Positions 1-63,217 of a stretch of 63,217 nucleotides of DNA are shown in pieces. The notes under the pieces were generated by a model. That model did no database searches and was not told where the DNA came from. It was given only the letters and a program-made list of their open reading frames with translations. How positions within the stretch are numbered: position 1 is the first letter of the stretch; each line of letters begins with the position of its first letter. The translations under genes and the position numbers were made by a program. Source of the DNA: a virus; the IMG/VR virus record IMGVR_UViG_3300021379_000848, positions 1 through 63,217 of that record; one strand, written 5' to 3'.

Positions 1-135
1 GGTATTGCGGCTTTAGCTCAGTCTTTAGCTCAACAACAAGGTAAGTCAATGCAGGGAATTGCGGCTAATATTGATGCTCAAGAACGCCAGAACGAAATGA
101 TGCAGAAACAGGAAGCAGCGAGAAATCAACAGTTA
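1..135. repeat. Terminal direct repeat, left copy
   Basis: These 135 bases recur at the right end of the window (63083..63217) with one difference, G at position 9 against A at 63091. The reading frame is continuous across the join. The simplest reading is a circular assembly cut inside a gene, not a biological long terminal repeat, since 135 bp inside a coding region is what an assembler overlap leaves. Confidence 0.95.
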
Positions 136-492
136 GAAAGACAAGGAGAAGCATTAGCACAACAAAGAGAGTTAGATAGAAGGTCTACTTTATTAGGAAT
201 GTCTCAACAAAGATTAGCTGCGGCAAATCAAGCAAGAGCTCAAGCAACGAAAGCATTAACTGGAGGAGTAGGGCAGATGTTAGGTGGTGTTGCTAGTTTC
301 GGCGCTACTCAAGGTTGGTTTGATAAAGGTTTACCTCCAATTCCTGATCAAAATATGTTTTTTGACGTTGGTAATCCCACAGGGCTCCCTAAAGGACAAT
401 TTAATTTAAAAGAGGGTCTCGATGCTTACTACAATCAAAGTAAAAACAAGTCTAATATAGAATGGGGCACTGACCAATTTAATATAGGATAA
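1..492 (+). CDS. Internal virion (ejection-type) protein, C-terminal part; continues from 62783..63217
   Basis: This is the 3' part of a gene that begins at 62783. The frame is open from base 1, and the ATG at 49 is internal. Joined across the terminal overlap, the protein is about 263 residues. The segment seen here is rich in Gln and Ala and looks like a long amphipathic helix or coiled coil (AQQRELDRR, RLAAANQARAQATKAL). A Gly-rich stretch follows (GGVGQMLGGVASFG) and then a non-repetitive tail. The next gene starts 4 bp downstream. Its position between the nozzle-like protein and two large internal proteins matches the internal core or ejection protein slot of short-tailed phages. No enzyme motif is visible; the role is inferred from position and composition. 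Confidence 0.7.
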   Translation, partial: GIAALAQSLAQQQGKSMQGIAANIDAQERQNEMMQKQEAARNQQLERQGEALAQQRELDRRSTLLGMSQQRLAAANQARAQATKALTGGVGQMLGGVASFGATQGWFDKGLPPIPDQNMFFDVGNPTGLPKGQFNLKEGLDAYYNQSKNKSNIEWGTDQFNIG

Positions 493-496
493 CAAT

Positions 497-2068
497 ATGG
501 CAGCAGACGCAAATTTAATTAAAGGAGCAGCTATGATGTACCAAAATCAAATGGTAGGTGCATCTAGCGAGGGCTTACAAAAAGGTTTTGAACAAAGCAT
601 TCAACCTTACATTGATAAAATAGAAGAAGACGAGAAGAACGCTAAATTATCAGAAGAGCAGTTAGGTAGAATGTTAAATACATTGAATTCTAATGTTGAT
701 GGTAATGGCTTTACTGCAGCTGAACAGACTGTAGCGAGAAATTGGGCTATGTCTAAACGCAATGAATACGCAGACTTAGCTAAGCAACTTTCTAAAATGG
801 ATTATTCTGATCCAAACTATTCTAATATTAAAGCAAAGTTAGATGGTATAAAACAATCATTTGAAAACCTACGTAAAAATAGAGATTTATTAGCTAACGG
901 TAAAAAAGAGTTTATTGAGCAGCAAGATAATATTTCAGCTGCAAATAGATTTTTTAATCCATATAATAAGGAATTTGCTAAAATCGGAGATGATGGTATG
1001 ATAATCTATAACTCTAAAGACGGAGATAAAAGGTTAAGTGATACGCAATTTCCTGAGTTAATAAACAAAGAAGGTTTAGATACCTTTAGAGCAATGTCTA
1101 ACCAGTTGTTTAAATTTGCAAGCACAGGAGCACCTACAAAAAACGCATTAGACGCCGCTAAGGATAAAATGAGAAGTTATTTAGATAAAGGTAATATTGT
1201 GGACTCTATTATATTTGATAAATTAATGCCTGGACTTTATGACAGTGAAGATACTAAAGCTACAATAGAAGCTTACAAAAAAGCTACTGGAGACCAGAAA
1301 AAAGCTTTTAAAGCTAAATTGATCGAAGATATCATAGATACTAACACCGGACAAGCTCTAGGTATGGGTAAGGATGTATATAGAGCTAAGCAAAGAGAAG
1401 CTGCTAATAGAGCTAATCGTAGAGGTGGATCAGGAGATTTAAGCCAAAAAGATTTATTCAAACAAACAGAAGCTAGAAGAAAAGAGTACAACACTTTAAA
1501 ACAAAATTTAGCAGAAAAAATAGATGATTTAGATATAACTCAAGATCCTAGCGGTACTTCTTTATTTGTACCAGTAATGCAAAACGGCAGGTGGACAGGA
1601 AATACCAGTGAAATTTTAGTTAGAAAAACAGCGGAACTTAAACCGGGTACAGAAGAAATGATTGTAAATACTATTAGATTTGAAATTAAAGATAATGGTG
1701 AGTGGAAAAAAGTAACTAGAGAAGAATTAAAAAATTATCAAGCTAGCTTAGATCCAAACATTAGCGCTCCTCCTAAAGACGTTGTTACAAAAGCCACTTC
1801 TAAAGCTTACAACGAGGCTGTAGCGGAATTAGAAGAAGAAGTTTCTAATTGGAAGCCTCTTGATAAATATACAAAAAAGGTATATAAAATGAACAAAAAA
1901 ACGGGTACTAATTCTTATGTTAATGAATATGAATACCCGAGTGAAGCTTATGAAAAATATATAAAGAAGGCTGATGGAGATGTTGAGGAAGCTAAAAGAT
2001 TATACTTAAGGGATAAGAAAAATTTATTAAACCCTAAAGCAGGAAGCTTAGACAATTTAGGAAAATAA
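497..2068 (+). CDS. Putative internal virion protein, 523 residues
   Basis: The protein is hydrophilic and mostly helical, with many Lys, Glu and Asn and no signal peptide or membrane segment. Residues about 1-45 contain AAMMYQNQMVGASSEGLQKGFEQ, and a Gly/Arg patch (NRANRRGGSGD) lies near residue 310. The C-terminal 30 residues (480-508, YP..YE.Y.KKA.G....AK..YL.DKK) closely match residues 150-177 of the giant protein encoded next. It starts 4 bp after the upstream internal protein gene and ends 17 bp before the 2210-residue gene, so the three are surely co-expressed late genes. An ejection or core protein is the best guess; no family is recognised. Confidence 0.65.
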   Translation: MAADANLIKGAAMMYQNQMVGASSEGLQKGFEQSIQPYIDKIEEDEKNAKLSEEQLGRMLNTLNSNVDGNGFTAAEQTVARNWAMSKRNEYADLAKQLSKMDYSDPNYSNIKAKLDGIKQSFENLRKNRDLLANGKKEFIEQQDNISAANRFFNPYNKEFAKIGDDGMIIYNSKDGDKRLSDTQFPELINKEGLDTFRAMSNQLFKFASTGAPTKNALDAAKDKMRSYLDKGNIVDSIIFDKLMPGLYDSEDTKATIEAYKKATGDQKKAFKAKLIEDIIDTNTGQALGMGKDVYRAKQREAANRANRRGGSGDLSQKDLFKQTEARRKEYNTLKQNLAEKIDDLDITQDPSGTSLFVPVMQNGRWTGNTSEILVRKTAELKPGTEEMIVNTIRFEIKDNGEWKKVTREELKNYQASLDPNISAPPKDVVTKATSKAYNEAVAELEEEVSNWKPLDKYTKKVYKMNKKTGTNSYVNEYEYPSEAYEKYIKKADGDVEEAKRLYLRDKKNLLNPKAGSLDNLGK

Positions 2069-2085
2069 TAATTTACAAATAAATA

Positions 2086-5000
2086 ATGGAAGAATTATAT
2101 AATGATTTGTATGGTAAAGGCTTATACACTAAGTCTTTACAAGATTTTGAACAACAATTTACTGGTAAAGAAGATATATTATTTAACGCTATAGGAGAAG
2201 ATTATGCTTCTGACCTAGAGGAGTTTAAGCAAAAGTATTTTTCGCCGGGAAAGACACAAGGACCTGCAAAGGACGCTGCGGCTGTAGGTCCATTAAACGC
2301 AGCGGATTTGGATTCTACTTCTTCGGATGGTTCTTTGGATTTTTTAGAATTAGATAAAACATTTAAAGGAACATTAGAAGAACCAGCTAATCCAATGTAT
2401 CAATTAGTGGATACTTTAGGAAAACAAAAAGAAGTTGAGATTGAAAACGAATGGGTAGAAGAATCTTTATTACCTAAAAAAACAGGCTATAAGCGTGAGG
2501 ATGGGGTAACTAAAAAAATTGAAGTTCCTATATATCCAAAGGGATATGAGGAGTACATGAAAAAAGCTGAAGGAAATTTAGATTTAGCTAAAAAAATGTA
2601 CTTAAAAGATAAAAAAAGCGAAATAGTAGGTGAGGAACTTAGTAAATATATAAGTGATAAAAATTCAGATGACTTAGAAGAATATTTCGATGAATACAAA
2701 GATTTAAAAATTGAACAAACTGAAAAGCTAAGTGATGTTGTAGATATTAACTCTACCTCTTTAAAGTATCTTAAAGATGAGACTGTCAATGCTGTCAATG
2801 CAATTCAAAAAATAGATAAAGCTTTTGAAAGAGCTGATTTACTGAGCCGAGATAGGATTAAAGAACTGATTGATTACAGGGAAAATTACTTAACCGTAGC
2901 TAAACAAGCTATAAAGAAATCACAAGATTTAGTAAACACTAATACAAAATTAGCTTATTTACTTAAAGATGAAGAAAAGTTTATTGACGCAGCTAAACGT
3001 AGTTATGATTTTGTAGATATTTTAGGGTATTCAGCATTAGCGTCTACAGGTGAAATGATTGCTGGAGCAATTGATTTACCTAAAATGTTTGTTGCTTCTA
3101 CTTTATCTGGTATCTTAGATCAAGATTTAGATGATGTTGACAGAGCAGTGGTTGCTGCTTTTGCTCCATTTCAGTTTGCTGATAATTTAAGAAAAGGCTC
3201 AACTGAACTTAGAGAAGGAATAGCAAAGCCTATCAGTATTTCTGATGTTGAAAATATGTCAGATTTTGGAGAATGGGCTGGCTCATTAATAGGTAATATG
3301 GCTCCACAAATAGCTTTAGGTATTGCTACCGGAGGAGGCGGCTGGGCTGCTAGTACCGCTATGGGAGTATCATCAGCAGCTGGTAAATATTCAGACTTAC
3401 TTAAGGAAATGGAAGAAGGAGCTGAATATACTACAGCTCAAGTCTTATCATCGGCTTTAATATCCGGAGCAGCAGAAACACTTTCAGAAAAAATAACTTT
3501 TGGACAATTCAAAGGTATAAAACAAATACTTAAAAGAAACCCAAAATCTTTAAAAGCAGCACAAGAATACATACAAAACAATATAGCTAAAGGAGCTTAC
3601 CTTAAAACAACTGGGCAAGAAGCATTGTCGGAAGTTGCAGCACAATTAGCTAACAATATGGTAGATATTAATATTTTAGAAAAGAAAGATGTTAATATCA
3701 CAGATGGACTTTTAGACTCTTTAGCCGGAGGTGCTTTTATGAGTGGGGTTATGTTTAAATCTCCTGCAGTTCTAGCTAATGTTTATCATAAAGTAAGAGG
3801 CACTGAAATAGCAGAAAAATTACGTAAAAACGCGATTCAAATAACAAAATTAGATAAAGCTTTAACTGATTTAGAAAAGAAAGAAAGCACTCCTGAGAAC
3901 GAAGAGGTAAAAAAAGGGTTAATTGAAAGCATGGATAAAATAGCTAAGAACAGTCTTAATGCTATGACAGAAGATGTTCAGTTAGTTAACTTTATGACTA
4001 AAGACGAAAAAGCTGAAATTGAATCTTTAAATGAAAAGAAAGCAGATATAGAAAGTAAAGCTAAAACTATTTTTAACAACAAGGATCTTGATCCTGATAT
4101 TAAAAAACAGCAATTAGACGAATTAAATAATCAATATAAAGAAGTAACTAAAAGAAGATCATTCTTAAGTAAAGTAGCGGCTGTTAGAGTTAATCAAGGA
4201 AAAGATGCTAAGTCACTACAAGAAGCGTGGGAGAGGTCTCAAAAAGTTATGCAAGAGTTCGCTAATGATGCAGACTTAAATATAGATTATATTGAGATTA
4301 ATTCAACTAACTTTGAATCAAAGATAAAGGACTTAAATTTAACTCAAAATCAAAAGAAAAGTATACTTGAAAATAATGGTACGTTTTTAGATTCAAGTAC
4401 GAATTCTAATATTAATAAAGATATTATTTTTATTAACAAAGATTTAGACGCTGCTTATGGGGCAGCCACTACAGTTCAGCATGAGGTGTTACATGTTGTT
4501 TTAAATAAGGTGGTTAAAGATCAATTAAAAATAGCTGGTAAAGATGCTTCAAACACTCAGGCTGTTATAGATGGTATGGGTCTTAAGTTGTATGAAAAAC
4601 TATCTAAAGTAGAAGGTTTTAACGATACAACCTTAGCTAAAAGATTTGATTATTATTTAGAAAACAGTAACTTTGCTCTTGAAGAATTAATAACAGTACT
4701 TTCAGAACATATTTCAGAAACAAAAGCTAAAAAAGGAACGTTTAGTGCAATAGTTGAGTTTTTTAAAGATTTATATGCAAGATTCACAGGTCAGCAATTA
4801 CAACTTGAAACCACAGATGATTTATTAGGATTTGTGAATTCATACACTAAAATGTTTGATGCCGGTAAAATTGACACTGACATATCTGGAGCCGTAAAAG
4901 AAGCTAGAGTGAAGATTGATTTGAATGTAGATAGAGCTCAAATACAGAAAAGAATAGACGAAATTAGAAAAGAAAGAGGTATAACGCGAAGACCTCAAAT

Positions 5001-8000
5001 TAAGAATATAGATTCTAAAGCATCTAAATATTTTGATGATGAGTTAACACAGTTAGCTAAAGACTTTGAAGATGGTGTAATACCAGAGGATGAATATCTA
5101 CAGCGTATTGATGATCTGATGGATGAAATTGAAAAAGCTGAGGCAGCTAATGAAGAAGCAGAGGATTTTTCAGTTGTAAAAAAGCAACCTAAAAAAGCTA
5201 AAAAACAAAAGTCGGAATTACAAATTGAGTTAGCAGGTAAAGCTAAAATACATAAAGAATTACTAGATCGTATTGGTAATGATCCAAACGGTTATAATCC
5301 AGATGATGCTAGAATTTGGGATACGATAGCTAGCATGGTTGAATCTAAGTCTAGGAATTATACCACAGCTAAAGGTGACTATGCTCCATTAACTAATTTA
5401 CCTAAATTTGATATGGAAAGTATGGTCGCTGAAACTCAAGCTAGTTTAGTTAACTATATCAAAAAATTCGATCCTTCTTTAAATAATTCTCTTTATGGTT
5501 ATGTAAACGCGCAGCTCCTAAACAGGATGAGAGCAGCGTTGAAAACAGGCAAAGTAGCTGGTACCGAGTTTATGACGGATGTCACAGAAGCTAAAGGTAT
5601 AGCATACACTGACGAAGGTTATGTAGAAGTAAAAGGTAAAGAGTATACTAGAATATCTGATTCCAAAGCATTTTCAGATGAACTTATAGAAAAAGCTAAA
5701 GCCGATTTATTACGAGTTATAAGGGTGTTAAAATCAAAGATCGATTCCCCTATGACTATCAACCAATCTATATCACCATTAATGCGTGAAATTATCCAAA
5801 ATACTAAAAATATGATGGATGCCGATATTAAAGTTGAAATGGGAGGTAAGAAAGATGGTAAATTGCGTAAATGGTTACAAGCTAATAAGAAAATGGTAAT
5901 TGAAAATTCAACCACTACTTTCTTAATGGGTAAAAATAACGGTAAAGTTGTTAAAGGAGGTATACCTTCTGCTATTGAAAAGAAAGTTAACGGAAGATGG
6001 TTACCATATCCTGAGTGGATCGATAAGAAAATTGACAGAGAGACTACTTGGGCTAGAGGTAATACGTCTGGTAATGAGCTGGCTAGAAGAGTACCCGCTT
6101 CAAGAGTTTCAGATGCAGATTTCTTAAGTCACGTATTAGCACCTACTGGTAATCCTATTAGAGGTAGAAAAGAAGCAATAGCAATGCACTTATCTTCTGA
6201 ATTAAGTGTTGAACTGTTTATAAAAGAGCTAAAAGACGAGAATAGCGACATATCTAAAGCTTTTGAAACTAACAGGGAGCTAAGAGACGAAATACTGGTT
6301 GACAATGTTATTTCGGAATTATCTAAGCAAGCGGAAAGAGGTTTACTTAAAAACTCTATGCGTGACGGTACAATAATGGATGGAATTGCTGATCGCATAA
6401 AAAATAAAGCATTAAGTAAAACTATAAAAGCATATATTCAAAGCGAAGATAAAGAAGACCTCACAATGAGTGGTCTGTTAAGGTATATAAAGAATGAGGG
6501 CTTGTTGGATAATATGACAGTTTCAGACAAACTTAAGTTCTATATTGATGGCTTTATGGCTTTTAATGATGGACCAAAAGCTACACTTAAATTCTTTAAT
6601 CAAACAGAAGCTGTTGCTCAAGATGTTACTAGATCTGAAGCAGATGGATTAAATGAGGGTATTTTAAAATTCTCAGCTTATAGCGAAGCGGACTTAAATA
6701 AAAAGATCAATAAAATGCTGGAGCGTAAATCCGGTATAAAAGCAGGTACTAAAATTTCTAAAACTAGAGCTGCTAATATTGGAAAAAATAAAGGTAAGTT
6801 TAAATTCTTTTTACCTCCGAATGCTGAGGACTTTATGGGTTTAATATATCCTTTAATAGGTAAAGGTAAGCAAGGTGATAAAGACCTCGAGTTCATAAAA
6901 GAAACTTTGATTGATCCTTTTAATAGAGCTGAAAATGAGATTAGTGAATTTAGACAAAGGTTATCTGAAGATCTAAAGGTGCTAAACAAAGAAATGGGTG
7001 ACTTAGATACAAATGTAGACAAGGAAATTATAAAGGAATTAGCTGAGCAAAACTTTACACCTACTCAAGCTGTTAGGGTCTTTATATGGACAGCGCGTGG
7101 AGAAGACATTCCTGATTTAACTAAAAGCGAAGCTCTTAAGTTAAGATTAAAGGTTATGAAAGATAAAAAGCTGCTTAAGTACGCTAAAGATCTAATGGAG
7201 ATTACATCTAAGTTTGGTGGTTACCCACCTCCAAGCAAAACGTGGGCCGCTGGTAATGTAACAGCCGATTTCTATGAATACGCTAATGAAAACGTTAGAG
7301 CTGATATATTAGCTGATTGGCAAGCTACTGTTGATGTTATGTTTAATAAGGAAAATTTAAACAAGATGTTAGCTATTTTCGGTAAGGATTATGTAAAGAA
7401 CCTAGAGAGAAGTTTACAACGCATGAAATCTGGTAAGAATCGCCTACATACTCAAGACGATTTAGGTAGTGGGTTTTTAAATTTTATCAATGGTTCTATC
7501 GGGGTTATCATGTTTATGAATATTCGTTCCGCCGTGTTACAAACTATATCCGCTGTTAACTTTATGAACTGGACAGATAATAATCCTATAAAAGCCGCAA
7601 AAACTTTAAAAGACCCTAAGAACGTAGCTAATCACTTTATGAGACTATTGAATTCAGATTTCTTAAAACAACGAAGAGCTGGGTTAGAGATAGATGTAGC
7701 TGAATCGGAAATTGCAGACGCGGCCACAGAAGCAAGAAACTTTGCGAAAAGTGTATTTCATAAATTAATAAGATTAGGGTATAAGCCAACTCAGTTTGCG
7801 GATAGTTTTGCTATTGCTTTAGGTGGTACTACTTTTATTATTAATAGACAAGCTACTTATGAAGCTGAAGGTATGACAGCAGAAGAAGCGTATGAAAAAG
7901 CGTTTGTAGACTTTAGAGAGATAGCTGAAGAAAACCAGCAATCATCGAGAACAGATAAAGTATCTAATATTCAATCTTCTGCTTTAGGTAGATTAGTATT

Positions 8001-8718
8001 TGCATTTAACAATACACCGTTCCAGTACACCCGTATTATAAAGAAAGCTACTTTAGATCTAATAAACAATAGAGGTGATTGGAGAACAAATGTAAGTAAA
8101 ATAATTTACTACGGCGCAGCACAGAATGCAATATTCTTCACATTGCAACAGGCTCTTTTTTCAGTAATGTTTGATGATGAAGAAGAAGAAAAAACTACAG
8201 CTAAGCAACTTCGTTTGGCTAACAGTATGGTTGATTCTATATTAAGAGGTTCTGGTTTACCAGGAGCAGTAGTTAGTACACTTAAGAATACTTTAATTAA
8301 ATATACGGAAGAAGAAAAGAAAGGGTGGAGAGGCAGTCCTGAAAAAGTTGTATTAGAGCTAAGTTCTTTATCACCGCCTATCAATTATAAAGCTAAAAAG
8401 ATAGTGAACTTTATCAATAGCGCTAAATACTCAGAAAGTACATATGATGAAGTTAGAAGGTATGGTAAGCTGGTTTCAGTAGCAAATGTACCGGTTGATA
8501 GGATCTTAACCAAATACGATAATCTAACCACAGCAATGAGTGGTGATATAGAAAATTGGCAAAGAGTTGCTTTAACGTTAGGATGGGATAAATGGAGTCT
8601 AGATTTGTACGATAAAAAGAAAAAGAAAGCTAAAAAGACAAACAACGCTATAAAAACTTTAAAAATGAAACCACTAAAAATGAAACCACTAAAAATGAAA
8701 CCACTAAAAATGAAATAA
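2086..8718 (+). CDS. Giant internal/ejection protein with zincin-like HExxH motif, 2210 residues
   Basis: This is the largest gene in the window. Residues 150-177 repeat the YP..YE.Y.KKA module of the preceding protein. Around residues 310-480 there are Ala/Gly-rich, membrane-compatible helices. HEVLH at 799-803 fits the HExxH zinc-metallopeptidase motif and is followed by a helical region (EELITVLSEH) and a charged linker. Residues about 1120-1150 (FDPSLNNSLYGYVNAQLLNRM) and 1570-1640 (FFLPPNAEDFMGLIY...GKGKQGD) resemble domains found in polyvalent internal proteins of marine phages. The region around 1800-2050 (MFMNIRSAVLQTISAVNF, PFQYTRIIKKA) is the hydrophobic end common to such proteins. 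The C-terminus is a KMKPL tandem repeat. Injection into the host with the DNA is inferred; protease activity is only suggested by the motif. No polymerase motif was found. Confidence 0.75.
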   Translation: MEELYNDLYGKGLYTKSLQDFEQQFTGKEDILFNAIGEDYASDLEEFKQKYFSPGKTQGPAKDAAAVGPLNAADLDSTSSDGSLDFLELDKTFKGTLEEPANPMYQLVDTLGKQKEVEIENEWVEESLLPKKTGYKREDGVTKKIEVPIYPKGYEEYMKKAEGNLDLAKKMYLKDKKSEIVGEELSKYISDKNSDDLEEYFDEYKDLKIEQTEKLSDVVDINSTSLKYLKDETVNAVNAIQKIDKAFERADLLSRDRIKELIDYRENYLTVAKQAIKKSQDLVNTNTKLAYLLKDEEKFIDAAKRSYDFVDILGYSALASTGEMIAGAIDLPKMFVASTLSGILDQDLDDVDRAVVAAFAPFQFADNLRKGSTELREGIAKPISISDVENMSDFGEWAGSLIGNMAPQIALGIATGGGGWAASTAMGVSSAAGKYSDLLKEMEEGAEYTTAQVLSSALISGAAETLSEKITFGQFKGIKQILKRNPKSLKAAQEYIQNNIAKGAYLKTTGQEALSEVAAQLANNMVDINILEKKDVNITDGLLDSLAGGAFMSGVMFKSPAVLANVYHKVRGTEIAEKLRKNAIQITKLDKALTDLEKKESTPENEEVKKGLIESMDKIAKNSLNAMTEDVQLVNFMTKDEKAEIESLNEKKADIESKAKTIFNNKDLDPDIKKQQLDELNNQYKEVTKRRSFLSKVAAVRVNQGKDAKSLQEAWERSQKVMQEFANDADLNIDYIEINSTNFESKIKDLNLTQNQKKSILENNGTFLDSSTNSNINKDIIFINKDLDAAYGAATTVQHEVLHVVLNKVVKDQLKIAGKDASNTQAVIDGMGLKLYEKLSKVEGFNDTTLAKRFDYYLENSNFALEELITVLSEHISETKAKKGTFSAIVEFFKDLYARFTGQQLQLETTDDLLGFVNSYTKMFDAGKIDTDISGAVKEARVKIDLNVDRAQIQKRIDEIRKERGITRRPQIKNIDSKASKYFDDELTQLAKDFEDGVIPEDEYLQRIDDLMDEIEKAEAANEEAEDFSVVKKQPKKAKKQKSELQIELAGKAKIHKELLDRIGNDPNGYNPDDARIWDTIASMVESKSRNYTTAKGDYAPLTNLPKFDMESMVAETQASLVNYIKKFDPSLNNSLYGYVNAQLLNRMRAALKTGKVAGTEFMTDVTEAKGIAYTDEGYVEVKGKEYTRISDSKAFSDELIEKAKADLLRVIRVLKSKIDSPMTINQSISPLMREIIQNTKNMMDADIKVEMGGKKDGKLRKWLQANKKMVIENSTTTFLMGKNNGKVVKGGIPSAIEKKVNGRWLPYPEWIDKKIDRETTWARGNTSGNELARRVPASRVSDADFLSHVLAPTGNPIRGRKEAIAMHLSSELSVELFIKELKDENSDISKAFETNRELRDEILVDNVISELSKQAERGLLKNSMRDGTIMDGIADRIKNKALSKTIKAYIQSEDKEDLTMSGLLRYIKNEGLLDNMTVSDKLKFYIDGFMAFNDGPKATLKFFNQTEAVAQDVTRSEADGLNEGILKFSAYSEADLNKKINKMLERKSGIKAGTKISKTRAANIGKNKGKFKFFLPPNAEDFMGLIYPLIGKGKQGDKDLEFIKETLIDPFNRAENEISEFRQRLSEDLKVLNKEMGDLDTNVDKEIIKELAEQNFTPTQAVRVFIWTARGEDIPDLTKSEALKLRLKVMKDKKLLKYAKDLMEITSKFGGYPPPSKTWAAGNVTADFYEYANENVRADILADWQATVDVMFNKENLNKMLAIFGKDYVKNLERSLQRMKSGKNRLHTQDDLGSGFLNFINGSIGVIMFMNIRSAVLQTISAVNFMNWTDNNPIKAAKTLKDPKNVANHFMRLLNSDFLKQRRAGLEIDVAESEIADAATEARNFAKSVFHKLIRLGYKPTQFADSFAIALGGTTFIINRQATYEAEGMTAEEAYEKAFVDFREIAEENQQSSRTDKVSNIQSSALGRLVFAFNNTPFQYTRIIKKATLDLINNRGDWRTNVSKIIYYGAAQNAIFFTLQQALFSVMFDDEEEEKTTAKQLRLANSMVDSILRGSGLPGAVVSTLKNTLIKYTEEEKKGWRGSPEKVVLELSSLSPPINYKAKKIVNFINSAKYSESTYDEVRRYGKLVSVANVPVDRILTKYDNLTTAMSGDIENWQRVALTLGWDKWSLDLYDKKKKKAKKTNNAIKTLKMKPLKMKPLKMKPLKMK
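8661..8715 (+). repeat. 15-bp tandem repeat at the 3' end of the giant gene
   Basis: Three full and one partial copy of AAAAATGAAACCACT encode the C-terminal KMKPLKMKPLKMKPLKMK of the giant protein. The last copy runs straight into the TAATG stop/start overlap with the next gene. Copies are identical at DNA level, which suggests recent slippage expansion. Confidence 0.95.
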
Positions 8719-9422
8719 TGCAAGATCTGAGTTTTTTAAAAGAGAGTTTTGGTCAAATGAATGGGACATTGACCTTTATAACTGTGGTGCTAGTAATAAT
8801 AGCATTTGTAATTATAAAATCAAAAGATACTTTAAAAGAGTTCTTTTTGAAATCTAAAAAACCTGAAGCTAAAAGCTTAGAACCATTGAAGCATCATAGT
8901 ATGTTTTTAACTGCTGATAGGGTTATTAGTAGAATAAACGCTACCGATTTTACTACGTTTGATTCTTACGATGAAATAAAAACCAAACTATTAAAAACAT
9001 TAATAGAAATGAAGGTGGGCGTGGTTAAAAAAAGATTTTTAGAATTAATTGATATACCAGGTTTGAAAGATGAAGAACCTTTTAAGTTAAAATTCATAAT
9101 AGCAACGTCTTTGTCATCTTTAGTTAATGAATATAACGATATGGCTATAAAGTACATGAGTGATAACCTAGAAATTGATGTAAAAGACGCAAAGTTTCTG
9201 GTAGATAAATATGAGGAGTTTAGGCAATATATTGTTGATGCGTTCACTGATGAATTAGAAGTTATAGTTATGGATACAAATTATTCTGATAATTTCGAAA
9301 GATTAAATACTATATTTTACGCCGTTTCAATTAGTTTAAGCATTATACCAAGAGATGTGGTAGGTGTGTTTAACGAAATAAACGGTAGATACAAAAAATA
9401 TTTAAATGAAAAAAATACTTAA
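8718..9422 (+). CDS. Membrane-anchored late protein, 234 residues
   Basis: The start codon overlaps the preceding stop (TAATG), so translation is coupled to the giant internal protein. Residues about 16-38 form one clear hydrophobic helix (TFITVVLVIIAFVIIKSKD), followed by a helical cytoplasmic or virion domain of about 190 residues rich in Lys, Asp and Leu. The 3' end overlaps the spanin candidate by 17 bp. Position suggests a lysis or virion-exit role, but there is no family match by eye. A holin would normally be smaller and have more membrane segments. Confidence 0.6.
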   Translation: MQDLSFLKESFGQMNGTLTFITVVLVIIAFVIIKSKDTLKEFFLKSKKPEAKSLEPLKHHSMFLTADRVISRINATDFTTFDSYDEIKTKLLKTLIEMKVGVVKKRFLELIDIPGLKDEEPFKLKFIIATSLSSLVNEYNDMAIKYMSDNLEIDVKDAKFLVDKYEEFRQYIVDAFTDELEVIVMDTNYSDNFERLNTIFYAVSISLSIIPRDVVGVFNEINGRYKKYLNEKNT

Positions 9423-9855
9423 AATACCTTTATACTTACTTTTAGTTTTATTTTTTTTTAATAATTGTCGCACTAAAAAAACCGTTACGGAATATAAAAA
9501 TAAAATAGTACGTGATACTATAATAAAGAACGTGGTGAAGACAGTTACGAAAGAAGTAAAAGATACTATATTAATTGAAGAGCCTTGCGATTCTTTAGGT
9601 AACTTAAAAAACTTTTCTAAAATAATAAAAAATGAAAAAGCTAAAGTAGAAGTATCTAACAAAAAAGGTAATATAGAAGTCAAGGTAGATATAGATAGCT
9701 TAGTTAACTACAGGGTAGAACAGTTTAAGAAAAGCTATAAAAAAGAAATAGAAATTAAAAAAGTAGAAATAATAAAGTTTAGAACTCCGAGGTATATGTT
9801 TGTAATAATAGTTTTATCTGTATTACTTAACATAGCTCTCTTAAGATTAAATTAA
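9406..9855 (+). CDS. Unimolecular spanin (u-spanin) candidate
   Basis: This 149-residue protein has the two-ended layout of a u-spanin. An N-terminal lipoprotein-type signal comes first (MKKILKIPLYLLLVLFFF then NNC, Cys at residue 21). A Lys/Glu/Val-rich periplasmic stretch follows, with predicted coiled-coil and beta character (VTKEVKDTIL, SYKKEIEIKKVEIIKF). A C-terminal membrane helix ends it at about residues 129-147 (YMFVIIVLSVLLNIALL). Such proteins tether outer and inner membranes and fuse them in the last step of lysis. The lipobox (F-N-N-C) is looser than the Proteobacterial consensus, as Bacteroidetes signals often are. It overlaps the previous gene by 17 bp and is followed after 1 bp by a basic protein gene. 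Confidence 0.65.
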   Translation: MKKILKIPLYLLLVLFFFNNCRTKKTVTEYKNKIVRDTIIKNVVKTVTKEVKDTILIEEPCDSLGNLKNFSKIIKNEKAKVEVSNKKGNIEVKVDIDSLVNYRVEQFKKSYKKEIEIKKVEIIKFRTPRYMFVIIVLSVLLNIALLRLN

Positions 9856-9856
9856 A

Positions 9857-10072
9857 ATGGATAAAAAGAAACCAAAGAAAAAAACAACAGTAAGCTCAAG
9901 CATTAAGAAACAATTTCCAAATAGCATTGTAGCTAAAGTAAAAGGTAGAAAAAACACCTACAACGTAATGAGTAAGAAATCAGGTAGATCATTTACTATT
10001 ACTAGAACACCTGCTAAAACAGCAAAAACCTATACTGTAAAAGAAATCCTAAACCGTAAAACTAGAAAATAG
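9857..10072 (+). CDS. Lys-rich small protein, 71 residues
   Basis: Very basic protein with a Lys cluster at the N-terminus (MDKKKPKKKTTVSSS) and a Thr/Arg-rich C-terminal half (GRSFTITRTPAKTAKTYTVKEIL). It is the first of four consecutive tiny basic proteins at the end of the late operon. No enzymatic motif. Nucleic-acid binding or packaging with the DNA is plausible from charge alone. Confidence 0.65.
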   Translation: MDKKKPKKKTTVSSSIKKQFPNSIVAKVKGRKNTYNVMSKKSGRSFTITRTPAKTAKTYTVKEILNRKTRK

Positions 10073-10073
10073 T

Positions 10074-10220
10074 GTGAGAAAAAAAGCGAAAAAAAACACT
10101 AAAAGCAAAAAAGATTCTTGTTATACAAAGGTAAAAAGATCCTATAAGGTGTTTCCTTCAGCGTACGCGAGTGGAGCTATAGCTAAATGTAGAAAAGCTA
10201 AAGCTAGAAAAAGAAAGTAA
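10074..10220 (+). CDS. Basic small protein with YPSAYA-like motif, GTG start
   Basis: A 48-residue frame opens with GTG one base after the previous stop and closes in a TAATG overlap with the next gene. Tight packing, not start strength, is what supports it. The sequence is Lys/Arg-rich and carries SCYTKVKRSYKVFPSAYAS followed by CRKAKARKRK. The (Y/F)PSAYA motif is familiar from small basic proteins in marine phages and large DNA viruses. Two Cys residues might bind metal. Function unknown. Confidence 0.6.
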   Translation: MRKKAKKNTKSKKDSCYTKVKRSYKVFPSAYASGAIAKCRKAKARKRK

Positions 10221-10474
10221 TGGCTGTTAGAAAAACAAAAAAAGGTGCTGCGCTTAAAAGATGGTTTAAAGAAAAGTGGACAGACGAAAAAGGTAATGCT
10301 TGCGGATCTACTAAAAATAAAAAAACAAAAAAGTGTAGACCTAGTAAAAGAATAAGCTCTAAAACGCCTAAGACGTGGGGAGAAATGTCTTCATCTGAAA
10401 GAAGAAAAGCAATTGCTGAAAAGAAAAGAGTAGGCATGGGAAGAAGAACATCATCATTAAAACGTAAAAAGTAA
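10220..10474 (+). CDS. DUF5872-like basic protein, 84 residues
   Basis: The sequence LKRWFKEKWTDEKGNACG followed by CRPSKRISSKTPKTWGEM resembles small basic proteins (DUF5872-like, from memory) of phages and giant algal viruses. Net charge is strongly positive. It overlaps the upstream GTG gene by one base and lies 4 bp before the next tiny gene. Family function is unknown; a virion nucleoid role is possible. Confidence 0.6.
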   Translation: MAVRKTKKGAALKRWFKEKWTDEKGNACGSTKNKKTKKCRPSKRISSKTPKTWGEMSSSERRKAIAEKKRVGMGRRTSSLKRKK

Positions 10475-10478
10475 TATT

Positions 10479-10589
10479 ATGCCAAAAGTAAACGGAAAGA
10501 AATTTGCTTATACAGCAAAAGGTAAAAAAGCAGCGAAAGCATATGCTAAAAAAATGGGTAAAAAAATAAAATTAAAAGGGCGGAAATAA
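10479..10589 (+). CDS. 36-residue Lys-rich peptide, last late gene
   Basis: The ATG lies 4 bp after the preceding stop. The peptide (MPKVNGKKFAYTAKGKKAAK then AYAKKMGKKIKLKGRK) has the K-F-x-Y-T-x-K-G-K-K-A-A-K pattern of small basic peptides common in marine phages. Its last codons form the left arm of the terminator. The pattern and the spacing argue for a real gene in spite of the size. Confidence 0.6.
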   Translation: MPKVNGKKFAYTAKGKKAAKAYAKKMGKKIKLKGRK

Positions 10590-10603
10590 ATCCACCCTTT
10601 TTT
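10575..10603. terminator. Bidirectional rho-independent terminator between converging modules
   Basis: AAAGGGCGG and CCACCCTTT pair around an AAATAAAT loop (one mismatch). T runs follow on the plus strand, and A runs precede it that serve as T runs on the minus strand. It separates the end of the late operon from the end of nrdA, which read towards each other. Confidence 0.85.
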
Positions 10604-10608
10604 ATTAA

Positions 10609-12381
10609 TTATCCGTCGCAAGACAAGCAGTCACTAAACGCTGTTGCTGCTATATCACCTCTAAGCGTACTTTCAGGTCTAACATAATATAACGTTTTAA
10701 TTCCATGTTTCCATGCTTCTAAATGTACTTGGTTAAACCACTTTGGAGGTACATCAACTGGAAATGCTAAATTAAGCGATACGGACTGATCTATGTACGT
10801 TTGTCTGATTCCAGCCTGTTTCACTAGCTCTAACTGATTAAGCTCTCTAAACGTCTTAAAAACGTCTTTAATCTCAATAATATTGCCAAGTCTTACATCA
10901 TCTTCAGATAAATGTTCTTTAGAGCTCAGTCTTCCATCAAAATAACACCAAGAGTCTAATTCATCAATACCTTGTACTGATCCTTCGTCAGCTAAAATTC
11001 TATTCCAGATTTCAGTATTATTAATACCCATAGCTTCTAAAACTTCTTCAAGCACTTTATTCCTTCTAATAAATGTACCCGCAGATCCTTTTTCAGTAAA
11101 TAGGTTCGCAGCCCAAGGTTCGATACCTGGTGAAACATTTCCAGCTAACTTGCTATTAGATACAGTGGGAGCTACAGCTCTAAGGTGAGTGTTCCTCATG
11201 CCTGTACCTTTACACCATAATGGCTCACCATATACGTCAGCTAGATCTCTACTTGCTCTTTCGGATTCAATCTTCATTCTTGAAAATATCTCTCTTGTAG
11301 CAAACTGAGCTGGTAAACCTTCAAATGGAATACCTCTTTCCTGGAGATACGTATGCCATCCAAGTACACCTAATCCTAAAGCTCTACCTTTTTCCGCAGA
11401 ACGTATAGCATTTTCGAAACCTTGACGATATTTAGCTTTCTGAATAAACTCTTCCAGTACACCATCTAAAAACCATGTAGCATCATAAATTAAGTTTGTG
11501 TCTTTCCATTCATCATACTTAGCTAAGTTTAAAGACGATAAACAACAAACAAAGCTATGAGACTCGTCTGTGTGTAGTACAATCTCTGAACAAATGTTTG
11601 TCATATGCACTTTAAGGCTATTCTTTTTGTATGCTTCAGGATTTGCTTTATTAACATTTCCTTTAAACATAATATAAGGTTCACCTGTTTGTTTACGCTT
11701 CTGTAAGATCTTACCCCAACGTCTTCTAGCTTCTTGATCTCCTTTTTCAAGAGAATTCATAAAACCATCATCAATAACTACACAATGATGCAGGTTTAAG
11801 CATTGTCTATTTATATCTCCTTTAGGCTCTCTGATTTCTAACCATTGATCAAAATCACCATGATTAACTTTAATATTTGTAGAAGCAGCACCTCTTCTAA
11901 CAGCTCCTTGATTTGTTGCTAAAATTGTTGAGTCATAGATTTTAGTAAAAGGTACAACACCATCTGAAGTACCATTACCTGTTATAGAAGAACCCGCTGG
12001 TCTAATCATATTTGTGCCAATACCTACACCACCTCCGTGTTTTGCTAACAGCATTAACTCTAAATTCTTCTTACCAATGTCGTAGATTGAATCCGCTACA
12101 TCAATACCGAAGCAGCTTATTGGTAAACCTCTTTCAGTTCCGGTGTTAGATAATACTGGGGAAGCGAGACATAACCAACCATTCCAAATGTATTCAAAGA
12201 ATCTTTCAGATAGTTCTGGACGATAAAGTCTTTTAGCAACTGTGGATGCCACCCTATAGTAAGCCTCCCTGGGCGTCTCGCCTTCAAGAAGATAACCGTC
12301 GGTAATTGTTCTTTTGTATATTTCGTTGTCTCCCCATTCAGGGTAATCAACTCCTTTGATCCATTCATTATTCCAAGTCAT
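10609..12381 (-). CDS. nrdA: Ribonucleoside-diphosphate reductase, large (alpha) subunit
   Basis: Class I ribonucleotide reductase alpha chain, which makes deoxyribonucleotides together with NrdB. Visible motifs are the first redox Cys in LPISCFG, the active-site N-x-C-x-E (NICSEI, residues 262-267), the second redox Cys in SFVCCLSSLNL, and the radical-transfer Tyr pair in KTLYYVRPE. The C-terminal C-x-x-C tail CLSCDG recharges the site. The N-terminal ATP-cone domain is absent and the chain is 590 residues, shorter than bacterial NrdA, so dATP feedback through a cone is not expected. The start overlaps the preceding 86-residue gene by 14 bp. It is the last gene of the early module. Confidence 0.95.
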   Translation of the reverse strand: MTWNNEWIKGVDYPEWGDNEIYKRTITDGYLLEGETPREAYYRVASTVAKRLYRPELSERFFEYIWNGWLCLASPVLSNTGTERGLPISCFGIDVADSIYDIGKKNLELMLLAKHGGGVGIGTNMIRPAGSSITGNGTSDGVVPFTKIYDSTILATNQGAVRRGAASTNIKVNHGDFDQWLEIREPKGDINRQCLNLHHCVVIDDGFMNSLEKGDQEARRRWGKILQKRKQTGEPYIMFKGNVNKANPEAYKKNSLKVHMTNICSEIVLHTDESHSFVCCLSSLNLAKYDEWKDTNLIYDATWFLDGVLEEFIQKAKYRQGFENAIRSAEKGRALGLGVLGWHTYLQERGIPFEGLPAQFATREIFSRMKIESERASRDLADVYGEPLWCKGTGMRNTHLRAVAPTVSNSKLAGNVSPGIEPWAANLFTEKGSAGTFIRRNKVLEEVLEAMGINNTEIWNRILADEGSVQGIDELDSWCYFDGRLSSKEHLSEDDVRLGNIIEIKDVFKTFRELNQLELVKQAGIRQTYIDQSVSLNLAFPVDVPPKWFNQVHLEAWKHGIKTLYYVRPESTLRGDIAATAFSDCLSCDG

Positions 12382-12628
12382 TTATTGCAGCTTCTTTTTT
12401 AGGTTCATTTTCTTGCTCATTGTTCGTTGTTAATTCTGACAACACCTCCTCAGCAGCTACTTTAAATGTGTCCATTTTAGATAGAGCTAAATCCATTAAG
12501 GTAACTGTTCTTTCTAATTTAGCTAATTTAGTGGCAATTTCTTCAGCTAACATGTTAATAGCGGCTCTGTTTTTTTGCGAGTAATTATAACACGCATCTA
12601 CTTTACTTTGTTTTTTATTATTCTTCAT
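12368..12628 (-). CDS. Hypothetical helical protein between nrdB and nrdA
   Basis: 86 residues with a heptad-like helical core (NMLAEEIATKLAKLERTVTL) and an acidic, Glu/Asn-rich tail. It sits 53 bp after nrdB and overlaps nrdA by 14 bp. That suggests an accessory or regulator co-translated with the reductase, but no family is recognised. Confidence 0.6.
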   Translation of the reverse strand: MKNNKKQSKVDACYNYSQKNRAAINMLAEEIATKLAKLERTVTLMDLALSKMDTFKVAAEEVLSELTTNNEQENEPKKEAAINDLE

Positions 12629-12681
12629 CGTTTCTGTTTTGATTATATAAATTTTCTAATACTTCTTGGGTTGACATTAAC

Positions 12682-13653
12682 CTACCAAAGGCCCTCGTTC
12701 CAGTCTTCGCCTTCGTTAGCTTTCGAGTAATCTGTTGGCCTAATGGCGAAAAAATCAGAATGAGTGAGCCCCCCGGTAAGATTATAGAACCAATTAAGGT
12801 TATCTGCTGCTTTAGCGTTAAACGGGAAATACGATCCAAGATCAACGTACCCGAGTTCAACAAGTTTTTCATTTGTTCTTCTTTTTATAAATTGTATCAA
12901 ATCATATGAGGATATACCTTCAACATCTCCTTTTTCAAACATCTTATTGATGTATTTTACTTCCAGGCTTACCATTGTTTCAGCAGCCTTAATTATATCT
13001 TCTCTGCATAAGTGCAGTAATTGATCATTTTCAGCGCACATATCACGGAATAACTTGCAACCCATTTTAGAATGTAAAGATTCATCTCTAACACTCCAAG
13101 CCATTTGTTGACCTATTCCTTTTAGCATGTTACGCAGCTGAAAACTATATAGAACAGCAAAAGCACTATATAAAGATACACCTTCAGCAAATGCTGAGAA
13201 TATCGCGAGGGATTTTCCGATCCCAATTTGAGAATTGCCGTCATACGCAACAAGATTATCAAAGCGAGCAGCCGTAGCGGGCTCATGCAAAAAAGCTTCA
13301 AAATCATCTAATCCTAATGTTTCATTTAAATAAGAATATGCTGTAGCATGAATAGTTTCTTGAGATCCAAACATCATAGCCATTTGCTGGATTTCGTGTT
13401 TCGGAAACCAACTAACTATTTTTTGTGTCCAGTAATCTGACACAGCACATTCGGTTTGGGCAAATCCTAATAGGATGTTACCAACTAAGTGTTTTTCTTT
13501 TTCATTTAATTTTTCATTCCAATCCTTAATATCTCCTTGCATTGGTATCTCAGTGTGAAGCCAAAAAGCTTGAGCTTGTTTCAACCAACCCTCCGTGTAA
13601 TAGTCTGGATACTCAAATGGTTTGTATGCTATACGCTTATCAAATAACCCCAT
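12682..13653 (-). CDS. nrdB: Ribonucleoside-diphosphate reductase, small (beta) subunit
   Basis: 323-residue ferritin-like radical-generating subunit. Metal-ligand helices are recognisable: AQTECAVSDYW, MMFGSQETIHATAYSYLNE (E..H), EVKYINK and RDESLHSKMG (E..H). The usual C-terminal interaction tail is present in a short form (NEGEDWNEGLW). The start codon overlaps the stop of a 53-residue gene (TAATG), implying translational coupling. It forms the dNTP-supply cluster with nrdA, thyA and the MazG-type genes. Confidence 0.93.
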   Translation of the reverse strand: MGLFDKRIAYKPFEYPDYYTEGWLKQAQAFWLHTEIPMQGDIKDWNEKLNEKEKHLVGNILLGFAQTECAVSDYWTQKIVSWFPKHEIQQMAMMFGSQETIHATAYSYLNETLGLDDFEAFLHEPATAARFDNLVAYDGNSQIGIGKSLAIFSAFAEGVSLYSAFAVLYSFQLRNMLKGIGQQMAWSVRDESLHSKMGCKLFRDMCAENDQLLHLCREDIIKAAETMVSLEVKYINKMFEKGDVEGISSYDLIQFIKRRTNEKLVELGYVDLGSYFPFNAKAADNLNWFYNLTGGLTHSDFFAIRPTDYSKANEGEDWNEGLW

Positions 13654-13814
13654 TACTTTTCTGTTTTATCAATAGTTAAACATAAATTTACAAAAGGAAT
13701 ATAAAGAGAATGAATAGTTACATTAGGCATAGAATAAGTTCTAATCCCTAATAATATACCCTCATAAAATCCTAATGTTATTTCCCAGTTTGGTCCTTCC
13801 TCCAGTTGTGACAT
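13653..13814 (-). CDS. Small protein translationally coupled to nrdB, 53 residues
   Basis: The frame starts at 13814 inside the 3' end of the preceding gene (37-bp overlap) and its TAA shares a base with the nrdB ATG. The peptide begins MSQLEEGPNWEITLGFYEG and continues with a hydrophobic, beta-type pattern (ILLGIRTYSMPNVTIHSLYI). Coupling and conserved-looking composition support a real gene. Function unknown. Confidence 0.6.
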   Translation of the reverse strand: MSQLEEGPNWEITLGFYEGILLGIRTYSMPNVTIHSLYIPFVNLCLTIDKTEK

Positions 13815-13987
13815 ATAATTCCGTATTTTTCTTGCTGTTTTATTAAATCTTTATACTTTACTTTTCTTTTAATTGATAATGACCACTTAATCCATTTATC
13901 AACTTGCCTTTCCGCATACTTGAATTTAGCTACTTCTTTGCTCTTTCTAGTATCAGTCTTACTGTTTCGTCGCATTCTTTTTGGCAT
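13778..13987 (-). CDS. Hypothetical basic protein, 69 residues
   Basis: Basic, helical protein (MPKRMRRNSKTDTRKSKEVA; RQVDKWIKWSLSIKRKVKYK). It overlaps the nuclease gene upstream by 58 bp and the small coupled gene downstream by 37 bp. An internal ATG at 13975 would shorten the overlap. No domain recognised; nucleic-acid binding is possible from charge. Confidence 0.5.
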   Translation of the reverse strand: MPKRMRRNSKTDTRKSKEVAKFKYAERQVDKWIKWSLSIKRKVKYKDLIKQQEKYGIICHNWRKDQTGK

Positions 13988-14400
13988 TGTGGTTTATATA
14001 AGGTATAGCCAGGGAATTGTTGTTGTACTAAACGCTTGAATAGTTTCCAACGCATAGGAAACGACTCATTAGCTCTACCTTTACATTCAATTATAAAATT
14101 ATCTCCTATGAAATCAGGAGTGTACTTGATAGGCAGTATTCTTTTTTGCCCTCTATTTTTGTACTCTCCTTTTCCATTACTTTGTCTTTCAAATACTTCA
14201 TTATCAAAATGAAATCCACTTAAAAGAACAAAGGTTTCGCCTTCGTATTTAGCTTTAATTTTAGCGTTTTTTAAAGCCATATACATATACCTCTCGAGTC
14301 CCGAAGCAAAGTTGATACCATCGTATGATACCTTCTTTGCTGTTACAGGTCCTCTTTTCTTTGATCCTCTCTTATAATTCTTTCGCATCTTCAACTTCAA
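13930..14400 (-). CDS. PD-(D/E)XK endonuclease of the T7 endonuclease I / DUF1064 type
   Basis: 156-residue nuclease. A helix carries the first acidic residue (SGLERYMYMALKNA). A core follows with the proline-aspartate (KYTPDFIGDN) and E-x-K (FIIECKGRANE) motifs, then a basic helix (MRWKLFKRLVQQQFPG). This order fits small phage Holliday-junction or debranching nucleases, which resolve replication and recombination intermediates before packaging. Two N-terminal ATGs (residues 1 and 5) are possible. It overlaps the neighbouring genes on both sides. The family call is confident; the substrate is inferred. Confidence 0.75.
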   Translation of the reverse strand: MKLKMRKNYKRGSKKRGPVTAKKVSYDGINFASGLERYMYMALKNAKIKAKYEGETFVLLSGFHFDNEVFERQSNGKGEYKNRGQKRILPIKYTPDFIGDNFIIECKGRANESFPMRWKLFKRLVQQQFPGYTLYKPQCQKECDETVRLILERAKK

Positions 14401-14644
14401 TTTTCATTGCATCACGATACAATAGCTCTTGCATTTCTTCTGAAGTTTTTTCTTTTAGCTTTTGAATATACAATGTAGCATCCATTAGTTCTTCTTGAAT
14501 GTGATTTAGCCATTCAAATAGATTTGATGGATCCTCATCTAATGTTACACCATATTTTTTAAAGCCAACGTCAGATCGTGATACAAATTTATCTACTACT
14601 CTTTCAACAACTGGATCTCTAAATTTAATTTCTTTACTACTCAT
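14372..14644 (-). CDS. MazG-like small helical protein
   Basis: 90 residues with the pattern YGVTLDEDP...LFEWLNHIQEELMDATLYIQKLKEK, typical of short phage proteins related to MazG/dUTPase-type all-alpha pyrophosphatases. The E-E-L-x-D motif is present, but only one half of the acidic cluster is seen. It lies 1 bp downstream of the MazG fusion gene and overlaps the nuclease gene. A nucleotide-pool role is inferred from this setting. Confidence 0.6.
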   Translation of the reverse strand: MSSKEIKFRDPVVERVVDKFVSRSDVGFKKYGVTLDEDPSNLFEWLNHIQEELMDATLYIQKLKEKTSEEMQELLYRDAMKIEVEDAKEL

Positions 14645-14645
14645 A

Positions 14646-15557
14646 TTATAATGTTTCTTTTACAAAAGTTCCGTTAACCATACTACCTTTACGTTTAGCT
14701 ATTACGTTGTAAGCTGCATCAATACAGTCTTCAACTTCGAATCCTTCAAGATGAGCTAAGTTTGTAAGTACAACAATCATATCACCAATAGCATCTTTTA
14801 TCTCAGGTTTATCATTTTTTAATAATGCTTTAGCAAGCTCACCAGCTTCCTCTATTAATTTTACATATTGAGTTTTGCTATCACCTTTGCTATAGATACC
14901 ACGCTCTCTAGCCCATTCACGTATAGCTTCAAATCTTATGAAGTCGTTATCATTTATAGGTCTACATGTTGTATTATAGCTATCCGTCGTTATAATTCCT
15001 CTTCTCATGTAGATATTATCATCATTATCTGTTGTAGATGTAGTGTATCTATCACTATCACCCGAAAGAGATCTTAAGTATTCATACAATGCTTTATTGT
15101 AGATATAAGTTCTATTACTATTAAATTTTGACACCTGAGCATTGCTCAATATCCAATTGATAGTTGTATCATTTAAGGTGAAAAAATACCCTTGTGCAGT
15201 TTCCCAAGCTTCATTTTTGAATTTATTTAAATATTCAGATAATCCTTTAATAGGAACTGGAAATGTGCTTGTCGCTTCCGTTGGGTTTACATTAAATTGA
15301 TTTTTAGTTTTCTTCATTTTATTTTTATTAAATTTAAGGTTTTTATATAAAATTGTTTCTCTATCGTACCCATGAAAAGTTTGAAGTTCCACTTCGCGAC
15401 GAGATATATAATCTATATCTGTACTTTGATCTAAAACTTCATATTCACCCTCTTTGTATCCTTGCACAAAGGTAACACGTTTATTGAGATCACGAGTGAC
15501 ACCTATCTTTTTACCTGGAATATGATATATATAATAAATAGTTTGCTCTTCTTCCAT
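14646..15557 (-). CDS. Fusion of a GIY-YIG-like domain and a MazG pyrophosphohydrolase domain
   Basis: 303 residues. Residues about 6-65 (YYIYHIPGKKIGVTRDLNKR, then SRREVELQTF) match the spacing of a GIY-YIG fold with Tyr, Arg and Glu present but a changed signature (YIY/KIG). A low-complexity Thr/Asn/Asp middle part follows. The last 95 residues are a clear MazG-type domain: KLIEEAGELAKALL (E-E-x-x-E) and EIKDAIGDMIVVL (E-x-x-x-x-x-D). The MazG part hydrolyses NTPs or dNTPs; the N-terminal part may be a nuclease-derived binding module. It lies between thyA and the small MazG-like gene. Confidence 0.75.
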   Translation of the reverse strand: MEEEQTIYYIYHIPGKKIGVTRDLNKRVTFVQGYKEGEYEVLDQSTDIDYISRREVELQTFHGYDRETILYKNLKFNKNKMKKTKNQFNVNPTEATSTFPVPIKGLSEYLNKFKNEAWETAQGYFFTLNDTTINWILSNAQVSKFNSNRTYIYNKALYEYLRSLSGDSDRYTTSTTDNDDNIYMRRGIITTDSYNTTCRPINDNDFIRFEAIREWARERGIYSKGDSKTQYVKLIEEAGELAKALLKNDKPEIKDAIGDMIVVLTNLAHLEGFEVEDCIDAAYNVIAKRKGSMVNGTFVKETL

Positions 15558-15574
15558 AATGATTTCTTATTTTT

Positions 15575-16396
15575 TTACAAACCTACACTCAAAGGTGCTT
15601 TTATAACTTCTCCTGATTTGTAATTTAAAAGCTTTATATCGTCTTTTAAAGGAATATTAACCTTTCCATTTGTAATGTATATAGAATCTTTTAAAGATAG
15701 CTTAGGAAGCTCGTATGACTCTCGTTTAATATATTCTTTAGCTTGATCAATATGGTTATTATATAAATGGCAATCCCCTAATTGACCAACTAGCATATAC
15801 GGTTTCAACCCTGCTCCTTTAGCTAACATTTCTAATAATAAGCCATACATTGCAATATCATAAGGTAACCCTAAGAACAAGTCAGCTGATCTTTGCATCC
15901 AAAGTAAGCTTAAGTTACCATCTTGTACATACAATTGAAAACCATAATGACAAGGAGGTAAAGCCATTTCTTTTAGTTGCACTGGGTTCCAAGCTATTGT
16001 TAACATTCTTCTTGAATTTGGATCTTCCCTCAATGTCTTAACCACTTTCATAAGTTGATCCACACCAAAAAAGTCTCGCCATTGTTTCCCATATACAGGA
16101 CCTAATGTTCCATCAGTTCTACCTGAGCGCTCATAGTCAGGTCTCCAATATTTAACTCCATTGTCTTCAAGATATTTTAAATCAGTTCTACCGTTTAATA
16201 TCCAAAGTAATTCAGTGCGAGCGGCATTAAAACTTACTTTTTTTCTAGTTAGCAGAGGGAAACCTGCTTGCATATTGTGTTTAATTTGTTTACCAAACAC
16301 AGATATTGTGCCAGTCCCTGTTCTGTCGTCTTTTTTTCCACCAGAATATAAGGTTGATGCTAAAAGACTTACGTATTCATCCTCTATGTTTCTCAT
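15575..16396 (-). CDS. thyA: Thymidylate synthase (folate-dependent, ThyA type)
   Basis: 273 residues, full length for the family. It methylates dUMP to dTMP with methylene-tetrahydrofolate. Visible are DDRTGTGTISVFG at the N-terminus, the catalytic Cys in LPPCHYGFQLYV (Cys149), the phosphate-binding region MQRSADLFLGLPYDIA (Ala where most enzymes have Cys) and DCHLYNNHI. The start overlaps the upstream 94-residue gene by 20 bp. It belongs to the nucleotide cluster with nrdAB. Confidence 0.95.
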   Translation of the reverse strand: MRNIEDEYVSLLASTLYSGGKKDDRTGTGTISVFGKQIKHNMQAGFPLLTRKKVSFNAARTELLWILNGRTDLKYLEDNGVKYWRPDYERSGRTDGTLGPVYGKQWRDFFGVDQLMKVVKTLREDPNSRRMLTIAWNPVQLKEMALPPCHYGFQLYVQDGNLSLLWMQRSADLFLGLPYDIAMYGLLLEMLAKGAGLKPYMLVGQLGDCHLYNNHIDQAKEYIKRESYELPKLSLKDSIYITNGKVNIPLKDDIKLLNYKSGEVIKAPLSVGL

Positions 16397-16661
16397 AATA
16401 ATATTTCATAAATTTATATAATTGTTCTGCAATCTCTTCTTTAGGATATACTTTAGGACTCTCATTTACTTTTTCGTTTTTAGAGTATTGTCCAAAAGCT
16501 ATTCCTACTTTAAACACACTTGGGTTCATACCTCTTTCTTGAGGTAGCGGGAATATTCTAATATTGTTTTTAATACAATATTCCATAGCTTCAACATCCT
16601 CATCTAAAGGAGTGTAGTAATCAAAAATCCCCTTTTGTTTTTTTCTCATTCCACTTCCCAT
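16377..16661 (-). CDS. Hypothetical protein between primase-helicase and thyA, 94 residues
   Basis: The longer frame opens at 16763 inside the primase-helicase gene. The ATG at 16661, directly after the primase stop (TAGTATG), is the likely start and gives MGSGMRKKQKGIFDYYTPLD. The rest (IRIFPLPQERGMNPSVFKVG and ESPKVYPKEEIAEQLYKFMK) looks globular. No family recognised. Packing suggests a replication or nucleotide accessory role. Confidence 0.6.
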   Translation of the reverse strand: MGSGMRKKQKGIFDYYTPLDEDVEAMEYCIKNNIRIFPLPQERGMNPSVFKVGIAFGQYSKNEKVNESPKVYPKEEIAEQLYKFMKYYYEKHRG

Positions 16662-16662
16662 A

Positions 16663-18369
16663 CTACCAAGGCAAACCGTTATCAATTTCGTTTGGATCTG
16701 TAGTAGGTACAAATAAACCAGACCTAGGATCCCAGGTAAAGTGAGCTTCAGCACCATTCTCACCTAGATTTTGAAACTTAACCTTAAGCACTTTTACTTT
16801 AGTGGTTTTGTTTTCATAATCTCTGTGAACTAACAAACCGTGATATGAAGCATCGTACCATTCACCTCCACCTTTAATATTGTACATAGTTGGTTCCTCA
16901 ATTTTACCATTTTTATCTTTATACATTTTAGTAGGGTGAGCTACAATAATAACTAACACATCATACTTCTTGGCAAACATTTCGATCTTCTGAAGATAAT
17001 CCATAGTATATCTATTAACATCTTCAGTTTTAGAATCTACATCTCTAACTTTGTTGAACGGGTCTAGTACTAAGCATTTAATACCTTTACGTTTCACAAG
17101 CTCCGCTCCTTTTCTAAGAACAGATTCTAAAGTGAATCTCTCCATGTCTATATGGAAGAAGTTTTTATTGTAATGAGTAGTTAATTGCTTCCACCGCTCT
17201 TGTCCAATATCTTCTTTAGATGGTAAGCCTTGCCACATTTTTCTTAGTAACTTGTGAGCATGCAGATAAGTAGGTACATTTTCAGGTGAAGCATAAGCTG
17301 TTTTCCAACCATAATTTTTATTGTAACCTACAATCATTTGATCCACAAAATCAGACTTACCTGAAGAAGGAATACCGGTTACAGTAATAAATTGACCTGT
17401 ATATGTTGAAAATATACTGTCAAAGTTTTCTAAACCAACTTGAAATCCAGGTTTAAACCCATTATGCACAAAGTCAATTACTTCTTGCTCAATATCTCTA
17501 AATGTAGTAACATTTTCTAAAGGTACAGGTTTTGCTGAAACAATACGCTCAGTTAACTTTTCTGCACCATGATCTAAAAGATATTGATTAGCATCCTTAC
17601 AATCTTCAAAATCAGCTAAATAACAAACCTCAGATCCTAACCTTCTAATAAGTTCCGTTTGTAGAGCTTGACCTGGTTCATCGTTGTCAACAGCTAAAAT
17701 TATCTTTTCCATACCTTCGAAATAATCAATACAATTATCAAGGTATTCTAAGTTGTTGTGATTTAAAGTAGCACCGTTAGGAACAGAGATAGCGTTAGTT
17801 ATACCAGCTTCGTATAAAGCAAGAACATCCATTTCACCTTCTACAATAACACAGTAGTCATATCCTACTATATTGTCTATGTTGTAAAAGATCTTTTCAG
17901 CGCCTTTGTATAACTTAAAGTTTTTAGCGCCATCTCTGTATTTAACATTAGTTAATTCTCCTCCAGCAAAGTAATTGAATTGAATAGTGTTTTCTTCTTT
18001 CCTTGTTTGAGGCATCCATTCTTTACCTTCAGATACTTTCATATCTACTAGGGTTTTTTCTGAAATACCTCTTTCTTTAAACCAATCTACTACTTTACTT
18101 GATAGATCAGATTTAACTTCGTGTGTAGGTTTTTCGTAAACAATATCCATACTCGATTTTTTTCTTTTAAATGTATGCAATTGAAATGTTGAATTGCAGT
18201 TATGGCAAGTACCTAATCCTCTACCCCAGTCATATGAAGCACATTTTTGTTTTTTATTTTTAGGCTTTCTAGTATGAGAGCATAAAGGACAAATACCTTG
18301 CTTTCTACCAACTTCTAATTTATGAACATTGAAATCCTCAATTTCGAATCCATTAATTTCTTGTTGCAT
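16663..18369 (-). CDS. Bifunctional DNA primase-helicase, T7 gp4-like
   Basis: 568 residues. An N-terminal zinc-binding primase module (CPLCSHTRKPKN...C...CHNC, residues about 23-60) recognises priming sites. The TOPRIM fold follows (CVIVEGEMDVLALYEAG and ILAVDNDEPGQ) and synthesises the primer. A RecA-type helicase ends it, with Walker A GIPSSGKS (residues 332-339) and Walker B IKCLVLDPFNK. The late ATPase motifs IIVAHPTK and GGGEWYDASYHGLLV are also visible. It would unwind and prime at the fork for a host polymerase, since no phage DNA polymerase is present. A terminator lies between it and the SSB gene, so read-through or an unseen start is needed. Confidence 0.93.
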   Translation of the reverse strand: MQQEINGFEIEDFNVHKLEVGRKQGICPLCSHTRKPKNKKQKCASYDWGRGLGTCHNCNSTFQLHTFKRKKSSMDIVYEKPTHEVKSDLSSKVVDWFKERGISEKTLVDMKVSEGKEWMPQTRKEENTIQFNYFAGGELTNVKYRDGAKNFKLYKGAEKIFYNIDNIVGYDYCVIVEGEMDVLALYEAGITNAISVPNGATLNHNNLEYLDNCIDYFEGMEKIILAVDNDEPGQALQTELIRRLGSEVCYLADFEDCKDANQYLLDHGAEKLTERIVSAKPVPLENVTTFRDIEQEVIDFVHNGFKPGFQVGLENFDSIFSTYTGQFITVTGIPSSGKSDFVDQMIVGYNKNYGWKTAYASPENVPTYLHAHKLLRKMWQGLPSKEDIGQERWKQLTTHYNKNFFHIDMERFTLESVLRKGAELVKRKGIKCLVLDPFNKVRDVDSKTEDVNRYTMDYLQKIEMFAKKYDVLVIIVAHPTKMYKDKNGKIEEPTMYNIKGGGEWYDASYHGLLVHRDYENKTTKVKVLKVKFQNLGENGAEAHFTWDPRSGLFVPTTDPNEIDNGLPW

Positions 18370-18391
18370 TTTAGTTTATTTTAAAATAAAA

Positions 18392-18417
18392 AAGCCTAAG
18401 ACAATAATCTCAGGCTT
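18392..18417 (-). terminator. Rho-independent terminator downstream of the SSB gene
   Basis: Read on the minus strand, AAGCCTGAGA pairs with TCTTAGGCTT (one mismatch) around a short loop and is followed by TTTTTTATTTT. It would trim transcripts that start at the 19.0 kb promoter and leave abundant SSB message, while lower read-through feeds the primase. Confidence 0.8.
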
Positions 18418-18454
18418 ATTAGTCTCTTAATATATAAGGTAATTTTTGTTCTTA

Positions 18455-18772
18455 CTAGAACGGTAAGTCGTCCTCAACAGGTGCTGCTTGAACTTGAGCA
18501 GGTGCAGATCCTCCATTTTGTTGATAAGGAGTTTTATCTACGTTTTGACCATCAGTCCATACAACAGTGTTGTTTCCAAGATATACTTTAGCTGCTCCGC
18601 TGTCTTTTTCTTCTTTAGACTGATCAACAGTAACAGGGCCTTGATTTCCGTAATTATCAACTTCATTGTTAATTGTAGCAACAAGAGTTACATATTTACC
18701 TTTTTTTCCGTGGTAGATTTTATCAGCTGGAATTTTTGATACATCTACTTTTAATTTAATAATACTAGCCAT
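18455..18772 (-). CDS. ssb: Single-stranded DNA-binding protein
   Basis: 105 residues. The N-terminal half is beta-rich (SIIKLKVDVSKIPADKIYHG, KGKYVTLVATINNEVDNYG) as in compact phage OB-fold SSBs. It then has a Gly/Gln/Ala-rich linker and the diagnostic acidic tip VEDDLPF, which recruits replication proteins. It sits directly behind a promoter element and ahead of a terminator. Small size compared with bacterial SSB is normal in Bacteroidetes phages. Confidence 0.85.
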   Translation of the reverse strand: MASIIKLKVDVSKIPADKIYHGKKGKYVTLVATINNEVDNYGNQGPVTVDQSKEEKDSGAAKVYLGNNTVVWTDGQNVDKTPYQQNGGSAPAQVQAAPVEDDLPF

Positions 18773-18774
18773 AA

Positions 18775-18939
18775 TTATGAGTTTTGAACTTGGTTAAACA
18801 ATTGTTTTAATTTTCTTACAGGTACACCTGTTGTTCTGCGAAAGTTATCTACTTGCTTGCAGTGAGTGTGGTTTCCATAAAAGTTGTCTACTGAGTAGAA
18901 ACGATTTGTTACGCTACATAATTTTACTTGGTTTTTCAT
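18775..18939 (-). CDS. Hypothetical 54-residue protein upstream of ssb
   Basis: The open frame extends up to 19011, but those extra codons are the promoter element and leader, so the ATG at 18939 (MKNQVKLCSVTNRFYSVDNF) is chosen. The motif C-S-V-T-x-R-F-Y-x-V-D-N-F-Y plus a later Cys/His (NHTHCKQ) could form a small zinc site. The C-terminus is helical and basic. It lies 2 bp upstream of ssb in the same transcript. Confidence 0.6.
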   Translation of the reverse strand: MKNQVKLCSVTNRFYSVDNFYGNHTHCKQVDNFRRTTGVPVRKLKQLFNQVQNS

Positions 18940-18968
18940 TTTTATAATATTTAATTTAATTAATATAC

Positions 18969-19008
18969 GTTTTATTTTATCAATCATAGTTCGTGTTCGT
19001 TTTGTAAG
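18969..19008 (-). promoter_or_regulatory. Early promoter-like element 1
   Basis: Minus-strand CTTACA, 7 nt, CACG, 10 nt, GATAAA. Ends about 30 bp before the 54-residue gene and ssb. Confidence 0.75.
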
Positions 19009-19016
19009 CATTTAAT

Positions 19017-19106
19017 TTATTTTGTGAAATATGCTATTGTTAATGAAACTATTGCTAATATGCACCACCAAAATAAAAAGGTTCCAATTCCTTTTTCTTT
19101 GCTCAT
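19017..19106 (-). CDS. 29-residue single-span membrane peptide
   Basis: The ATG overlaps the stop of the exonuclease gene (ATGA) and the frame ends just before promoter element 1. After MSKEKGIG the peptide is one hydrophobic helix (TFLFWWCILAIVSLTIAYF) ending in TK. Function unknown. The exact stop/start overlap and membrane pattern make it more than a chance frame. Confidence 0.5.
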   Translation of the reverse strand: MSKEKGIGTFLFWWCILAIVSLTIAYFTK

Positions 19107-19834
19107 AACACTTCTGTTTTAAAATATTGATTAGGATCAAATTCAGTATCTCTAACAAACATATCGTATGCGATACTAGCTTCTGAAACTTTATTCTCGC
19201 CTCTTGCATAAAAATCAGGAGAGCATTCAAATAACCTTATTTGATGTGTCTTCTTACAAATAGCAATGTATAGCATCTCATAACCGAACAAAGACGAATA
19301 TATATAAGCTTGACTATCGTAATTGTATTTTTTAGCACTATACCTGAAATTTTCAATATCAGAAGTAGTCTTCAAATCTATTACGAGCTTTTCATCGTGA
19401 TTAATTATATCAGCTTTACCTTTCCATAAATTGTTGGCTAATTCACCAATAGAAGGAACTTCATATTCTACGTTGCCATTTCTAATTAGATCATGTACTA
19501 CATTGTTCCTTAATAACTTTTCAGTTAATAAATTGGTTAGATCTACTTCTTTTTGTAATAAAGCCATTTCACCTCCAGTAGCTTCTTTGTATATCTTATT
19601 GTTCCGAGTAGGAGTATCGATAATTTTATATCTACCTAATTTTTCAGGTTCTAAAATAGCTGTATGAAAATAACCTCCTATAAGTAAGTTAGGTGTTTTT
19701 TCTGTAGGTTTACCAAAGCTAGTTGGATCAGTCAATAACTTACCGATATCTGAATTACTTAAATAATTTCTACCAAAATCGCCATAATAGTTATTATCAT
19801 CCCTTAGCTTTTCTATAATTTCTTCTCTAGTCAT
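19103..19834 (-). CDS. PD-(D/E)XK recombination exonuclease (RecE/Cas4-like)
   Basis: 243 residues. The C-terminal half carries the nuclease core: G-K-A-D (WKGKADIINHD), the D-x-K strand (LVIDLKTTSD) and the Q-x-x-x-Y helix (SQAYIYSSLFG). Earlier are SNSDIGKLL and LLIGGYFHTAILEPE, typical of phage exonucleases with an N-terminal substrate-recognition part (S-x-S-x-I...G...H). With the ERF annealase encoded 3 bp upstream it forms a classic exonuclease/annealase pair for single-strand annealing recombination. Confidence 0.85.
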   Translation of the reverse strand: MTREEIIEKLRDDNNYYGDFGRNYLSNSDIGKLLTDPTSFGKPTEKTPNLLIGGYFHTAILEPEKLGRYKIIDTPTRNNKIYKEATGGEMALLQKEVDLTNLLTEKLLRNNVVHDLIRNGNVEYEVPSIGELANNLWKGKADIINHDEKLVIDLKTTSDIENFRYSAKKYNYDSQAYIYSSLFGYEMLYIAICKKTHQIRLFECSPDFYARGENKVSEASIAYDMFVRDTEFDPNQYFKTEVL

Positions 19835-19837
19835 ATA

Positions 19838-20377
19838 TTAGAGCTTTTTTAATTCAGCTTCCAATTCTTTACTGAAGTTATATTTAGATTTAATAGCTTC
19901 TAATGTACCACCTTTCTTGATGTAATCAACAGCTTTCTTGAATTTCTCGTCGTTTTTATCTGTGATACTCGCTTTAGTTACTTGCTTACCATGTGTGTTT
20001 GTAGCGTCGCTATCGGCTGTATCGTCAATTAAAAACAAGTTACCTAAAGCATATTTTTTAGCATATGAAGATGCACTACCAAATTTTTGAGGTAAATTCA
20101 TACCTCTTTGATCCATATCAACCCCTACAACAGCATTAGCAATGATTTCATCTTCACCGTCTGTTAGTATTGCCTGAGAAGTTAATATACACATATCGTT
20201 AACAGTAGATAAACTTTCTTCAATTCTTAAAGATAAACTATGTTCTTTGAGAAAAGGTTTGGAAGCTTCTAAAATATCTTCCGCAGATCGGTAATTGTAC
20301 TTTCCAAAAGAGTTGTATCTACTCTTTTTTGCTTTTAATCCTACTTGGATTTTACTTAATTTTTCATTTAATTTCAT
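19838..20377 (-). CDS. erf: ERF-family single-strand annealing recombinase
   Basis: 179 residues with the ERF core: YNSFGKYNYRSAEDILEASK, DEIIANAVVGVDMDQRGMNL and the signature KFGSASSYAKKYALGNLFLI followed by DDTADSDA. A Lys-rich helical tail ends the chain. It anneals complementary strands during replication-coupled recombination and circularisation. It lies 3 bp upstream of its partner exonuclease gene. Confidence 0.9.
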   Translation of the reverse strand: MKLNEKLSKIQVGLKAKKSRYNSFGKYNYRSAEDILEASKPFLKEHSLSLRIEESLSTVNDMCILTSQAILTDGEDEIIANAVVGVDMDQRGMNLPQKFGSASSYAKKYALGNLFLIDDTADSDATNTHGKQVTKASITDKNDEKFKKAVDYIKKGGTLEAIKSKYNFSKELEAELKKL

Positions 20378-20417
20378 ATATATAATATTACGTGTTTACT
20401 ATTTATTTTAACTTAAC

Positions 20418-21176
20418 TTAAAGATAATCAAGCACTTGTTCCGGTGGAACGTTTTCTATTAGCTTGGTTATTGCCTCTCTTTTTATTTGAGAAACTCTGA
20501 CAAATCCACTTTCCATAGTCATACCTAATTTATTAGCGATCTCTTTAGCGGGCACTCTGTCGCAATCTAACCCATAAGACATTCTCACAATATCATACTC
20601 TTTCTTAGTTAAATACTTATTCATGATACCTAATAAATAAACGTTTAACATGTTCGTATTGTAAATTTTTCTTGTGTCTTCGATTTCAAATATTTTATCT
20701 TCACTATTTGCAGCTAGAGCATCAGTGCTTTCAAATACACTATTGAAAAACATTTCGGTTATTTTCTGATCTTGACCATTGTTTTTACGTATCTCAATTA
20801 ACTTGTGTTCTGGAATTTTTATGCTTCCTCTATTGATATCAATTGCTCTTCTGATAGCTCCCTTAATTCTTTTAGATACAAAAGACTTCATTCTATTTTC
20901 AGGATCAGGAGATTCCATGACAATATCCCAGTCTAATTTATCTACTGCAGCTACTAAACCTAAACTACCTTCTTGTATTAAGTCATTTATACTTAACACA
21001 CCTGAAGCTTGATCTGACGTAGAAAACTTTCTTGCTATAGTTTCGACGAGTGGCAAGAAGAATATTACCAGTTCATCTCTACTATATTCATCCCACATTT
21101 TGCCTTCTAAACGACCAATACTCTGCTCTTTATCTTTTTTATACCTTACGTAGTTTTGTATATTGTATTTTTTCAT
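20418..21176 (-). CDS. Phage-encoded sigma-70-type RNA polymerase sigma factor
   Basis: 252 residues. Region 2 is clear (NDLIQEGSLGLVAAVDKLDW; core-binding and -10 recognition surface, followed by FVSKRIKGAIRRAIDINRG). A region 3-like linker follows (SIKIPEHKLIEIRK). Region 4 carries LTKKEYDIVRMSYGLDC, AKEIANKLG and VSQIKREAITKL. No region 1.1 is present. It should bind host core RNA polymerase and switch it to phage promoters, most likely middle or late ones. The start overlaps the DUF5675-like gene stop (ATGA). Confidence 0.9.
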   Translation of the reverse strand: MKKYNIQNYVRYKKDKEQSIGRLEGKMWDEYSRDELVIFFLPLVETIARKFSTSDQASGVLSINDLIQEGSLGLVAAVDKLDWDIVMESPDPENRMKSFVSKRIKGAIRRAIDINRGSIKIPEHKLIEIRKNNGQDQKITEMFFNSVFESTDALAANSEDKIFEIEDTRKIYNTNMLNVYLLGIMNKYLTKKEYDIVRMSYGLDCDRVPAKEIANKLGMTMESGFVRVSQIKREAITKLIENVPPEQVLDYL

Positions 21177-21616
21177 AAAACTTCTACTATTTCTAACTCA
21201 ACAATTGCATTTTTTTCTGAAATTAAACAGTTATTAAAAGATTTAATAGCATTTTTACTGTTTTTTAAATCAAAAATTTTATCTCCATTTATATCTTGAA
21301 GTCTATCACCAAGAGAAATACAACCGTTTAACTGAGAAACAAAGTTTGCAGGGTGAAATTTACATTCAGTTCTACCTTCAACTCCGTATATTTCCCATAA
21401 GCTCTTATCGAATTTTGGAGAGTATTCATATTTACACTCGAAAATTCCAGTAGGAATACTACTGATCATTTTTTCATTGTTTAACCAACCGCGTTCTAAA
21501 CTTAAGGATGCAAATACAGGAGCATTGTTTCCGTCAAAAACGGTACATCTACCATAAGTGTAGCCCTCTGTAACTTTAAAACGTTCAATTAAAATTTTAA
21601 ATTCACTTTTTTTCAT
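21173..21616 (-). CDS. DUF5675-like protein (possible cell-wall or lysis-associated)
   Basis: 147 residues following the DUF5675 pattern: ILIERFKVTEGYTYGRCTVF, SIPTGIFECKYEYSPKFDKS, a short turn and a Gly-Cys motif (LNGCISLGDRL, compare E-G-C-I-L-x-G in the family). The family recalls L,D-transpeptidase-like barrels. No enzyme in this window is a better endolysin candidate, but its early-operon position beside the sigma gene argues against simple late lysis. Biochemical role unproven. It is preceded by a tiny membrane-peptide gene. Confidence 0.65.
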   Translation of the reverse strand: MKKSEFKILIERFKVTEGYTYGRCTVFDGNNAPVFASLSLERGWLNNEKMISSIPTGIFECKYEYSPKFDKSLWEIYGVEGRTECKFHPANFVSQLNGCISLGDRLQDINGDKIFDLKNSKNAIKSFNNCLISEKNAIVELEIVEVL

Positions 21617-21622
21617 TTTTTT

Positions 21623-21736
21623 TTACTTATACAAATAGGTTAATAATTTTGCAATACATACTACTGGTATTGCTACTATGGCACAGGCCCATAAAAATGA
21701 GACTATCCCGTCAATTACTCTGTTTCCTTTTTCCAT
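21623..21736 (-). CDS. 37-residue single-span membrane peptide
   Basis: The ATG lies 22 bp inside the 3' end of the upstream HTH gene and the stop is 7 bp before the DUF5675-like gene. The peptide begins MEKGNRVIDGIVSFLWACAI and continues VAIPVVCIAKLLTYLYK, one membrane helix with a basic C-terminus. A pinholin-like or partner role for the neighbour is possible, but nothing in the sequence proves it. Confidence 0.55.
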   Translation of the reverse strand: MEKGNRVIDGIVSFLWACAIVAIPVVCIAKLLTYLYK

Positions 21737-22362
21737 TGTTTTAGATCTTTATTTAATAATTCTTTTTCTCTTTTTAATTCCTCTGTTAAATTTCTATTTA
21801 TAGTTCTAGATGAAACATTTAAATGTGTCGCTAACTTTTTTATTGTTATCTTCTCATGCATCTCATGAATGTATAGCATTGTTTCGTAAACATCATCTGG
21901 ATCAATTGTTTTTTTTCTACCAAAAAAGCTACCTACTATTTTCAGTTTTTCTGTTATACTTAAATTACAACTATCCTTAAATATAATTTTTCTAAGTTTA
22001 TTACGAGGAGGTTCTTCTAAATCACTCATATAAACGTCATAAACCATTTTATTAAGCACATCTCCATATACATTAAAAGTTACAAATCCATACTCTTTAT
22101 TTGAAAGCATTTTAGCCAGCTCTAAGAAGCTATCAGGGTCCAGCTTAGGGTTTAAGTACCATAACACCAAAAGATGCCATTTAAGTGATTTAAACGTATT
22201 TACCTTAGCCTTACTTTTAAACAAATCGTAGTACTCGTATGTCCCTTCTTTGTAATAAGCTCCCCAATAATATACTTCATCGGGTTTATCGTTGATTGGA
22301 TCTCGTCTATATACTATCCGATGTTTAACTAAATAAGAAAAGTCACGTTCAAATTGAGGCAT
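21715..22362 (-). CDS. Helix-turn-helix protein, 215 residues
   Basis: The N-terminal 130 residues are globular with many aromatic residues (YLVKHRIVYRR, YYWGAYYKEGTYEYYDL). Residues about 165-200 form a helix-turn-helix (EKITIKKLATHLNVSSRTIN, then RNLTEELKREKELLN). This resembles replication initiators or transcription factors of Bacteroidetes phages, where a domain comparing to DNA-binding replication proteins is joined to an HTH. It heads the sigma-ERF-exonuclease gene group, translationally coupled to a 47-residue gene (TAATG). Confidence 0.65.
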   Translation of the reverse strand: MPQFERDFSYLVKHRIVYRRDPINDKPDEVYYWGAYYKEGTYEYYDLFKSKAKVNTFKSLKWHLLVLWYLNPKLDPDSFLELAKMLSNKEYGFVTFNVYGDVLNKMVYDVYMSDLEEPPRNKLRKIIFKDSCNLSITEKLKIVGSFFGRKKTIDPDDVYETMLYIHEMHEKITIKKLATHLNVSSRTINRNLTEELKREKELLNKDLKQWKKETE

Positions 22363-22505
22363 TAGTCCTTTACTTTATTTATATAACGCCCTTGTGTCGC
22401 ATAATATTCCCACTCTGAAATATCAATGTCTCTTAACATATGTTGGATCCAATCAAAATCATAATAGTCAAGATCGTTAATTAATGATTCTTTTACTTTT
22501 CCCAT
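22362..22505 (-). CDS. 47-residue acidic protein
   Basis: Starts MGKVKESLINDLDYYDFDWI and continues QHMLRDIDISEWEYYATQG. The stop shares bases with the HTH gene start. Acidic and aromatic; no family recognised. Confidence 0.55.
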   Translation of the reverse strand: MGKVKESLINDLDYYDFDWIQHMLRDIDISEWEYYATQGRYINKVKD

Positions 22506-22508
22506 TAC

Positions 22509-22733
22509 TCATAACTTTTGTATTTCTTCTTTTACTTGTCGCCAATAATTTAATTTAGCTTGTAAATCCCAACTTTCGTATTTTGGATAAAATAGTTCTA
22601 ATTGCTTTACAATCTCATCAACAGATACTAAAGCACATCGTTTGGCTTTATTTTTATTATCATTTTCATTGTAAAAAGGCAACAGTGGACTAAAAATCTC
22701 TACTAATCTCTTTGCTTCTTCTTTTGGTGTCAT
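22509..22733 (-). CDS. Hypothetical 74-residue protein
   Basis: Helical protein beginning MTPKEEAKRLVEIFSPLLPF, with CALVSVDEIVKQLEL and a Trp-rich end (YESWDLQAKLNYWRQVKEEI). This pattern is common in small Bacteroidetes phage proteins that take part in unknown early functions. The ATG overlaps the stop of the upstream RIGNYV gene. Confidence 0.65.
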   Translation of the reverse strand: MTPKEEAKRLVEIFSPLLPFYNENDNKNKAKRCALVSVDEIVKQLELFYPKYESWDLQAKLNYWRQVKEEIQKL

Positions 22734-23077
22734 TACTCTTTAAATTTTAATTCTTCACCTGTTAAAGCAAAGTACAGGTTTTGTAGTTGGTGAACGTATT
22801 TAATATGAAAATCATTGTGCTCAAAACCACTCAGATATTCGAAAATATCTACATCACTCTTTAGGTAATAAAACGAATCATCCCACGCTTTATGTTTCTT
22901 AAACCCAAACTTCAACAACCATTCTTCTGTTATTGGGATAGGATAAAGATGGTTTGTGTCTGACAAATCTTTTACCGAAACCTTTACAAAGTCCCTAAAA
23001 ATAATTTTTTCATCAACTAAATTAATGTCATCAAAAGGGTAAACATAATTCCCAATTCTTAGTTCTGTTGCTTTCAT
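22733..23077 (-). CDS. RIGNYV-family protein, copy 1
   Basis: 114 residues starting MKATELRIGNYVYPFD. PIPITEEWLLKFGFKK lies in the middle and YVHQLQNLYFALTGEEL at the C-terminus. The same three blocks occur in the next gene upstream, so the two are tandem paralogues. The family is frequent in Bacteroidetes phages and prophages with no known function. The middle part differs completely between copies. Confidence 0.8.
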   Translation of the reverse strand: MKATELRIGNYVYPFDDINLVDEKIIFRDFVKVSVKDLSDTNHLYPIPITEEWLLKFGFKKHKAWDDSFYYLKSDVDIFEYLSGFEHNDFHIKYVHQLQNLYFALTGEELKFKE

Positions 23078-23080
23078 AAT

Positions 23081-23482
23081 CTATTGTTGTATTTTTAATT
23101 CCTCACCTGTCAAAGCAAAATATAAATTTTGTAGTTGGTGAATGTATTTGATGTCTTTACAAACAACTCTTCCATTACAAGTCAATTCAATAGTTGGGTT
23201 CTTAAAATAAATATCAGACCAAAGTGATATATCTAAATTATCATCCACATAAAGAGAATATAACTTACGTTCTTCTTTCTTAAAACCAAACTTCAACAAC
23301 CATTCTTTTGTTATTGGGATAGGAGTTATTTTATTAATTTTACGTGGAAATCCAATACTATCTTCAAAGTAACCTAATTCAACATCCCAATCATTTCGTC
23401 CTTCGATAGATGTCTGCAATACAATCACTTTTTGTGAAACATAATTAACATAATTCCCAATTCTTAGTTCTTTAACCTTCAT
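23081..23482 (-). CDS. RIGNYV-family protein, copy 2
   Basis: 133 residues, paralogue of the adjacent downstream gene: MKVKELRIGNYVNYVS, PIPITKEWLLKFGFKK and YIHQLQNLYFALTGEELK are shared. The variable middle (RKLYSLYVDDNLDISLWSD) is not. Tandem duplication followed by divergence of the central segment. Confidence 0.8.
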   Translation of the reverse strand: MKVKELRIGNYVNYVSQKVIVLQTSIEGRNDWDVELGYFEDSIGFPRKINKITPIPITKEWLLKFGFKKEERKLYSLYVDDNLDISLWSDIYFKNPTIELTCNGRVVCKDIKYIHQLQNLYFALTGEELKIQQ

Positions 23483-23510
23483 CTTTTAAATATTTTAAAT
23501 TTAACATTAT

Positions 23511-23581
23511 GTAAAGTTCATTAAAACGAAACTTTACAAGGTCGTTAGAGTGCATTAAAACGGTGTTTTACGCTCACCGTT
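23511..23581. other. Two hairpins in the gap upstream of the RIGNYV pair
   Basis: GTAAAGTT pairs with AACTTTAC (23511..23537), and AACGGTG pairs with CACCGTT (23559..23581). On the minus strand the second is followed by TTTTAA and may be a weak terminator for the gene upstream. No promoter element of the repeated type is seen here. Confidence 0.55.
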
Positions 23582-23587
23582 GTGCTA

Positions 23588-23878
23588 TTAGGACAGGTGC
23601 AACGTTATTTTAAATAGATTTCTAATTTCTTTAAGATCTGTAGTTGTTCCATTTTTTTTAAGCAAATGTACAAGTTCGTGTATAATTCCTTTATCTGTTA
23701 AGCACACATAAGTCGGAGTTTCTTTTAAAAAACATATTACACAAGCTAAATGAAGTGCATCAGGCAAATTCTTTAAGAAATCAGAGTCGCTCATATCGCA
23801 AAAGTTTAAATAATGCTCACGTAGCTCTTGATATGATAAACTAAACTTTATTCCTTCTGATAAGTATTCAATTGGCAT
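23588..23878 (-). CDS. Hypothetical 96-residue protein
   Basis: The frame is open to 23935, but those codons overlap the preceding gene. MPIEYLSEGIKFSLSYQELR from 23878 is the better start. Contains CDMSDSDFLKNLPDALHLAC and TYVCLTDKGIIHELVHLL. No recognised family. Confidence 0.6.
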   Translation of the reverse strand: MPIEYLSEGIKFSLSYQELREHYLNFCDMSDSDFLKNLPDALHLACVICFLKETPTYVCLTDKGIIHELVHLLKKNGTTTDLKEIRNLFKITLHLS

Positions 23879-23888
23879 AATCAGTACT

Positions 23889-24104
23889 TTATAATAGATC
23901 AGATATAGTATATCTCGAGTACTTGATAGCTTCATATATATTACCTACTTTAGTACTTCTGTTAAAAAACACTGTTGATCTATACTTTAAAGGAACATCC
24001 GTAAATTGACATAAATATTCAGGACCAACTGAATCCTTTACGAATTCGAACTTTGTATACCGGATGTATAGCACAACCGCTCTAATTAGTTTTAATAAGA
24101 TCAT
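23889..24104 (-). CDS. Hypothetical 71-residue protein with N-terminal hydrophobic helix
   Basis: MILLKLIRAVVLYIRY could be a short membrane anchor. The rest is polar (VGPEYLCQFTDVPLKYRSTV). Start overlaps the stop of the glycosylase-like gene (ATGA). Confidence 0.55.
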   Translation of the reverse strand: MILLKLIRAVVLYIRYTKFEFVKDSVGPEYLCQFTDVPLKYRSTVFFNRSTKVGNIYEAIKYSRYTISDLL

Positions 24105-24595
24105 AGTTTTAATTTTAATATTTCTCTAGTTATAATGTTTTCATTAGCATTACGAACAGATTGTTTTTCGGTTTCGTAATAGTTCCAGTAAGCTGAAATT
24201 GTATCTCCAGGTACTTTGTACTCATCAGGCATACATTGAGGAGGTTCTGTAAACTCATCGCCTTGTATATGCGCTGGAGGAGTTGCTAAAAAATCTCTAC
24301 ATTTAGAAATAGTCAAATGTTGCTTTCCATATCTTTTAGTATATTCTTTACCTAGAGCAATCATATGCTCATACAACCACATGTAAGTAGATCTAGATTT
24401 TCTAGCCCATACCGTTGATGGATGATTTAAATGAGCTTGACGATAAGGTACGTTACTTTTTTGTTCCGCATTACCATAACAATGGTGTGCAGTACAAAGC
24501 ATTTGAGCCGATTCTAAAATCATTTTAACCTTATGCTTGTCGTAAAAACAAGCCGCTGCTTTAGCTGGATCTGAGTGTAAGTAAAATATGTTCAT
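24101..24595 (-). CDS. Pyrimidine-dimer glycosylase/endonuclease V-like protein
   Basis: 164 residues. The pattern NIFYLHSDPAKAAACFYDKH, KVKMILESAQMLCTAHH, HLNHPSTVWARKS, YMWLYEHMIALGKEYTKRYG and ending CMPDEYKVP...YWNYYETEK matches a phage family annotated as Pyr_excise-like. Members may repair UV dimers or modify DNA, but several conserved His and Cys residues rather than the T4 endonuclease V catalytic Thr are what is seen here. The name is by resemblance only. It lies 5 bp downstream of the MSYCRFENT gene. Confidence 0.6.
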   Translation of the reverse strand: MNIFYLHSDPAKAAACFYDKHKVKMILESAQMLCTAHHCYGNAEQKSNVPYRQAHLNHPSTVWARKSRSTYMWLYEHMIALGKEYTKRYGKQHLTISKCRDFLATPPAHIQGDEFTEPPQCMPDEYKVPGDTISAYWNYYETEKQSVRNANENIITREILKLKL

Positions 24596-24600
24596 CTTTT

Positions 24601-24795
24601 TTAGTCGTTATATAGTGCTTCTTCAATATCATATGCTAAATCTTCAACAATTTCAGTTGCTAATTCAACTATTTGTATTAAACCGCGTCTTTCATATTCG
24701 TTTAGATCGTGAATTTTACCGTCATGTATAGCATTCACACAATCTAATAGATCTCTTGACGTGTTTTCAAATCTGCAATAACTCATATTTGCCAT
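24601..24795 (-). CDS. MSYCRFENT-family small protein
   Basis: 64 residues. The N-terminal MSYCRFENTSRDLLDCVNAI is shared by many small phage proteins. The C-terminus is acidic and helical (ATEIVEDLAYDIEEALYND). Start at MANM or at the internal MSYC (24786) is open. It has its own promoter element 26 bp upstream. Function unknown. Confidence 0.75.
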   Translation of the reverse strand: MANMSYCRFENTSRDLLDCVNAIHDGKIHDLNEYERRGLIQIVELATEIVEDLAYDIEEALYND

Positions 24796-24820
24796 AATAA
24801 TATTTTTTTTTTAGTTTATT

Positions 24821-24855
24821 ACTTTATCAATTATAATTCGTATTTAGCTTGTAAA
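24821..24855 (-). promoter_or_regulatory. Early promoter-like element 2
   Basis: Minus-strand TTTACA, 7 nt, TACG, 10 nt, GATAAA. Overlaps the last codons (LQAKYEL) of the upstream gene; drives the MSYCRFENT gene. Confidence 0.65.
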
Positions 24856-25124
24856 CCTAATAATTTAACTCTATTCGCTGTTTCTATATAACACTCTCTT
24901 TTATAAGATCCTCTTTTGAAGTCTATAAAATTACCTGAAAAATAATCACCTGGTTCATTGCCATGAACTATCGCGAAACTATTCACTTTCCCATCTTGGA
25001 AATAAACCCCTAAGTCAAAGTTATTTCCTTTACTATCAGTATAAGGTCCTAAGTACATACAATAACTCCACATCCATTCTCTTGCTGATGGATAATATAG
25101 ATCAACTTCGTACAATGTTTCCAT
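24831..25124 (-). CDS. Hypothetical 97-residue protein
   Basis: Starts METLYEVDLYYPSAREWMWS. Aromatic and beta-like (NNFDLGVYFQDGKVNSFAIV; GDYFSGNFIDFKRGSY). Its C-terminal codons double as promoter element 2. Own promoter (element 3) upstream. No family recognised. Confidence 0.65.
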   Translation of the reverse strand: METLYEVDLYYPSAREWMWSYCMYLGPYTDSKGNNFDLGVYFQDGKVNSFAIVHGNEPGDYFSGNFIDFKRGSYKRECYIETANRVKLLGLQAKYEL

Positions 25125-25150
25125 AATAATATTTTTTTTTATTTGTTTTA

Positions 25151-25190
25151 CGTTTATTTTATCAATTATTATTCGTGTTCGGACTGTAAG
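25151..25190 (-). promoter_or_regulatory. Early promoter-like element 3
   Basis: Minus-strand CTTACA, 7 nt, CACG, 10 nt, GATAAA. Lies between the 57-residue and 97-residue genes. Confidence 0.75.
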
Positions 25191-25192
25191 TT

Positions 25193-25366
25193 TTAATATA
25201 AAACATCCATAACGTAGTCAGGTTCTAACCCATACTCTTCATATAAGATAGTTTCAGGATTTTCACCTTCCATAACTCTATTTCTAATTGAATTAATTTC
25301 TTTATCTGCGTGCTTACCTGACATACCGTCACGTTCCATTAGCACTCTTTTTAGTGAATATGCCAT
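25193..25366 (-). CDS. Hypothetical 57-residue protein
   Basis: MAYSLKRVLMERDGMSGKHA, then DKEINSIRNRVMEGENPETI and an acidic end (YEEYGLEPDYVMDVLY). It sits 4 bp downstream of the gp88-like gene and stops 2 bp before promoter element 3, so boundaries fit neatly. Function unknown. Confidence 0.6.
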   Translation of the reverse strand: MAYSLKRVLMERDGMSGKHADKEINSIRNRVMEGENPETILYEEYGLEPDYVMDVLY

Positions 25367-25370
25367 TATA

Positions 25371-25982
25371 TTAGTGAAATATTAATCCTACTTTTTTGTT
25401 TTTACTAAACCATTTGGTTGCGAATAGATCAACCTTCGATGCATTCACAAATCCCGCTAAGTTTAGCTCCTCTTCTGATTTAAAAATGTCAGTGAATCGA
25501 TCATTTTGCTTATCAATCAGGTCAATTTGTTTACCGCTATTAGAAAAGATCACGTCGAAATTATCTGGTAGATCAGTTTCTTTAAACAATTGCACCATGT
25601 TAGTGTAGCTATAAAACTTTACATTCGGGTTGTGTATAGCAATCTCTATCCACTTTTGCAAATACGCTCTAGAATAGTAGTCGCCAGAGTCATGAACTCG
25701 CACATAGTCTGGTTTTTTCTTTGCAATATCAGCATTCATAGCGTCAACAAACTTATCTGTTTTACTTAGTTCATAACGTTTTTCAAAAGCTGGTTTTACA
25801 TTAGACCATATATACGCACCTTTACGGGCATAACAGAACTTTACACATTCTTTAGCCATAGGACAGATCAGTTTACCTGATTGTGATTTGTAAGCAGGTA
25901 AGCCAAAGTTGAATACTTTAACTCCTAATTCTTTAGAAGTTTTCTTTAACTTTGAATTCTGTGTTAATAGTGATATGGCCAT
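25371..25982 (-). CDS. Gp88-like protein (mycobacteriophage gp88 family)
   Basis: 203 residues. A Cys-rich N-terminal part (KLICPMAKECVKFCYARKGA) is followed by ADIAKKKPDYVRVHDSGDYYS, KWIEIAIHNPNVKFYSYTNM and DVIFSNSGKQIDL. These are the hallmarks of the phage gp88 family, whose members may be metal-binding or radical-type enzymes of unknown substrate. The Cys triad C-x(5)-C-x(3)-C and the barrel-like repeats support a metal cofactor, but this is inference. Start overlaps the upstream stop (TAATGG). Confidence 0.75.
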   Translation of the reverse strand: MAISLLTQNSKLKKTSKELGVKVFNFGLPAYKSQSGKLICPMAKECVKFCYARKGAYIWSNVKPAFEKRYELSKTDKFVDAMNADIAKKKPDYVRVHDSGDYYSRAYLQKWIEIAIHNPNVKFYSYTNMVQLFKETDLPDNFDVIFSNSGKQIDLIDKQNDRFTDIFKSEEELNLAGFVNASKVDLFATKWFSKNKKVGLIFH

Positions 25983-26329
25983 TACTCTGAATATTTAAAT
26001 AATGTTGTAATATCTTGCATGATCTTATCTGTAATGCCAGCTGTATTAAGAAAATCAATACTGCACACTGAAATTTTATTATCCCAGTTTAGCTCTAATT
26101 CATATTCGAAATCCTGCTCTTCAAAGCGATAACTATCTATAGAATCTTCAATAGTCAGCTCTAACTTTTTCATAAAAGAGTCACTAACTACAGGTTTTTC
26201 TAGTTCTTCGATTAAGACTTCTAGTGCACTAATTTTAGTGTTAAAATCTTTTTTCTGCTGCTCAATTGCTTGGGTTAATTCTTCGTAAGTTGGTTTTAAT
26301 TCTTGATTTGTAATGTTTGTTGTTTCCAT
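25982..26329 (-). CDS. Hypothetical acidic coiled-coil protein, 115 residues
   Basis: N-terminal coiled coil (YEELTQAIEQQKKDFNTKIS, ALEVLIEELEKP) followed by an acidic globular part (EEQDFEYELELNWDNKISVC). Own promoter element upstream. No family recognised. Confidence 0.65.
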   Translation of the reverse strand: METTNITNQELKPTYEELTQAIEQQKKDFNTKISALEVLIEELEKPVVSDSFMKKLELTIEDSIDSYRFEEQDFEYELELNWDNKISVCSIDFLNTAGITDKIMQDITTLFKYSE

Positions 26330-26361
26330 TGTTATTAAATTTTATTTGTTATTATTTTTAT

Positions 26362-26405
26362 TATTCAATTGTATTATCAATGTTAGATCGTGCTCAGTCT
26401 GTAAA
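26362..26405 (-). promoter_or_regulatory. Early promoter-like element 4
   Basis: Minus-strand TTTACA, 7 nt, CACG, 10 nt, GATAAT, ending TTGAAT. About 35 bp before the 115-residue gene. Confidence 0.75.
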
Positions 26406-26419
26406 AAATAAAAGATCAT

Positions 26420-26530
26420 TTAGCCGAGAGTACCTTTCTTACGTTTGGTGTTCAGTGTATAGCAACTCACTACATCCCCCTCAAGACTTTTTATGCTTTT
26501 GTGTCGGTTAGCTAAATAATCTTCTAACAT
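26420..26530 (-). CDS. 36-residue basic peptide, tentative
   Basis: MLEDYLANRHKSIKSLEGDV then SCYTLNTKRKKGTLG. Lies between two genes with compatible gaps and stops 15 bp before element 4. Short, so coding status is tentative. Confidence 0.4.
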   Translation of the reverse strand: MLEDYLANRHKSIKSLEGDVVSCYTLNTKRKKGTLG

Positions 26531-26542
26531 AACAAATAACAA

Positions 26543-26806
26543 TTAATCTAACAATACGTAGTATGCATCAGGATTGTTCTTCCTGAACCACGTTAATGCT
26601 CTTTGCATATCTCTAACTAAAGAGGTTTGAACACCACCTTCAGTGTGGATCCTTTCTTCAGTCTTCTTTATAAAAAGGTACATAGATAACTCTAGACCAT
26701 TCAGTATAAACATTGCTCCACTGTATGGGTTTGTTACCATAAATTCACCTTCTTCAATAGGTCCTTTAAACCATTTTGGTATTTTATTATTCTTCATAAC
26801 CTTCAT
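26543..26806 (-). CDS. Hypothetical 87-residue protein
   Basis: IPKWFKGPIEEGEFMVTNPY, SGAMFILNGLELSMYLFIKK and RDMQRALTWFRKNNPDAYYV resemble small proteins repeatedly seen in marine Bacteroidetes and cyanophage genomes (phage protein of unknown function). It overlaps the upstream gene by 20 bp if started at 26806, or 11 bp from the internal ATG at 26797. Confidence 0.65.
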   Translation of the reverse strand: MKVMKNNKIPKWFKGPIEEGEFMVTNPYSGAMFILNGLELSMYLFIKKTEERIHTEGGVQTSLVRDMQRALTWFRKNNPDAYYVLLD

Positions 26807-27221
26807 CTAGTAATTCATCTACCACTGCGTCTTGCATTCTGTCTTGTACTTCGAAAAATAGTTCTTCAATTGCGCCTTCAACGAAATTAGCATCTAAATC
26901 GTTAACATAAATCTTCGTTTCATGACAAGGACCTTCTATTGCTGAAACTAAAGCATCAACAAGTTCATCGTCATAGTAATACACGTCTTCACTAAAAATG
27001 ATGTTATTAGGGTCTGATGTAGCTATAAATAGATCATATCCGTCAGCTGTTCCTTCCTCGTATACATAAAAATCACAATCTCTAGAGTCAAATACATCTG
27101 TTAATTCTACTTCATAGTAGTCCAACACTGCTTTTCTTTGAAGTTCTGAGTCATTCTCTTGTTTTTCACCGAAACCTTTAGCTTCTAGTCTTTCGTTGAT
27201 TAATTCATCTGTTATTTTCAT
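26787..27221 (-). CDS. Very acidic protein, 144 residues
   Basis: The frame opens at 27269, but the first good start is 27221 (MKITDELINERLEAKGFGEK). More than a quarter of the residues are Asp or Glu (TDVFDSRDCDFYVYEEGTAD, VVDELLDEGYEE). DNA mimicry or host-protein binding is possible for so acidic an early protein; no family is recognised. The upstream gap has no promoter element of the repeated type. Confidence 0.6.
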   Translation of the reverse strand: MKITDELINERLEAKGFGEKQENDSELQRKAVLDYYEVELTDVFDSRDCDFYVYEEGTADGYDLFIATSDPNNIIFSEDVYYYDDELVDALVSAIEGPCHETKIYVNDLDANFVEGAIEELFFEVQDRMQDAVVDELLDEGYEE

Positions 27222-27303
27222 GTTATTTGTTTTAAATAGAGTAGCTGTTACTGTCCAGTCATTAATCACCGTATTCTAGACCCGTGATCACTACTCTCGG
27301 TTA

Positions 27304-27570
27304 TTAAAAGTAGATTGTCAATCCGTCGTTTTTGATGTATAGCACACTGTCTAAGTTGAACGTGCGGAAACCATTGTCATTCATAGAGAATACAATTACG
27401 TTGTTTACTGCAGATGGATCATAAGATAAACCATTACCATTCACACCTTTCTTTACGCCAAATCTAGCGTTCATTGTTCTGATCTTACCATTCTTCTTTA
27501 CAAAAGTTACGGAAAAGATTTTACCATTTTGTCTTAATTGATCGAAGATCACTTGTTTTAAATTTTTCAT
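27304..27570 (-). CDS. Hypothetical beta-rich protein, 88 residues
   Basis: KIFSVTFVKKNGKIRTMNAR, FGVKKGVNGNGLSYDPSAVN and FNLDSVLYIKNDGLTIYF outline a small barrel as in Gly/Asn-rich phage SH3-like proteins. Overlaps the upstream gene by 4 bp. Function unknown. Confidence 0.65.
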   Translation of the reverse strand: MKNLKQVIFDQLRQNGKIFSVTFVKKNGKIRTMNARFGVKKGVNGNGLSYDPSAVNNVIVFSMNDNGFRTFNLDSVLYIKNDGLTIYF

Positions 27571-27884
27571 TTTTTTCTATTATTTTTAATTGTTTCTTTA
27601 AATTCTTTTACTGGGAAATACCCTACACCTATAAAACTAATTTCAGGATCCCATCTATACTGTATTCTAACATACACCCTGCCGTCTTTTTTCAACGTAA
27701 AATTATTGAATTCAGTAGCTTCAGGTATAGATAACTGCACTAACTCAAGAGCAACGTCAATAATGTTTTTATACTCACTTTGTATTTCTTTAGGTAAATA
27801 CTCGTATCCTTTGTTTTGAAGGGTAAGCTCAGGAAAAGCTTTGTAAATTCCCATTAACAAATCACCGTTATTCGCTCTTCTCAT
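27567..27884 (-). CDS. Hypothetical 105-residue protein
   Basis: The frame reaches 27971, but MRRANNGDLLMGIYKAFPEL at 27884 reduces the overlap with the upstream gene to 17 bp. Later segments: IDVALELVQLSIPEATEFNN and YVRIQYRWDPEISFIGVGYF. No family recognised. Confidence 0.6.
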   Translation of the reverse strand: MRRANNGDLLMGIYKAFPELTLQNKGYEYLPKEIQSEYKNIIDVALELVQLSIPEATEFNNFTLKKDGRVYVRIQYRWDPEISFIGVGYFPVKEFKETIKNNRKK

Positions 27885-28146
27885 AAGTTTTCTTTTTAAA
27901 TGCATCACCAAAACGGATATCATGTGTACTATAAGCATTAAATGCTTTGTCTCGATGAGGGATAGGAACACTATTAAAAATAGTAGCTATCTCACTTATA
28001 GTAAGTTCACCCCACGAATATACTCTGCGAGAAACGATATCTTGTAATATACCGGGGTACTCCACAGCTAATACTTCTACTACGTCGTCAATTAAGACGT
28101 CAGTTAAAAAAGAATTTAATGTAATTTCAGTTTGAATTGTTTTCAT
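27868..28146 (-). CDS. Hypothetical 92-residue protein
   Basis: Starts MKTIQTEITLNSFLTDVLID; contains RVYSWGELTISEIATIFNSV and a basic C-terminus. First gene of a three-gene group behind promoter element 5. Confidence 0.65.
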   Translation of the reverse strand: MKTIQTEITLNSFLTDVLIDDVVEVLAVEYPGILQDIVSRRVYSWGELTISEIATIFNSVPIPHRDKAFNAYSTHDIRFGDAFKKKTYEKSE

Positions 28147-28164
28147 AATTATAGTTTTTATTTG

Positions 28165-28209
28165 TTATTCAATTAATTTATCAGTCAGTGATCGTGTTTA
28201 GATTGTAAG
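28165..28209 (-). promoter_or_regulatory. Early promoter-like element 5
   Basis: Minus-strand CTTACA, 7 nt, CACG, 10 nt, GATAAA, ending TTGAAT. Overlaps the last codons (LNTITD) of the upstream gene. Confidence 0.8.
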
Positions 28210-28552
28210 TTTCAACATACGCTTTCCACTTATTTACTTTTTTCAAATATTTTAAGTAATATAGGTATAGCATTTTTGCCCTCTCATCTTCAGAATCAAC
28301 TAACACACAAGTACCATCCTCGTTTCTTCTGTTTAATTGGTAAGATGTCCAACACCCATTCTGCCTGCGGATATACCCTGAAGAAAACGATGCTAACCTT
28401 AATTTCGTTTGTGATACAAAAGGTACACCCATCATGGTGTTACCAAAAGAACATGGTACTGGAAATTCAAACTCCCTAGTTCCGTTAACTCTTTGACGAT
28501 CCGTTGTAACTTCAACAGCTCCTAGTTTAAGTAGTTCACTATATACATTCAT
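28181..28552 (-). CDS. Hypothetical 123-residue protein
   Basis: MNVYSELLKLGAVEVTTDRQ, FEFPVPCSFGNTMMGVPFVS and KMLYLYYLKYLKKVNKWKAY are visible blocks. It is transcribed from behind the structured RNA (28575..28965), with no promoter of its own, so its message would carry the RNA as leader unless that is processed. Confidence 0.6.
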   Translation of the reverse strand: MNVYSELLKLGAVEVTTDRQRVNGTREFEFPVPCSFGNTMMGVPFVSQTKLRLASFSSGYIRRQNGCWTSYQLNRRNEDGTCVLVDSEDERAKMLYLYYLKYLKKVNKWKAYVETYNLNTITD

Positions 28553-28574
28553 AATTATAGTTTTTATTTGTTAG

Positions 28575-28662
28575 TGGACGTGGCAGGAATCGAACCTGCG
28601 TTTTGAAGCATTTGGACTCGGTAACCTGTTATTTATTCGCTTCGTCTAACCATTTCACGCCC
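28575..28662 (-). ncRNA. tRNA-like domain (acceptor stem with G3-U70, T-arm), non-canonical
   Basis: On the minus strand GGGCGTG (28662..28656) pairs fully with CACGTCC plus discriminator A (28582..28575), including a third-pair G-U, the alanine identity element of tRNA-Ala and tmRNA. The T-arm is GCAGG TTCGATT CCTGC. The D-arm is reduced to a loop (AAATGGTTAGAC, similar to the tmRNA D-loop). GAAGC/GCTTC closes a 29-nt loop instead of an anticodon arm. CCA is not encoded (CTA follows). It is therefore not a decoding tRNA; a tmRNA-type or mimic domain is more likely. Confidence 0.55.
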
Positions 28663-28965
28663 AATTGCAGCACCTACCTTCAATACTATCCGTCGATAGC
28701 GTCCTACTTTGGGTGGCATTACGGTATCGTAGAATACCTGTGCTGCATTGAGAAGCGGATAGACCTGGAATGTTAGGGATGCTCCCGGATTACACTAAGG
28801 AATGCACGTCATTTACTAGTATGCCCTGACTTATAACCTCAGTGTACGCTACCTAGACTTACACCCTTTTCTCTGTTTATACTATCTTTCACCGTCATCG
28901 AGCCGTTTCTCTCATCCCGCTAAGGAATTACGCCTTTAATCCGGTTTCCAGACTTCTTCTCAGTT
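28575..28965 (-). ncRNA. Long structured RNA with tRNA/tmRNA-like 3' end
   Basis: About 390 nt without a plausible reading frame, with its own promoter (element 6) immediately upstream. The base composition is clearly less AT-rich than the flanking gaps. Helices include TGCAGCAC/GTGCTGCA (28740..28747 with 28666..28673), GGTAT/ATACC (28723..28738), CTATC/GATAG (28686..28699), CACTGAGG/CCTTAGTG and GTGTA/TACAC. It ends in an acceptor stem plus T-arm (next entry). Length and 3' end recall tmRNA, but no tag frame and no 5' acceptor strand near 28965 were found. Group I intron hallmarks are also not satisfied. Class unresolved; RNA identity itself is well supported. Confidence 0.65.
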
Positions 28966-28972
28966 TTATTTT

Positions 28973-29017
28973 TTATTCAATTAATTTATCATTTAACGAT
29001 CGTGCTCAGTTTGTAAG
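28973..29017 (-). promoter_or_regulatory. Early promoter-like element 6 (drives the structured RNA)
   Basis: Minus-strand CTTACA, 7 nt, CACG, 10 nt, GATAAA, ending TTGAAT. Encodes the last residues (LQTEHDR) of the upstream gene and points directly into the RNA. Confidence 0.8.
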
Positions 29018-29208
29018 CACTCTAATATATATTCATACACCTGCTCTTCTATTTTATTAGAAGCCAATCTAAGCTCCAACGCTTCCCTATCTACTGCTCC
29101 GATCAGATTATATGTTAACTCATAGTCAATTCTCTGACGATCAAATAAAACACCGGAAAGTTTAGAAACAATCTTCGCTATAGCCCTCTCTTTTATCTCG
29201 CTATTCAT
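28993..29208 (-). CDS. Hypothetical 71-residue protein
   Basis: MNSEIKERAIAKIVSKLSGV, ELTYNLIGAVDREALELRLA. Helical. Its C-terminal codons lie in promoter element 6. It overlaps the upstream gene by 8 bp. Confidence 0.65.
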   Translation of the reverse strand: MNSEIKERAIAKIVSKLSGVLFDRQRIDYELTYNLIGAVDREALELRLASNKIEEQVYEYILECLQTEHDR

Positions 29209-29446
29209 CTTCTACCATCGATTTAAAATCAAAATCCCTAGTATACTTCAAACGTCGTTTAGCTTTAGCAAGTAACTGCTCGTAAAGCTCTACTTCGGTC
29301 ATGTATAGCAATTCCATCTTATCGCTATCATCATAGTAAAGATCATCCTCCCAAGATAACATGTCCGCTACATAATCTTCAACCACAAATATGCACTTAG
29401 AAACCACTCGGTCAATCACCTCATTTATATCTTCTGATTTATCCAT
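29201..29446 (-). CDS. Hypothetical acidic 81-residue protein
   Basis: Asp/Glu-rich, helical (MDKSEDINEVIDRVVSKCIF, VEDYVADMLSWEDDLYYDDS) with a more basic end (KAKRRLKYTRDFDF). Own promoter (element 7). Confidence 0.65.
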   Translation of the reverse strand: MDKSEDINEVIDRVVSKCIFVVEDYVADMLSWEDDLYYDDSDKMELLYMTEVELYEQLLAKAKRRLKYTRDFDFKSMVEDE

Positions 29447-29473
29447 ATTAATCTATTTTTTTATATCTAATTA

Positions 29474-29517
29474 ACTTCATTTATTTTATCACATGCTTAT
29501 CGTATCCAGATCGTAAG
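29474..29517 (-). promoter_or_regulatory. Early promoter-like element 7
   Basis: Minus-strand CTTACG, 7 nt, TACG, 10 nt, GATAAA, ending ATGAAG. Precedes the 81/71-residue gene pair. Confidence 0.7.
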
Positions 29518-29780
29518 TACTACAAACTCCGTAATACCAACAATGTCAACGACAAACCTATCCGTATCCGCACTCCAATTCCAAACAAACCAAAGGATAT
29601 AAAATATTTACCCAATAATTCACTATAAGGGGTGGTTACCCAGTATGACAAAGTGTCAGTGACAAAATGTCGTGGTAGTGGAGCACTCGGTAATGAGTTT
29701 CAAAAATGCGACACTAGCCTGTTATATAATATATAGTAGCACCCAATTGTCGCACTTTTTACGCTCTTTTTTTACTCTGA
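29518..29780. other. Gene-free C-rich region, origin or control candidate
   Basis: About 260 bp without a gene. The left part is C-rich and G-poor on the plus strand (CCAATTCCAAACAAACC at 29574..29590). Then come an AT stretch, clustered TGACA/TGTCA words (29647..29672) and the GCGACA palindrome. The same order (promoter element, C-rich segment, AT stretch, palindrome) is found at 33.5-33.94 kb. Confidence 0.45.
29708..29753. promoter_or_regulatory. GCGACA...TGTCGC palindromic element, copy 1
   Basis: 46 bp with perfect 6-bp outer arms (7 bp with flanking T/A) and inner TTATATAATA and ATAGTAG words shared with copies at 33900 and 56507. Likely a protein-binding operator or promoter. Confidence 0.7.
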
Positions 29781-30365
29781 TTACTTATCTAGAATGGTGA
29801 GTACTACGCCAACTATGTCACTTAATTCTGCATATTTTCGTCTATCACTGTCAGCTGTATATTTAAATACACCCATACTGTAAAGACTAGTTCTTTTTTC
29901 ACCTCTTCTTCTTTGTAGTTCGCTGAGTAATTCTTGTAAATCCCATATTTTACCTGTTGATATCCATCCCTTGTGAGGTGAATCACTAGCAACATCGTTA
30001 AGTCTTTTTAGCTCTCCACGGATGAGGTCATCTAGGGTTTCTAGATCAGCATTGAATAAATCGGTAGGTACAGATTTTCTCTTCAGTTTTATACAGTAAT
30101 CTACTATTGATTCTTCGAAATCGTCGAAATCGTCTTTAAATAGATCTTTGTATAGCTCTTTAAATTTGCCGTATTTCACCTGTTTACCGCCTAGGTAGTA
30201 GGTTACGTCGCCATCTGGATCTTCTATGGAAGTATAACCAGGAACTACGCTTACTATGCCTCCGAATAGGTGGACTTCAGCTTTTATAAATTCATTTACT
30301 TGTATTTCGTAATCTGAAGAGAACCTTATATAGTCCTCGTGGTGGTGTCTTTTAATTAATTTCAT
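29781..30365 (-). CDS. Hypothetical 194-residue protein
   Basis: Contains EDYIRFSSDYEIQVNEFIKA, EVHLFGGIVSVVPGYTSIED and ELKRLNDVASDSPHKGWIST, followed by WDLQELLSELQRRR. Mixed fold; no family recognised. First gene behind promoter element 8 and last before the C-rich gap. Confidence 0.65.
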   Translation of the reverse strand: MKLIKRHHHEDYIRFSSDYEIQVNEFIKAEVHLFGGIVSVVPGYTSIEDPDGDVTYYLGGKQVKYGKFKELYKDLFKDDFDDFEESIVDYCIKLKRKSVPTDLFNADLETLDDLIRGELKRLNDVASDSPHKGWISTGKIWDLQELLSELQRRRGEKRTSLYSMGVFKYTADSDRRKYAELSDIVGVVLTILDK

Positions 30366-30383
30366 TGTTATTGTTTTTGTTAC

Positions 30384-30422
30384 ATTAATATTATCGATCG
30401 GTGGTCGTGTTTAGTTTGTAAG
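30384..30422 (-). promoter_or_regulatory. Early promoter-like element 8
   Basis: Minus-strand CTTACA, 7 nt, CACG, 10 nt, GATAAT. Contains the stop of the upstream gene (ILTN). Confidence 0.8.
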
Positions 30423-30599
30423 AATTTGTTTCATTAAATCCTCTATTAACATTTCTTCAGTTTCGCCGTCTTCTAGATCGCAGCAGCACTCTACAAAGTC
30501 AGTTACTGATTTTAATAAATCTTCTTTACCCATGTAGTTAGACTCGAATCTAAAGGCATTTAAGGTATCTTCATTCCAATAAAATTTCTTATTTTCCAT
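30411..30599 (-). CDS. Hypothetical acidic 62-residue protein
   Basis: MENKKFYWNEDTLNAFRFES then FVECCCDLEDGETEEMLIED. Ends within promoter element 8. Third gene of the group behind element 9. Confidence 0.6.
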   Translation of the reverse strand: MENKKFYWNEDTLNAFRFESNYMGKEDLLKSVTDFVECCCDLEDGETEEMLIEDLMKQILTN

Positions 30600-30613
30600 A
30601 ATATTGATAATTT

Positions 30614-30874
30614 TTAAGCAGGAGATAATTCCCAGCTAACTATTTCTACCTCAACCCAGCCTTTTTCACTGTGGTTTCTATATACTCCTAATCCGTCTTT
30701 AGTTAGAATTTCTACTAACCTTCCGGCTGCTCGCCATAGATCAGGGTCAGGTGTTTCATCATGTTCGTGGTCGTACATTATGTCGCCTCTACACTGGTAG
30801 AACACATCGTCTACGTCATTCTCTACTAGTTCAAAATCCCAACCGTTTACGGTAATATTTTCACATAATTCCAT
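30614..30874 (-). CDS. Hypothetical acidic 86-residue protein
   Basis: MELCENITVNGWDFELVEND, GDIMYDHEHDETPDPDLWRA, VEVEIVSWELSPA. Acidic with several His. No family recognised. Confidence 0.65.
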   Translation of the reverse strand: MELCENITVNGWDFELVENDVDDVFYQCRGDIMYDHEHDETPDPDLWRAAGRLVEILTKDGLGVYRNHSEKGWVEVEIVSWELSPA

Positions 30875-30876
30875 AT

Positions 30877-31080
30877 CTACTTAGTATTTAATAATTGATT
30901 CTTCATTTCCTCTAAGGCTAATTTATACCCAAAGTTCTTAGACAACTGCATTAATAAGAAGTCAGCTGATCCGTGGTTAGCTTTCGTGAATTCCTCGAGA
31001 TACTCCGCGGTAGGAGTCGCTACAATTCCTCTATCTAACATATTAAATTGTTCAGTTAAAAAGGTTTCTAATGTTTTCAT
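30877..31080 (-). CDS. Hypothetical 67-residue protein
   Basis: MKTLETFLTEQFNMLDRGIV, ADFLLMQLSKNFGYKLALEE. Helical. First gene behind promoter element 9; 2 bp before the next gene. Confidence 0.65.
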   Translation of the reverse strand: MKTLETFLTEQFNMLDRGIVATPTAEYLEEFTKANHGSADFLLMQLSKNFGYKLALEEMKNQLLNTK

Positions 31081-31094
31081 TGTTATTATTTTTT

Positions 31095-31138
31095 GTTACA
31101 CATATATTATCAATCAAAGTTCGTGTTTATTCTGTAAG
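31095..31138 (-). promoter_or_regulatory. Early promoter-like element 9
   Basis: Minus-strand CTTACA, 7 nt, CACG, 10 nt, GATAAT. TGTATAGCA abuts its upstream edge (31139..31147). Confidence 0.8.
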
Positions 31139-31327
31139 TGCTATACACGGTGACCTCATCTACCGATCAATCTCTAAATCTAAATACGGTGTAGGACGGA
31201 GTCTACTCTTCCGGTCTTATCTCAGAACCAGGCCATATAGTTTATCAAAAAGAAACCGTGTTTACGGTGCAGGTGCTATACACCCTGGGGGATTAGGTGC
31301 ATACACTTCAGTTTTTTATATTTAACA
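31139..31327. other. Gene-free stretch with repeated 3'-flank sequence
   Basis: 190 bp between two minus-strand genes. Holds two copies of the TGCTATACA word (31139, 31274) and a 41-bp segment (31194..31234) closely matching 32647..32687, both able to fold as small hairpins. No convincing coding frame on either strand. Confidence 0.5.
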
Positions 31328-31483
31328 TTATACATATTTCTTATTCTCGTACTGAAGTTCATTATCGTAAAACTCAAAAGCCTCATCATCACCATTGCTA
31401 TCAGGACTCTCTAAGTAATACTCAAACACTTCTCTAATTAACGTTAGTTCATCATCTGTAAATCTTCTTGTATAGTATTTCAT
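31328..31483 (-). CDS. Hypothetical acidic 51-residue protein
   Basis: MKYYTRRFTDDELTLIREVF then EYYLESPDSNGDDEAFEFYD. Follows a 46-residue gene by 20 bp in the group behind element 10. No family recognised. Confidence 0.6.
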   Translation of the reverse strand: MKYYTRRFTDDELTLIREVFEYYLESPDSNGDDEAFEFYDNELQYENKKYV

Positions 31484-31503
31484 ATCATTTGTTTTAATTG
31501 TTT

Positions 31504-31644
31504 TTAGTCTGATATTTTTTCAACGATCACAGCGTTAAGAGCCTTGGATATGATCCTAGCATGTTTCCAGCTGTAACAGTTGGCGTAAAACTTTCCTGAT
31601 CTGTCCCTGAATAGGAACGTCATCTCAGGTTTTTCTAAATTCAT
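31504..31644 (-). CDS. Hypothetical 46-residue protein
   Basis: MNLEKPEMTFLFRDRSGKFY then ANCYSWKHARIISKALNAVI. Compact alpha/beta pattern. First gene behind element 10. Confidence 0.6.
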   Translation of the reverse strand: MNLEKPEMTFLFRDRSGKFYANCYSWKHARIISKALNAVIVEKISD

Positions 31645-31661
31645 AATATATCTATTTAATT

Positions 31662-31706
31662 GTTATTCACTTATGTTATCGATCAATGATCGTATTTGTT
31701 CTGTAT
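31662..31706 (-). promoter_or_regulatory. Early promoter-like element 10
   Basis: Minus-strand ATACAG, TACG, then GATAAC at standard spacing, ending AGTGAAT. Abuts a TGTATAGCA word (31706..31714). Confidence 0.7.
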
Positions 31707-31735
31707 GTATAGCACCCCGAGGGGCGACCCAAGGC

Positions 31736-32056
31736 CTACTCAGTAGCAGGCTCTAGGTCAATTCTCTCAATCACTAAGTGACGTACATTTGTTGGCATGT
31801 CTGTTGACTGTGACCAGTATCCGCGCTTATTCCAGCATGGCATTAGGTTTAACTTTGGAAGCATTGCTTCGAGTACATCGTCGTGATTGTACGTAATCTG
31901 TTGATTTTTGTTGTTCACGAAGGTGATGATTTGGTTTCGACCCAGCCAGCCTTTTCGGACTACGAAGTTTTTTCTCGTGATCGGTGGGAAAATTGCCGCC
32001 AATTCTTTTTTACTTAGTTTTGCGATTGCTTTTGTAATTGCTTCTTGATTTTTCAT
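31736..32056 (-). CDS. Hypothetical basic 106-residue protein
   Basis: ITKAIAKLSKKELAAIFPPI, TRKNFVVRKGWLGRNQIITF, CWNKRGYWSQSTDMPTNVRH. Basic alpha/beta protein; possibly nucleic-acid binding. Own promoter (element 11). Confidence 0.65.
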   Translation of the reverse strand: MKNQEAITKAIAKLSKKELAAIFPPITRKNFVVRKGWLGRNQIITFVNNKNQQITYNHDDVLEAMLPKLNLMPCWNKRGYWSQSTDMPTNVRHLVIERIDLEPATE

Positions 32057-32091
32057 GATAAATTGTTTTTAATTGTTATTATTTATTTTTG

Positions 32092-32136
32092 TTATTCACT
32101 TATGTTATCGTTTATTCGTCGTGTTTGTTTTGTAAG
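32092..32136 (-). promoter_or_regulatory. Early promoter-like element 11
   Basis: Minus-strand CTTACA, 7 nt, CACG, 10 nt, GATAAC, ending AGTGAAT. Confidence 0.8.
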
Positions 32137-32138
32137 AC

Positions 32139-32348
32139 TTAGAATCTTTCATAGTCTTTATGATCTAACACGTGATAGTACGAGTACCCTTTATGGTTGA
32201 ATTTCGGACGTTCATATTCTTTGTAATACTTGTTTGGTATTTCAGATATTCTGAACCCTATGTAGTAACAGAAGTCGTCTTTAAATTTCATCTTTTTTGA
32301 TCTTGGTGTTTTTGTTCTTGAGTGGTTGTGTCCTACTACTAAATCCAT
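32139..32348 (-). CDS. Hypothetical 69-residue protein
   Basis: MDLVVGHNHSRTKTPRSKKM, then KFKDDFCYYIGFRISEIPNK and GYSYYHVLDHKDYERF. The internal ATG at 32291 (MKFKDDF) is an alternative start. Own promoter (element 12). Confidence 0.6.
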   Translation of the reverse strand: MDLVVGHNHSRTKTPRSKKMKFKDDFCYYIGFRISEIPNKYYKEYERPKFNHKGYSYYHVLDHKDYERF

Positions 32349-32379
32349 ATTTAATTGTTTTTAATTATTATTATTTTCT

Positions 32380-32424
32380 TTATTCACTTATATTATCAAC
32401 TTTACTTCGTATCCAGTTTGTAAG
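32380..32424 (-). promoter_or_regulatory. Early promoter-like element 12
   Basis: Minus-strand CTTACA, 7 nt, TACG, 10 nt, GATAAT, ending AGTGAAT. Confidence 0.8.
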
Positions 32425-32559
32425 TTAGTAATTTTCTAATATATCTTGTATTGAGTCGTTCGTTTTTGGGTGGATCGTATTAATCCAAAACCATTCTACT
32501 TCTTCGTTTGTCGGATTTTTAGATAAAAAATCTAAACATTCTAATTTTAATTCTTTCAT
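32425..32559 (-). CDS. Hypothetical 44-residue protein
   Basis: MKELKLECLDFLSKNPTNEE then VEWFWINTIHPKTNDSIQDI. Stops at the first base before element 12 and begins behind element 13. Confidence 0.6.
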   Translation of the reverse strand: MKELKLECLDFLSKNPTNEEVEWFWINTIHPKTNDSIQDILENY

Positions 32560-32578
32560 TTTGTTATTGTTATTTTCT

Positions 32579-32623
32579 TTATTCGCTTATATTATCAATA
32601 GTACCCCGTGTTTACTCTGTAAG
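32579..32623 (-). promoter_or_regulatory. Early promoter-like element 13
   Basis: Minus-strand CTTACA, 7 nt, CACG, 10 nt, GATAAT, ending AGCGAAT. Two tandem TGTATAGCA words (32624..32641) abut it. Confidence 0.8.
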
Positions 32624-32693
32624 TGCTATACATGCTATACACTCCAGGTCGGAGTCTACTCTTCCGATCCTATTTCAAAATCAGGCTAAAATT

Positions 32694-32721
32694 ATCCAGA
32701 CCAAAAGCTTGATCTGGATAG
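32694..32721. terminator. Hairpin, possible terminator of the 48-residue gene
   Basis: TATCCAGA pairs with TCTGGATA around a 12-nt loop, just after the stop at 32736 in minus direction and followed there by AATTTT. A longer T run lies on the plus-strand side. Confidence 0.6.
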
Positions 32722-32735
32722 ATATTTTTTTAGGT

Positions 32736-32882
32736 TTAGTTATCTATAGCTTGTTCTATCAGGCTTTTTAATAAGTCTAAAGCTTCTGGGCCTTTTTTAG
32801 TACCTTTTGATATATGATCCCATAAGATATCTTCTAAGCAGTAAAATTGATCTTTGTTTAGTTTAAAATTTTTAGTTTGCAT
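32736..32882 (-). CDS. Hypothetical 48-residue protein
   Basis: MQTKNFKLNKDQFYCLEDIL then WDHISKGTKKGPEALDLLKS. Helical. Single gene between element 14 and a hairpin. Confidence 0.6.
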   Translation of the reverse strand: MQTKNFKLNKDQFYCLEDILWDHISKGTKKGPEALDLLKSLIEQAIDN

Positions 32883-32912
32883 TTTAAATTGTTTTAAATT
32901 GTTATTTATTTT

Positions 32913-32957
32913 TCATTCAACTATATTATCAAAGTAAGACCGTGCCTAGACTGTAAG
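32913..32957 (-). promoter_or_regulatory. Early promoter-like element 14
   Basis: Minus-strand CTTACA, 7 nt, CACG, 10 nt, GATAAT, ending TTGAAT. TGTATAGCA plus a one-base variant (TGTACAGCA) abut it; the CGCC-AAC-GGCG hairpin lies just upstream. Confidence 0.8.
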
Positions 32958-33057
32958 ATGCTATACATGCTGTACACGCCGTTGGCGTACGTATATAACG
33001 GGTCAACCCCGAGCCCGTGTAAGGACCCAGGGAAACCCTGAATGGATAAAATGCATG

Positions 33058-33258
33058 TTATGATTCCAGATCCGGCTCAGTTATATGCCTCCAGGCCGAA
33101 GACTTAAGCCGAATGTTTTCAAGCTTTAGGTTTGTGTTCTTGAAGTCCAGCTCATCGGCTAGCTCAGCCAGTTTGTTGAGGTTTTCGATCTGGGTCGCAT
33201 CGTCAAGATGCTTATATAGTTCATGGAATAATTCTCCTACTTGTCTGTTGTACCACAT
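33058..33258 (-). CDS. Hypothetical coiled-coil protein, 66 residues
   Basis: MWYNRQVGELFHELYKHLDD, ATQIENLNKLAELADELDFK: an uninterrupted amphipathic helix with leucine heptads. Second gene behind element 15. The following gap (to element 14) holds two GC-rich hairpins. Confidence 0.65.
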   Translation of the reverse strand: MWYNRQVGELFHELYKHLDDATQIENLNKLAELADELDFKNTNLKLENIRLKSSAWRHITEPDLES

Positions 33259-33277
33259 AATTTATTGTTTTAAGGTG

Positions 33278-33436
33278 TTAATCGCGGATGAATATGCCGT
33301 TATACATGCTCCCGAACAAATTGTCATATAGGTCCTGGATTTCTTCGGTCGTGAACCCGGATAGGTCAAACTCACAGCCAAATTCTGATTCGATCTCGGC
33401 ACATAGCCACTCGCGTTTTGATGATTTGTAACTCAT
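33278..33436 (-). CDS. Hypothetical acidic 52-residue protein, first early gene
   Basis: MSYKSSKREWLCAEIESEFG then CEFDLSGFTTEEIQDLYDNL. It is the first gene transcribed minus-ward from the junction. Own promoter (element 15) 14 bp upstream. Confidence 0.6.
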   Translation of the reverse strand: MSYKSSKREWLCAEIESEFGCEFDLSGFTTEEIQDLYDNLFGSMYNGIFIRD

Positions 33437-33449
33437 AATTATTATATTC

Positions 33450-33495
33450 TTGATTCACCTATATTATCAAAACCAGGCCGTGTCCAGACTGTAAG
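33450..33495 (-). promoter_or_regulatory. Early promoter-like element 15 (outermost)
   Basis: Minus-strand CTTACA, 7 nt, CACG, 10 nt, GATAAT, ending GGTGAAT. TGTATAGCA (33497..33505) lies upstream. It is the first early promoter leaving the head-to-head junction. Confidence 0.8.
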
Positions 33496-33899
33496 ATGCT
33501 ATACACCTCGCTGCGCTCGGCTTGTAAGCCGGTATGCAATCGCACCACGGATCCGCAACCCCAAATCCGCACCTGAAAATTAGTACGGAATCCCAAACCA
33601 GTACACAAAAACCTTCCGGAATCCCAAAAACCCGACCCGAAATCCAAAAACCGAACGGGGGCTGGGTAAAAGAAACAGCTTTCCCAATGAGCCGGGTAGT
33701 GAAAATATGAGTATATTACCCCGAACCTCTATATTTCTAACATTTTTTTTTAACCTTTACATCTCTACTACTTCTTTTTAGGTGTTTTTCACGGGTACGG
33801 ATAGATTTTTTTTTGTCTTATGACATGCTGTTATGTGGAAATATTAAAAAAATTTTTCTCTTACGAGAATATACAAACGATAGGGAGCGAGTATAAAGT
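33496..33899. other. Head-to-head junction, gene-free; candidate origin and control region
   Basis: About 400 bp without a gene between the diverging halves. The left 160 bp are C-rich and nearly G-free on the plus strand, with the 12-mer CGGAATCCCAAA twice (33586 and 33617) and a relative, CGAAATCCAAAAA, at 33638, like iterons. The right part is AT-rich with T runs at 33750 and 33810. The only open frame (33459..33647, minus) is low-complexity and overlaps the promoter. Confidence 0.5.
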
Positions 33900-33943
33900 G
33901 CGACATAAGCCTGTTATATATAATAGTAGGGGGCAATTGTCGC
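33900..33943 (+). promoter_or_regulatory. GCGACA...TGTCGC palindromic element, copy 2, upstream of the late operon
   Basis: 44 bp with 6-bp arms (7 with flanking T/A). The interior (GTTATATATAATAGTAGG) includes a TATAAT box. It ends 62 bp before the first late gene, so it is the best candidate late promoter or operator. Confidence 0.7.
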
Positions 33944-34005
33944 AGTTTTAAAGCTTAAGAACCAGGGTGTTTAAGTGATATTATATGTGTAACTAATGTA
34001 ATAAC

Positions 34006-34275
34006 ATGGCACAGAAATTATCCCCTGCGGCGAGACGTAGGAAGAAAGCTAGGGATCTAGCGTATGCAAAGAATCCTGATAGGAGAGCTAAGAAAGCTGA
34101 GAATCAGAGGAAGCGAAGAGCTGCTAAAAAAGCGGGTAAGAATGTTGATGGAAAGGATTTTGACCATAAGAGTCGTAGGTTTAAAAGTGTTAAGGCTAAT
34201 CGAGGAAACGATGGTAATGGTACAAAGTGTGAAGGCAAGCGCAAGTATAAGGTTACAAGAGGCAGAAAAAAGTAA
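34006..34275 (+). CDS. Basic DHK-motif protein, 89 residues, first late gene
   Basis: Arg/Lys-rich N-terminal half (ARRRKKARDLAYAKNPDRRA, KKAENQRKRRAAKKAG) followed by DFDHKSRRFKSVKANRGNDG, a block seen in small basic proteins of uncultured marine phages. It may be a small HNH-derived or nucleoid protein. Lies 31 bp upstream of groEL. Confidence 0.65.
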   Translation: MAQKLSPAARRRKKARDLAYAKNPDRRAKKAENQRKRRAAKKAGKNVDGKDFDHKSRRFKSVKANRGNDGNGTKCEGKRKYKVTRGRKK

Positions 34276-34306
34276 GCAAATCAATTAAATAATTAAATTA
34301 AATAGA

Positions 34307-35857
34307 ATGACAAAAGATGAGATTGTAAAAGATCTGTCATTTGGAACTGATGCGAGTTCTAAAATAATGGCAGGTGTAGATAAGTTAGCTAGCGCAGTGA
34401 AGTCTACTTTAGGTGCATCGGGGATGTGCGTAATTTATGAGGACCAGCTAGGTAGACCGGTGGTCACAAAAGATGGTGTAACCGTTGCGAGGAACGTAGT
34501 CTTAATGGACCCGGTCGAAAACATTGGTGCCACAATGATTAAAGAAGCGGCTAACAAAACGGTTGCTGAAGCAGGTGATGGTACAACAACCTCTACAGTA
34601 TTAGCTCAAGCGGTTTTACATGAGTTAAGAACTGCTGTAGACAGCGGAATGAGTGTCCGAACTGCCGTAGATGGTGTGAATACTTATTTAGCTAAAGTAT
34701 TAGAGTATTTAGATGAACATGCTATTGAGGTTAACGGTTCAATGTTATCAGATGTAGCTACTATTAGTTGTAATAATGACAGAGAGCTAGGTGGAATCAT
34801 CGGTGAGGCTTATGACAAAGTAGGTAGAGACGGAGTTGTTACAATTGAAAAGTCTGATACCTATGACACGTACTTAGAATTTATCGAGGGAGCACAGTTT
34901 GCTTCTGGATTACAATCGCAGTATTTTGCAACAGATACAGCGAAACTAATTGCGGAATATGAAAATCCGTTAGTATTATTGTCAGCATCGGAAATTGGAG
35001 ATATCCGTAAGATTCGCGGTATTCTAGAATATGCTATTAAACAAGATAGACCGTTATTAATTGTGGCATCGGTAGATGATAGGGTATTGCAAATATTGAT
35101 GGCTAATGTAGCTAACCACAATACGAAGATTAATGTAGTTGAACCTCCGGGGTTTGGTCCTATGCGTGAAGATGCAATCCAGGATTTAGCATTTTTAACT
35201 GGAGCGGCAGTTTTAAACGAAAACTTAGGTGACGACTTTGAATTAGCATCGACAGATATCCTAGGGGAAGCTAAAAAGGTTATCACAGATAATAAGACGA
35301 CTACGATAATGCTTGATAGCGTTCCAGAATCAGTTTCAGAGCGCATAGAGGACGTTAAAAATAAAATTAATAGCGAAACTAATGATTTCCTAAAAAAGAA
35401 GCACGAGGCTCGTTTAGCGACTTTAACCGGTAAGCTAGGAGTTATAAAAGTCGGAGCTCATTCTGAAATTGAGTACAAAGAGAAGTATGATCGAGTAGAG
35501 GATGCGGTTTATGCGACAAAAGCTGCTTATAAGGAAGGAATTGTTGCCGGTGGCGGTGTTGCTTTGTTAAATGCTTCAACCCTAGTGCCTGTTTCTAGTG
35601 AAGGTGAAAGATTATTGGCTTCAGCTATCATGAATCCGTATATTACAATTATAGACAACGCAGGGTTGGATGCGGTTTTCCCACAAGACAAAGATCACGG
35701 GTTAGATGTTAAGTCCGGTAAAGATGTTAATATGATTGAAGCGGGTATTATTGACCCTGTGTTAGTAACTAAAACAGCTTTAATCAATGCGGTTAGTGTA
35801 GCTACGACGATTATTTCAGCAAATTGTGTAATTAGTAACAAAAGAATCACAGTATAA
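34307..35857 (+). CDS. groEL: Chaperonin GroEL (phage-encoded)
   Basis: 516 residues. ATP-site motifs are intact: TKDGVTVAR (Asp56), AGDGTTT (residues 89-95, Asp91), and VEDAVYATKAA...EGIVAGGG with the catalytic-position Asp399. The apical domain is present (VVEPPGFGPMREDAIQDLAFLTG region), with KVGRDGVVTIEKS before it. It is about 30 residues shorter than bacterial GroEL and lacks the GGM tail. It would fold capsid or other phage proteins with the GroES encoded next; the stop and start of the two genes overlap (TAATGG). Sequence divergence suggests a long phage history, not recent capture. Confidence 0.93.
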   Translation: MTKDEIVKDLSFGTDASSKIMAGVDKLASAVKSTLGASGMCVIYEDQLGRPVVTKDGVTVARNVVLMDPVENIGATMIKEAANKTVAEAGDGTTTSTVLAQAVLHELRTAVDSGMSVRTAVDGVNTYLAKVLEYLDEHAIEVNGSMLSDVATISCNNDRELGGIIGEAYDKVGRDGVVTIEKSDTYDTYLEFIEGAQFASGLQSQYFATDTAKLIAEYENPLVLLSASEIGDIRKIRGILEYAIKQDRPLLIVASVDDRVLQILMANVANHNTKINVVEPPGFGPMREDAIQDLAFLTGAAVLNENLGDDFELASTDILGEAKKVITDNKTTTIMLDSVPESVSERIEDVKNKINSETNDFLKKKHEARLATLTGKLGVIKVGAHSEIEYKEKYDRVEDAVYATKAAYKEGIVAGGGVALLNASTLVPVSSEGERLLASAIMNPYITIIDNAGLDAVFPQDKDHGLDVKSGKDVNMIEAGIIDPVLVTKTALINAVSVATTIISANCVISNKRITV

Positions 35858-36126
35858 TGGAAGCAATAGGATATTATGTAATCGTTGAAAAGATTAAAGA
35901 AGAACCGAAAAAAGTTGGAGGATTAGCGTTAACTGAAGCTCAAAATAAAGATATTCGCTATAGTAAAGGTAAAATTATTACAAAAGGAGAGTTGGTTCCT
36001 GATAGTGTAGTATTACAGGGTGTGTGCTGGTACGATAAAGCAGCAGGACATTCAATTCAATATATTGATGATAAGATATATCAAGTATTAAGATACGACC
36101 GTGGGGATATTGTCTTAATTGAATAA
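35857..36126 (+). CDS. groES: Co-chaperonin GroES-like protein
   Basis: 89 residues on the Cpn10 plan. The N-terminal strand (GYYVIVEKIKEEPKK) is followed by the mobile loop with V-G-G-L (KKVGGLALTEAQ), strands around YSKGKIITKGE, and the end DRGDIVLIE. The central acidic roof part is reworked (QGVCWYDKAAGHSIQYIDDK). It caps the phage GroEL and is translationally coupled to it. Confidence 0.85.
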   Translation: MEAIGYYVIVEKIKEEPKKVGGLALTEAQNKDIRYSKGKIITKGELVPDSVVLQGVCWYDKAAGHSIQYIDDKIYQVLRYDRGDIVLIE

Positions 36127-36129
36127 TCA

Positions 36130-36570
36130 ATGAGAATAGATGCGCAAGACATAAGGGAACTCCAATTATTTAAGTACTACAGGCTCGTTAGAAAATGGGC
36201 CTGTAAAACTTATAATATAAAAGACGCTGACCTGGAATTATTAATTTACCTTGATTGCGTTGGTCACTTTACGCGTGATGAATTTAAGGAGGGAGTATAC
36301 ATATACACCTGGGATAAAGGCCGGTGGGATAGGTTGCGAAAAAATGGTTGGATTGATATATTTAGGCACAGGAATCGTACAACAATTAAATATACGGTTT
36401 TTAAAGTTTCTCAGAAATGTAAACTCATGATAACTCGCGTATATCGAATATTACTAGGGCAAGAAGATCTACCTGTTAGTGTCCGAAGTGCTTTTTATAG
36501 AAATAAAACATACACGGATAAAGTAATGAATAAAGCGATAGACGATATGTTAAAAGACAAAACAAGATAA
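36130..36570 (+). CDS. Winged-helix-like protein, 146 residues
   Basis: The pattern IKDADLELLIYLDCVGHFTR, WDRLRKNGWIDIFRHRNRTT and IKYTVFKVSQKCKLMI follows MarR/winged-helix proteins with a wing at residues about 65-85. A basic C-terminus follows. It begins 3 bp after groES and ends 2 bp before the next gene. It may regulate late transcription, or be a structural wHTH as in many marine phages. Confidence 0.6.
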   Translation: MRIDAQDIRELQLFKYYRLVRKWACKTYNIKDADLELLIYLDCVGHFTRDEFKEGVYIYTWDKGRWDRLRKNGWIDIFRHRNRTTIKYTVFKVSQKCKLMITRVYRILLGQEDLPVSVRSAFYRNKTYTDKVMNKAIDDMLKDKTR

Positions 36571-36572
36571 CA

Positions 36573-36860
36573 ATGGCAAGTAAAAATGCACCTTCAAGAA
36601 AAAAATCAAAAGGATATTACGCTCCTGTAAAAAAAGGAAGCGGAACAGGTAAAAAAGCCGGAGGCGGAATGACCGCTAAAGGCGTAGCTAAATACAGAAA
36701 AGATAATCCAGGTAGCAAATTGAAAACAGCTGTAACCACACCTCCTTCTAAATTAAAGAAAGGAAGTAAAGCGGCTAAAAGAAGAAAAAGCTTCTGCGCT
36801 AGATCAAAAGGATGGACTAGTGAAAGAGGTAGAGCGGCGCGAAGAAAGTGGAATTGCTAA
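36573..36860 (+). CDS. Basic protein with GGMTAKGVAKYR motif, 95 residues
   Basis: GGGMTAKGVAKYRKDNPGSK, KTAVTTPPSKLKKGSKAAKR and RKSFCARSKGW with final RRKWNC match a small Lys/Arg-rich family (DUF6321-like, from memory) widespread in marine phages. Three or more basic clusters and two conserved Cys suggest a DNA- or RNA-associated virion protein. Confidence 0.75.
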   Translation: MASKNAPSRKKSKGYYAPVKKGSGTGKKAGGGMTAKGVAKYRKDNPGSKLKTAVTTPPSKLKKGSKAAKRRKSFCARSKGWTSERGRAARRKWNC

Positions 36861-36870
36861 AATAATTTGA

Positions 36871-37560
36871 ATGGCTAGAATTAGTACATATGCTATAGAT
36901 ACCAATATTGTCGCTAGAGACAAGGTAATAGGTACTGATTATACAGGGTCGGTTACTAAAAACTTTAATATAGCTGATTTAGGTGAATTTTTATCTGAGG
37001 GTTATGTTAATGTAAATGGTCAGCATTCATGGAAATTTGTAAATGAAATACAAATAGGAGGATTATACGGTCCAACTGATGGTATTGCTATAAGTAATTT
37101 AAGTAGCATTAAACTCAGTGAGGTAACTATTAGCAATAAGAATATACAAAATTTTTTATTAGAGTATAAAACTAAAAGAATATTGATGGTTGACATCGAG
37201 GAACCTAATAATTATGGGATTTTTGATGTAATAAGTATAAATGAAGACCAAAACAATTTAACGAATTATGATATAGAACTGGAATATGTATCGGGTAATG
37301 GTTCATTAATATTGGAAAAAATATACTCTATATCAATGTACGCTCAAGACGCTACATATACTCATAGACAAAACAATGCTGCAACATCTTGGGTAATTAA
37401 CCATAACTTAAATAAATTTCCAAGTGTTAGCATAAAATTTTCCAGCAACGATCAAATATATGAAAATGTTGGCGCTTTTGCTGGAGTAGAATATACAGAC
37501 AAAAATAACTTAATAATTAATTTAGCAGCCGCAGAAAGCGGGTATGCTTATTTAAACTAA
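36871..37560 (+). CDS. Tail fibre or receptor-binding accessory, 229 residues
   Basis: The N-terminal 35 residues (RISTYAIDTNIVARDKVIGT, TGSVTKNFNI) match the start of the later 306-residue fibre protein, so this looks like a common virion-attachment peptide. Beta-rich middle; the C-terminal SWVINHNLNKFPSVSIKFSS is the tip motif often seen in phage fibre proteins. Ends 6 bp before the next fibre gene. Confidence 0.7.
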   Translation: MARISTYAIDTNIVARDKVIGTDYTGSVTKNFNIADLGEFLSEGYVNVNGQHSWKFVNEIQIGGLYGPTDGIAISNLSSIKLSEVTISNKNIQNFLLEYKTKRILMVDIEEPNNYGIFDVISINEDQNNLTNYDIELEYVSGNGSLILEKIYSISMYAQDATYTHRQNNAATSWVINHNLNKFPSVSIKFSSNDQIYENVGAFAGVEYTDKNNLIINLAAAESGYAYLN

Positions 37561-37566
37561 AAAAAT

Positions 37567-39216
37567 ATGGCAATTCCATTTTTAAATCATTTAGATTTAA
37601 GAAGCGTAGCAGAATTACAAAACGCAATACTTCATAAAACAACTTCAGCTACAGCTTCCAACGTTGAAGGTAAAATTATATACGATACTGGAACTAATAG
37701 TTTAAAGTACTATAATGGTACAACTTGGGTTGATTTAGATGGTTCTGGTGATATAGCAGGTGTTACAGCTGGCGCAGGTTTAACAGGTGGAGGAACGTCT
37801 GGTAATGTTACATTGAATATAGGTGATGGATTAGGTATTACGGTTAATGCAGATAATATTGAAGCAAATGTTGATGATGTTACTATTCAAATTGTATCTG
37901 ATGAAATTGCTGCTAAAACCGCTGCGGTTTCAAGTGGTAGTGCTGCTTTAGCAACAGGTGGTCAGATTTATAGTTTTGTTAACGGATCATATGTAGCGCT
38001 TACAGACACTATTACTTTCAGCGGTGGAGATGTAACCGGTTCGGGAGCAGCTAATTCTAATATTAATCTTACTATTGGTTCAAGCGTTGTTGAAGCCGGA
38101 ATGCTTAATAATAATATTATTTCTGGTCAAACAGCTTTAACAGGGGGATTACTTAGCACTGATGAGTTTTTAATTAGTGACGCTGGCGTTATAAAAAGAA
38201 TGGATGTTAGCGTATTGCAATCTTACATGCAATCAAATCTAACATTTACTACAAATACAACTTATGATCTAAACGTACAGGCTGGTGGAGCTAACACGTC
38301 TGTTATTCGTTTAGCGGGCTCAAATGCTACTAATGATGATGTTACTGTTTCTGGAACTAGCACCACTATAAAAGTTACTGAATCTGGTAACACAATTACA
38401 TTGGATCTTCAAGATGATGTAACAATAGCTAACAACCTTACTGTAACAGGAGATCTTGTGGTGTCTGGTACAACAACTACTGTTAATACCGAAACTATTA
38501 ATCTTGCAGATAATATTATTACTCTAAATAGTAATTATACTGGATCAACTCCTAGTGAGCACGGTGGTATTGAAATTGAAAGAGGTACAGTAGCTAACTC
38601 TGTTTTAAGATGGAATGAAAGTTCAGATCGTTGGGAATTTACAAATGACGGCGGAACAACATATTACAATATTCCAATATCTACAGAATATGATAATTAT
38701 AGTTCATGGACAATAAGAGATGGTGATTCAACCACATATACAATTACATCAGGCGATACCCTTCAAATTGCAAGTGGTACTGGTATTGTATCTAACTTCA
38801 CAGCAGATGATGTTCTTACTATCTCACACGGTAATACTTCATCTCAAGCATCTGTAAATAATTCAGGTAGAACGTATATTCAAGATATTACACTTGATGA
38901 TTATGGTCATATTACAAGTATTAGTTCAGCTACAGAAACTGTAGTAGACACTCAATTAGCAACAGCTTCAGCACTTATAGATGTTAGCGCAATGGGTGCA
39001 AATACTGTAGCTTCGTTCACGCATGGGTTAGCTTCTAAAAATTTAATTGTACAAATGTACGATGCCACATCTGGCGAAGTCATATTCGCGGATATTGACC
39101 ATACAAGTAATAATGCAATATCAATTATATTTGCATCAACTCCGACTAGCGATATTAGAGTAGTTGTAATCGACGCTAAAAACGGATTAACTGATAAAAC
39201 AGTTAGTTATTCATAA
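37567..39216 (+). CDS. Tail fibre protein, 549 residues
   Basis: Starts IPFLNHLDLRSVAELQNAIL with GKIIYDTGTNSLKYYNGTTW, a module common at the base of phage fibres. GAGLTGGGTSGNVTLNIGDG repeats and TETINLADNIITLNSNYTGS follow, which occur in long fibres of marine T4-like and podoviral phages. Thr, Ser, Asn and Gly dominate, as expected of a beta-helical rod. Confidence 0.85.
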   Translation: MAIPFLNHLDLRSVAELQNAILHKTTSATASNVEGKIIYDTGTNSLKYYNGTTWVDLDGSGDIAGVTAGAGLTGGGTSGNVTLNIGDGLGITVNADNIEANVDDVTIQIVSDEIAAKTAAVSSGSAALATGGQIYSFVNGSYVALTDTITFSGGDVTGSGAANSNINLTIGSSVVEAGMLNNNIISGQTALTGGLLSTDEFLISDAGVIKRMDVSVLQSYMQSNLTFTTNTTYDLNVQAGGANTSVIRLAGSNATNDDVTVSGTSTTIKVTESGNTITLDLQDDVTIANNLTVTGDLVVSGTTTTVNTETINLADNIITLNSNYTGSTPSEHGGIEIERGTVANSVLRWNESSDRWEFTNDGGTTYYNIPISTEYDNYSSWTIRDGDSTTYTITSGDTLQIASGTGIVSNFTADDVLTISHGNTSSQASVNNSGRTYIQDITLDDYGHITSISSATETVVDTQLATASALIDVSAMGANTVASFTHGLASKNLIVQMYDATSGEVIFADIDHTSNNAISIIFASTPTSDIRVVVIDAKNGLTDKTVSYS

Positions 39217-39232
39217 TAATAAAATATAATTA

Positions 39233-42200
39233 ATGGCTCAAAAATTTTTAACAAATATAGAGCTTGAAGCCGGCTTGGTAGATGGTAGTGATTCAACGGG
39301 AACGTCAGGGCAAATACTATCGTCAACAGGAAGCGCAACGAGTTGGGTTAACCAATCAGACGTAGTTGCTGGAGAAGCTGATAAAGCACTTTCACTTACA
39401 TTAAGGGTAAAAAACACAGAATCTATAGCTTTGTCTAAAGGGCAGGTTGTTTGTGCAGCGCCGTCTGCTACCCCTCCGTCTGGAAATGTTATTGAAGTAA
39501 AACTTGCTGACAATAACGGAACAGACAGTATGCCTGCTATTGGTATCTTAAATGAAGATTTAGATGCAGCGGGCGGGACTAATGATGAGGGAGAGGCTAT
39601 AATGTTTGGTAGAATTTCAGGTATAGATACTTCTGCATTTTCTGTAGGTGATGAAGTGTTTGTTTCAGATACAGCTGGAGGATTGACTACCACAAAACCA
39701 ACTGGAGTGAAATATATTCAGAAAGTTGGTGTCGTTATGCGCGATAGTGCTAGTAACGGAACTATAGAGGTTTTTGGGGCAGGTAGAACAAACGATGTAC
39801 CAACTCCGTTATATGTAGACCATACTAATCAAAGGCTTGGTATTGGGACAGCTAGTCCTTCGTTTAATCTGCATGTATTAGGAACTGAAGGAGGGGATGG
39901 AACATATGATGGTGGTATTTTAATTGAAAATAATAATACAAGTAGTGATGGAGAGGCAGCCTTAGCTTTTAAGGTAAATTCGACGAGCAGTGGTTATTAC
40001 TGGTTCACAGGTCTAAATCAATCTTCTAATTACAAAATAGGATACGGCCCTGGTTTTTATGATGGAGATACCTTTTTTACTATCTCAAACACAGGTAACG
40101 TAGGTATCGGAACAACAACACCTACTGTTAATTTAGATATAGAGGATTCAACTGGTGTTACAATAGATGTAAATAGTTCGTCTGGTGATGGTAAGTTTAG
40201 GTTTCAAGACGGAGGGGTGAACAAGTGGCATGTAGGTAGAGATAATACAAATCAAAATTTTGCTTTTTCTTCTGGTAGTGGCTTAGGTAACGGAGACGTA
40301 CTTACTTTAACTACTAGCGGGAAAGTAGGTATTGGAACTTCTAGTCCATATACTAAAACACACATTTACGATGAGATAGACGGTACATTTACAGGTTTGG
40401 CTATTGACAATAGAAAAACTTATGGTGTAGGTACTGGAACTAATGAAACATCAAGATTAATCTTATCATTAAGTGAAGGTGGTGCTCCTGACCCTACAAG
40501 TAGGGTAATGGGATATCTTGAAGCAGGCACATTATCTGAAACATCCTCGGCTAATGGATTTTTATCTTTAGGTACTCGTCAAGGTTCTAGTGATGTTGAT
40601 TACATTACTCTAAATGGAAACGGAACAATAAACCTTTTTAAAAACACCGATATCACAGGGGCACTTGATGTTACAGGTGATGGACATTTTAATTGGACAA
40701 GCGCTAGTAATTTTTTAAGATTTTCAAGAACTGGTCAAAATGATTGGGATATTCGTCATCAAGATGGTGGATTGAGTTTCTATAATAGTTCATCTGTTTT
40801 CAAATCATTACAGCTTATAGGTAATCAGCTTTATAGTAGAGGTGTTCATAATTTTGATAATAAGGTAAAAATAAATCATGATGGGGGTCACACTAGTGGA
40901 ACTGTATCTTACACTCACGCCACTATTGATTTATATAATCCAGCTGAAAGCAATGTAGCAGAAAAGGGCTCTATTCTTACTTTCTCAGACAACTACTATG
41001 ACGGTACAAACTATAATAGAACCACTAGAGCTGGTATTAAGGGTGGGACTCAGTCTACTGGAAATACAGCTAATGGATTTTTAGCTTTTTATACCGATTC
41101 GATTTCTGCAAATTCTCTTGAAGAGAGAATGAGGATTGACAAAGATGGTAATGTGGGAATAGATACTACTAACCCTTTAAATAAATTCCAGATTGGTGAG
41201 TATGTGGTTGGTAGTAATGGAACTCAAAATGTTACAGGTAGAGCATCTATATTTTCGAATAGCGGGGACACAGCTTTACATTTAGGCTTACAAGATTCTT
41301 CCTATCCAAATAGAGGATGGTCATTTAAAGTCAATGAAGTTGGTGTTAATTCAAACCTTGTGATAAAAGAGCATGGATTGTCTGGAGACAGAATTCAGAT
41401 TAATTCTGGAGGTAGATTCAATATATTGGGAGGAGGATTAACTGTTCAAGATAGTACAATTAAAGTAGGTAGTTCAACAGGGGAAAACGCAGTTGATTCT
41501 GGAACTATTGATTTCTTAGAAGATACTGATGCTGATTTTGGAGCTGCTAATGGTTATGGATTTAGATTAAATTATAACGGAAACACCAATGATTTTTCAT
41601 TACAAGCAGGAAGTGATACAACTGTTACTAATGTATTTCGTGTTGATAGAGGCGCTACTGCTACTTTTGAAATATTAAGAAATACCGACATCACAGGAAC
41701 ACTTGATGTTAGTGGCATAGGTACTTTTGGAGCAACTTCACTAACGGCATCTCATTATTTTTATAATGGAAATGATGCTACAATAAGATTAAGAGGAAAT
41801 GATGCTTGGTCAGGTATTGGATTTAAGGGTACAGGTTCGGAAGGATTTATTTATCATAATTCTACTGGAAATTATTTTCAGATGACTCATAGGCTTGATG
41901 CTTTAAGTGGTATCTCTGTAGGCAATACAGCGGCTAACGCAGGGGATATTAGATTACCTAACAATGCAACAATTCAAGCTAGAAATGCGGCTAATACTGG
42001 GAACAGAATATTGATGAGATTCAACACTTCTGATGTTTTAAATATAGCTGAAAGTGGTAGTGCAACTAATTTTGGTGGCGATGTTACAATAAACGGTGAC
42101 TTGACGGTAGACGGTGTAAAATACGGCTTATATAATTCTAGCATAGAAGACGCTTATTATTTTGATGATTATAATGGTAGTAGAAATTTAAGTATATTTT

Positions 42201-44974
42201 ACAAAACTGCATATTCTGATATTCTTAGATATCAACCCGTAGATAATTTAGAGTATTGGGATGGTTCTGCGTGGCAGGACATGAGTAGTCAGCTATCAAA
42301 TGTTCAAAAACTTTTAGACGGGCGTAAGGATACAAGTTGGCAGGTTCCGTCTACATATTATAAGTTTAGATTTACCACTAACCTAAGCACATCATACCCT
42401 ACAAGAGCTATGATTTGGTTAGAAACATCATGGAGTGGGTCTTCTTATCCTGGATGTACTCTTACAGTAGAAGAAAATGTAAGCGGAACTTGGACTTCAA
42501 GGGTTGAAGCGGACTTTACTTCATCAAATGACGTAACAAACTGGGGATTAGCAGCTAGGGCTGATTCAGCACTACATACAGGTTTTGGTAATACAACAGA
42601 TAGTACAAGGATTACAGTAGATTTTTATGGGTGGACACCTAGTAACTCCAGTTATCTAACCATTCCTTTACAAAATATTATGATTACATCTCAGTATTCT
42701 GGCTCAGCTAATACTGATTATAGCAATCTATTAACTTATTCTAAAAATCTTACAACTCCTGCAAAACTTTTTATATCAACTGTTGATTCAAATACATCAT
42801 CAACTTCTGCTTTAGTATTGAATGGTACAGAAGTAGAAAAACGTACACTTGGTTCACTTGGGTTTTTGTCTACAATAAATAACAGTAACTGGTCTGGTAC
42901 AGACCTATCTATTGCAAACGGTGGTACTGGAGCGAGTAGTGCTGCTACCGCAAGAACCAATTTAGGCTTAGGCACTGCTGCAACATCAGCCGCTACAGAC
43001 TTTGTTGCTGTAACTGGAGATACGATGACAGGTAATCTTATTATTGACAAAGACGAACCATGGTTTACATTAGATTCTTCTAATTCTGGAAACCCAACAG
43101 TTGAACAAGCTGCAGGTATTTCTGTTGGAGAAAGCGGAACAAAAGGGACAGCTGCAGTTCATATTACATATACTGGAGATGGAAAAGGTTGGTTAGGAAT
43201 GGGTGCTGTTACAAATGCAGTACCAGCCTACAAGGGCTTGACTATGCGATATAATGAGCAGAGAGTTGGTATTGGTGGAGATTATAGTAATTCTTATAAT
43301 GTAAACATTAATGGAACTACTAATGTAACTAGCAATTTAACTGTAGCAGGGAACATCGATGTTGGTGGGACAGGTAGATTTGATGGTTCAGTTTATGGTG
43401 ATGATTTATTACTAAGTCCTACTGATAATGTAGCTTTTTCAAAAGGAAGTGGTGATACTCATGGTCAGATTTATTTAAACCCGCTTCGTGGTAATAGAAC
43501 TTTAGAGGTTTCAACATTACAGGAAGCAGCTGGAGATGATTTAGATGGTGTTGTTTATGATTCGTATTATACAAACACAGGTAATGCTACCGGCCATTTA
43601 TTCCGAAACGGCGGAAGTAACACAATGGTGCTTGCTTATAATAATTATGTAGGTATTGGAACTATTACTCCGTCTTATAAATTAGATGTAAATGGAGGCT
43701 CTGCAGTAGCAATGAGACTCACTACAACAGCAGATGCTGGATTGCTATTAAACTCAAGTAACTCTTGGACAGGTATAGGATTTAACGATGGAGCAGCTTC
43801 GGGTACAGATTACCTATGGCACAATGGTCAATACCAAACCTTTGCTTTAGGAGGAGGTGGAAGTAATGTTAGTGGTAAAAAACTGCATGTTCATGGGGCT
43901 GCTACTATAGGAAGTGGGCTTGCAGGAACAGCTGTCCCTACTAACGGTCTGTTGGTAGAAGGAAATGTAAGTATTGGAACAACAAATACATCATTCAAGT
44001 TTCATGTAGATGGTGGTAGCGCAATGTTTGATACTGATACAGGTAATAACCCTTTTTATATCGGAAGAAACAGCAGCACTACTGAAGCATTAAAAATATA
44101 TGTTGATGATACAGAAGTTTTTTTCGAAAGCATACAAGATGAGACAGGAGGAGACCACGGTAGATTTGCGTTCAAAATGGACGGAGATAGCCCTAATGCT
44201 TATACTAGATGGCTTCATGGTGGTACAGAACGTATGAGATTTACTGCTAGTGGGATTTTAGGTATCGGAACTACTAACCCTAATACTAGTACAAGATTAC
44301 ACGTAAATGGAGCTGCTTTGTTTACTTCTGGAGCATATATATCAGATACAAACTCTCTTATTTATAGGTATTTTAATGAGCTTATAATTTCAAACTCAGC
44401 TTCTGCAACTATAAGTATAGGTGGCGGCCCAGGTAATGTTACTAATAATCTTGGAATTAATGGAAATTTAACATTTTACAATGGGTCGCAAAGATATATT
44501 TATGGCCCACTTAATGAAAACTTAAACATAGTTACAAAACCAAACACTGCAACTGAAGGTTTCAGAGTAAGTGTTGATAGTGGTAGTAATTATGATTATG
44601 AATTTTTAAGAGACTACGCACATCTTAAAAAACCGACATTATTTCCTACGCAATACAATTCTACAGCAAATATAGATTGCTCTTTACAAACACAGGAAAT
44701 TGTAATCGCAAGTTCAAACTTAACTATAAACGTAAGTAACAATTCATCAGCTTTACACGGTGAAGTTATACTGGTGTTTTTGTATCGAAATGGTACTGGA
44801 GGAACCGTTACTTGGGGAAGCAATATTGAATTTGGTGATGAATCAGCACCAACATTAAGTACAGCAACAGGTAAATGTGATATTTTAAGTTTTGTTGTAA
44901 TAAGTTCAACAAAAATAGCTTATATAGGATGTAGAAAAGGAATTTCTAATTACGCAACAACAGCAAATCCATGA
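39233..44974 (+). CDS. Giant tail fibre protein with GIGTxxP repeats, 1913 residues
   Basis: N-terminal attachment part ([40 protein letters not shown]) followed by at least eight copies of V-G-I-G-T-x-x-P-x-x-x-L-x-V/I (for example [28 protein letters not shown]). Domain-like inserts lie between them ([17 protein letters not shown]). This is the repeat style of Bacteroidetes surface and phage adhesins. The C-terminal 110 residues form a separate beta domain ([20 protein letters not shown]). No S74 autoproteolytic chaperone domain is seen at the end. Overlaps the next gene by 4 bp. Confidence 0.85.
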
Positions 44975-45432
44975 TAAATATGCCGTCACTTATATTAGCT
45001 AAAGGTATTCAAGCAAATACTTTAACATTAAGTAATGCCATCACTTCTTCCTCTAAAAATGATATTTTTTTGATTGGAAACAGAAGTCAAAGTGGACAAA
45101 CTATAAATTGTACTGTTGAAGTAACATCTGTTAATTCTGGAGACTTAGCAACAATAAGTGTAGATGTATATACTTATGATTACACTGACAGCTCTAATCC
45201 TATACCTGACCATGATGTAGAAATTGGTGATGGACAAAGTACTACATTTAACTTAACTGATGACAACTACAACTCCGACATATCTGCTTATGAAGTATAT
45301 ATAGTGCTAGTACAAACCCCAAGTGGATGGGCACACCCAAATGACTCGGCTACAGTAAAAATAACTGTAAATTCAGCGACTATAGACACTGTCCCGTCGC
45401 CAGATAATAAAACATGGACTCTATCAGACTAA
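44971..45432 (+). CDS. Putative virion/fibre-associated beta protein, 153 residues
   Basis: Short hydrophobic start then [40 protein letters not shown] and [20 protein letters not shown]: an Ig-like or jelly-roll beta pattern. ATG overlaps the giant fibre stop. A fibre tip or decoration is inferred. Confidence 0.6.
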
Positions 45433-45436
45433 AAAA

Positions 45437-45739
45437 ATGAAAGAATTAAAAGAATTTATAGACAACCTACCGTCAGACAAGAAGTCTCACGTAGTTTTAG
45501 GGTTATTTTTAAACCCTTTTGCAATATTAATATCGACAATTTTAACCGATATGATTTTAAACAATATTTACACCAGCTACACACTAAGCTTAATACCATG
45601 CGCTTTTATTCATTGGGGTATTGAGTATTGGCAAAAGAAAACAGGTAAAGGGCATTATGACAATTTTGATGCTATAGCAGGGGTTAGTAGTGGTGTTGCT
45701 ATTTGGTTTGTTGGTATGATACTTATTGCTATTAGCTAA
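45437..45739 (+). CDS. Three-span membrane protein, holin candidate
   Basis: 100 residues with helices at about 20-40 (HVVLGLFLNPFAILISTILT), 48-65 (YTSYTLSLIPCAFIHWGIEY) and 82-99 (AIAGVSSGVAIWFVGMILIAIS). A short charged N-terminus (MKELKEFIDNLPSDKKS) precedes them. Size and three-helix layout are those of class I holins, but similar phage membrane proteins exist without lysis role. It is in the late operon, far from the spanin candidate. Confidence 0.55.
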   Translation: MKELKEFIDNLPSDKKSHVVLGLFLNPFAILISTILTDMILNNIYTSYTLSLIPCAFIHWGIEYWQKKTGKGHYDNFDAIAGVSSGVAIWFVGMILIAIS

Positions 45740-45775
45740 AAAAAAATTATATTTAACATTTAAAATAGAAAAACA

Positions 45776-46123
45776 ATGATAACTTACAATTGGAATTGCA
45801 AAACAGTAGACGTGTATCCTACACAAGGGGATTTACAGCAAGTAGTTTATAATGTTCATTATAGAATAACAGGTACATCGAACGAATTAAATGATCAAGG
45901 TGAACCTTATTCGTTTACTCAAAATGGAACGCAAGCATTAAGCACTGGAAGCATAGAAGATTTTACACCATTCTCAGAGTTAACAAACGAGCTAGTAACT
46001 GAGTGGGTTAAAGCAGCTATGGGAGAAGAAAAGGTGGTTAGTATTGAATCTGGTATTGAATCTATGATTAATCTCACAATAAACCCAGTTAGCGTTACTC
46101 TCGAGATAAATGACAATAACTAG
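45776..46123 (+). CDS. Conserved marine-phage virion protein, 115 residues
   Basis: MITYNWNCKTVDVYPTQGDL, VVYNVHYRITGTS and ELVTEWVKAAMGEEKVVSIE form a pattern familiar from many uncultured marine podoviruses and siphoviruses, next to fibre genes. Function unknown; probably tail-associated. Confidence 0.65.
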   Translation: MITYNWNCKTVDVYPTQGDLQQVVYNVHYRITGTSNELNDQGEPYSFTQNGTQALSTGSIEDFTPFSELTNELVTEWVKAAMGEEKVVSIESGIESMINLTINPVSVTLEINDNN

Positions 46124-46218
46124 TAAAAAACTCTGTATCTCAGTACTTATATAAAAATACAGTCAACCTACGTAATAAAATAAATGTAAACAATAAACTA
46201 ATATTAAATTTTAAAAAA

Positions 46219-46506
46219 ATGGGAAAAACAAAAGAATTACAACCAGTTAAGATTAAAGCCAGTGAATTAGCAACTTTACAGCAATATAATGCTGAGACTA
46301 ATAAATTAACATCTATTATTGCAGATTCCGAATTAAAAAAACAAAATGCAATTAATCAGCTTTTAGCTGTTCAAAGCGAAGGGCAAAAATTTACTCAATT
46401 TTTATCTCAGAGCTACGGGTTGACTCAAGATAACGCTATTGATATTTCTACCGGAGAAATAAGTGTTGCTAAAAAAGAACCAAACCTTAATGAACCTGAT
46501 TCGTAA
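46219..46506 (+). CDS. Helical protein, 95 residues
   Basis: LQPVKIKASELATLQQYNAE, LKKQNAINQLLAVQSEGQKF and TQFLSQSYGLTQDNAIDIST. A coiled-coil followed by a small domain, as in conserved proteins of marine phages beside the fibre genes. Overlaps the next gene by 17 bp. Confidence 0.6.
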   Translation: MGKTKELQPVKIKASELATLQQYNAETNKLTSIIADSELKKQNAINQLLAVQSEGQKFTQFLSQSYGLTQDNAIDISTGEISVAKKEPNLNEPDS

Positions 46507-46708
46507 AATAACTATAGGTAAAGATTATAAAAATGACTCCATGCACTACTCTGTAAATCAAGAGGTGTATGGAGGTCATATTATATCTCATATTATAGAA
46601 GAAGAAGAAAAGTACTCTATCTATATAAAACTAGGTGCTGAGTATAAAGTGTGGAAAGATTTTAATAAAAATATGGCTATTTCAATTGAATACAACATAG
46701 ATTATTAA
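46490..46708 (+). CDS. Conserved marine-phage protein, 72 residues
   Basis: The start at 46490 (MNLIRKITIGKDYKNDSMHY) is preferred to 46463, which would lie deeper in the upstream gene. VNQEVYGGHIISHIIEEEEK and LWKDF/MAISIEYNI-like endings are shared with a small beta protein of many uncultured marine phages. Role unknown. Confidence 0.65.
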   Translation: MNLIRKITIGKDYKNDSMHYSVNQEVYGGHIISHIIEEEEKYSIYIKLGAEYKVWKDFNKNMAISIEYNIDY

Positions 46709-46725
46709 TTAAAATAATAAAATAA

Positions 46726-47646
46726 ATGGCACAAATACGGACTATTCCTAATGATGATACAGTAGAGTTAGAGGATAAACTACTAGGGTCTAGTTCCCAG
46801 GGTAAAACAAGAAATTATAATATAGAGCTATTACTTGATTACTTTAGGGATAATATTGGTTCTATGACTAATGCAGAAATTGTAGCTGCTATTAATACAG
46901 AACTAGGTGGAACTACTTGGCAATCTAGTGGTGGGGGTAGTAGCGGATCTTTGACTGGCGCTGAAATTGTTACAGCTATTGATTTCGAGTTAGGCAGTAC
47001 AACTTGGAAATTTGATAATGACACACAATTAACTAACAACGAAGTTGTTACCGCTATAAATACACAGCTAGGTAATACAGACTGGCAAACTGATACAGAC
47101 ACACAGCTTACAAATGCTCAAGTGGTTTCTGCAATAAATAGTGAATTAGGTAATACAGACTGGCAAACCGATACTGATACCCAATTAACACCTAGCGAAG
47201 TTATTGCGGCTATTGACGGCTCTATTGGAACAGGTTGGAAAAGAGAGGACTTTGCAACAACAGCTCAAGGAACTAAAGCGGATAGCGCAGTACAACCAAC
47301 AGGTAGCAATTATTCTTTTGCTAATGTTATAAGCAGTACATTAGTAATCTTAACAATATCAGCGGGTTCTGTTAACTGGAATGCAGACGGTAGAAACCTT
47401 CATAAAATAGTATTAACTTCGAATTGCACTTTAGAAAACGGGTCAAACCCTATAAGTGGTGCTCAATATCAATTTATAGTGGAACAAGATGCTACTGGGG
47501 GTTATACTTTATCTTACGGAAACTTGTTTAGGTTTCCTGGAGGAACTGCACCTACAATCCCTATAGCTGCTAATTCAAAAAGCATAATAACCTGCTTATT
47601 TGATGGAACTCATTATTTAGCTGTGTCTGCTGAAAACTTTTCATAA
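46726..47646 (+). CDS. Tail fibre protein with five 25-residue repeats, 306 residues
   Basis: N-terminus (MAQIRTIPNDDTVELEDKLL, SQGKTRNYNI) resembles the 229-residue protein at 36871. Five repeats of the form N-A-E-I-V-x-A-I-N-x-E-L-G-x-T-x-W follow, two of them nearly identical (NTDWQTDTDTQL). The C-terminal 110 residues form a beta domain ending AANSKSIITCLFDGTHYLAV, frequent in fibre proteins. Probably part of the receptor-binding apparatus. Confidence 0.8.
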   Translation: MAQIRTIPNDDTVELEDKLLGSSSQGKTRNYNIELLLDYFRDNIGSMTNAEIVAAINTELGGTTWQSSGGGSSGSLTGAEIVTAIDFELGSTTWKFDNDTQLTNNEVVTAINTQLGNTDWQTDTDTQLTNAQVVSAINSELGNTDWQTDTDTQLTPSEVIAAIDGSIGTGWKREDFATTAQGTKADSAVQPTGSNYSFANVISSTLVILTISAGSVNWNADGRNLHKIVLTSNCTLENGSNPISGAQYQFIVEQDATGGYTLSYGNLFRFPGGTAPTIPIAANSKSIITCLFDGTHYLAVSAENFS

Positions 47647-47648
47647 CT

Positions 47649-48266
47649 ATGTTTCAATCGACAGCTTTTTTTAAACCACAAAGTACTCCCGCTCCCACTG
47701 GAGTTACAATGCAAGTTGATTTTGGAAGAAATCTGTCTTACCTTATATCCACATCTCCTTGGAATAACTTTGCAACTGGTACATCTCCTGCTCAAACAAC
47801 AGGAGTCACTAATATGTCTGGAGGTGAAACCATCACAGGTCTAACTGATACTAATGGTAACACTACAAACTTAGATTTAGAAATAACATCTGCCTTTGAT
47901 GGCTATCACGCAAATACAGCAGCAACTACTGAAGTGTATGTAGAAAGTGCCTCGAGAGATTGTTGGGGAACCGGTAGGGATATGAGTGCAACAATACAAT
48001 TGCAGAATTGTGACCCTGCAAAAGTTTATGACTTTACGTTCTTTTCTTCGAGAGGTTATATTGGAAGCTTTACAGTATTTACTATTGGGTTAGACACCGT
48101 TAGTATTGACCACAGAAACGAAACCGCCGGGTCAAACACAGGTAACTTAACAACTACCGCAACTATTACAGGTGTTTCTCCAGATGCTAATAATAATATT
48201 GATATTGATGTATCAGGTCTTAATAGATATGGATTTATAAACGTATTAGAAATAACAGAAAGATAA
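47649..48266 (+). CDS. Receptor-binding/carbohydrate-binding-like tail protein, 205 residues
   Basis: TGVTMQVDFGRNLSYLISTS, CWGTGRDMSATIQLQNCDPA, KVYDFTFFSSRGYIGSFTVF and NNIDIDVSGLNRYGFINVLE outline a beta-sandwich like those in bacterial SGNH- or carbohydrate-associated domains. It starts 2 bp after the fibre gene. Adhesin role is inferred. Confidence 0.6.
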   Translation: MFQSTAFFKPQSTPAPTGVTMQVDFGRNLSYLISTSPWNNFATGTSPAQTTGVTNMSGGETITGLTDTNGNTTNLDLEITSAFDGYHANTAATTEVYVESASRDCWGTGRDMSATIQLQNCDPAKVYDFTFFSSRGYIGSFTVFTIGLDTVSIDHRNETAGSNTGNLTTTATITGVSPDANNNIDIDVSGLNRYGFINVLEITER

Positions 48267-48354
48267 ACATTTTTTTTAATTGTATTTTTAAAATATTTTA
48301 AAAAAATAAAAATAAATTTAAATAACGTAATACTAAATATAATTTAAATTATTA

Positions 48355-48960
48355 ATGAGAAGTACATTTAATTTTGTTATTAAACCAAAAGGTAATGCTA
48401 CGAATTCAACTATAGATATAGACGGTAAAAAATTAATTCTAAATACTGAAATGCAGAATCATCAGTATGTAAATAGGAATGCTATTGTTGTAGGAGTACC
48501 TATAGAAACACAAACTGATGTTGAGGAAGGAGATGAGGTGATTGTACACCACAATGTATTTAGAACATTTTATGATATAAGAGGAGATATTAAAAACTCG
48601 AGAAGTTATCTTAACGGAACAGAGTATTTAGCTCAACCGGATCAGGTATATTTATACAAGAGAAAAGATAAATGGAAAGCGGTTAGAGGATATTGCTTTG
48701 TACACCCTTTAAAAAACACCGATATGTTTAGTCTGGAAAAAGAAGAACCTTTGAAAGGTGTGATGGTTTATCCTGATAAATATCTTGAAGATAATAATAT
48801 AAAAGAAGGTAGTATAGTTGGTTTTAGACCAAGCAGTGAATACGAATTTATAATTGATGGCCAAAGACTATATAGAGTACCTACTAATTCAATTACAATT
48901 AAATATGACTATCAAGGAACGGAAGAAAAATATAATCCAAGCTGGATACAAAGCGGTTGA
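48355..48960 (+). CDS. GroES-like double-barrel protein, 201 residues
   Basis: FVIKPKGNATNSTIDID, AIVVGVP...VEEGDEVIVHHNVFR and QVYLYKRKDKWKAVRGYCFV follow the GroES order of strands. A second block (KGVMVYPDKYLED, IKEGSIVGFRPSSEYEFIID, LYRVPTNSITIKYD) repeats it. No mobile-loop G-G-L/I is visible in either block. It lies directly before the terminase genes, not beside groEL. A Cpn10-like fold is an inference from pattern only; it may be structural. Confidence 0.45.
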   Translation: MRSTFNFVIKPKGNATNSTIDIDGKKLILNTEMQNHQYVNRNAIVVGVPIETQTDVEEGDEVIVHHNVFRTFYDIRGDIKNSRSYLNGTEYLAQPDQVYLYKRKDKWKAVRGYCFVHPLKNTDMFSLEKEEPLKGVMVYPDKYLEDNNIKEGSIVGFRPSSEYEFIIDGQRLYRVPTNSITIKYDYQGTEEKYNPSWIQSG

Positions 48961-49180
48961 AGAACTAATTAGAGTTGCTGAAGAAAAAATAATAACAGAC
49001 TCAGAGGATGATTTAACAGCAGATAAATTAAAAAATGCAGCTGCTACAAAAAAGTTGTCTATTTTCGATGCCTTTGAAATACTATCCAGGATACAAGAGG
49101 AGGAAGCGCTGCTAGAGGATAAAACTGTAGAAAAGAAAAAAAGTACTATATCTGGGTTTGCTGAAAGAAGAAGTAAGTAA
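48905..49180 (+). CDS. Terminase small subunit candidate, 91 residues
   Basis: The start at 48905 (MTIKERKKNIIQAGYKAVEE) is preferred to 48854. Helical protein with KLKNAAATKKLSIFDAFEIL and SRIQEEEALLEDK. It ends one base before, and overlaps with, the large terminase start (TAATG). Position and helical pattern suggest the DNA-recognising subunit; no explicit HTH is clear. Overlaps the previous gene by 56 bp. Confidence 0.6.
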   Translation: MTIKERKKNIIQAGYKAVEELIRVAEEKIITDSEDDLTADKLKNAAATKKLSIFDAFEILSRIQEEEALLEDKTVEKKKSTISGFAERRSK

Positions 49181-51390
49181 TGTATAAGCAGACATTATAT
49201 AAAGTAATAGAACCTATCAAAAGAACCACTGTCAGCAGGATGAACAGAGGAAAAAAATGGAAGAAGGGTTATAATGAAGAGTTTGATATAGTTGTAATAA
49301 GTGATACGGGTCAAATAGGAGAGATATATGAGATCCAAAACTTAAAAATAGCTTTACCTTTAGCTCCAAAAAAAATAGATGATAGAGGTGATAAATGGGT
49401 TCCAGCTGAATATCCTAAAGAGTTAAAAAAGATTAGCACTATATTTCACTGGAATAAATATCCTGATAGTTTTAAAGAAACTTGGATCCCTTACATAGAA
49501 ACTGAGTTTGATAGGCGAGAACAGGGTTACTGGTTTGTAAACAACGGTAAACCTACATATATTACAGGCGCTCATTATATGTACCTACAGTGGTCTAAAA
49601 TTGATATTGGATTACCTGATTTCAGGGAATCGAATAGATTGTTTTTTATTTTTTGGGAAGCGTGCAAAGTTGATACCAGATGTTATGGCATGTGTTATCT
49701 TAAAAACCGTCGTTCTGGTTTTTCTTTTATGTCCTCTGCGGAAATGGTTAACCAAGCGACAATTACGTCGGATTCTAGATTTGGTATACTATCAAAAACT
49801 GGTTGGGATGCTAAAAAGATGTTTACAGACAAAGTTGTTCCAATATCAATAAATTATCCATTCTTTTTCAAACCTATACAAGACGGTATGGATAGACCTA
49901 AGACTGAATTAGCGTATAGGGTCCCAGCTTCTAAATTGACAAAAAAATCAATAAAAGAAACAGAGGATCAAGAAGAGTTAGAAGGATTAGATACATCAAT
50001 TGACTGGAAAAACACAGGTGATAACTCTTATGATGGTGAAAAACTAAGGTTATTAGCACACGATGAAAGTGGTAAATGGGAGAAGCCTGATAATATAAAA
50101 AATAACTGGAAGGTTACAAAAACTTGTTTACGGTTAGGTTCTAAAATCATAGGTAAATGTATGATGGGGTCTACGTCGAACGCTTTAGATAAAGGAGGAC
50201 AAAATTTTAAAGACATTTATTATGCGTCAGATGTCACTAAAAGGAACCGGAACGGCCAAACAAGCTCGGGATTATACTCTTTGTTCATTCCTATGGAGTG
50301 GAACTATGAAGGATTTATTGATGCTTATGGATACCCTGTATTTGATACTCCTAAAGAACCAGTGCTCGGAATTGATGGAGAGCTTATACGAATTGGGGTA
50401 TTAGAACATTGGCAAAACGAAGCAAACGGTTTAAAAGATGATTTAGATGCTTTAAATGAATTGTATAGACAATTTCCTAAATCGGAAGATCATGCTTTCC
50501 GTGATGAAACTAAAAATAGTTTATTTAATCTTGTAAAAATATACGAGCAGTTAGATTACAATCAAGGTCTTGTTAATTCAGGTATTGTGACTACAGGTAG
50601 TTTTAGTTGGGCTAATGGTGCTAGAGATACAAGAGTAGAATTTCATCCAAACCCTAGAGGTAGATTTAAGTTATCTTGGATACCCTCACCTGAAATGCAA
50701 AATGCTGTAATAATAAAAAACGGTAGGAAAAGCCCAGGTAACGAACATATAGGTGCTTTTGGGTGTGACTCATATGACATATCAGGTACAGTAGGCGGAA
50801 GGGGATCTAACGGAGCTCTAAGCGGTCTTACTAAGTTTCATATGGATAATGCACCAACTAATCAATTCTTTTTAGAATATATTGCAAGGCCTGAAACTGC
50901 TGAAATGTTTTTTGAAGATGTACTAATGGCTATTGTTTTTTACGGTATGCCTTTGTTAGCAGAAAACAATAAACCGCGGTTACTCTATTATATAAAACAG
51001 AGAGGTTATAGAGCTTTTTCTATGAATAGACCAGATAAACTTTGGAACAAGTTATCTTATACAGAAAAAGAAATAGGCGGAATACCTAACTCAGGAGAAC
51101 AAATAAAGCAAGATCATGCTGCAGCTATAGAGTCTTACATAAACAATAATGTAGGCGTATTAGAAGATGGTAATTTTGGTAATATGTATTTCGATAGAAC
51201 TTTACACGATTGGTTGCATTTTAGAATTGAAGACAGAACAAAATATGATGCAGCTATTAGTTCAGGATTAGCTATAATGGCTTGCAATAAGAATCTATAT
51301 AAACCAATAGGACAGAGAGTATCTAATACAATTAGAATGAATGTTGGTCGGTTTAAAAATACAGGTACTAAATCAATAATAAATAAATAA
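49180..51390 (+). CDS. Terminase large subunit
   Basis: 736 residues. The ATPase half carries a Walker A-like CYLKNRRSGFSFMSSAEMV (K175-S182), a deviation from G-x-x-G-K-S/T seen in terminases of several Bacteroidetes phages. A conserved WKVTKTCLRLGSKIIGKCMM strand follows. The nuclease half starts with GAFGCDSYDISGTVGGRGSN (metal-binding Asp). Aromatic-rich segments (GYWFVNNGKPTYITGAHYMY) are typical of this group. It packages DNA into proheads through the portal encoded 15 bp downstream. Confidence 0.85.
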   Translation: MYKQTLYKVIEPIKRTTVSRMNRGKKWKKGYNEEFDIVVISDTGQIGEIYEIQNLKIALPLAPKKIDDRGDKWVPAEYPKELKKISTIFHWNKYPDSFKETWIPYIETEFDRREQGYWFVNNGKPTYITGAHYMYLQWSKIDIGLPDFRESNRLFFIFWEACKVDTRCYGMCYLKNRRSGFSFMSSAEMVNQATITSDSRFGILSKTGWDAKKMFTDKVVPISINYPFFFKPIQDGMDRPKTELAYRVPASKLTKKSIKETEDQEELEGLDTSIDWKNTGDNSYDGEKLRLLAHDESGKWEKPDNIKNNWKVTKTCLRLGSKIIGKCMMGSTSNALDKGGQNFKDIYYASDVTKRNRNGQTSSGLYSLFIPMEWNYEGFIDAYGYPVFDTPKEPVLGIDGELIRIGVLEHWQNEANGLKDDLDALNELYRQFPKSEDHAFRDETKNSLFNLVKIYEQLDYNQGLVNSGIVTTGSFSWANGARDTRVEFHPNPRGRFKLSWIPSPEMQNAVIIKNGRKSPGNEHIGAFGCDSYDISGTVGGRGSNGALSGLTKFHMDNAPTNQFFLEYIARPETAEMFFEDVLMAIVFYGMPLLAENNKPRLLYYIKQRGYRAFSMNRPDKLWNKLSYTEKEIGGIPNSGEQIKQDHAAAIESYINNNVGVLEDGNFGNMYFDRTLHDWLHFRIEDRTKYDAAISSGLAIMACNKNLYKPIGQRVSNTIRMNVGRFKNTGTKSIINK

Positions 51391-51404
51391 TTTCAATAAA
51401 ACAT

Positions 51405-53810
51405 ATGGCTGAGTCAGTTATATCAAGTTATTTCCCTAGCCAAGCGGTTAGTGATGGAGAAAAAAATAGCCTAGATTATGGGCAGAGAGTAGGTAAAGCT
51501 ATTGTTCACGAATGGTTTAGTTCTATAGATGGAGCTTCACGGTACAAGAGTAATCAGAATACCTTTCACGAATTAAGATTATACGCTAGAGGAGAACAAT
51601 CAGTTAAAAAATATAAGGATGAATTTGCCGTAAATGGAGATTTGAGTTATACTAACTTAGATTGGAAGGTTGTACCTATTATTCCTAAGTTTGTTGATAT
51701 TGTAGTTAACGGTATATCAGAAAGAGTTTTTGACGTAAAAGTACAATCTCAAGATCCATATGGAGTTCAGAAACGAACGAAATATATGGAATCTATCATC
51801 AGAGATATGATGACTAAGGAGATTAATGATATGGTTGAAGAAAACTTTGGTTTCCAAATGTATGAAAACAACCCTGACACTTTACCTGGTTCTCAAGAAG
51901 AATTGGATTTACACATGCAGTTAAACTACAAGCAAGCTGTTGAAATAGCAGAAGAGCAAGCTTTAGCTGTTATGATGAAAAGCAATAAGTATGATCTGAT
52001 CTCTAAGAGGTGCGTTTATGATTTAACTACTTTAGGTATCGCAGCAGCTAAGGATAGGTATAGCAAAGCAGAAGGAGTTAAGGTTGAATATGTAGATCCA
52101 GCAAATACAGTATGGTCTTACACGGAGGACCCTTATTTTAGTGATATATATTATGTTGGTGAAGTAAAATCTATACCTCTAAATGAGCTTAGAAAACAAT
52201 TTCCTCATTTAACGGATAGCCAAGTAGAAAGCATTGTAAAATCAAAAGGAGAAGAAAGATTCCCTTACGGTGCTAATGCTAATACACATAATGAAACCGA
52301 TAATAACATTGTACAGGTTTTGTATTTTTGTTATAAAACATACAACAAAGAGGTATATAAAATAAAGAAAACAGCATCTGGAGCAGATAAAGCTATTAAA
52401 AAAGACGATAGGTTTAATCCTTCTCAGGATATGACAGATAGATTTATTAAGAACGAAAGAACTATCGAGGTGTTATACGAAGGAGCAATGGTAATTGATA
52501 CGAATATCATGCTAAAATGGGATCTAGCTAAAAACATGGTTAGGCCTAAAAGTGATGAAACTAAAGTTAACATGCCTTATCACATTGTAGCTCCTAGAAT
52601 GTATAAAGGTAGAATTGAGTCATTAGTAAGCCGTATAACTGGTTTTGCTGATATGATTCAATTAACTCATTTAAAACTACAACAAGTTATGTCTAGAATG
52701 GTGCCAGATGGTATCTATTTAGATGTAGATGGTTTAGCTGAAGTTGATTTAGGTAACGGAACTAATTATAACCCATCGGAAGCATTAAATATGTTTTTAC
52801 AAACAGGTTCTGTGTTAGGCCGATCAACGACAGGTGAGGGTGAATTTAATCACGGCAAAATACCTATTCAAGAGATTACATCAGGAGCAGGTGGTAATAA
52901 AGTTCAAACATTAATAGCTAATTACAATTATTACCTTCAAATGATTCGTGATGCTACGGGATTAAACGAAGCGAGAGACGGAAGTACACCTGACTCTAGA
53001 GCTTTAGTAGGTGTTCAAAAATTAGCGGCAGCAAATTCTAATACAGCTACTAGACATATTTTAGATGCAAATGTAGCTATAACAAGATTATTAGCCGAAA
53101 ACTTATCGTTAAGAATTTCAGATATATTAGAGTATTCTCCATCTAAGCAAACTTTTATTCAAAAAATAGGAGCGCATAACGTAGCTACTCTTGAAGAATT
53201 AAAATTCCTATATCTTCACGACTTTGCTATCTTTATTGAATTAGCTCCAGATGAAGAAGAAAAAGCTATTTTAGAGAACAATATTCAAACAGCACTATCA
53301 GCTGGTCTTATTGATTTAGATGATGCTATAGATATTCGCGATGTTAAGAACGTTAAATTAGCTAATCAGCTATTAAAAATTAAACGAAGAAAGAAATTAG
53401 AGCGCGACCAATTAATGCAACAGCAAAATATCCAAGCCCAAGCTCAAGCAAACGCACAACAACAACAAGTATCAGCTCAACTAGAGGTTCAAAAACAACA
53501 AGCACTGACTGCTTCTCAAGCTCAAATAGAAGAATTAAAAGCGCAACTAGAGATACAGAAGTTAGAATCTGAAAAAGCAGCTAAAGAATACCTGATGCGC
53601 TTAGAATTTGAAATGAATATGCAGCTAAAAGGGTTAGAAGTTGAAGCTGCTAAAAACAAAGACACTTATAAAGAAGATCGTAAAGACGATAGAGTAAAAC
53701 TTCAGGCTGAAGAACAAAGAAAAACAAAAAGCGGACAACAAAGTTTTGAATCTTCGGGTAATGATGTAATGACCGGAGGATTTGATTTAGGTTCTTTTGA
53801 ACCCAAGTAA
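51405..53810 (+). CDS. Portal protein
   Basis: 801 residues. N-terminal wing and clip parts (ELRLYARGEQSVKKYKDEFA, VDIVVNGISERVFDVKVQSQ) come first. A middle segment follows with LTHLKLQQVMSRMVPDGIYL and MIRDATGLNEARDGSTPDSR (the crown-proximal portal motif seen in podoviruses). A long Gln/Ala-rich C-terminal coiled coil (residues about 660-770) can form a barrel inside the capsid. Placement between terminase and scaffold-like gene supports the call. Confidence 0.85.
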   Translation: MAESVISSYFPSQAVSDGEKNSLDYGQRVGKAIVHEWFSSIDGASRYKSNQNTFHELRLYARGEQSVKKYKDEFAVNGDLSYTNLDWKVVPIIPKFVDIVVNGISERVFDVKVQSQDPYGVQKRTKYMESIIRDMMTKEINDMVEENFGFQMYENNPDTLPGSQEELDLHMQLNYKQAVEIAEEQALAVMMKSNKYDLISKRCVYDLTTLGIAAAKDRYSKAEGVKVEYVDPANTVWSYTEDPYFSDIYYVGEVKSIPLNELRKQFPHLTDSQVESIVKSKGEERFPYGANANTHNETDNNIVQVLYFCYKTYNKEVYKIKKTASGADKAIKKDDRFNPSQDMTDRFIKNERTIEVLYEGAMVIDTNIMLKWDLAKNMVRPKSDETKVNMPYHIVAPRMYKGRIESLVSRITGFADMIQLTHLKLQQVMSRMVPDGIYLDVDGLAEVDLGNGTNYNPSEALNMFLQTGSVLGRSTTGEGEFNHGKIPIQEITSGAGGNKVQTLIANYNYYLQMIRDATGLNEARDGSTPDSRALVGVQKLAAANSNTATRHILDANVAITRLLAENLSLRISDILEYSPSKQTFIQKIGAHNVATLEELKFLYLHDFAIFIELAPDEEEKAILENNIQTALSAGLIDLDDAIDIRDVKNVKLANQLLKIKRRKKLERDQLMQQQNIQAQAQANAQQQQVSAQLEVQKQQALTASQAQIEELKAQLEIQKLESEKAAKEYLMRLEFEMNMQLKGLEVEAAKNKDTYKEDRKDDRVKLQAEEQRKTKSGQQSFESSGNDVMTGGFDLGSFEPK

Positions 53811-53864
53811 TAATAAATAAAGTAGTTACACCGCAAAAACTACACAATCATATAATATTTTATC

Positions 53865-54971
53865 ATGGAAAAAAACGTAGAAAACAATTCAGTTGAAAAT
53901 ACTGATACAGTAAACGAAACAAAAAACGGGTTTCAAGAAAACGGTAACTATCGTTTAGACTTAACTTCAATTAATACAGAAAAATCTGTAGAAACAGCTG
54001 AAGAAACAGTTACAGAAGAACCTACTAGTGAAGTTACAGAAGAAGCTACAGAAACTGAAGCAACAGTTGAACAACCTGAAGGAGAAGAATTTGTAGCTCT
54101 AACGGAAATTACCGACGAACCGGAAACCGAAACACAAGAAATAGAAGACGAACCAGAAGTAGTTAGTGGAACAGAAACAACTACAGAAGAAGTTACTAGC
54201 GAAATGCCTGAAGAGTTACAAAAGCTATGGAGCTTCATGCAAGAGACCGGGGGTAATTTTGAAGATTACGTAAAACTAAATCAAGATTACGATAAGTTGA
54301 ATGAAACTCAATTACTCAGGGAATATTATGAGTCAACTAGATCTTATTTAGATAAAGAAGATATTGATCTATTATTAGAAGATTTTTCATATGACGAAGA
54401 ATTAGACGATGATAGAGATATTAGAAAAAAGAAAATCGCTTATAAAGAAGAGTTAAAGAAAGCTAAAGACTATTTAGGTGATTTAAAAGAAAAATATTAT
54501 ACAGAACTAAAGCAAGGATCAAGGTTAACACCTGAAGCAAAAGAAGCTTTAGTTTATAAACAAGAAAGAGAGGAGGCGCAAAGAATAGCTGAAGCTCAAC
54601 TAAAAGTTTTTTTAAACCGAACAGAAAAAGTATTCTCTAAAGATTTCAAAGGTTTTGATTTCAGTGTTGGAGAAAAAAAATACAGGTTTAATGTAAACAA
54701 CGTTGACGATGTGAAATCTGCTCAAAGCAATTTAAATAACTTTATCGGGAGGTTCCTGGATGACAAAGGTGAAATTGCTGACGCAGGCGGTTATCATAAA
54801 GCTTTATTCACAGCTATGAACGCTGACAGAATTGCGCAACACTTTTACAATCAAGGTAGAGCTGATCAGGTTAAAGAATCTGGATCTAGCAGAAAAAACA
54901 TTGATATGGACCCTAATGAAGTTCATACTGATAAACCTCAAATAAAAGGTGTAACGTTTAAAGTTCTTTAA
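53865..54971 (+). CDS. Scaffold-like protein, 368 residues
   Basis: The N-terminal 120 residues are extremely acidic and Thr/Glu-rich (TEEPTSEVTEEATETEATVE). Helical coiled coil follows (LKKAKDYLGDLKEKYYTELK), with a small folded tail (NADRIAQHFYNQGRADQVK). Such composition immediately before the capsid gene is typical of head scaffolding proteins. Confidence 0.75.
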   Translation: MEKNVENNSVENTDTVNETKNGFQENGNYRLDLTSINTEKSVETAEETVTEEPTSEVTEEATETEATVEQPEGEEFVALTEITDEPETETQEIEDEPEVVSGTETTTEEVTSEMPEELQKLWSFMQETGGNFEDYVKLNQDYDKLNETQLLREYYESTRSYLDKEDIDLLLEDFSYDEELDDDRDIRKKKIAYKEELKKAKDYLGDLKEKYYTELKQGSRLTPEAKEALVYKQEREEAQRIAEAQLKVFLNRTEKVFSKDFKGFDFSVGEKKYRFNVNNVDDVKSAQSNLNNFIGRFLDDKGEIADAGGYHKALFTAMNADRIAQHFYNQGRADQVKESGSSRKNIDMDPNEVHTDKPQIKGVTFKVL

Positions 54972-55038
54972 GCAAAGTATTGTTCCTCACAATTAAAAAT
55001 AGAAACTAAAAAAACAAAAACTTAAAAATTAAACTAAA

Positions 55039-56451
55039 ATGGCAGGAACATTTTCAGGTAGTGCTAGTGCATTACAACATTTAACTCCACGTCCAATCCA
55101 AGGGTTGTTTGCAGATAACTATTTATCTATTGACGGTGGTGACTTTGACTTCACAAAACAATTTTTACCTGAAGTCTATGAGAAAGAAATCGAAAGATTT
55201 GGAAACAGAACAGTAGCTGGATTCTTAACTAAGGTTGGAGCTGAAGAAGCTTTAGAATCTGATGAAATCGTATGGTCAGAGCAAGGAAGATTACACATTG
55301 GTTATGATGATGTAGCTGTAAAAGCTGCTACTACTGATGTATTAGAATTCCCTGCAGGTCATGTTATCGGTCTTAATATGACTTTAGTTATCGCTACATC
55401 TAACGGTTTAACTGTAGATAAAGCATTAGTAACAGCTGTATCAGGACAAGAAGTAACAGTAAAATGTTATGGATCTCAAGCAGATTTGAATTCAACAATC
55501 GTTACTGAAGGACAAGCAGGAAGTACTTTAAAAGTATTTGTTTACGGGTCTGAGTATGGTAAAAAGTCTGCTGACGGTGGTAATTCAATCGATGCTCCAT
55601 TCACAACTTTTACTAACAAGCCAATCATTATGAGAGAGGAGTATGAGATCGGTGGATCTGATATGACTCAAATTGGATGGGTAGAAGCTACAACTGAAAA
55701 CGGAGGTACTGGTTACTTATGGTACTTAAAGTCTAGCGCAGAGCAAAGATTACGTTTCTTAGATTATTGTGAAATGGCTTTAATCGAAGGTAAGACTGCT
55801 GATGTGCCAATCACTGATGCACAAGGTAAAACTGTTACAGGTACAGAAGGTTTCTTCGAAGCTATTGAAGATAGAGGTTTAGTATTCGCTAATTCTGACT
55901 TTGATACTAACGGAGTTTCCGACTTTGACTTAATCTTACAAGAATTAGATAAGCAAGGTGCTATTGAAGAAAACTTAATGTTCTTAAATAGAGGTAAGGA
56001 AATTGAGATCGACAATATGTTAGCTGCTCAAAATTCTTACGGAACAGGTGGTACTTCTTACGGTGCTTTCCAAAATTCAGCTGATATGGCTTTGAACTTA
56101 GGATTTAGCGATTTCCGTAGAGGTTCTTACGATTTCTATAAAACTTCTTGGAAATATTTGAACGATGGTTCTACTCGTGGAATGATCGGAGATATCGAAG
56201 GAGCTTTAGTTCCAGCTGGTGTATCTAGCGTATATGACAAGAGCTTAGGTAGAAATATCAAGCGTCCATTCTTACACGTACGTTATAGAGCTAACCAAGT
56301 TGAGAACAGAAAAATGAAGTCTTGGGTTATCGGATCTGCTGGTGGAGCAAACAACTCTGCTGCTGATGAGATGGCGATTAAATATCTAACTGAAAGATGT
56401 TTAGTTACTCAAGCTGCTAACAACTTCGTTCTTTTCAAGAAAACTGCATAA
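55039..56451 (+). CDS. Major capsid protein
   Basis: 470 residues between the scaffold-like gene and a strong terminator, with the A-rich leader and regular codon use (TTA, GCT, GGT, AAC, TTC) of a highly expressed gene. HK97-fold features: extended N-arm (HLTPRPIQGLFADNYLSIDG), E-loop region (RVAGFLTK-like, IVWSEQGRLHIGY), A-domain end (FLHVRYRANQVENRKMKSWV, IKYLTERCLVTQAANNFVLF). Contains a Thr/Asp-rich surface insertion at about residues 95-175. Confidence 0.85.
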   Translation: MAGTFSGSASALQHLTPRPIQGLFADNYLSIDGGDFDFTKQFLPEVYEKEIERFGNRTVAGFLTKVGAEEALESDEIVWSEQGRLHIGYDDVAVKAATTDVLEFPAGHVIGLNMTLVIATSNGLTVDKALVTAVSGQEVTVKCYGSQADLNSTIVTEGQAGSTLKVFVYGSEYGKKSADGGNSIDAPFTTFTNKPIIMREEYEIGGSDMTQIGWVEATTENGGTGYLWYLKSSAEQRLRFLDYCEMALIEGKTADVPITDAQGKTVTGTEGFFEAIEDRGLVFANSDFDTNGVSDFDLILQELDKQGAIEENLMFLNRGKEIEIDNMLAAQNSYGTGGTSYGAFQNSADMALNLGFSDFRRGSYDFYKTSWKYLNDGSTRGMIGDIEGALVPAGVSSVYDKSLGRNIKRPFLHVRYRANQVENRKMKSWVIGSAGGANNSAADEMAIKYLTERCLVTQAANNFVLFKKTA

Positions 56452-56461
56452 TTAGCATAAT

Positions 56462-56499
56462 GACATACCGGTGGTTCATGCTACTGGTATGTCTTTTTT
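56462..56499 (+). terminator. Strong rho-independent terminator behind the capsid gene
   Basis: GACATACCGGT pairs with ACTGGTATGTC around a short loop, followed by TTTTTT. Ends capsid transcripts 11 bp after the stop, so the next genes need read-through or a new start. Confidence 0.9.
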
Positions 56500-56506
56500 A
56501 TTTTAT

Positions 56507-56551
56507 GCGACAATAGGGCACTACTATTATTATATAACGACCTTATGTCGC
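56507..56551. promoter_or_regulatory. GCGACA...TGTCGC palindromic element, copy 3
   Basis: 45 bp, in opposite orientation to copies 1 and 2 (inner word reads ATAGTAG on the minus strand). It lies between the capsid terminator and the next gene (32 bp before its ATG), so it may restart transcription. Confidence 0.7.
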
Positions 56552-56582
56552 GCTTTTAAAAACTATTTAATATTATTATATC

Positions 56583-57398
56583 ATGGCAACACAAAAAAGA
56601 AAGCCTGTGGCTAAAAAAGAAGAAGCGACAGCAACAACAAGAAAATCAGAACCTAAAGATACTTTTGAATTCAAGGATAGATTATATGTATTAAAAGGAG
56701 ATAAAAAACCTTTAGTGTATATCATCCCTTCTAAACATTCTGGCAAGAAACCATTACAATATTTTGATGAGTCTACTAGAACACTAAAAGAAATTAGGTA
56801 CGCTACAAATATGAATTCTCCATTTGCAGATGAGCAACAAGGAGATGCTACTTTAGGTAGAATTATTTTCAGAGATGGAGCATTGAACGTTCCTAGAACA
56901 AACCAAGCTTTACAAAAATTATTATCATTATATCATCCGTTAAAAGATGTTATCTACGAGGAATACGATCCAGTACAGGAATCTGTAGATGAAATGGAAG
57001 TAATTAATCTAGAAATAGATGCATTGATGATGGCTAGAGATATTTCAATTGACTTAGCGGAAGCTATTATGAGAGTTGAAATTGGAAGTCAAGTTGATAA
57101 AATGACAAGCTCTGAATTAAAAAGAGATTTAATGATATTTGCAAAAAGACAACCAGGATTGTTTTTAGAATTAGCAAATGATGAAAATGTTGAGTTGAGA
57201 AACATTGGTGTAAAAGCTAATAGCATGGGACTTATTAAATTATCTCCAGATCAACGAACATTTACATACGGAGACTCAAATAGGAAATTGATGACCGTTC
57301 CGTTTGATGAACATCCATATTCAGCATTAGCAGCATGGTTTAAAACCGATGAAGGTATGGAGGTTTACAAAACATTAGTAAAGAAATTAAAAATGTAA
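56583..57398 (+). CDS. Putative head or connector protein, 271 residues
   Basis: Basic disordered N-terminus (KRKPVAKKEEATATTRKSEP) then a folded part (KGDKKPLVYIIPSKHSGKKP, FADEQQGDATLGRIIFRDGA, VEIGSQVDKMTSSELKRDL). It follows the capsid terminator and palindrome and is followed by its own terminator. A similar gene stands after the capsid gene in other Bacteroidetes podoviruses; function unassigned. Confidence 0.6.
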   Translation: MATQKRKPVAKKEEATATTRKSEPKDTFEFKDRLYVLKGDKKPLVYIIPSKHSGKKPLQYFDESTRTLKEIRYATNMNSPFADEQQGDATLGRIIFRDGALNVPRTNQALQKLLSLYHPLKDVIYEEYDPVQESVDEMEVINLEIDALMMARDISIDLAEAIMRVEIGSQVDKMTSSELKRDLMIFAKRQPGLFLELANDENVELRNIGVKANSMGLIKLSPDQRTFTYGDSNRKLMTVPFDEHPYSALAAWFKTDEGMEVYKTLVKKLKM

Positions 57399-57407
57399 AA
57401 ACTAAAT

Positions 57408-57439
57408 AAATAGGCTGCGAAAAATACGTAGCCTATTTT
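57408..57439 (+). terminator. Rho-independent terminator
   Basis: AAATAGGCT(GCG) pairs with (CGT)AGCCTATTT around AAAAATA, T run within the right arm. Lies 10 bp after the stop of the 271-residue gene. Confidence 0.85.
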
Positions 57440-57458
57440 ATTAATGTAAATAAAAAAA

Positions 57459-58145
57459 ATGTCAATAAACATCGATAAAATATACCAAAGAGTATTAAGT
57501 ATTGCTAGAAAAGAACAAAGAGGGTATATCACACCTCAAGAGTTTAACTTATTTGCGAATCAAGTACAGTTAGATATATTTGAACAATACTTTTATGATA
57601 TTAATCAATTTAATAGATTAAAAGGTAATGATACAGAATATTCAGATATGCTAACTAATTTAGAAGAAAAAATTAGTTTGTTTGAAAAAAATGCATCTTT
57701 AGTGTATGATACCGATCATTTCAATTTACCAGCAGATTTATATAGATTAGGAACAGTATTATATAATTCAACAGAAGTAGAGAGAGTTAGTCAAAAAGAT
57801 TTTATTGACATTATGAAATCAAAATTAACACAACCTACAAATACTTTTCCTATTTATACTAAAAATGAAGATGGTATAAAAGTTCAAGGGGAAGCTGAGT
57901 TAATAACTAATATTTCTTGTAATTATATTAAAAAGCCATCAAATGTTATTTGGGGTTACAGGACGGTATCGGATAATCCATTATATGATCCAACAACTTC
58001 TACAGATTTTGAGTTACATTCATCAGATGAGGTTGATGTAGTATTAGGTATACTTGAATTAGCTGGTGTATCTATAAAACAAGGGGATATTGCTCAATAC
58101 GCAGACATTGAAGAAAAAGAAAAATTACAATTAGAAAAACTATAA
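57459..58145 (+). CDS. Head-tail connector/tail tube-type protein, 228 residues
   Basis: IYQRVLSIARKEQRGYITPQ, EFNLFANQVQLDIFEQYFYD and FNLPADLYRLGTVLYNSTEV. The P-x-E/D-F-N-x-x-x-x-x-x-Q block occurs in connector-region proteins of Bacteroidetes short-tailed phages. It precedes a second connector-like gene by 3 bp. Exact ring position unknown. Confidence 0.65.
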   Translation: MSINIDKIYQRVLSIARKEQRGYITPQEFNLFANQVQLDIFEQYFYDINQFNRLKGNDTEYSDMLTNLEEKISLFEKNASLVYDTDHFNLPADLYRLGTVLYNSTEVERVSQKDFIDIMKSKLTQPTNTFPIYTKNEDGIKVQGEAELITNISCNYIKKPSNVIWGYRTVSDNPLYDPTTSTDFELHSSDEVDVVLGILELAGVSIKQGDIAQYADIEEKEKLQLEKL

Positions 58146-58148
58146 TAG

Positions 58149-59048
58149 ATGGGATTATTAAACGAAACAAGCGAACAATATTATTTAGGTGCAGATAGTT
58201 TATGGAACTCTCTAGATGAAAATTATGGAAATTATCAGTTTTTATCGTTAAATGATATTGTAAATAACTTTATGTTTGCTTTTGTGGGAAGCAACAAAAT
58301 TATTTCTAAAGCTAGTCGATCTGAAATATTATTTCACGCTAAGCGAGGATTACAAGAATTAAACTATGATGTTTTACCTTCGTATAAAGGTATTGAAATA
58401 GAAATTTCTAGTAACTTATATATGATATTACCTCAGGATTATGTTAATTATATTAAGTTATCTTGGATTGGTAATGATGGTCATGAAAGGGTTTTACAGC
58501 CTAATTCTAAAGTATCTAATCCACCCGCTATATTACAAGATTCTAACTATGAATATTTATTTGACGATCAAGGCGAATTATTAGAGGCTAATGATTCTGA
58601 GCAAATAAAAAAATTTAAAAAAATAACCGAAAGTGGAGATTTAAATACTGATTTACCTGACTTTATTAGGGACTCATACGGTGGTAGACGTTATGGATTG
58701 GATCCTGTAATGCAGCAAAGTAATGGTACTTTCTTTATTGATAATACTAAAGGTATTATTCATTTTAGTTCAAATCTTATAAATAAGATTGTTAAATTAA
58801 GCTATATAAGTGATGGGTTAGCTAAAGATGAAGATACACAAATTCATAAATTAGCGGAGGATGCTATTTATAAATATATTCAATATGCTATTATTAAAAA
58901 CATGCCATCCTCTCAAGAATATTTAGTTCGTAGATTTCGAAAAGATTTTACTTCAGCTAAAAGAACTGCAAAAATAAGACTTTCTAATATTAAGATAGAA
59001 GAACTTACACAATTACTTAGAGGTAAGTCTAAACATATTAAACACTAA
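58149..59048 (+). CDS. Head-tail adaptor-like protein, 299 residues
   Basis: NDIVNNFMFAFVGSNKIISK and SEILFHAKRGLQELNYDVLP, then YMILPQDYVNYIKLSWIGND and YIQYAIIKNMPSSQEYLVRR resemble P22 gp4 / tail-tubular-A-type adaptors, which bind the portal and accept the nozzle. It lies 3 bp before the nozzle-like gene. Confidence 0.65.
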   Translation: MGLLNETSEQYYLGADSLWNSLDENYGNYQFLSLNDIVNNFMFAFVGSNKIISKASRSEILFHAKRGLQELNYDVLPSYKGIEIEISSNLYMILPQDYVNYIKLSWIGNDGHERVLQPNSKVSNPPAILQDSNYEYLFDDQGELLEANDSEQIKKFKKITESGDLNTDLPDFIRDSYGGRRYGLDPVMQQSNGTFFIDNTKGIIHFSSNLINKIVKLSYISDGLAKDEDTQIHKLAEDAIYKYIQYAIIKNMPSSQEYLVRRFRKDFTSAKRTAKIRLSNIKIEELTQLLRGKSKHIKH

Positions 59049-59051
59049 AAT

Positions 59052-62000
59052 ATGCCAGAAATAAAAAATGTATTTACATCGGGTCGAATGAATAAAGACT
59101 TAGATGAGCGACTACTATCGAATAATGAGTACAGGGATGCATTGAATATTCAAGTAGCTAGTACTGATGGTAGTGATATTGGTGTTATTCAAACACTTAA
59201 AGGCAATGTATCTAAATATACAGGTACCGGAAAGTGTATAGCAACAGTTGTTGATAATGAGAATAATAAAATATATTGGTTTGTTAAAGACACTGTAAGT
59301 TCAGAGATATTAGAATACGATCCGTCAACAGAAACAACAACCCAAGTTGTAGATGATTCAACTAATGTGGTTTTGCAATTTACAGATGATATTATTACAG
59401 GAGTAGTTTTATTTGAGGGATTTATAGCATGGACAGACAATATTAATGAACCTAAAATAATCGACATAGAAGAGTCCAAATTAAATCCTAGCTCGATAAC
59501 ATTAGATGATATTACAATTATCAGAAAGAAGCCTCTAAACGCTCCTACACTTAATATAACAACAGTTGAAGATGGGACAATAAACATATCTTCACCAGGT
59601 GTAAACTTTTATACTTTTAGCATAGGTGATTTAGTATCTATAGATATTAGCGGTTTATCAGATGCGGTTGTAGGTGATATTATAGAATTTACGTATACAG
59701 ACACTTCAGATCAATATGTCGTTCAAACAAAAGTTAAAAATTTAACAGCTACAGATAATCTTGAAGTAGTATATAGAAATCATAATGCTGCTACTAATAG
59801 TTCGCAGTTTGTGTATGCAATACGTATATTTAAAAACCCTTTATTTGAAGAAAAGTTTGTTAGGTTTGGTTACCGTTGGAAATACGATAACGATCAATAT
59901 TCAGTTATGTCACCGTTTTCAGATACTGCTTTTTATCCTAATGTTTATAAGGAGTATTCTATCGAAGACGGGTATAATAATAAAATGACTAACTCTATAA
60001 CAGATTTAACACTGGAAAATATTGATGTACCTGAGGGAGTTAAAGAAGTTGAGATACTTTATAAAGAATCCAATAATACTAATATATATGTTTACTCTCG
60101 CGAAGTGGTATCAGCTCCTACAACATTAACCTTAGATATTGAAAAAGAAAATATATATGCTGTATTAGAAAGTTCTCAATTGCTAAGAGCTTACGATATG
60201 GTTCCTAAAAAAGCAAAAGCCTTAGAGGTTATTGGTAATAGATTAGTATTCGGTAATTATGAAACAGGGTTTAATTTAGAAGACTATGTACCTAATTTAA
60301 CTATAGATTTAGTATCACGATCTAATGTTAATGATTTAAGATCTATAAAGTCAGGTAGATCTTATGAATTCGGTGTTGTATTCGAAGATAACTATGGTAG
60401 ACAAACACCTGTTGTGACCGCACCTAACCTTGTTTATAAAGTCCCTTATGGTGATGCTGGCAACAATAAGCAGTTCCAAGTTACCTTAAACAACTTTCCT
60501 AATACAGATGCTGACTTAACAAAATACAAAATATACATAAAAGAAAGCTCTCAAGAGTATTATAATATTTTAATTGATAAAGCTTTTGAAGATAACAGTG
60601 ATAACTCCGCGTATTGGTTAAGCGTACCTAGTTACGAGATCAATAAGTTTGAAGAAGGTGATTTTTTATTATTAAAGAAAGGAGCAAATACTAATACTCC
60701 AGTTAACAATGCTAATGCTAAATACAAAGTGTTAGATGTGAAAACTTCAAAGCCTGACAATGTAGATTCGTCTGATAATTTTGATGGAAGATTCTTTATT
60801 AAAATTAACAAGGATGATCGTATATCTACAGAGTTTTTATCCTCTTTAGGTTTAGCTGGTCAATCAGATTTTGTTGAGCCAGATGCTGTTATTGATGTTG
60901 CTACAGTGCCTTCAGATCCTAAATCAACTTTAGGTTTTTTAGAGTACGAAGAAGAGCCGAGTTCAGGGATATTTATAAGATATGACTATTACTATAAAGA
61001 TGGTCAAATATATAGGGTTGAAAGCACAGGATCTTCTGACAACTTTAGTTTTGGGCCAGATATTACATCTGATGTTACAGTTGGTGATACGGTTTTAGCT
61101 GTAACTGACGGTTGGGATAACCCTACTGAGAGTCCTGATATTACAGATATAGTCTTTTATGCGCAATCTATAGCTTCCGATAGAGATGTACGATTTTTCG
61201 TTCACTTTACAGGAACAGTAGGTTTATCTGTTATACCAGCTATTTTTGAAACTACAGTGAAAGATGATCTTTTAGATATTTATTACGAAACCGGTAACAC
61301 ATATGCTTCAGGGACAGTTACATCGCCTCAAACGTTATCTTGGTATAATTGCTTTAATTTTGGTAATGGATTAGAATCCAACAGGATCAAAGATGATTTT
61401 AATGAGATACAATTAGAGAAAGGAGTTCGCGTATCTTCTACGGTATCTTATGACTTCAATATTATAAATGCTAAGAATAGCCTTATATGGTCAGGTTTAT
61501 TTAATTCCAGAGGAGCGGTTAATAATTTAAATCAATTTAACTCAGGGTTAAAAATAACTAAAGATTTAAATCCTGAATATGGATCTATTCAATTACTACA
61601 TACTAGGAATACAGACCTTATTGCTATTTGTGAGGATAAAGTTTTAAAGCTATTAGCTAATAAAGATGCTCTTTACAATGCTGACGGAAATATAAATCTA
61701 ACATCGACAAATAATGTTATAGGTCAAGCAGTTCCTTTTAATGGTGAATTTGGAACTCAAAATCCAGAATCTTTTTGTTCTTATGGGTATCAAACATATT
61801 TTGCAGACAAATCTAGAGGAGTCGTTTTAAGGCTATCTATGGACGGTTTAACTCCTATTTCAATGGCAAATACTGTTTCTTATTTTAGAGACAAATTAAA
61901 GGCTCATACGGGCTCTATAATTGGTTCTTATGATATTCATACATCTCAATATATATTATCTTTCGAAGATGACGAAAGTGTAGCTTATTCAGGAGTATCT

Positions 62001-62732
62001 AAAGGATGGACCAGTAGGTTGAGTTTTATCCCAGAGCAAGGATGTTATCTAAACGGTAAATATTACACATTTAAAGGAGGAAGTTTATGGTTACACCATG
62101 AAGGATCAATCGCGAATTTTTACGGAGTGCAATATATATCTTCTGTTAAATTAATACATAACGCAAACCCATCGTCAGTTAAAACATTCAAAACATTAAA
62201 CTATGAAGGTACCAGCGGTTGGTATTCACCTTCTATATCTACAAATCTAGACACTGGAAAAGTAGATGAGTTTGTAAACAAAGAAGATAAGTTCTACAAT
62301 TATATAAAAGGTGGTTCGGAAGTATTAGATACTAGTAACTTCAATACTCAAGGTATTGGTGTTATCTCTAGTATTTCAGGATCAGGTACCTTAGAAATTA
62401 CATTTGATAACGATTTAAATGTTTCATTACAAGCAAACCTTGATGAAGCAAATTCTCATATAGGTGGTGATACTATATATTTTATAGATAACAACGATGA
62501 TATACAAAGCTTAGGTAAATGTAAAGGTATTTCAGGCAAAACAATAACTGTTACGGTTCCATCAGGAGATCCTGAACCTTCTGTAGGTCAATATGTTTTA
62601 TTTTCAAAATCTAAGGTAGTAAACACAGGAGGATTAAAGGGTTATTATATGGAAGTTGACATGCAAACTGTGGATAATTCTAAATACAGAGAATTGTTTT
62701 CAGTTGGTACAGAAGCCTTTATAAGTAGCTAA
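59052..62732 (+). CDS. Tail nozzle/stabilisation-type protein, 1226 residues
   Basis: The N-terminus EIKNVFTSGRMNKDLDERLL, EYRDALNIQVASTDGSDIGV is the start of a family found right after the adaptor gene in marine and Bacteroidetes short-tailed phages (T7 gp12-like in place). The rest is beta-rich with propeller-like repeats (NEPKIIDIEESK, FVRFGYRWKYDNDQYSVMSP, GYQTYFADKSRGVVLRLSMD). It would close the tail channel and present the fibres. Assigned by N-terminal pattern, size and gene order. Confidence 0.75.
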   Translation: MPEIKNVFTSGRMNKDLDERLLSNNEYRDALNIQVASTDGSDIGVIQTLKGNVSKYTGTGKCIATVVDNENNKIYWFVKDTVSSEILEYDPSTETTTQVVDDSTNVVLQFTDDIITGVVLFEGFIAWTDNINEPKIIDIEESKLNPSSITLDDITIIRKKPLNAPTLNITTVEDGTINISSPGVNFYTFSIGDLVSIDISGLSDAVVGDIIEFTYTDTSDQYVVQTKVKNLTATDNLEVVYRNHNAATNSSQFVYAIRIFKNPLFEEKFVRFGYRWKYDNDQYSVMSPFSDTAFYPNVYKEYSIEDGYNNKMTNSITDLTLENIDVPEGVKEVEILYKESNNTNIYVYSREVVSAPTTLTLDIEKENIYAVLESSQLLRAYDMVPKKAKALEVIGNRLVFGNYETGFNLEDYVPNLTIDLVSRSNVNDLRSIKSGRSYEFGVVFEDNYGRQTPVVTAPNLVYKVPYGDAGNNKQFQVTLNNFPNTDADLTKYKIYIKESSQEYYNILIDKAFEDNSDNSAYWLSVPSYEINKFEEGDFLLLKKGANTNTPVNNANAKYKVLDVKTSKPDNVDSSDNFDGRFFIKINKDDRISTEFLSSLGLAGQSDFVEPDAVIDVATVPSDPKSTLGFLEYEEEPSSGIFIRYDYYYKDGQIYRVESTGSSDNFSFGPDITSDVTVGDTVLAVTDGWDNPTESPDITDIVFYAQSIASDRDVRFFVHFTGTVGLSVIPAIFETTVKDDLLDIYYETGNTYASGTVTSPQTLSWYNCFNFGNGLESNRIKDDFNEIQLEKGVRVSSTVSYDFNIINAKNSLIWSGLFNSRGAVNNLNQFNSGLKITKDLNPEYGSIQLLHTRNTDLIAICEDKVLKLLANKDALYNADGNINLTSTNNVIGQAVPFNGEFGTQNPESFCSYGYQTYFADKSRGVVLRLSMDGLTPISMANTVSYFRDKLKAHTGSIIGSYDIHTSQYILSFEDDESVAYSGVSKGWTSRLSFIPEQGCYLNGKYYTFKGGSLWLHHEGSIANFYGVQYISSVKLIHNANPSSVKTFKTLNYEGTSGWYSPSISTNLDTGKVDEFVNKEDKFYNYIKGGSEVLDTSNFNTQGIGVISSISGSGTLEITFDNDLNVSLQANLDEANSHIGGDTIYFIDNNDDIQSLGKCKGISGKTITVTVPSGDPEPSVGQYVLFSKSKVVNTGGLKGYYMEVDMQTVDNSKYRELFSVGTEAFISS

Positions 62733-62782
62733 TAACATGTAATAATAATAATAGATAACAACTAAAAAAAACTAGTAATAAT

Positions 62783-63217
62783 ATGGCAATAACTGCATTA
62801 GGAGCTAAAGCGTTATCAAGTGCTGTTGGAGGATTACTTGGATCATTAGGCGGAATTTTCGGAGGTGGTGCAAGAAGAAGAGAACAGCGAGCTGCTCAGA
62901 AAGAATTTGAACAAAATATGACCAGATATGAAACTCTGGATTTAAGTAATACATTTGAAGGTTTAGAAAATTTTGCTGAGGATTTAAGAGTAAGTACACA
63001 AGCAGCTGATTTCCAAGCACAACAGTCTCAACAAGGAATGGCAAATACATTAGATGCCTTAAGAAGTGTTGGTGGCGGAACTGGTATTGCAGCTTTAGCT
63101 CAGTCTTTAGCTCAACAACAAGGTAAGTCAATGCAGGGAATTGCGGCTAATATTGATGCTCAAGAACGCCAGAACGAAATGATGCAGAAACAGGAAGCAG
63201 CGAGAAATCAACAGTTA
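62783..63217 (+). CDS. Internal virion (ejection-type) protein, N-terminal part; continues at 136..492
   Basis: A frame open from the ATG at 62783 to the window end (145 codons, in phase with the left-end frame). The N-terminus AITALGAKALSSAVGGLLGS followed by LGGIFGGGARRR is a Gly-zipper hydrophobic helix ended by an Arg cluster. A helical region follows (QNMTRYETLDLSNTFEGLEN). Small Gly-zipper proteins before the large internal proteins are typical channel-forming ejection proteins of podoviruses. Confidence 0.75.
   Translation, partial: MAITALGAKALSSAVGGLLGSLGGIFGGGARRREQRAAQKEFEQNMTRYETLDLSNTFEGLENFAEDLRVSTQAADFQAQQSQQGMANTLDALRSVGGGTGIAALAQSLAQQQGKSMQGIAANIDAQERQNEMMQKQEAARNQQL
63083..63217. 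repeat. Terminal direct repeat, right copy
   Basis: Matches 1..135 except A at 63091 for G at 9, which is silent (GCA/GCG, Ala). Marks the circular closure of the contig. Confidence 0.95.

What the first reader, a model, noticed from the sequence alone, without database searches (positions are those of the whole stretch)
18969..33495. Fifteen near-identical promoters in front of tiny early genes
The layout CTTACA, 7 nt, CACG, 10 nt, GATAAT/GATAAA, usually followed by TGAAT, recurs at 19008, 24855, 25190, 26405, 28209, 29017, 29517, 30422, 31138, 31706, 32136, 32424, 32623, 32957 and 33495 (upstream edges). All read minus-ward, each 15-40 bp before a gene. Spacing is rigid and three blocks are conserved, while the linkers vary freely. 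It is neither the E. coli -35/-10 pair nor the usual Bacteroidetes TTTG/TAnnTTTG pair, so it may be a specific early promoter class with an extra central CACG contact.
Basis: seen in the sequence. Interest (0 to 1): 0.75.

Follow-up and report, generated by a model that had tools for sequence, protein, structure and literature searches.

The report
Phage sigma factor's own promoter set
Fifteen near-identical DNA signals in this marine bacteriophage are almost certainly promoters of a class shared by hundreds of related ocean phages, and wherever a near-complete phage genome has them it also carries a gene for its own sigma factor, the protein that tells RNA polymerase where to start.

Summary
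All 15 sites are real: 15 matches versus 0.33 expected, all minus-strand, fixed spacing. In sigma-70 numbering (inferred) they read TTACARnCYRRRYACGR (-38 to -22), N9, GATAA(T) (-12 to -7): a -35 / 18-bp spacer / -10 layout plus a TACGA/CACGA block inside the spacer. The phage encodes a 252-aa sigma-70-family protein at 20418-21176(-). Across 172 distinct relatives of that protein, 908 sites lie on the sigma gene's strand, 4 on the other, 0 in reversed DNA. A scan by motif alone led back to the sigma gene in 18 of 18 contigs of 55 kb or more. Eight complete sigma-less relatives lack the sites. Start codons spike exactly 6 nt after the -10 hexamer, as expected if +1 lies there, so these are very probably promoters. 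Most likely reader: host core RNA polymerase carrying the phage sigma (about 0.65). Unsettled: how sigma is first made, since it lies downstream of these promoters, and residue-level sigma/DNA covariation is weak. The central CACG element is dispensable in some relatives. No transcript data exist.

The parts
18976..19008 (-). promoter site 1 (before gene 18455-18772 / replication genes)
24823..24855 (-). promoter site 2 (before gene 24601-24795)
25158..25190 (-). promoter site 3 (before gene 24831-25124)
26373..26405 (-). promoter site 4 (before gene 25982-26329)
28177..28209 (-). promoter site 5 (before gene 27868-28146)
28985..29017 (-). promoter site 6, before a non-coding stretch with a tRNA-like 3' end
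29485..29517 (-). promoter site 7 (before gene 29201-29446)
30390..30422 (-). promoter site 8 (before gene 29781-30365)
31106..31138 (-). promoter site 9 (before gene 30877-31080)
31675..31707 (-). promoter site 10 (CATACA variant, before gene 31504-31644)
32104..32136 (-). promoter site 11 (before gene 31736-32056)
32392..32424 (-). promoter site 12 (before gene 32139-32348)
32591..32623 (-). promoter site 13 (before gene 32425-32559)
32925..32957 (-). promoter site 14 (before gene 32736-32882)
33463..33495 (-). promoter site 15 (before gene 33278-33436)
31234..31272 (-). degenerate 16th copy (CTGCACCGTAAACACGG-N9-GATAAA), no gene clearly behind it
   Evidence: seen in sequence
20418..21176 (-). 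phage sigma-70-family protein, 252 aa, proposed reader of the sites
   Evidence: Pfam Sigma70_r2 3.8e-5 and r4 2.8e-4; PDB profile hits to SigA/RpoD/FliA; AlphaFold model matches sigma factors
21715..22362 (-). 215-aa protein with C-terminal helix-turn-helix, neighbour of sigma in most relatives; possible partner regulator
   Evidence: weak Pfam HTH matches; found near sigma in 160 of 164 loci

Best explanation
The sites are promoters of a phage-specific class with a sigma-70-type layout: a -35 hexamer ACARnC (-36 to -31), an 18-bp spacer that holds an accessory TACGA/CACGA block (-26 to -22), a -10 hexamer GATAA(T) (-12 to -7), and +1 about 7 nt after the hexamer. They are most likely read by the host's core RNA polymerase loaded with the sigma factor that the phage encodes at 20418-21176: sigma region 2 would open the GATAAT box and region 4 would hold ACAAAC, so that transcription is redirected to the phage's minus-strand arm (many tiny genes, a tRNA-like RNA, the sigma gene's own operon, replication genes). 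Shown by sequence: the sites, layout, conservation, strand bias, the start-codon spike, the sigma fold, and the two-way co-occurrence. Inferred: the numbering and +1; that this sigma and not the host's binds the sites; the early timing; positive feedback once sigma is made.
For: Sites 15 vs 0.33 expected. The phage protein is a sigma factor by Pfam, PDB profile (SigA 1.6e-10, FliA 1.8e-7) and structure (sigma2 on E. coli sigma70 375-446 at 1.3 A over 72 residues). 172 distinct relatives: 908 sites on the sigma strand, 4 opposite, 0 reversed. Motif-only scan leads to sigma in 31 of 43 contigs and 18 of 18 of 55 kb or more. Eight complete relatives without sigma have no sites. ATG distances spike at exactly 6 nt (53 sites; 2 at 5 nt, 4 at 7 nt), i.e. 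ATG at +1. Eight relatives have the sigma gene itself 6-9 nt behind a site. Host consensus TAnnTTTG (PMC9723704) is hardly above its reversed control in non-coding DNA (285 vs 251) while GATAATA is 815 vs 125. G at -36 occurs only without Tyr at sigma residue 225, the position aligned with R584 of sigma70 (Fisher p 9e-5, not corrected for ancestry or multiple tests).
Against: Bootstrapping: the sigma gene lies downstream of the sites (nearest site usually 1.7-2.9 kb upstream), so something else must start it. Characterised relatives in function (7-11 gp47, phiEco32 gp36) serve middle or late genes (PMC8948821). Residue-level covariation is weak overall; the clade with TATAAT keeps the same sigma region 2.4, and the clade with CACGGACT keeps almost the same recognition helix. 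The clade with TCGAAA in place of TTACAAA (L102, L103, L252) is the one in which the neighbouring HTH gene was not found, which could point to that protein instead. All co-occurrence is within one lineage. No transcript data.
Confidence: 0.65

Rival explanations
1. The sites are early promoters read by host RNA polymerase with a host sigma; the phage sigma is made later and switches on the late plus-strand genes, as T4 gp55 or 7-11 gp47 do.
For: Sigma is encoded at the far end of the site-rich arm, downstream of most sites (867 of 908 sites upstream of sigma within the fetched flanks), the order expected if the sites come first. Known phage sigmas of this kind serve late genes (PMC8948821). 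Conserved AT-rich boxes without the early motif stand before two late genes.
Against: GATAAT/ACAAAC fits neither flavobacterial sigma-A (TAnnTTTG) nor the other described F. psychrophilum motifs. Sigma-less complete relatives of the same host group lack the sites. The late boxes are gene-specific and no common late motif was found. The sigma has region 4, yet the late boxes show no shared -35 element.
Confidence: 0.2
2. A phage activator, for example the HTH protein 21715-22362, binds the upstream block (centred near -30) and recruits a host or phage holoenzyme that reads only the -10 box, as MotA does at T4 middle promoters.
For: Block 1 spans -38 to -22, centred near -30. The HTH gene is next to sigma in 160 of 164 loci. 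The three loci where it was not found have TCGAAA in place of TTACAAA.
Against: Those loci keep ACG and GATAAT sites without the HTH gene, so it is not required for the class. HTH residues covary with the sites no better than sigma residues. The HTH protein has a more likely target, a hairpin overlapping its own start and standing before late operons.
Confidence: 0.08
3. A phage RNA polymerase (virion-borne or single-subunit) reads the whole motif.
For: Rigid spacing over about 35 bp; phages of this broad kind can carry virion polymerases (crAss-like, N4-like; prior knowledge). A 2210-aa virion-arm protein has no Pfam or PHROG match above threshold.
Against: No polymerase motif found in that protein (motif search only, a remote homologue is not excluded). 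-12/-7 and -36/-31 blocks with an 18-bp spacer fit a sigma holoenzyme. A sigma gene accompanies the sites.
Confidence: 0.04
4. The motif is not a promoter but a leader or operator element, for example an RNA signal for translation or a repressor site.
For: No transcript ends are known; the sites stand before small genes.
Against: Start codons pile up exactly where +1 is predicted, which would leave the element outside the mRNA. One site precedes a stretch with no ORF. Nothing else promoter-like was found in this arm.
Confidence: 0.03

Closest known systems
phiEco32-like phage sigma factors (phi32_gp36; 7-11 gp47), PMC8948821
   Same: Podovirus-encoded sigma-like protein that redirects host core RNA polymerase; in 7-11 the cognate promoters are bipartite.
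   Different: 7-11 promoters are GTAAtg-(16)-aCTA before late genes; here ACAAAC-18-GATAAT plus a spacer block, before the minus-arm genes and, in some relatives, sigma itself. Protein relationship to gp36/gp47 not tested.
Flavobacterial sigma-A promoters (TAnnTTTG), PMC9723704
   Same: The presumed hosts' main promoter class; also two-part.
   Different: Sites have GATAAT(A) at -12 to -6, no TTTG at -8 to -5.
T4 gp55 late sigma and T4 middle promoters with MotA (prior knowledge)
   Same: Phage factors that re-aim host polymerase; block 1 is centred near -30 like a MotA box. Weak tblastn matches of the sigma are to Synechococcus phage sigma factors.
   Different: This sigma has both region 2 and region 4 and the sites have a clear -35 block; no MotA homologue identified.
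Elemovirus, Pachyviridae and Pervagoviridae podoviruses of Flavobacteriaceae
   Same: Terminase 31-45% identical, GroEL gene, similar arm layout.
   Different: Records tested (elemoA, elemoD, phi19:3, phi13:2, phi38:1, Calle_2, Gundel_1) have no sigma gene and no sites.

Membership tests
sigma-70 family protein (window 20418-21176) | sigma region 2 (core binding, -10 recognition) | tested here: met
   Pfam 3.8e-5, just under the curated cut-off; PDB profile 1.6e-10; structure 1.3 A over 72 residues to 1sig
sigma-70 family protein (window 20418-21176) | sigma region 4 (-35 recognition) | tested here: met
   Pfam Sigma70_r4 2.8e-4, under cut-off; FliA matched over profile 27-236; Z 12.4 to 1sc5 over 24-244
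sigma-70 family protein (window 20418-21176) | binds core RNA polymerase and starts transcription | not testable with these tools
   needs purified protein
sigma-dependent promoter class | -35 and -10 elements at fixed spacing | tested here: met
   18-bp spacer in all 15 sites and the relatives' sites
sigma-dependent promoter class | start about 7 nt after the -10 element | tested here: inconclusive
   ATG spike at 6 nt fits; no 5' ends mapped
sigma-dependent promoter class | co-occurrence of sites and cognate sigma | tested here: met
   one lineage, so not independent
Bacteroidetes sigma-A promoter | TAnnTTTG -7 box | tested here: not met
   absent from all 15 sites; consensus from PMC9723704
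phiEco32-like sigma system | sequence relationship to phi32_gp36 or 7-11 gp47 | not tested
   tblastn of annotated phages listed only Synechococcus and faecal phage records at E up to 1e-3; no profile comparison made
phage RNA polymerase promoter (N4/crAss/T7 type) | phage-encoded RNA polymerase | tested here: inconclusive
   no motif in the 2210-aa protein and no Pfam or PHROG polymerase in the large proteins scanned; most small genes not scanned
MotA-like activated promoter | activator that binds the upstream block | not testable with these tools
   candidate HTH gene exists, binding unknown

The most novel reading that the evidence does not exclude
A whole lineage of marine Bacteroidetes phages runs its early programme on its own sigma factor from the start (primed by leak or by sigma brought in with the virion), at promoters with a third recognition element inside the spacer (TACGA, -26 to -22) that is read by something other than sigma regions 2 and 4.
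Probability: 0.2. Interest if true: 0.8.

Novelty: new variant of a known kind. Interest (0 to 1): 0.62.

Why it matters
Phage sigma factors with mapped promoters are few. Here is one candidate sigma/promoter system with hundreds of natural variants in ocean viruses, including clades that changed the -12 base, changed the -35 box or lost the spacer element. That makes promoter evolution testable, offers a candidate orthogonal promoter/sigma pair for Bacteroidetes genetics, and lets early genes and probable transcription starts be called directly in uncultured phage genomes.

Tried and rejected
DNA search of annotated phages gave nothing. One pattern search used an 11-base spacer by mistake; it returned only scattered hits and serves as a spacing control. 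Mutual information between sigma residues and motif columns gave no clear winner; an early impression that Asp after NRG in sigma goes with C at -13 did not hold up as specific in clustered data. No host-type TAnnTTTG promoter stood out as the primer of the sigma operon; one intergenic candidate at about 29584(-) is within chance. A common late promoter was sought in six genomes; only two gene-specific AT-rich boxes were found. Polymerase motifs were sought in the 2210-aa protein without success. Literature searches found no description of this promoter or sigma in Bacteroidetes phages, within the open-access library only. Whether the non-coding RNA follows a site in relatives was not clear: 2 of 11 within 250 bp.
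Full report
Observation. The gapped pattern gives 15 matches with at most one mismatch, all minus-strand, against 0.33 expected from shuffles, and none for the reversed pattern. Aligned, they read CTTACARnCYRRRYACGR, a free stretch of about six bases, then an A/T-rich end, TGATAAn and ATAAnTGAAT. The first linker is therefore restricted to purine or pyrimidine at most positions, not free. ATGs lie 24-47 nt after the last base of GATAAn.

What the genome is. The window is an IMG/VR record with a 135-bp end overlap (one mismatch), so it looks like a complete, circularly permuted genome. Its terminase is 70-74% identical to those of many viral contigs, 62% to MW202828, 45% to Flavobacterium elemo phages and 31-38% to Cellulophaga and Tenacibaculum phages, which makes a Bacteroidetes host likely but not shown. 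Genes run in two arms: minus strand 10.6-33.6 kb (tiny genes, sigma, Erf, a DUF3799 nuclease, primase-helicase, thymidylate synthase, ribonucleotide reductase) and plus strand (GroEL, fibres, terminase, structural proteins). All sites are in the minus arm.

A sigma factor in the same arm. Gene 20418-21176(-) matches Sigma70 regions 2 and 4 just under the Pfam cut-offs. A profile of its relatives finds SigA and sigma-28 in the PDB (1.6e-10, 1.8e-7). An AlphaFold model (mean pLDDT 75) places its sigma2 domain on E. coli sigma70 at 1.3 A over 72 residues.

Relatives. Scans with the sigma protein and its alignments returned up to 474 candidates in one scan. From 172 distinct sigma proteins and 2.75 Mb of surrounding DNA, a weight matrix finds 908 sites on the sigma strand, 4 on the other, 0 in reversed DNA; 113 of 117 loci with at least 6 kb upstream of sigma have sites. 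The matrix was trained on these loci, so the count is not blind, but the strand and reversal controls are. The commonest form is TTACAAACTAAATACGA-N8-[TGCA]GATAATATA. In the 124 loci with three or more sites G-12, A-11, T-10, A-9, A-6 and A-27 are fixed and A-8, T-7 and A-28 nearly so; the base at -13 is lineage-specific.

The four exceptions. L340 carries GCAAATnnGCTACGA-N9-GATAA and L343 CTTGCAGATCTATAACGAA-N9-TATAAT, the same layout. L343's relatives L367, L368 and L369 share T-12. L157 and L284 have one and two candidate matches elsewhere on their contigs, close to chance level. A further clade, L377-L379, has CACGGACT at -37 to -30, the same register as ACAAACT with two A-to-G changes, and no ACG at -25. 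L101 has lost ACG at most sites. So the core is the -35 hexamer, 18-bp spacer and -10 hexamer; the central CACG/TACG is an accessory.

Converse test. A scan of IMG/VR with the motif alone, followed by a sigma profile search of whole contigs, found the sigma gene in 31 of 43 contigs, and in all 18 of 55 kb or more; the misses are contigs of 28-52 kb, shorter than a full genome. Eight complete or near-complete sigma-less relatives have neither sigma nor sites. The association runs both ways, but these phages share ancestry, so it is not proof of contact.

Why promoters. 840 of 908 sites are followed within 120 bp by an ATG opening 35 or more codons, against 588 of 908 random positions. The distances have a broad peak at about 15-30 nt and a sharp one at exactly 6 nt (53 sites; 2 at 5 nt, 4 at 7 nt). 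In eight relatives the sigma gene itself starts 6-9 nt after the hexamer. In sigma-70 numbering that is +1, so these would be leaderless mRNAs, which are known in flavobacteria (5.5% in F. psychrophilum, PMC9723704). One window site precedes a stretch with no ORF. The layout and the +1 spike fit a sigma holoenzyme and argue against a single-subunit phage polymerase.

Which sigma. Flavobacterial sigma-A uses TAnnTTTG, and the alternative motifs described for F. psychrophilum do not resemble ours (PMC9723704). In non-coding DNA of the relatives TAnnTTTG is hardly above its reverse, GATAATA far above. Sigma-less relatives show TATATTTG or TATCTTTG before some early genes (two examples, no statistics). 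This favours the phage sigma. Against it stand the bootstrapping problem (sigma is downstream of its own promoters), the late role of other phage sigmas (PMC8948821), and weak residue-level covariation. The one pairing that makes sense in advance, -36 with sigma residue 225 (aligned with R584 of sigma70 through), has Fisher p 9e-5 before any correction for ancestry or for the number of columns looked at. T440 of sigma70 aligns with an invariant arginine, R109, which could read G-12, but the TATAAT clade has the same arginine. The HTH gene next to sigma was not found in the three loci with TCGAAA instead of TTACAAA, so a part for that protein is not excluded. I put the phage-sigma reading at 0.65 and a host-sigma reading at 0.2.

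Verdict. A real and widespread promoter class, undescribed in the literature I could search, tied to a phage sigma factor: a new variant of a known kind of system. The decisive step is in vitro transcription with purified sigma.

Noticed in passing
window 28572-28990 (-); L159 5438-5519, L123 4872-4975, L155 5475-5557: Behind site 29017 lies a non-coding stretch of about 400 nt ending in a tRNA-like domain that matches Rfam tmRNA below its cut-off (35-41 bits) at both ends of the model but with almost no middle, i.e. no tag-ORF room. Similar short hits occur in three relatives. Not called by ARAGORN.
   Followed up: partly
window 29708-29755, 33900-33944, 56507-56553; G001, G006, G016 near late operons; L343, L377-L379 at the HTH gene start: A 42-50-nt inverted element (GTGACAATAGCC..TATATA..GGGGCTAATGTCAC; GCGACA..TGTCGC in the window) stands before late operons and overlaps the start of the HTH gene next to sigma; it was not seen in G015, where that gene was not found either. 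A possible operator of the HTH protein or a terminator.
   Followed up: partly
window, 16 places, 15 of them at 19.3-33.5 kb: The 9-mer TGCTATACA (or its complement) is strongly over-represented, sometimes directly upstream of the promoter sites (31138, 32623, 32957, 33495); 15 copies in G006, 0 in G015 and MW202828.
   Followed up: partly
window 56560-56582 and 53848-53864 (+): Conserved AT-rich boxes (AAACTATTTAATTATATTATATY and TCATATAATATTTTATY) end directly at the ATG of two late genes in several relatives: candidate late, leaderless promoters.
   Followed up: partly
MW202828 (L105), before genes at 44.6-49.9 kb: This sigma-less relative has the palindrome GTGTCGTTAACGACAC before many early genes instead of the motif.
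   Followed up: no
window 1-135 and 63083-63217: 135-bp end overlap with one mismatch: the record, classed as linear, is probably a complete circularly permuted genome.
   Followed up: yes
L104 / G016 about 58331-58970: The sigma reading frame breaks off in region 4 in this contig although eight canonical sites remain: sequencing error or recent loss.
   Followed up: no

Follow-up and report, generated by a model that had tools for sequence, protein, structure and literature searches.

On the minus strand of the window (the whole 63,217-nucleotide stretch of viral DNA analyzed here, positions 1 to 63,217 of IMG/VR record IMGVR_UViG_3300021379_000848), positions 28662 to 28575 carry an 88-nt tRNA-like domain (TLD) of tmRNA. 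Judging from sequence comparison, the element consists of the two halves of the tmRNA TLD joined by a short hairpin, and it is almost certainly a conserved, TLD-only homolog of tmRNA. For the whole statement, in which this RNA would also be matured, charged, bound and inhibitory, we estimate a probability of about 55%. A TLD-only tmRNA is already known in one reported phage, DS6A, and a similar molecule has been reported, as cited in later papers, to inhibit tmRNA; what is new here is the scale, the covariation and a set of about 20 recurrent RNA modules that are exchanged, orientation preserved, between the P2 loop and the surroundings of the TLD. The features of the locus are as follows:

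28575–28662, minus strand: whole TLD-only tmRNA, 88 nt (RF00023 match, our own model R1, synteny and covariation in relatives)
28656–28662, minus strand: acceptor stem 5' strand GGGCGTG, pairing 7/7 with 28576–28582 and including G3-U70
28644–28655, minus strand: D-loop region AAATGGTTAGAC without a D-stem, of the tmRNA type UGG...GAC (alignment to the 5' end of RF00023)
28638–28643, minus strand: P2 stem 5' strand GAAGCG; the stem occurs in 109/109 relatives, with varying sequence and compensatory changes
28607–28641, minus strand: module M01 (AGCGAATAAATAACAGGTTACCGAGTCCAAATGCT), overlapping the P2 stem and occupying its loop
28605–28610, minus strand: P2 stem 3' strand TGCTTC, pairing with 28638–28643
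28583–28599, minus strand: T-arm GCAGG-TTCGATT-CCTGC, with compensatory changes in the T-stem
28576–28582, minus strand: acceptor stem 3' strand CACGTCC; pair 4:69 in relatives is C-G, A-U, G-C or U-A
28572–28574, minus strand: encoded 3' trailer CTA at the position of CCA, as in 104/109 short TLDs
28666–28747, minus strand: domain B, closed by TGCAGCAC/GTGCTGCA (the minimum-energy fold contains this closing stem)
28750–28961, minus strand: domain A, closed by GAGAAG/CTTCTC (core common to ten contigs, compensatory changes)
28964–28990, minus strand: promoter-like A+T-rich element; the same element precedes the gene starting at 28146

The TLD reads GGGCGTG-AAATGGTTAGAC-GAAGCG-(27 nt)-TGCTTC-AAAAC-GCAGGTTCGATTCCTGC-CACGTCC-A, followed by CTA. 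It has a 7-bp acceptor stem with G3-U70, a discriminator A and a canonical T-arm; the D-stem is absent, the D-loop has the form UGG...GAC and a P2 hairpin takes the place of the anticodon arm. A preliminary description, made from the letters alone, had placed the RNA correctly at 28575–28965 (the strand, which it left unstated, is minus, 28965 to 28575) and had already noted the perfect acceptor stem with its G3-U70 pair, the discriminator A, the T-arm, acceptor strands spanning 88 nt, and a reduced D-loop with a long loop for the anticodon arm, all of which are present. It had also held that the element was not an ordinary tRNA, which we could rule out on the grounds that the anticodon arm and D-stem are missing and ARAGORN was negative.

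The Rfam tmRNA model RF00023 aligned with the TLD from end to end (model positions 1–374; 35.1 bits, E 2.2e-12, relaxed threshold, 701 nt), and because the alignment covers 1–374 while skipping 326 positions, for which the window has 44 nt, the element is the two tmRNA TLD halves plus a short hairpin. This bears out the earlier view of a tmRNA-like 3' domain without a normal tmRNA and its tag frame. The score lies below the RF00023 gathering cut-off of 47, and the Rfam and ARAGORN searches that the preliminary description had proposed yielded, in the window region, nothing at gathering thresholds and neither a tRNA nor a tmRNA from ARAGORN, the relaxed tmRNA match being what they contributed. 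Our own model R1, whose training set includes the window, gave 60 bits and the TLD as its sole match in the window. A tag reading frame is absent from the TLD, with 44 nt between its halves and no conserved frame shared by the P2 inserts, and pseudoknots PK1–PK4 are absent for lack of space between the halves, the upstream domains lying outside the TLD. A permuted tmRNA (RF04321) was ruled out, since the 5' strand comes first and the score was only 15.3 bits against a cut-off of 47, and no match to GOLLD, ROOL, group I introns or other Rfam families could be found in the window or 13 relatives.

To collect relatives, the neighbor proteins of the window were used to gather 42 related viral contigs, 19 of which had an end-to-end short tmRNA-model match. 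No TLD was detected in 22 of the 42 at E 0.001 (some of these records are fragments), so the TLD is dispensable. In most inspected loci, the relatives' TLDs are intergenic and lie directly 3' of one recurrent small ORF. Just upstream of the TLD, the modules are usually preceded immediately by a small ORF that includes PIIEHKTGNTIQIVSQE and has HRSWRRK or HRAWRRK at its end (L015–L018, L036–L041 and others); the window has no ORF of this type at the corresponding place. A first pattern scan for short TLDs was rejected, as it returned chance matches and the permuted tmRNA of another phage. Scanning for the 3' half with CTA gave more than 120 contigs, roughly a dozen of them with complete tmRNAs of phages (∼240–410 nt), and a scan anchored on the 5' half and T-loop only gave 48 contigs. 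The two scans combined yielded 109 distinct short TLDs of 68–185 nt, the majority belonging to a single Flavobacteriia podovirus lineage. Most copies score below the Rfam tmRNA cut-off and ARAGORN misses the short TLD, while three relatives of 78–79 nt, all devoid of a tag domain, reached 53–61 bits, exceeding the cut-off of 47.

A homolog of the window's capsid protein (50–65% identity) was present in 27 of 40 tested contigs, most of the others being fragments. The terminase was nearest to those of the environmental genome MW202828 (62%), Flavobacterium Elemovirus (45%), Maribacter phage Panino (41%) and Cellulophaga phages of Pachyviridae (38%) and Pervagoviridae (37%). The short TLD was absent from the sequenced relatives (Flavobacterium elemo, Cellulophaga, Maribacter Panino, Tenacibaculum Gundel and MW202828); a 26-bit match in Panino was rejected, since it covers the 3' half of an annotated, apparently permuted tmRNA. 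Blastn against deposited phage isolates gave no close relative of the RNA or the modules, and no cultured phage of this lineage was found. Elsewhere, the cultured Microbacterium phage Gack (PP978884; L300 ∼1439–1530) carries a short TLD, unannotated and flanked by tRNA-Asn and tRNA-Gln, with acceptor GGGCCTG/CAGGTCC including G3-U70 and trailer CTC. Short TLDs were also seen on two small contigs (L298 and L299) of the Aliivibrio MAG Ust_30, probably phage contigs binned with a bacterial MAG. The window itself also carries adjacent genes that look, by sequence, GroEL-like (516 aa) and GroES-like (89 aa) at 34307–36126 (plus strand).

Comparison of the relatives shows that the TLD structure (acceptor, P2 and T-stem) is under selection. 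The sequences found through the 5' half and T-loop provide the cleaner test, as neither the outer acceptor pairs nor the 3' acceptor strand nor P2 played a part in their selection. Among these, 33 of 37 distinct sequences had 7/7 acceptor pairs, pair 4:69 was C-G in 17 and A-U in 16, the outer T-stem pairs covaried, and a P2 stem of ≥4 bp was present in 32 of the 33, compared with 19% of shuffled inserts. A formal count on 34 trimmed sequences, which came from a scanner requiring pairing, gave 98.2% standard pairs and 123 double changes against 38.5 in shuffles (0/500); the covariation score was 0.572, whereas slid structures did not exceed 0.085. Covariation in relatives, which the preliminary description had singled out as a check, is thus present in all three stems. 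G3-U70 is the established alanine identity pair; over all 109 short TLDs, pair 3:70 was G-U in 108 and pair 4:69 occurred in all four Watson–Crick forms, and since the former is fixed while its neighbor varies freely, selection for recognition by AlaRS is suggested. The idea of a decaying tmRNA or tRNA pseudogene, a remnant of gene capture, would fit a window copy that falls below the Rfam cut-off and is missed by ARAGORN; it is contradicted by the strong acceptor, P2 and T-stem covariation and the fixed G3-U70 across 109 distinct sequences, and we regard it as very improbable. The 'degenerate tmRNA' offered earlier therefore gives way, as far as decay is meant, to a conserved, covarying, tag-less TLD with a precedent in DS6A.

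The trailer was CTA in 104 of the 109 short TLDs and CCA in none; part of the 109 had been selected on CTA, and in the 5'-half/T-loop set, which had not, the count was 30 of 33. CTA or CAA also follows most Met, Gln and Gly tRNAs encoded at these loci, and the full tmRNA of Cellulophaga phage Calle_1 also carries CTA. We considered the CTA trailer as the mark of a non-chargeable 3' end and dropped this idea, since canonical phage tRNAs and the Calle_1 tmRNA share it. Since canonical tRNAs and TLDs of these phages have matching trailers, the TLD plausibly follows the same maturation route as the phage's tRNAs.

Upstream of the TLD, the evidence for structure is comparative. The region 28575–28965 is, as described earlier, less AT-rich than its surroundings (G+C 0.458, a value attained by 0.08% of 391-nt windows, versus 0.337 in the window overall) and gene-free, with no ORF of at least 60 aa and a longest short ORF of 57 aa on the opposite strand. 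The claim that it is helix-dense is not borne out by free energy, which for the 394-nt stretch was not significant (z = -1.5; 6/100 shuffles fold equally well), and holds on comparative evidence. The upstream 300 nt form two domains, A and B. No relative was found for the interior of domain B. Domain A is one composite of modules, with M10 (GATTAAAGGCG..CGGCTCGATGA) and M09 (AAGTCAGGG..AAATGACGTGCAT) nested inside it; in ten contigs its two inner stems showed 21 double changes (0/500 shuffles as high), a count limited to these stems as the outer one was misaligned by MAFFT. A putative promoter-like A+T element does precede the RNA, as had been proposed: ATAAATTAATTGAATAA occurs twice in the window, both times on the minus strand, with starts at 28989 and 28181. 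The A+T-rich promoter-like repeats ATAAATTAATTGAATAA and AAATAAAAACTATAATT, each present twice, were seen on the minus strand only (starts 28989, 28569, 28181 and 28163). On the other hand, the 390-nt unit of the preliminary description did not hold: its length is not conserved, and a single conserved 390-nt RNA is ruled out by locus L037, in which the TLD begins right after a stop codon. Of the suggested new phage RNA type with a tRNA-like tail, what remains is the structured upstream modules; conservation resides in the TLD itself, and upstream of it such modules are optional and exchangeable.

These modules are the most novel part of the finding. P2 inserts are drawn from recurring cassettes, as 49 of 109 match regions upstream of TLDs (E < 1e-3), nearly always in another contig, while shuffled inserts and the opposite strand gave 0 matches. 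Twenty module types were traced over the loci; they lie in P2, upstream of the TLD (mostly <600 nt) or nearby downstream, and wherever a copy's position relative to a TLD could be established, it shares the TLD orientation. M01, which occupies the window's P2 loop, is also in P2 of L015, L054 and L210 on the same strand, and in L039 it lies upstream of the TLD, same strand, inside module M08; similarly, M07 is nested within M04 in L060 and L142. No module matches any Rfam family, and a 138-nt query joining M11, M13 and M15 found nothing similar among deposited phages. A combinatorial phage RNA system, with a constant tmRNA-like domain and ∼20 exchangeable, nestable same-strand modules moving between hairpin loops and each adding its own binding or decoy activity, is a tentative possibility; if true, module activities would be aimed at host translation or defense factors. 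Module shuffling amounts to RNA evolution by accretion of folded cassettes at hairpin loops and is directly traceable in many genomes.

Several known systems bear on this interpretation. GOLLD and ROOL, the ornate phage RNAs, are likewise structured phage non-coding RNAs, but each has one fixed large fold, whereas the RNA in the window is of variable length and has no Rfam match. Standard tmRNA (RF00023) shares a homologous TLD, that is, an acceptor with G3-U70, no D-stem and a T-arm; the phage TLD differs in having neither tag frame nor pseudoknots and 44 nt for 326. Full 362-nt tmRNAs above the Rfam cut-off were found in the Cellulophaga phages Calle_1 and phi38:1 (Pervagoviridae), related phages with the tmRNA domain intact, of which Calle_1 shares the CTA trailer; a full tmRNA in phages with related terminases (37% identity) is consistent with loss of the tag domain. 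Mycobacteriophage DS6A is listed as a TLD-only tmRNA by tmRNA database papers (PMC4131195, PMC11915505; tmID 11587), and strong inhibition of tmRNA is reported for a similar TLD-only molecule, whether or not it can be charged, with titration of SmpB as a possible cause (Mao et al. 2009, as cited in both papers). DS6A, compared by description, resembles the window in being little more than a TLD without tag frame (88 nt here, 68–185 nt in relatives), but it is a single reported actinophage case, whereas the present RNAs form a large covarying Flavobacteriia phage family whose P2 and upstream modules are interchangeable. Among 97,179 tmRNAs, just 9 were counted as CDS-less and of standard form (PMC11915505). 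The tag frame has also been lost from CDS-less mitochondrial tmRNAs (RF02544) and ∼65-bp Mallomonadaceae plastid tmRNAs (PMC11915505); these are organellar, the mitochondrial genes being usually permuted, and swappable modules are not mentioned in that paper.

In the reading we prefer, a short P2 hairpin with an interchangeable module has, on sequence comparison, replaced the entire mRNA-like and pseudoknot domain. RNase P would cut the TLD from the phage transcript at the 5' end, tRNA 3' processing followed by CCA addition would complete the other end, and the product could be charged with alanine through G3-U70 and bind SmpB and EF-Tu. As no SmpB gene was found within the window, it would rely on host SmpB. 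Without a tag frame to continue on, the TLD would compete with host tmRNA for SmpB and stalled ribosomes and thereby suppress trans-translation during infection; the P2 and upstream modules may add bulk or extra binding surfaces. That the TLD is an alanylated, SmpB-binding decoy acting in this way has, we infer, about even odds. Elaborate modules recurring in P2 and upstream are more than a simple titrator would seem to need, which is a point against the inhibitor reading. If it is right, phages have repeatedly reduced the ribosome-rescue RNA to its tRNA-like half, probably to disturb trans-translation, and a stripped tmRNA would be a family-wide strategy and not a single oddity.

The main rival is tag-less rescue, in which an alanyl-TLD with SmpB enters stalled ribosomes, accepts the nascent chain and releases it untagged; phage proteins from broken mRNAs would then be spared destruction, and the TLD would be a helper, not an inhibitor. 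We know of no release mechanism for a peptidyl-TLD, and this rival appears unlikely. It would account for an alanine identity pair kept in 108 of 109 TLDs, though inhibition reportedly needs no charging (as cited in PMC4131195), and CDS-less mitochondrial tmRNA, conserved with SmpB, is thought to still aid incomplete mRNAs (PMC11915505); the sole reported test of the phage type, however, showed inhibition (as cited in PMC11915505 and PMC4131195). Alternatively, the TLD might be tRNA-like punctuation and 3'-end protection, exposing the phage transcript to cleavage by RNase P and the tRNA 3' machinery, with the upstream modules as the functional RNA. Its intergenic position (in L037 directly 3' of a stop codon), the true tRNA that follows it in some loci and the conserved structured modules upstream fit such a processing mark, but the fixed G3-U70 and tmRNA-type D-loop would be left unexplained and the true tRNAs of the same loci could serve equally, making it distinctly unlikely. 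The P2 loop of the window could also be read as a very short tag frame, GCG AAT AAA TAA (Ala-Asn-Lys-stop), which opens with an alanine codon, and tags of 2 aa have been reported in Fermentibacterota (PMC11915505). However, this motif belongs to M01, which is found outside the TLD in other phages, and most relatives carry other inserts without such a frame, so that we give a micro-tag hardly any credence.

Other tRNA-like sequences were also observed. A second class near the TLD, with AACTAGGTATGG...GAGGGTTCGATTCCCTCACTAGTTAC or GGATAGGTATGG...CACTATCCACTA, variable inserts and no clear anticodon arm, was seen in L041 (∼11207–11310), L034 (∼7940–8020) and L035 (∼8070–8160), and also in L013, L020, L030 and L043–L045. 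Finally, a tRNA-like match of ∼54 nt to our own TLD model (L028 6331–6384, L340; E 4e-4) adjoins M16 and M01-like sequence.
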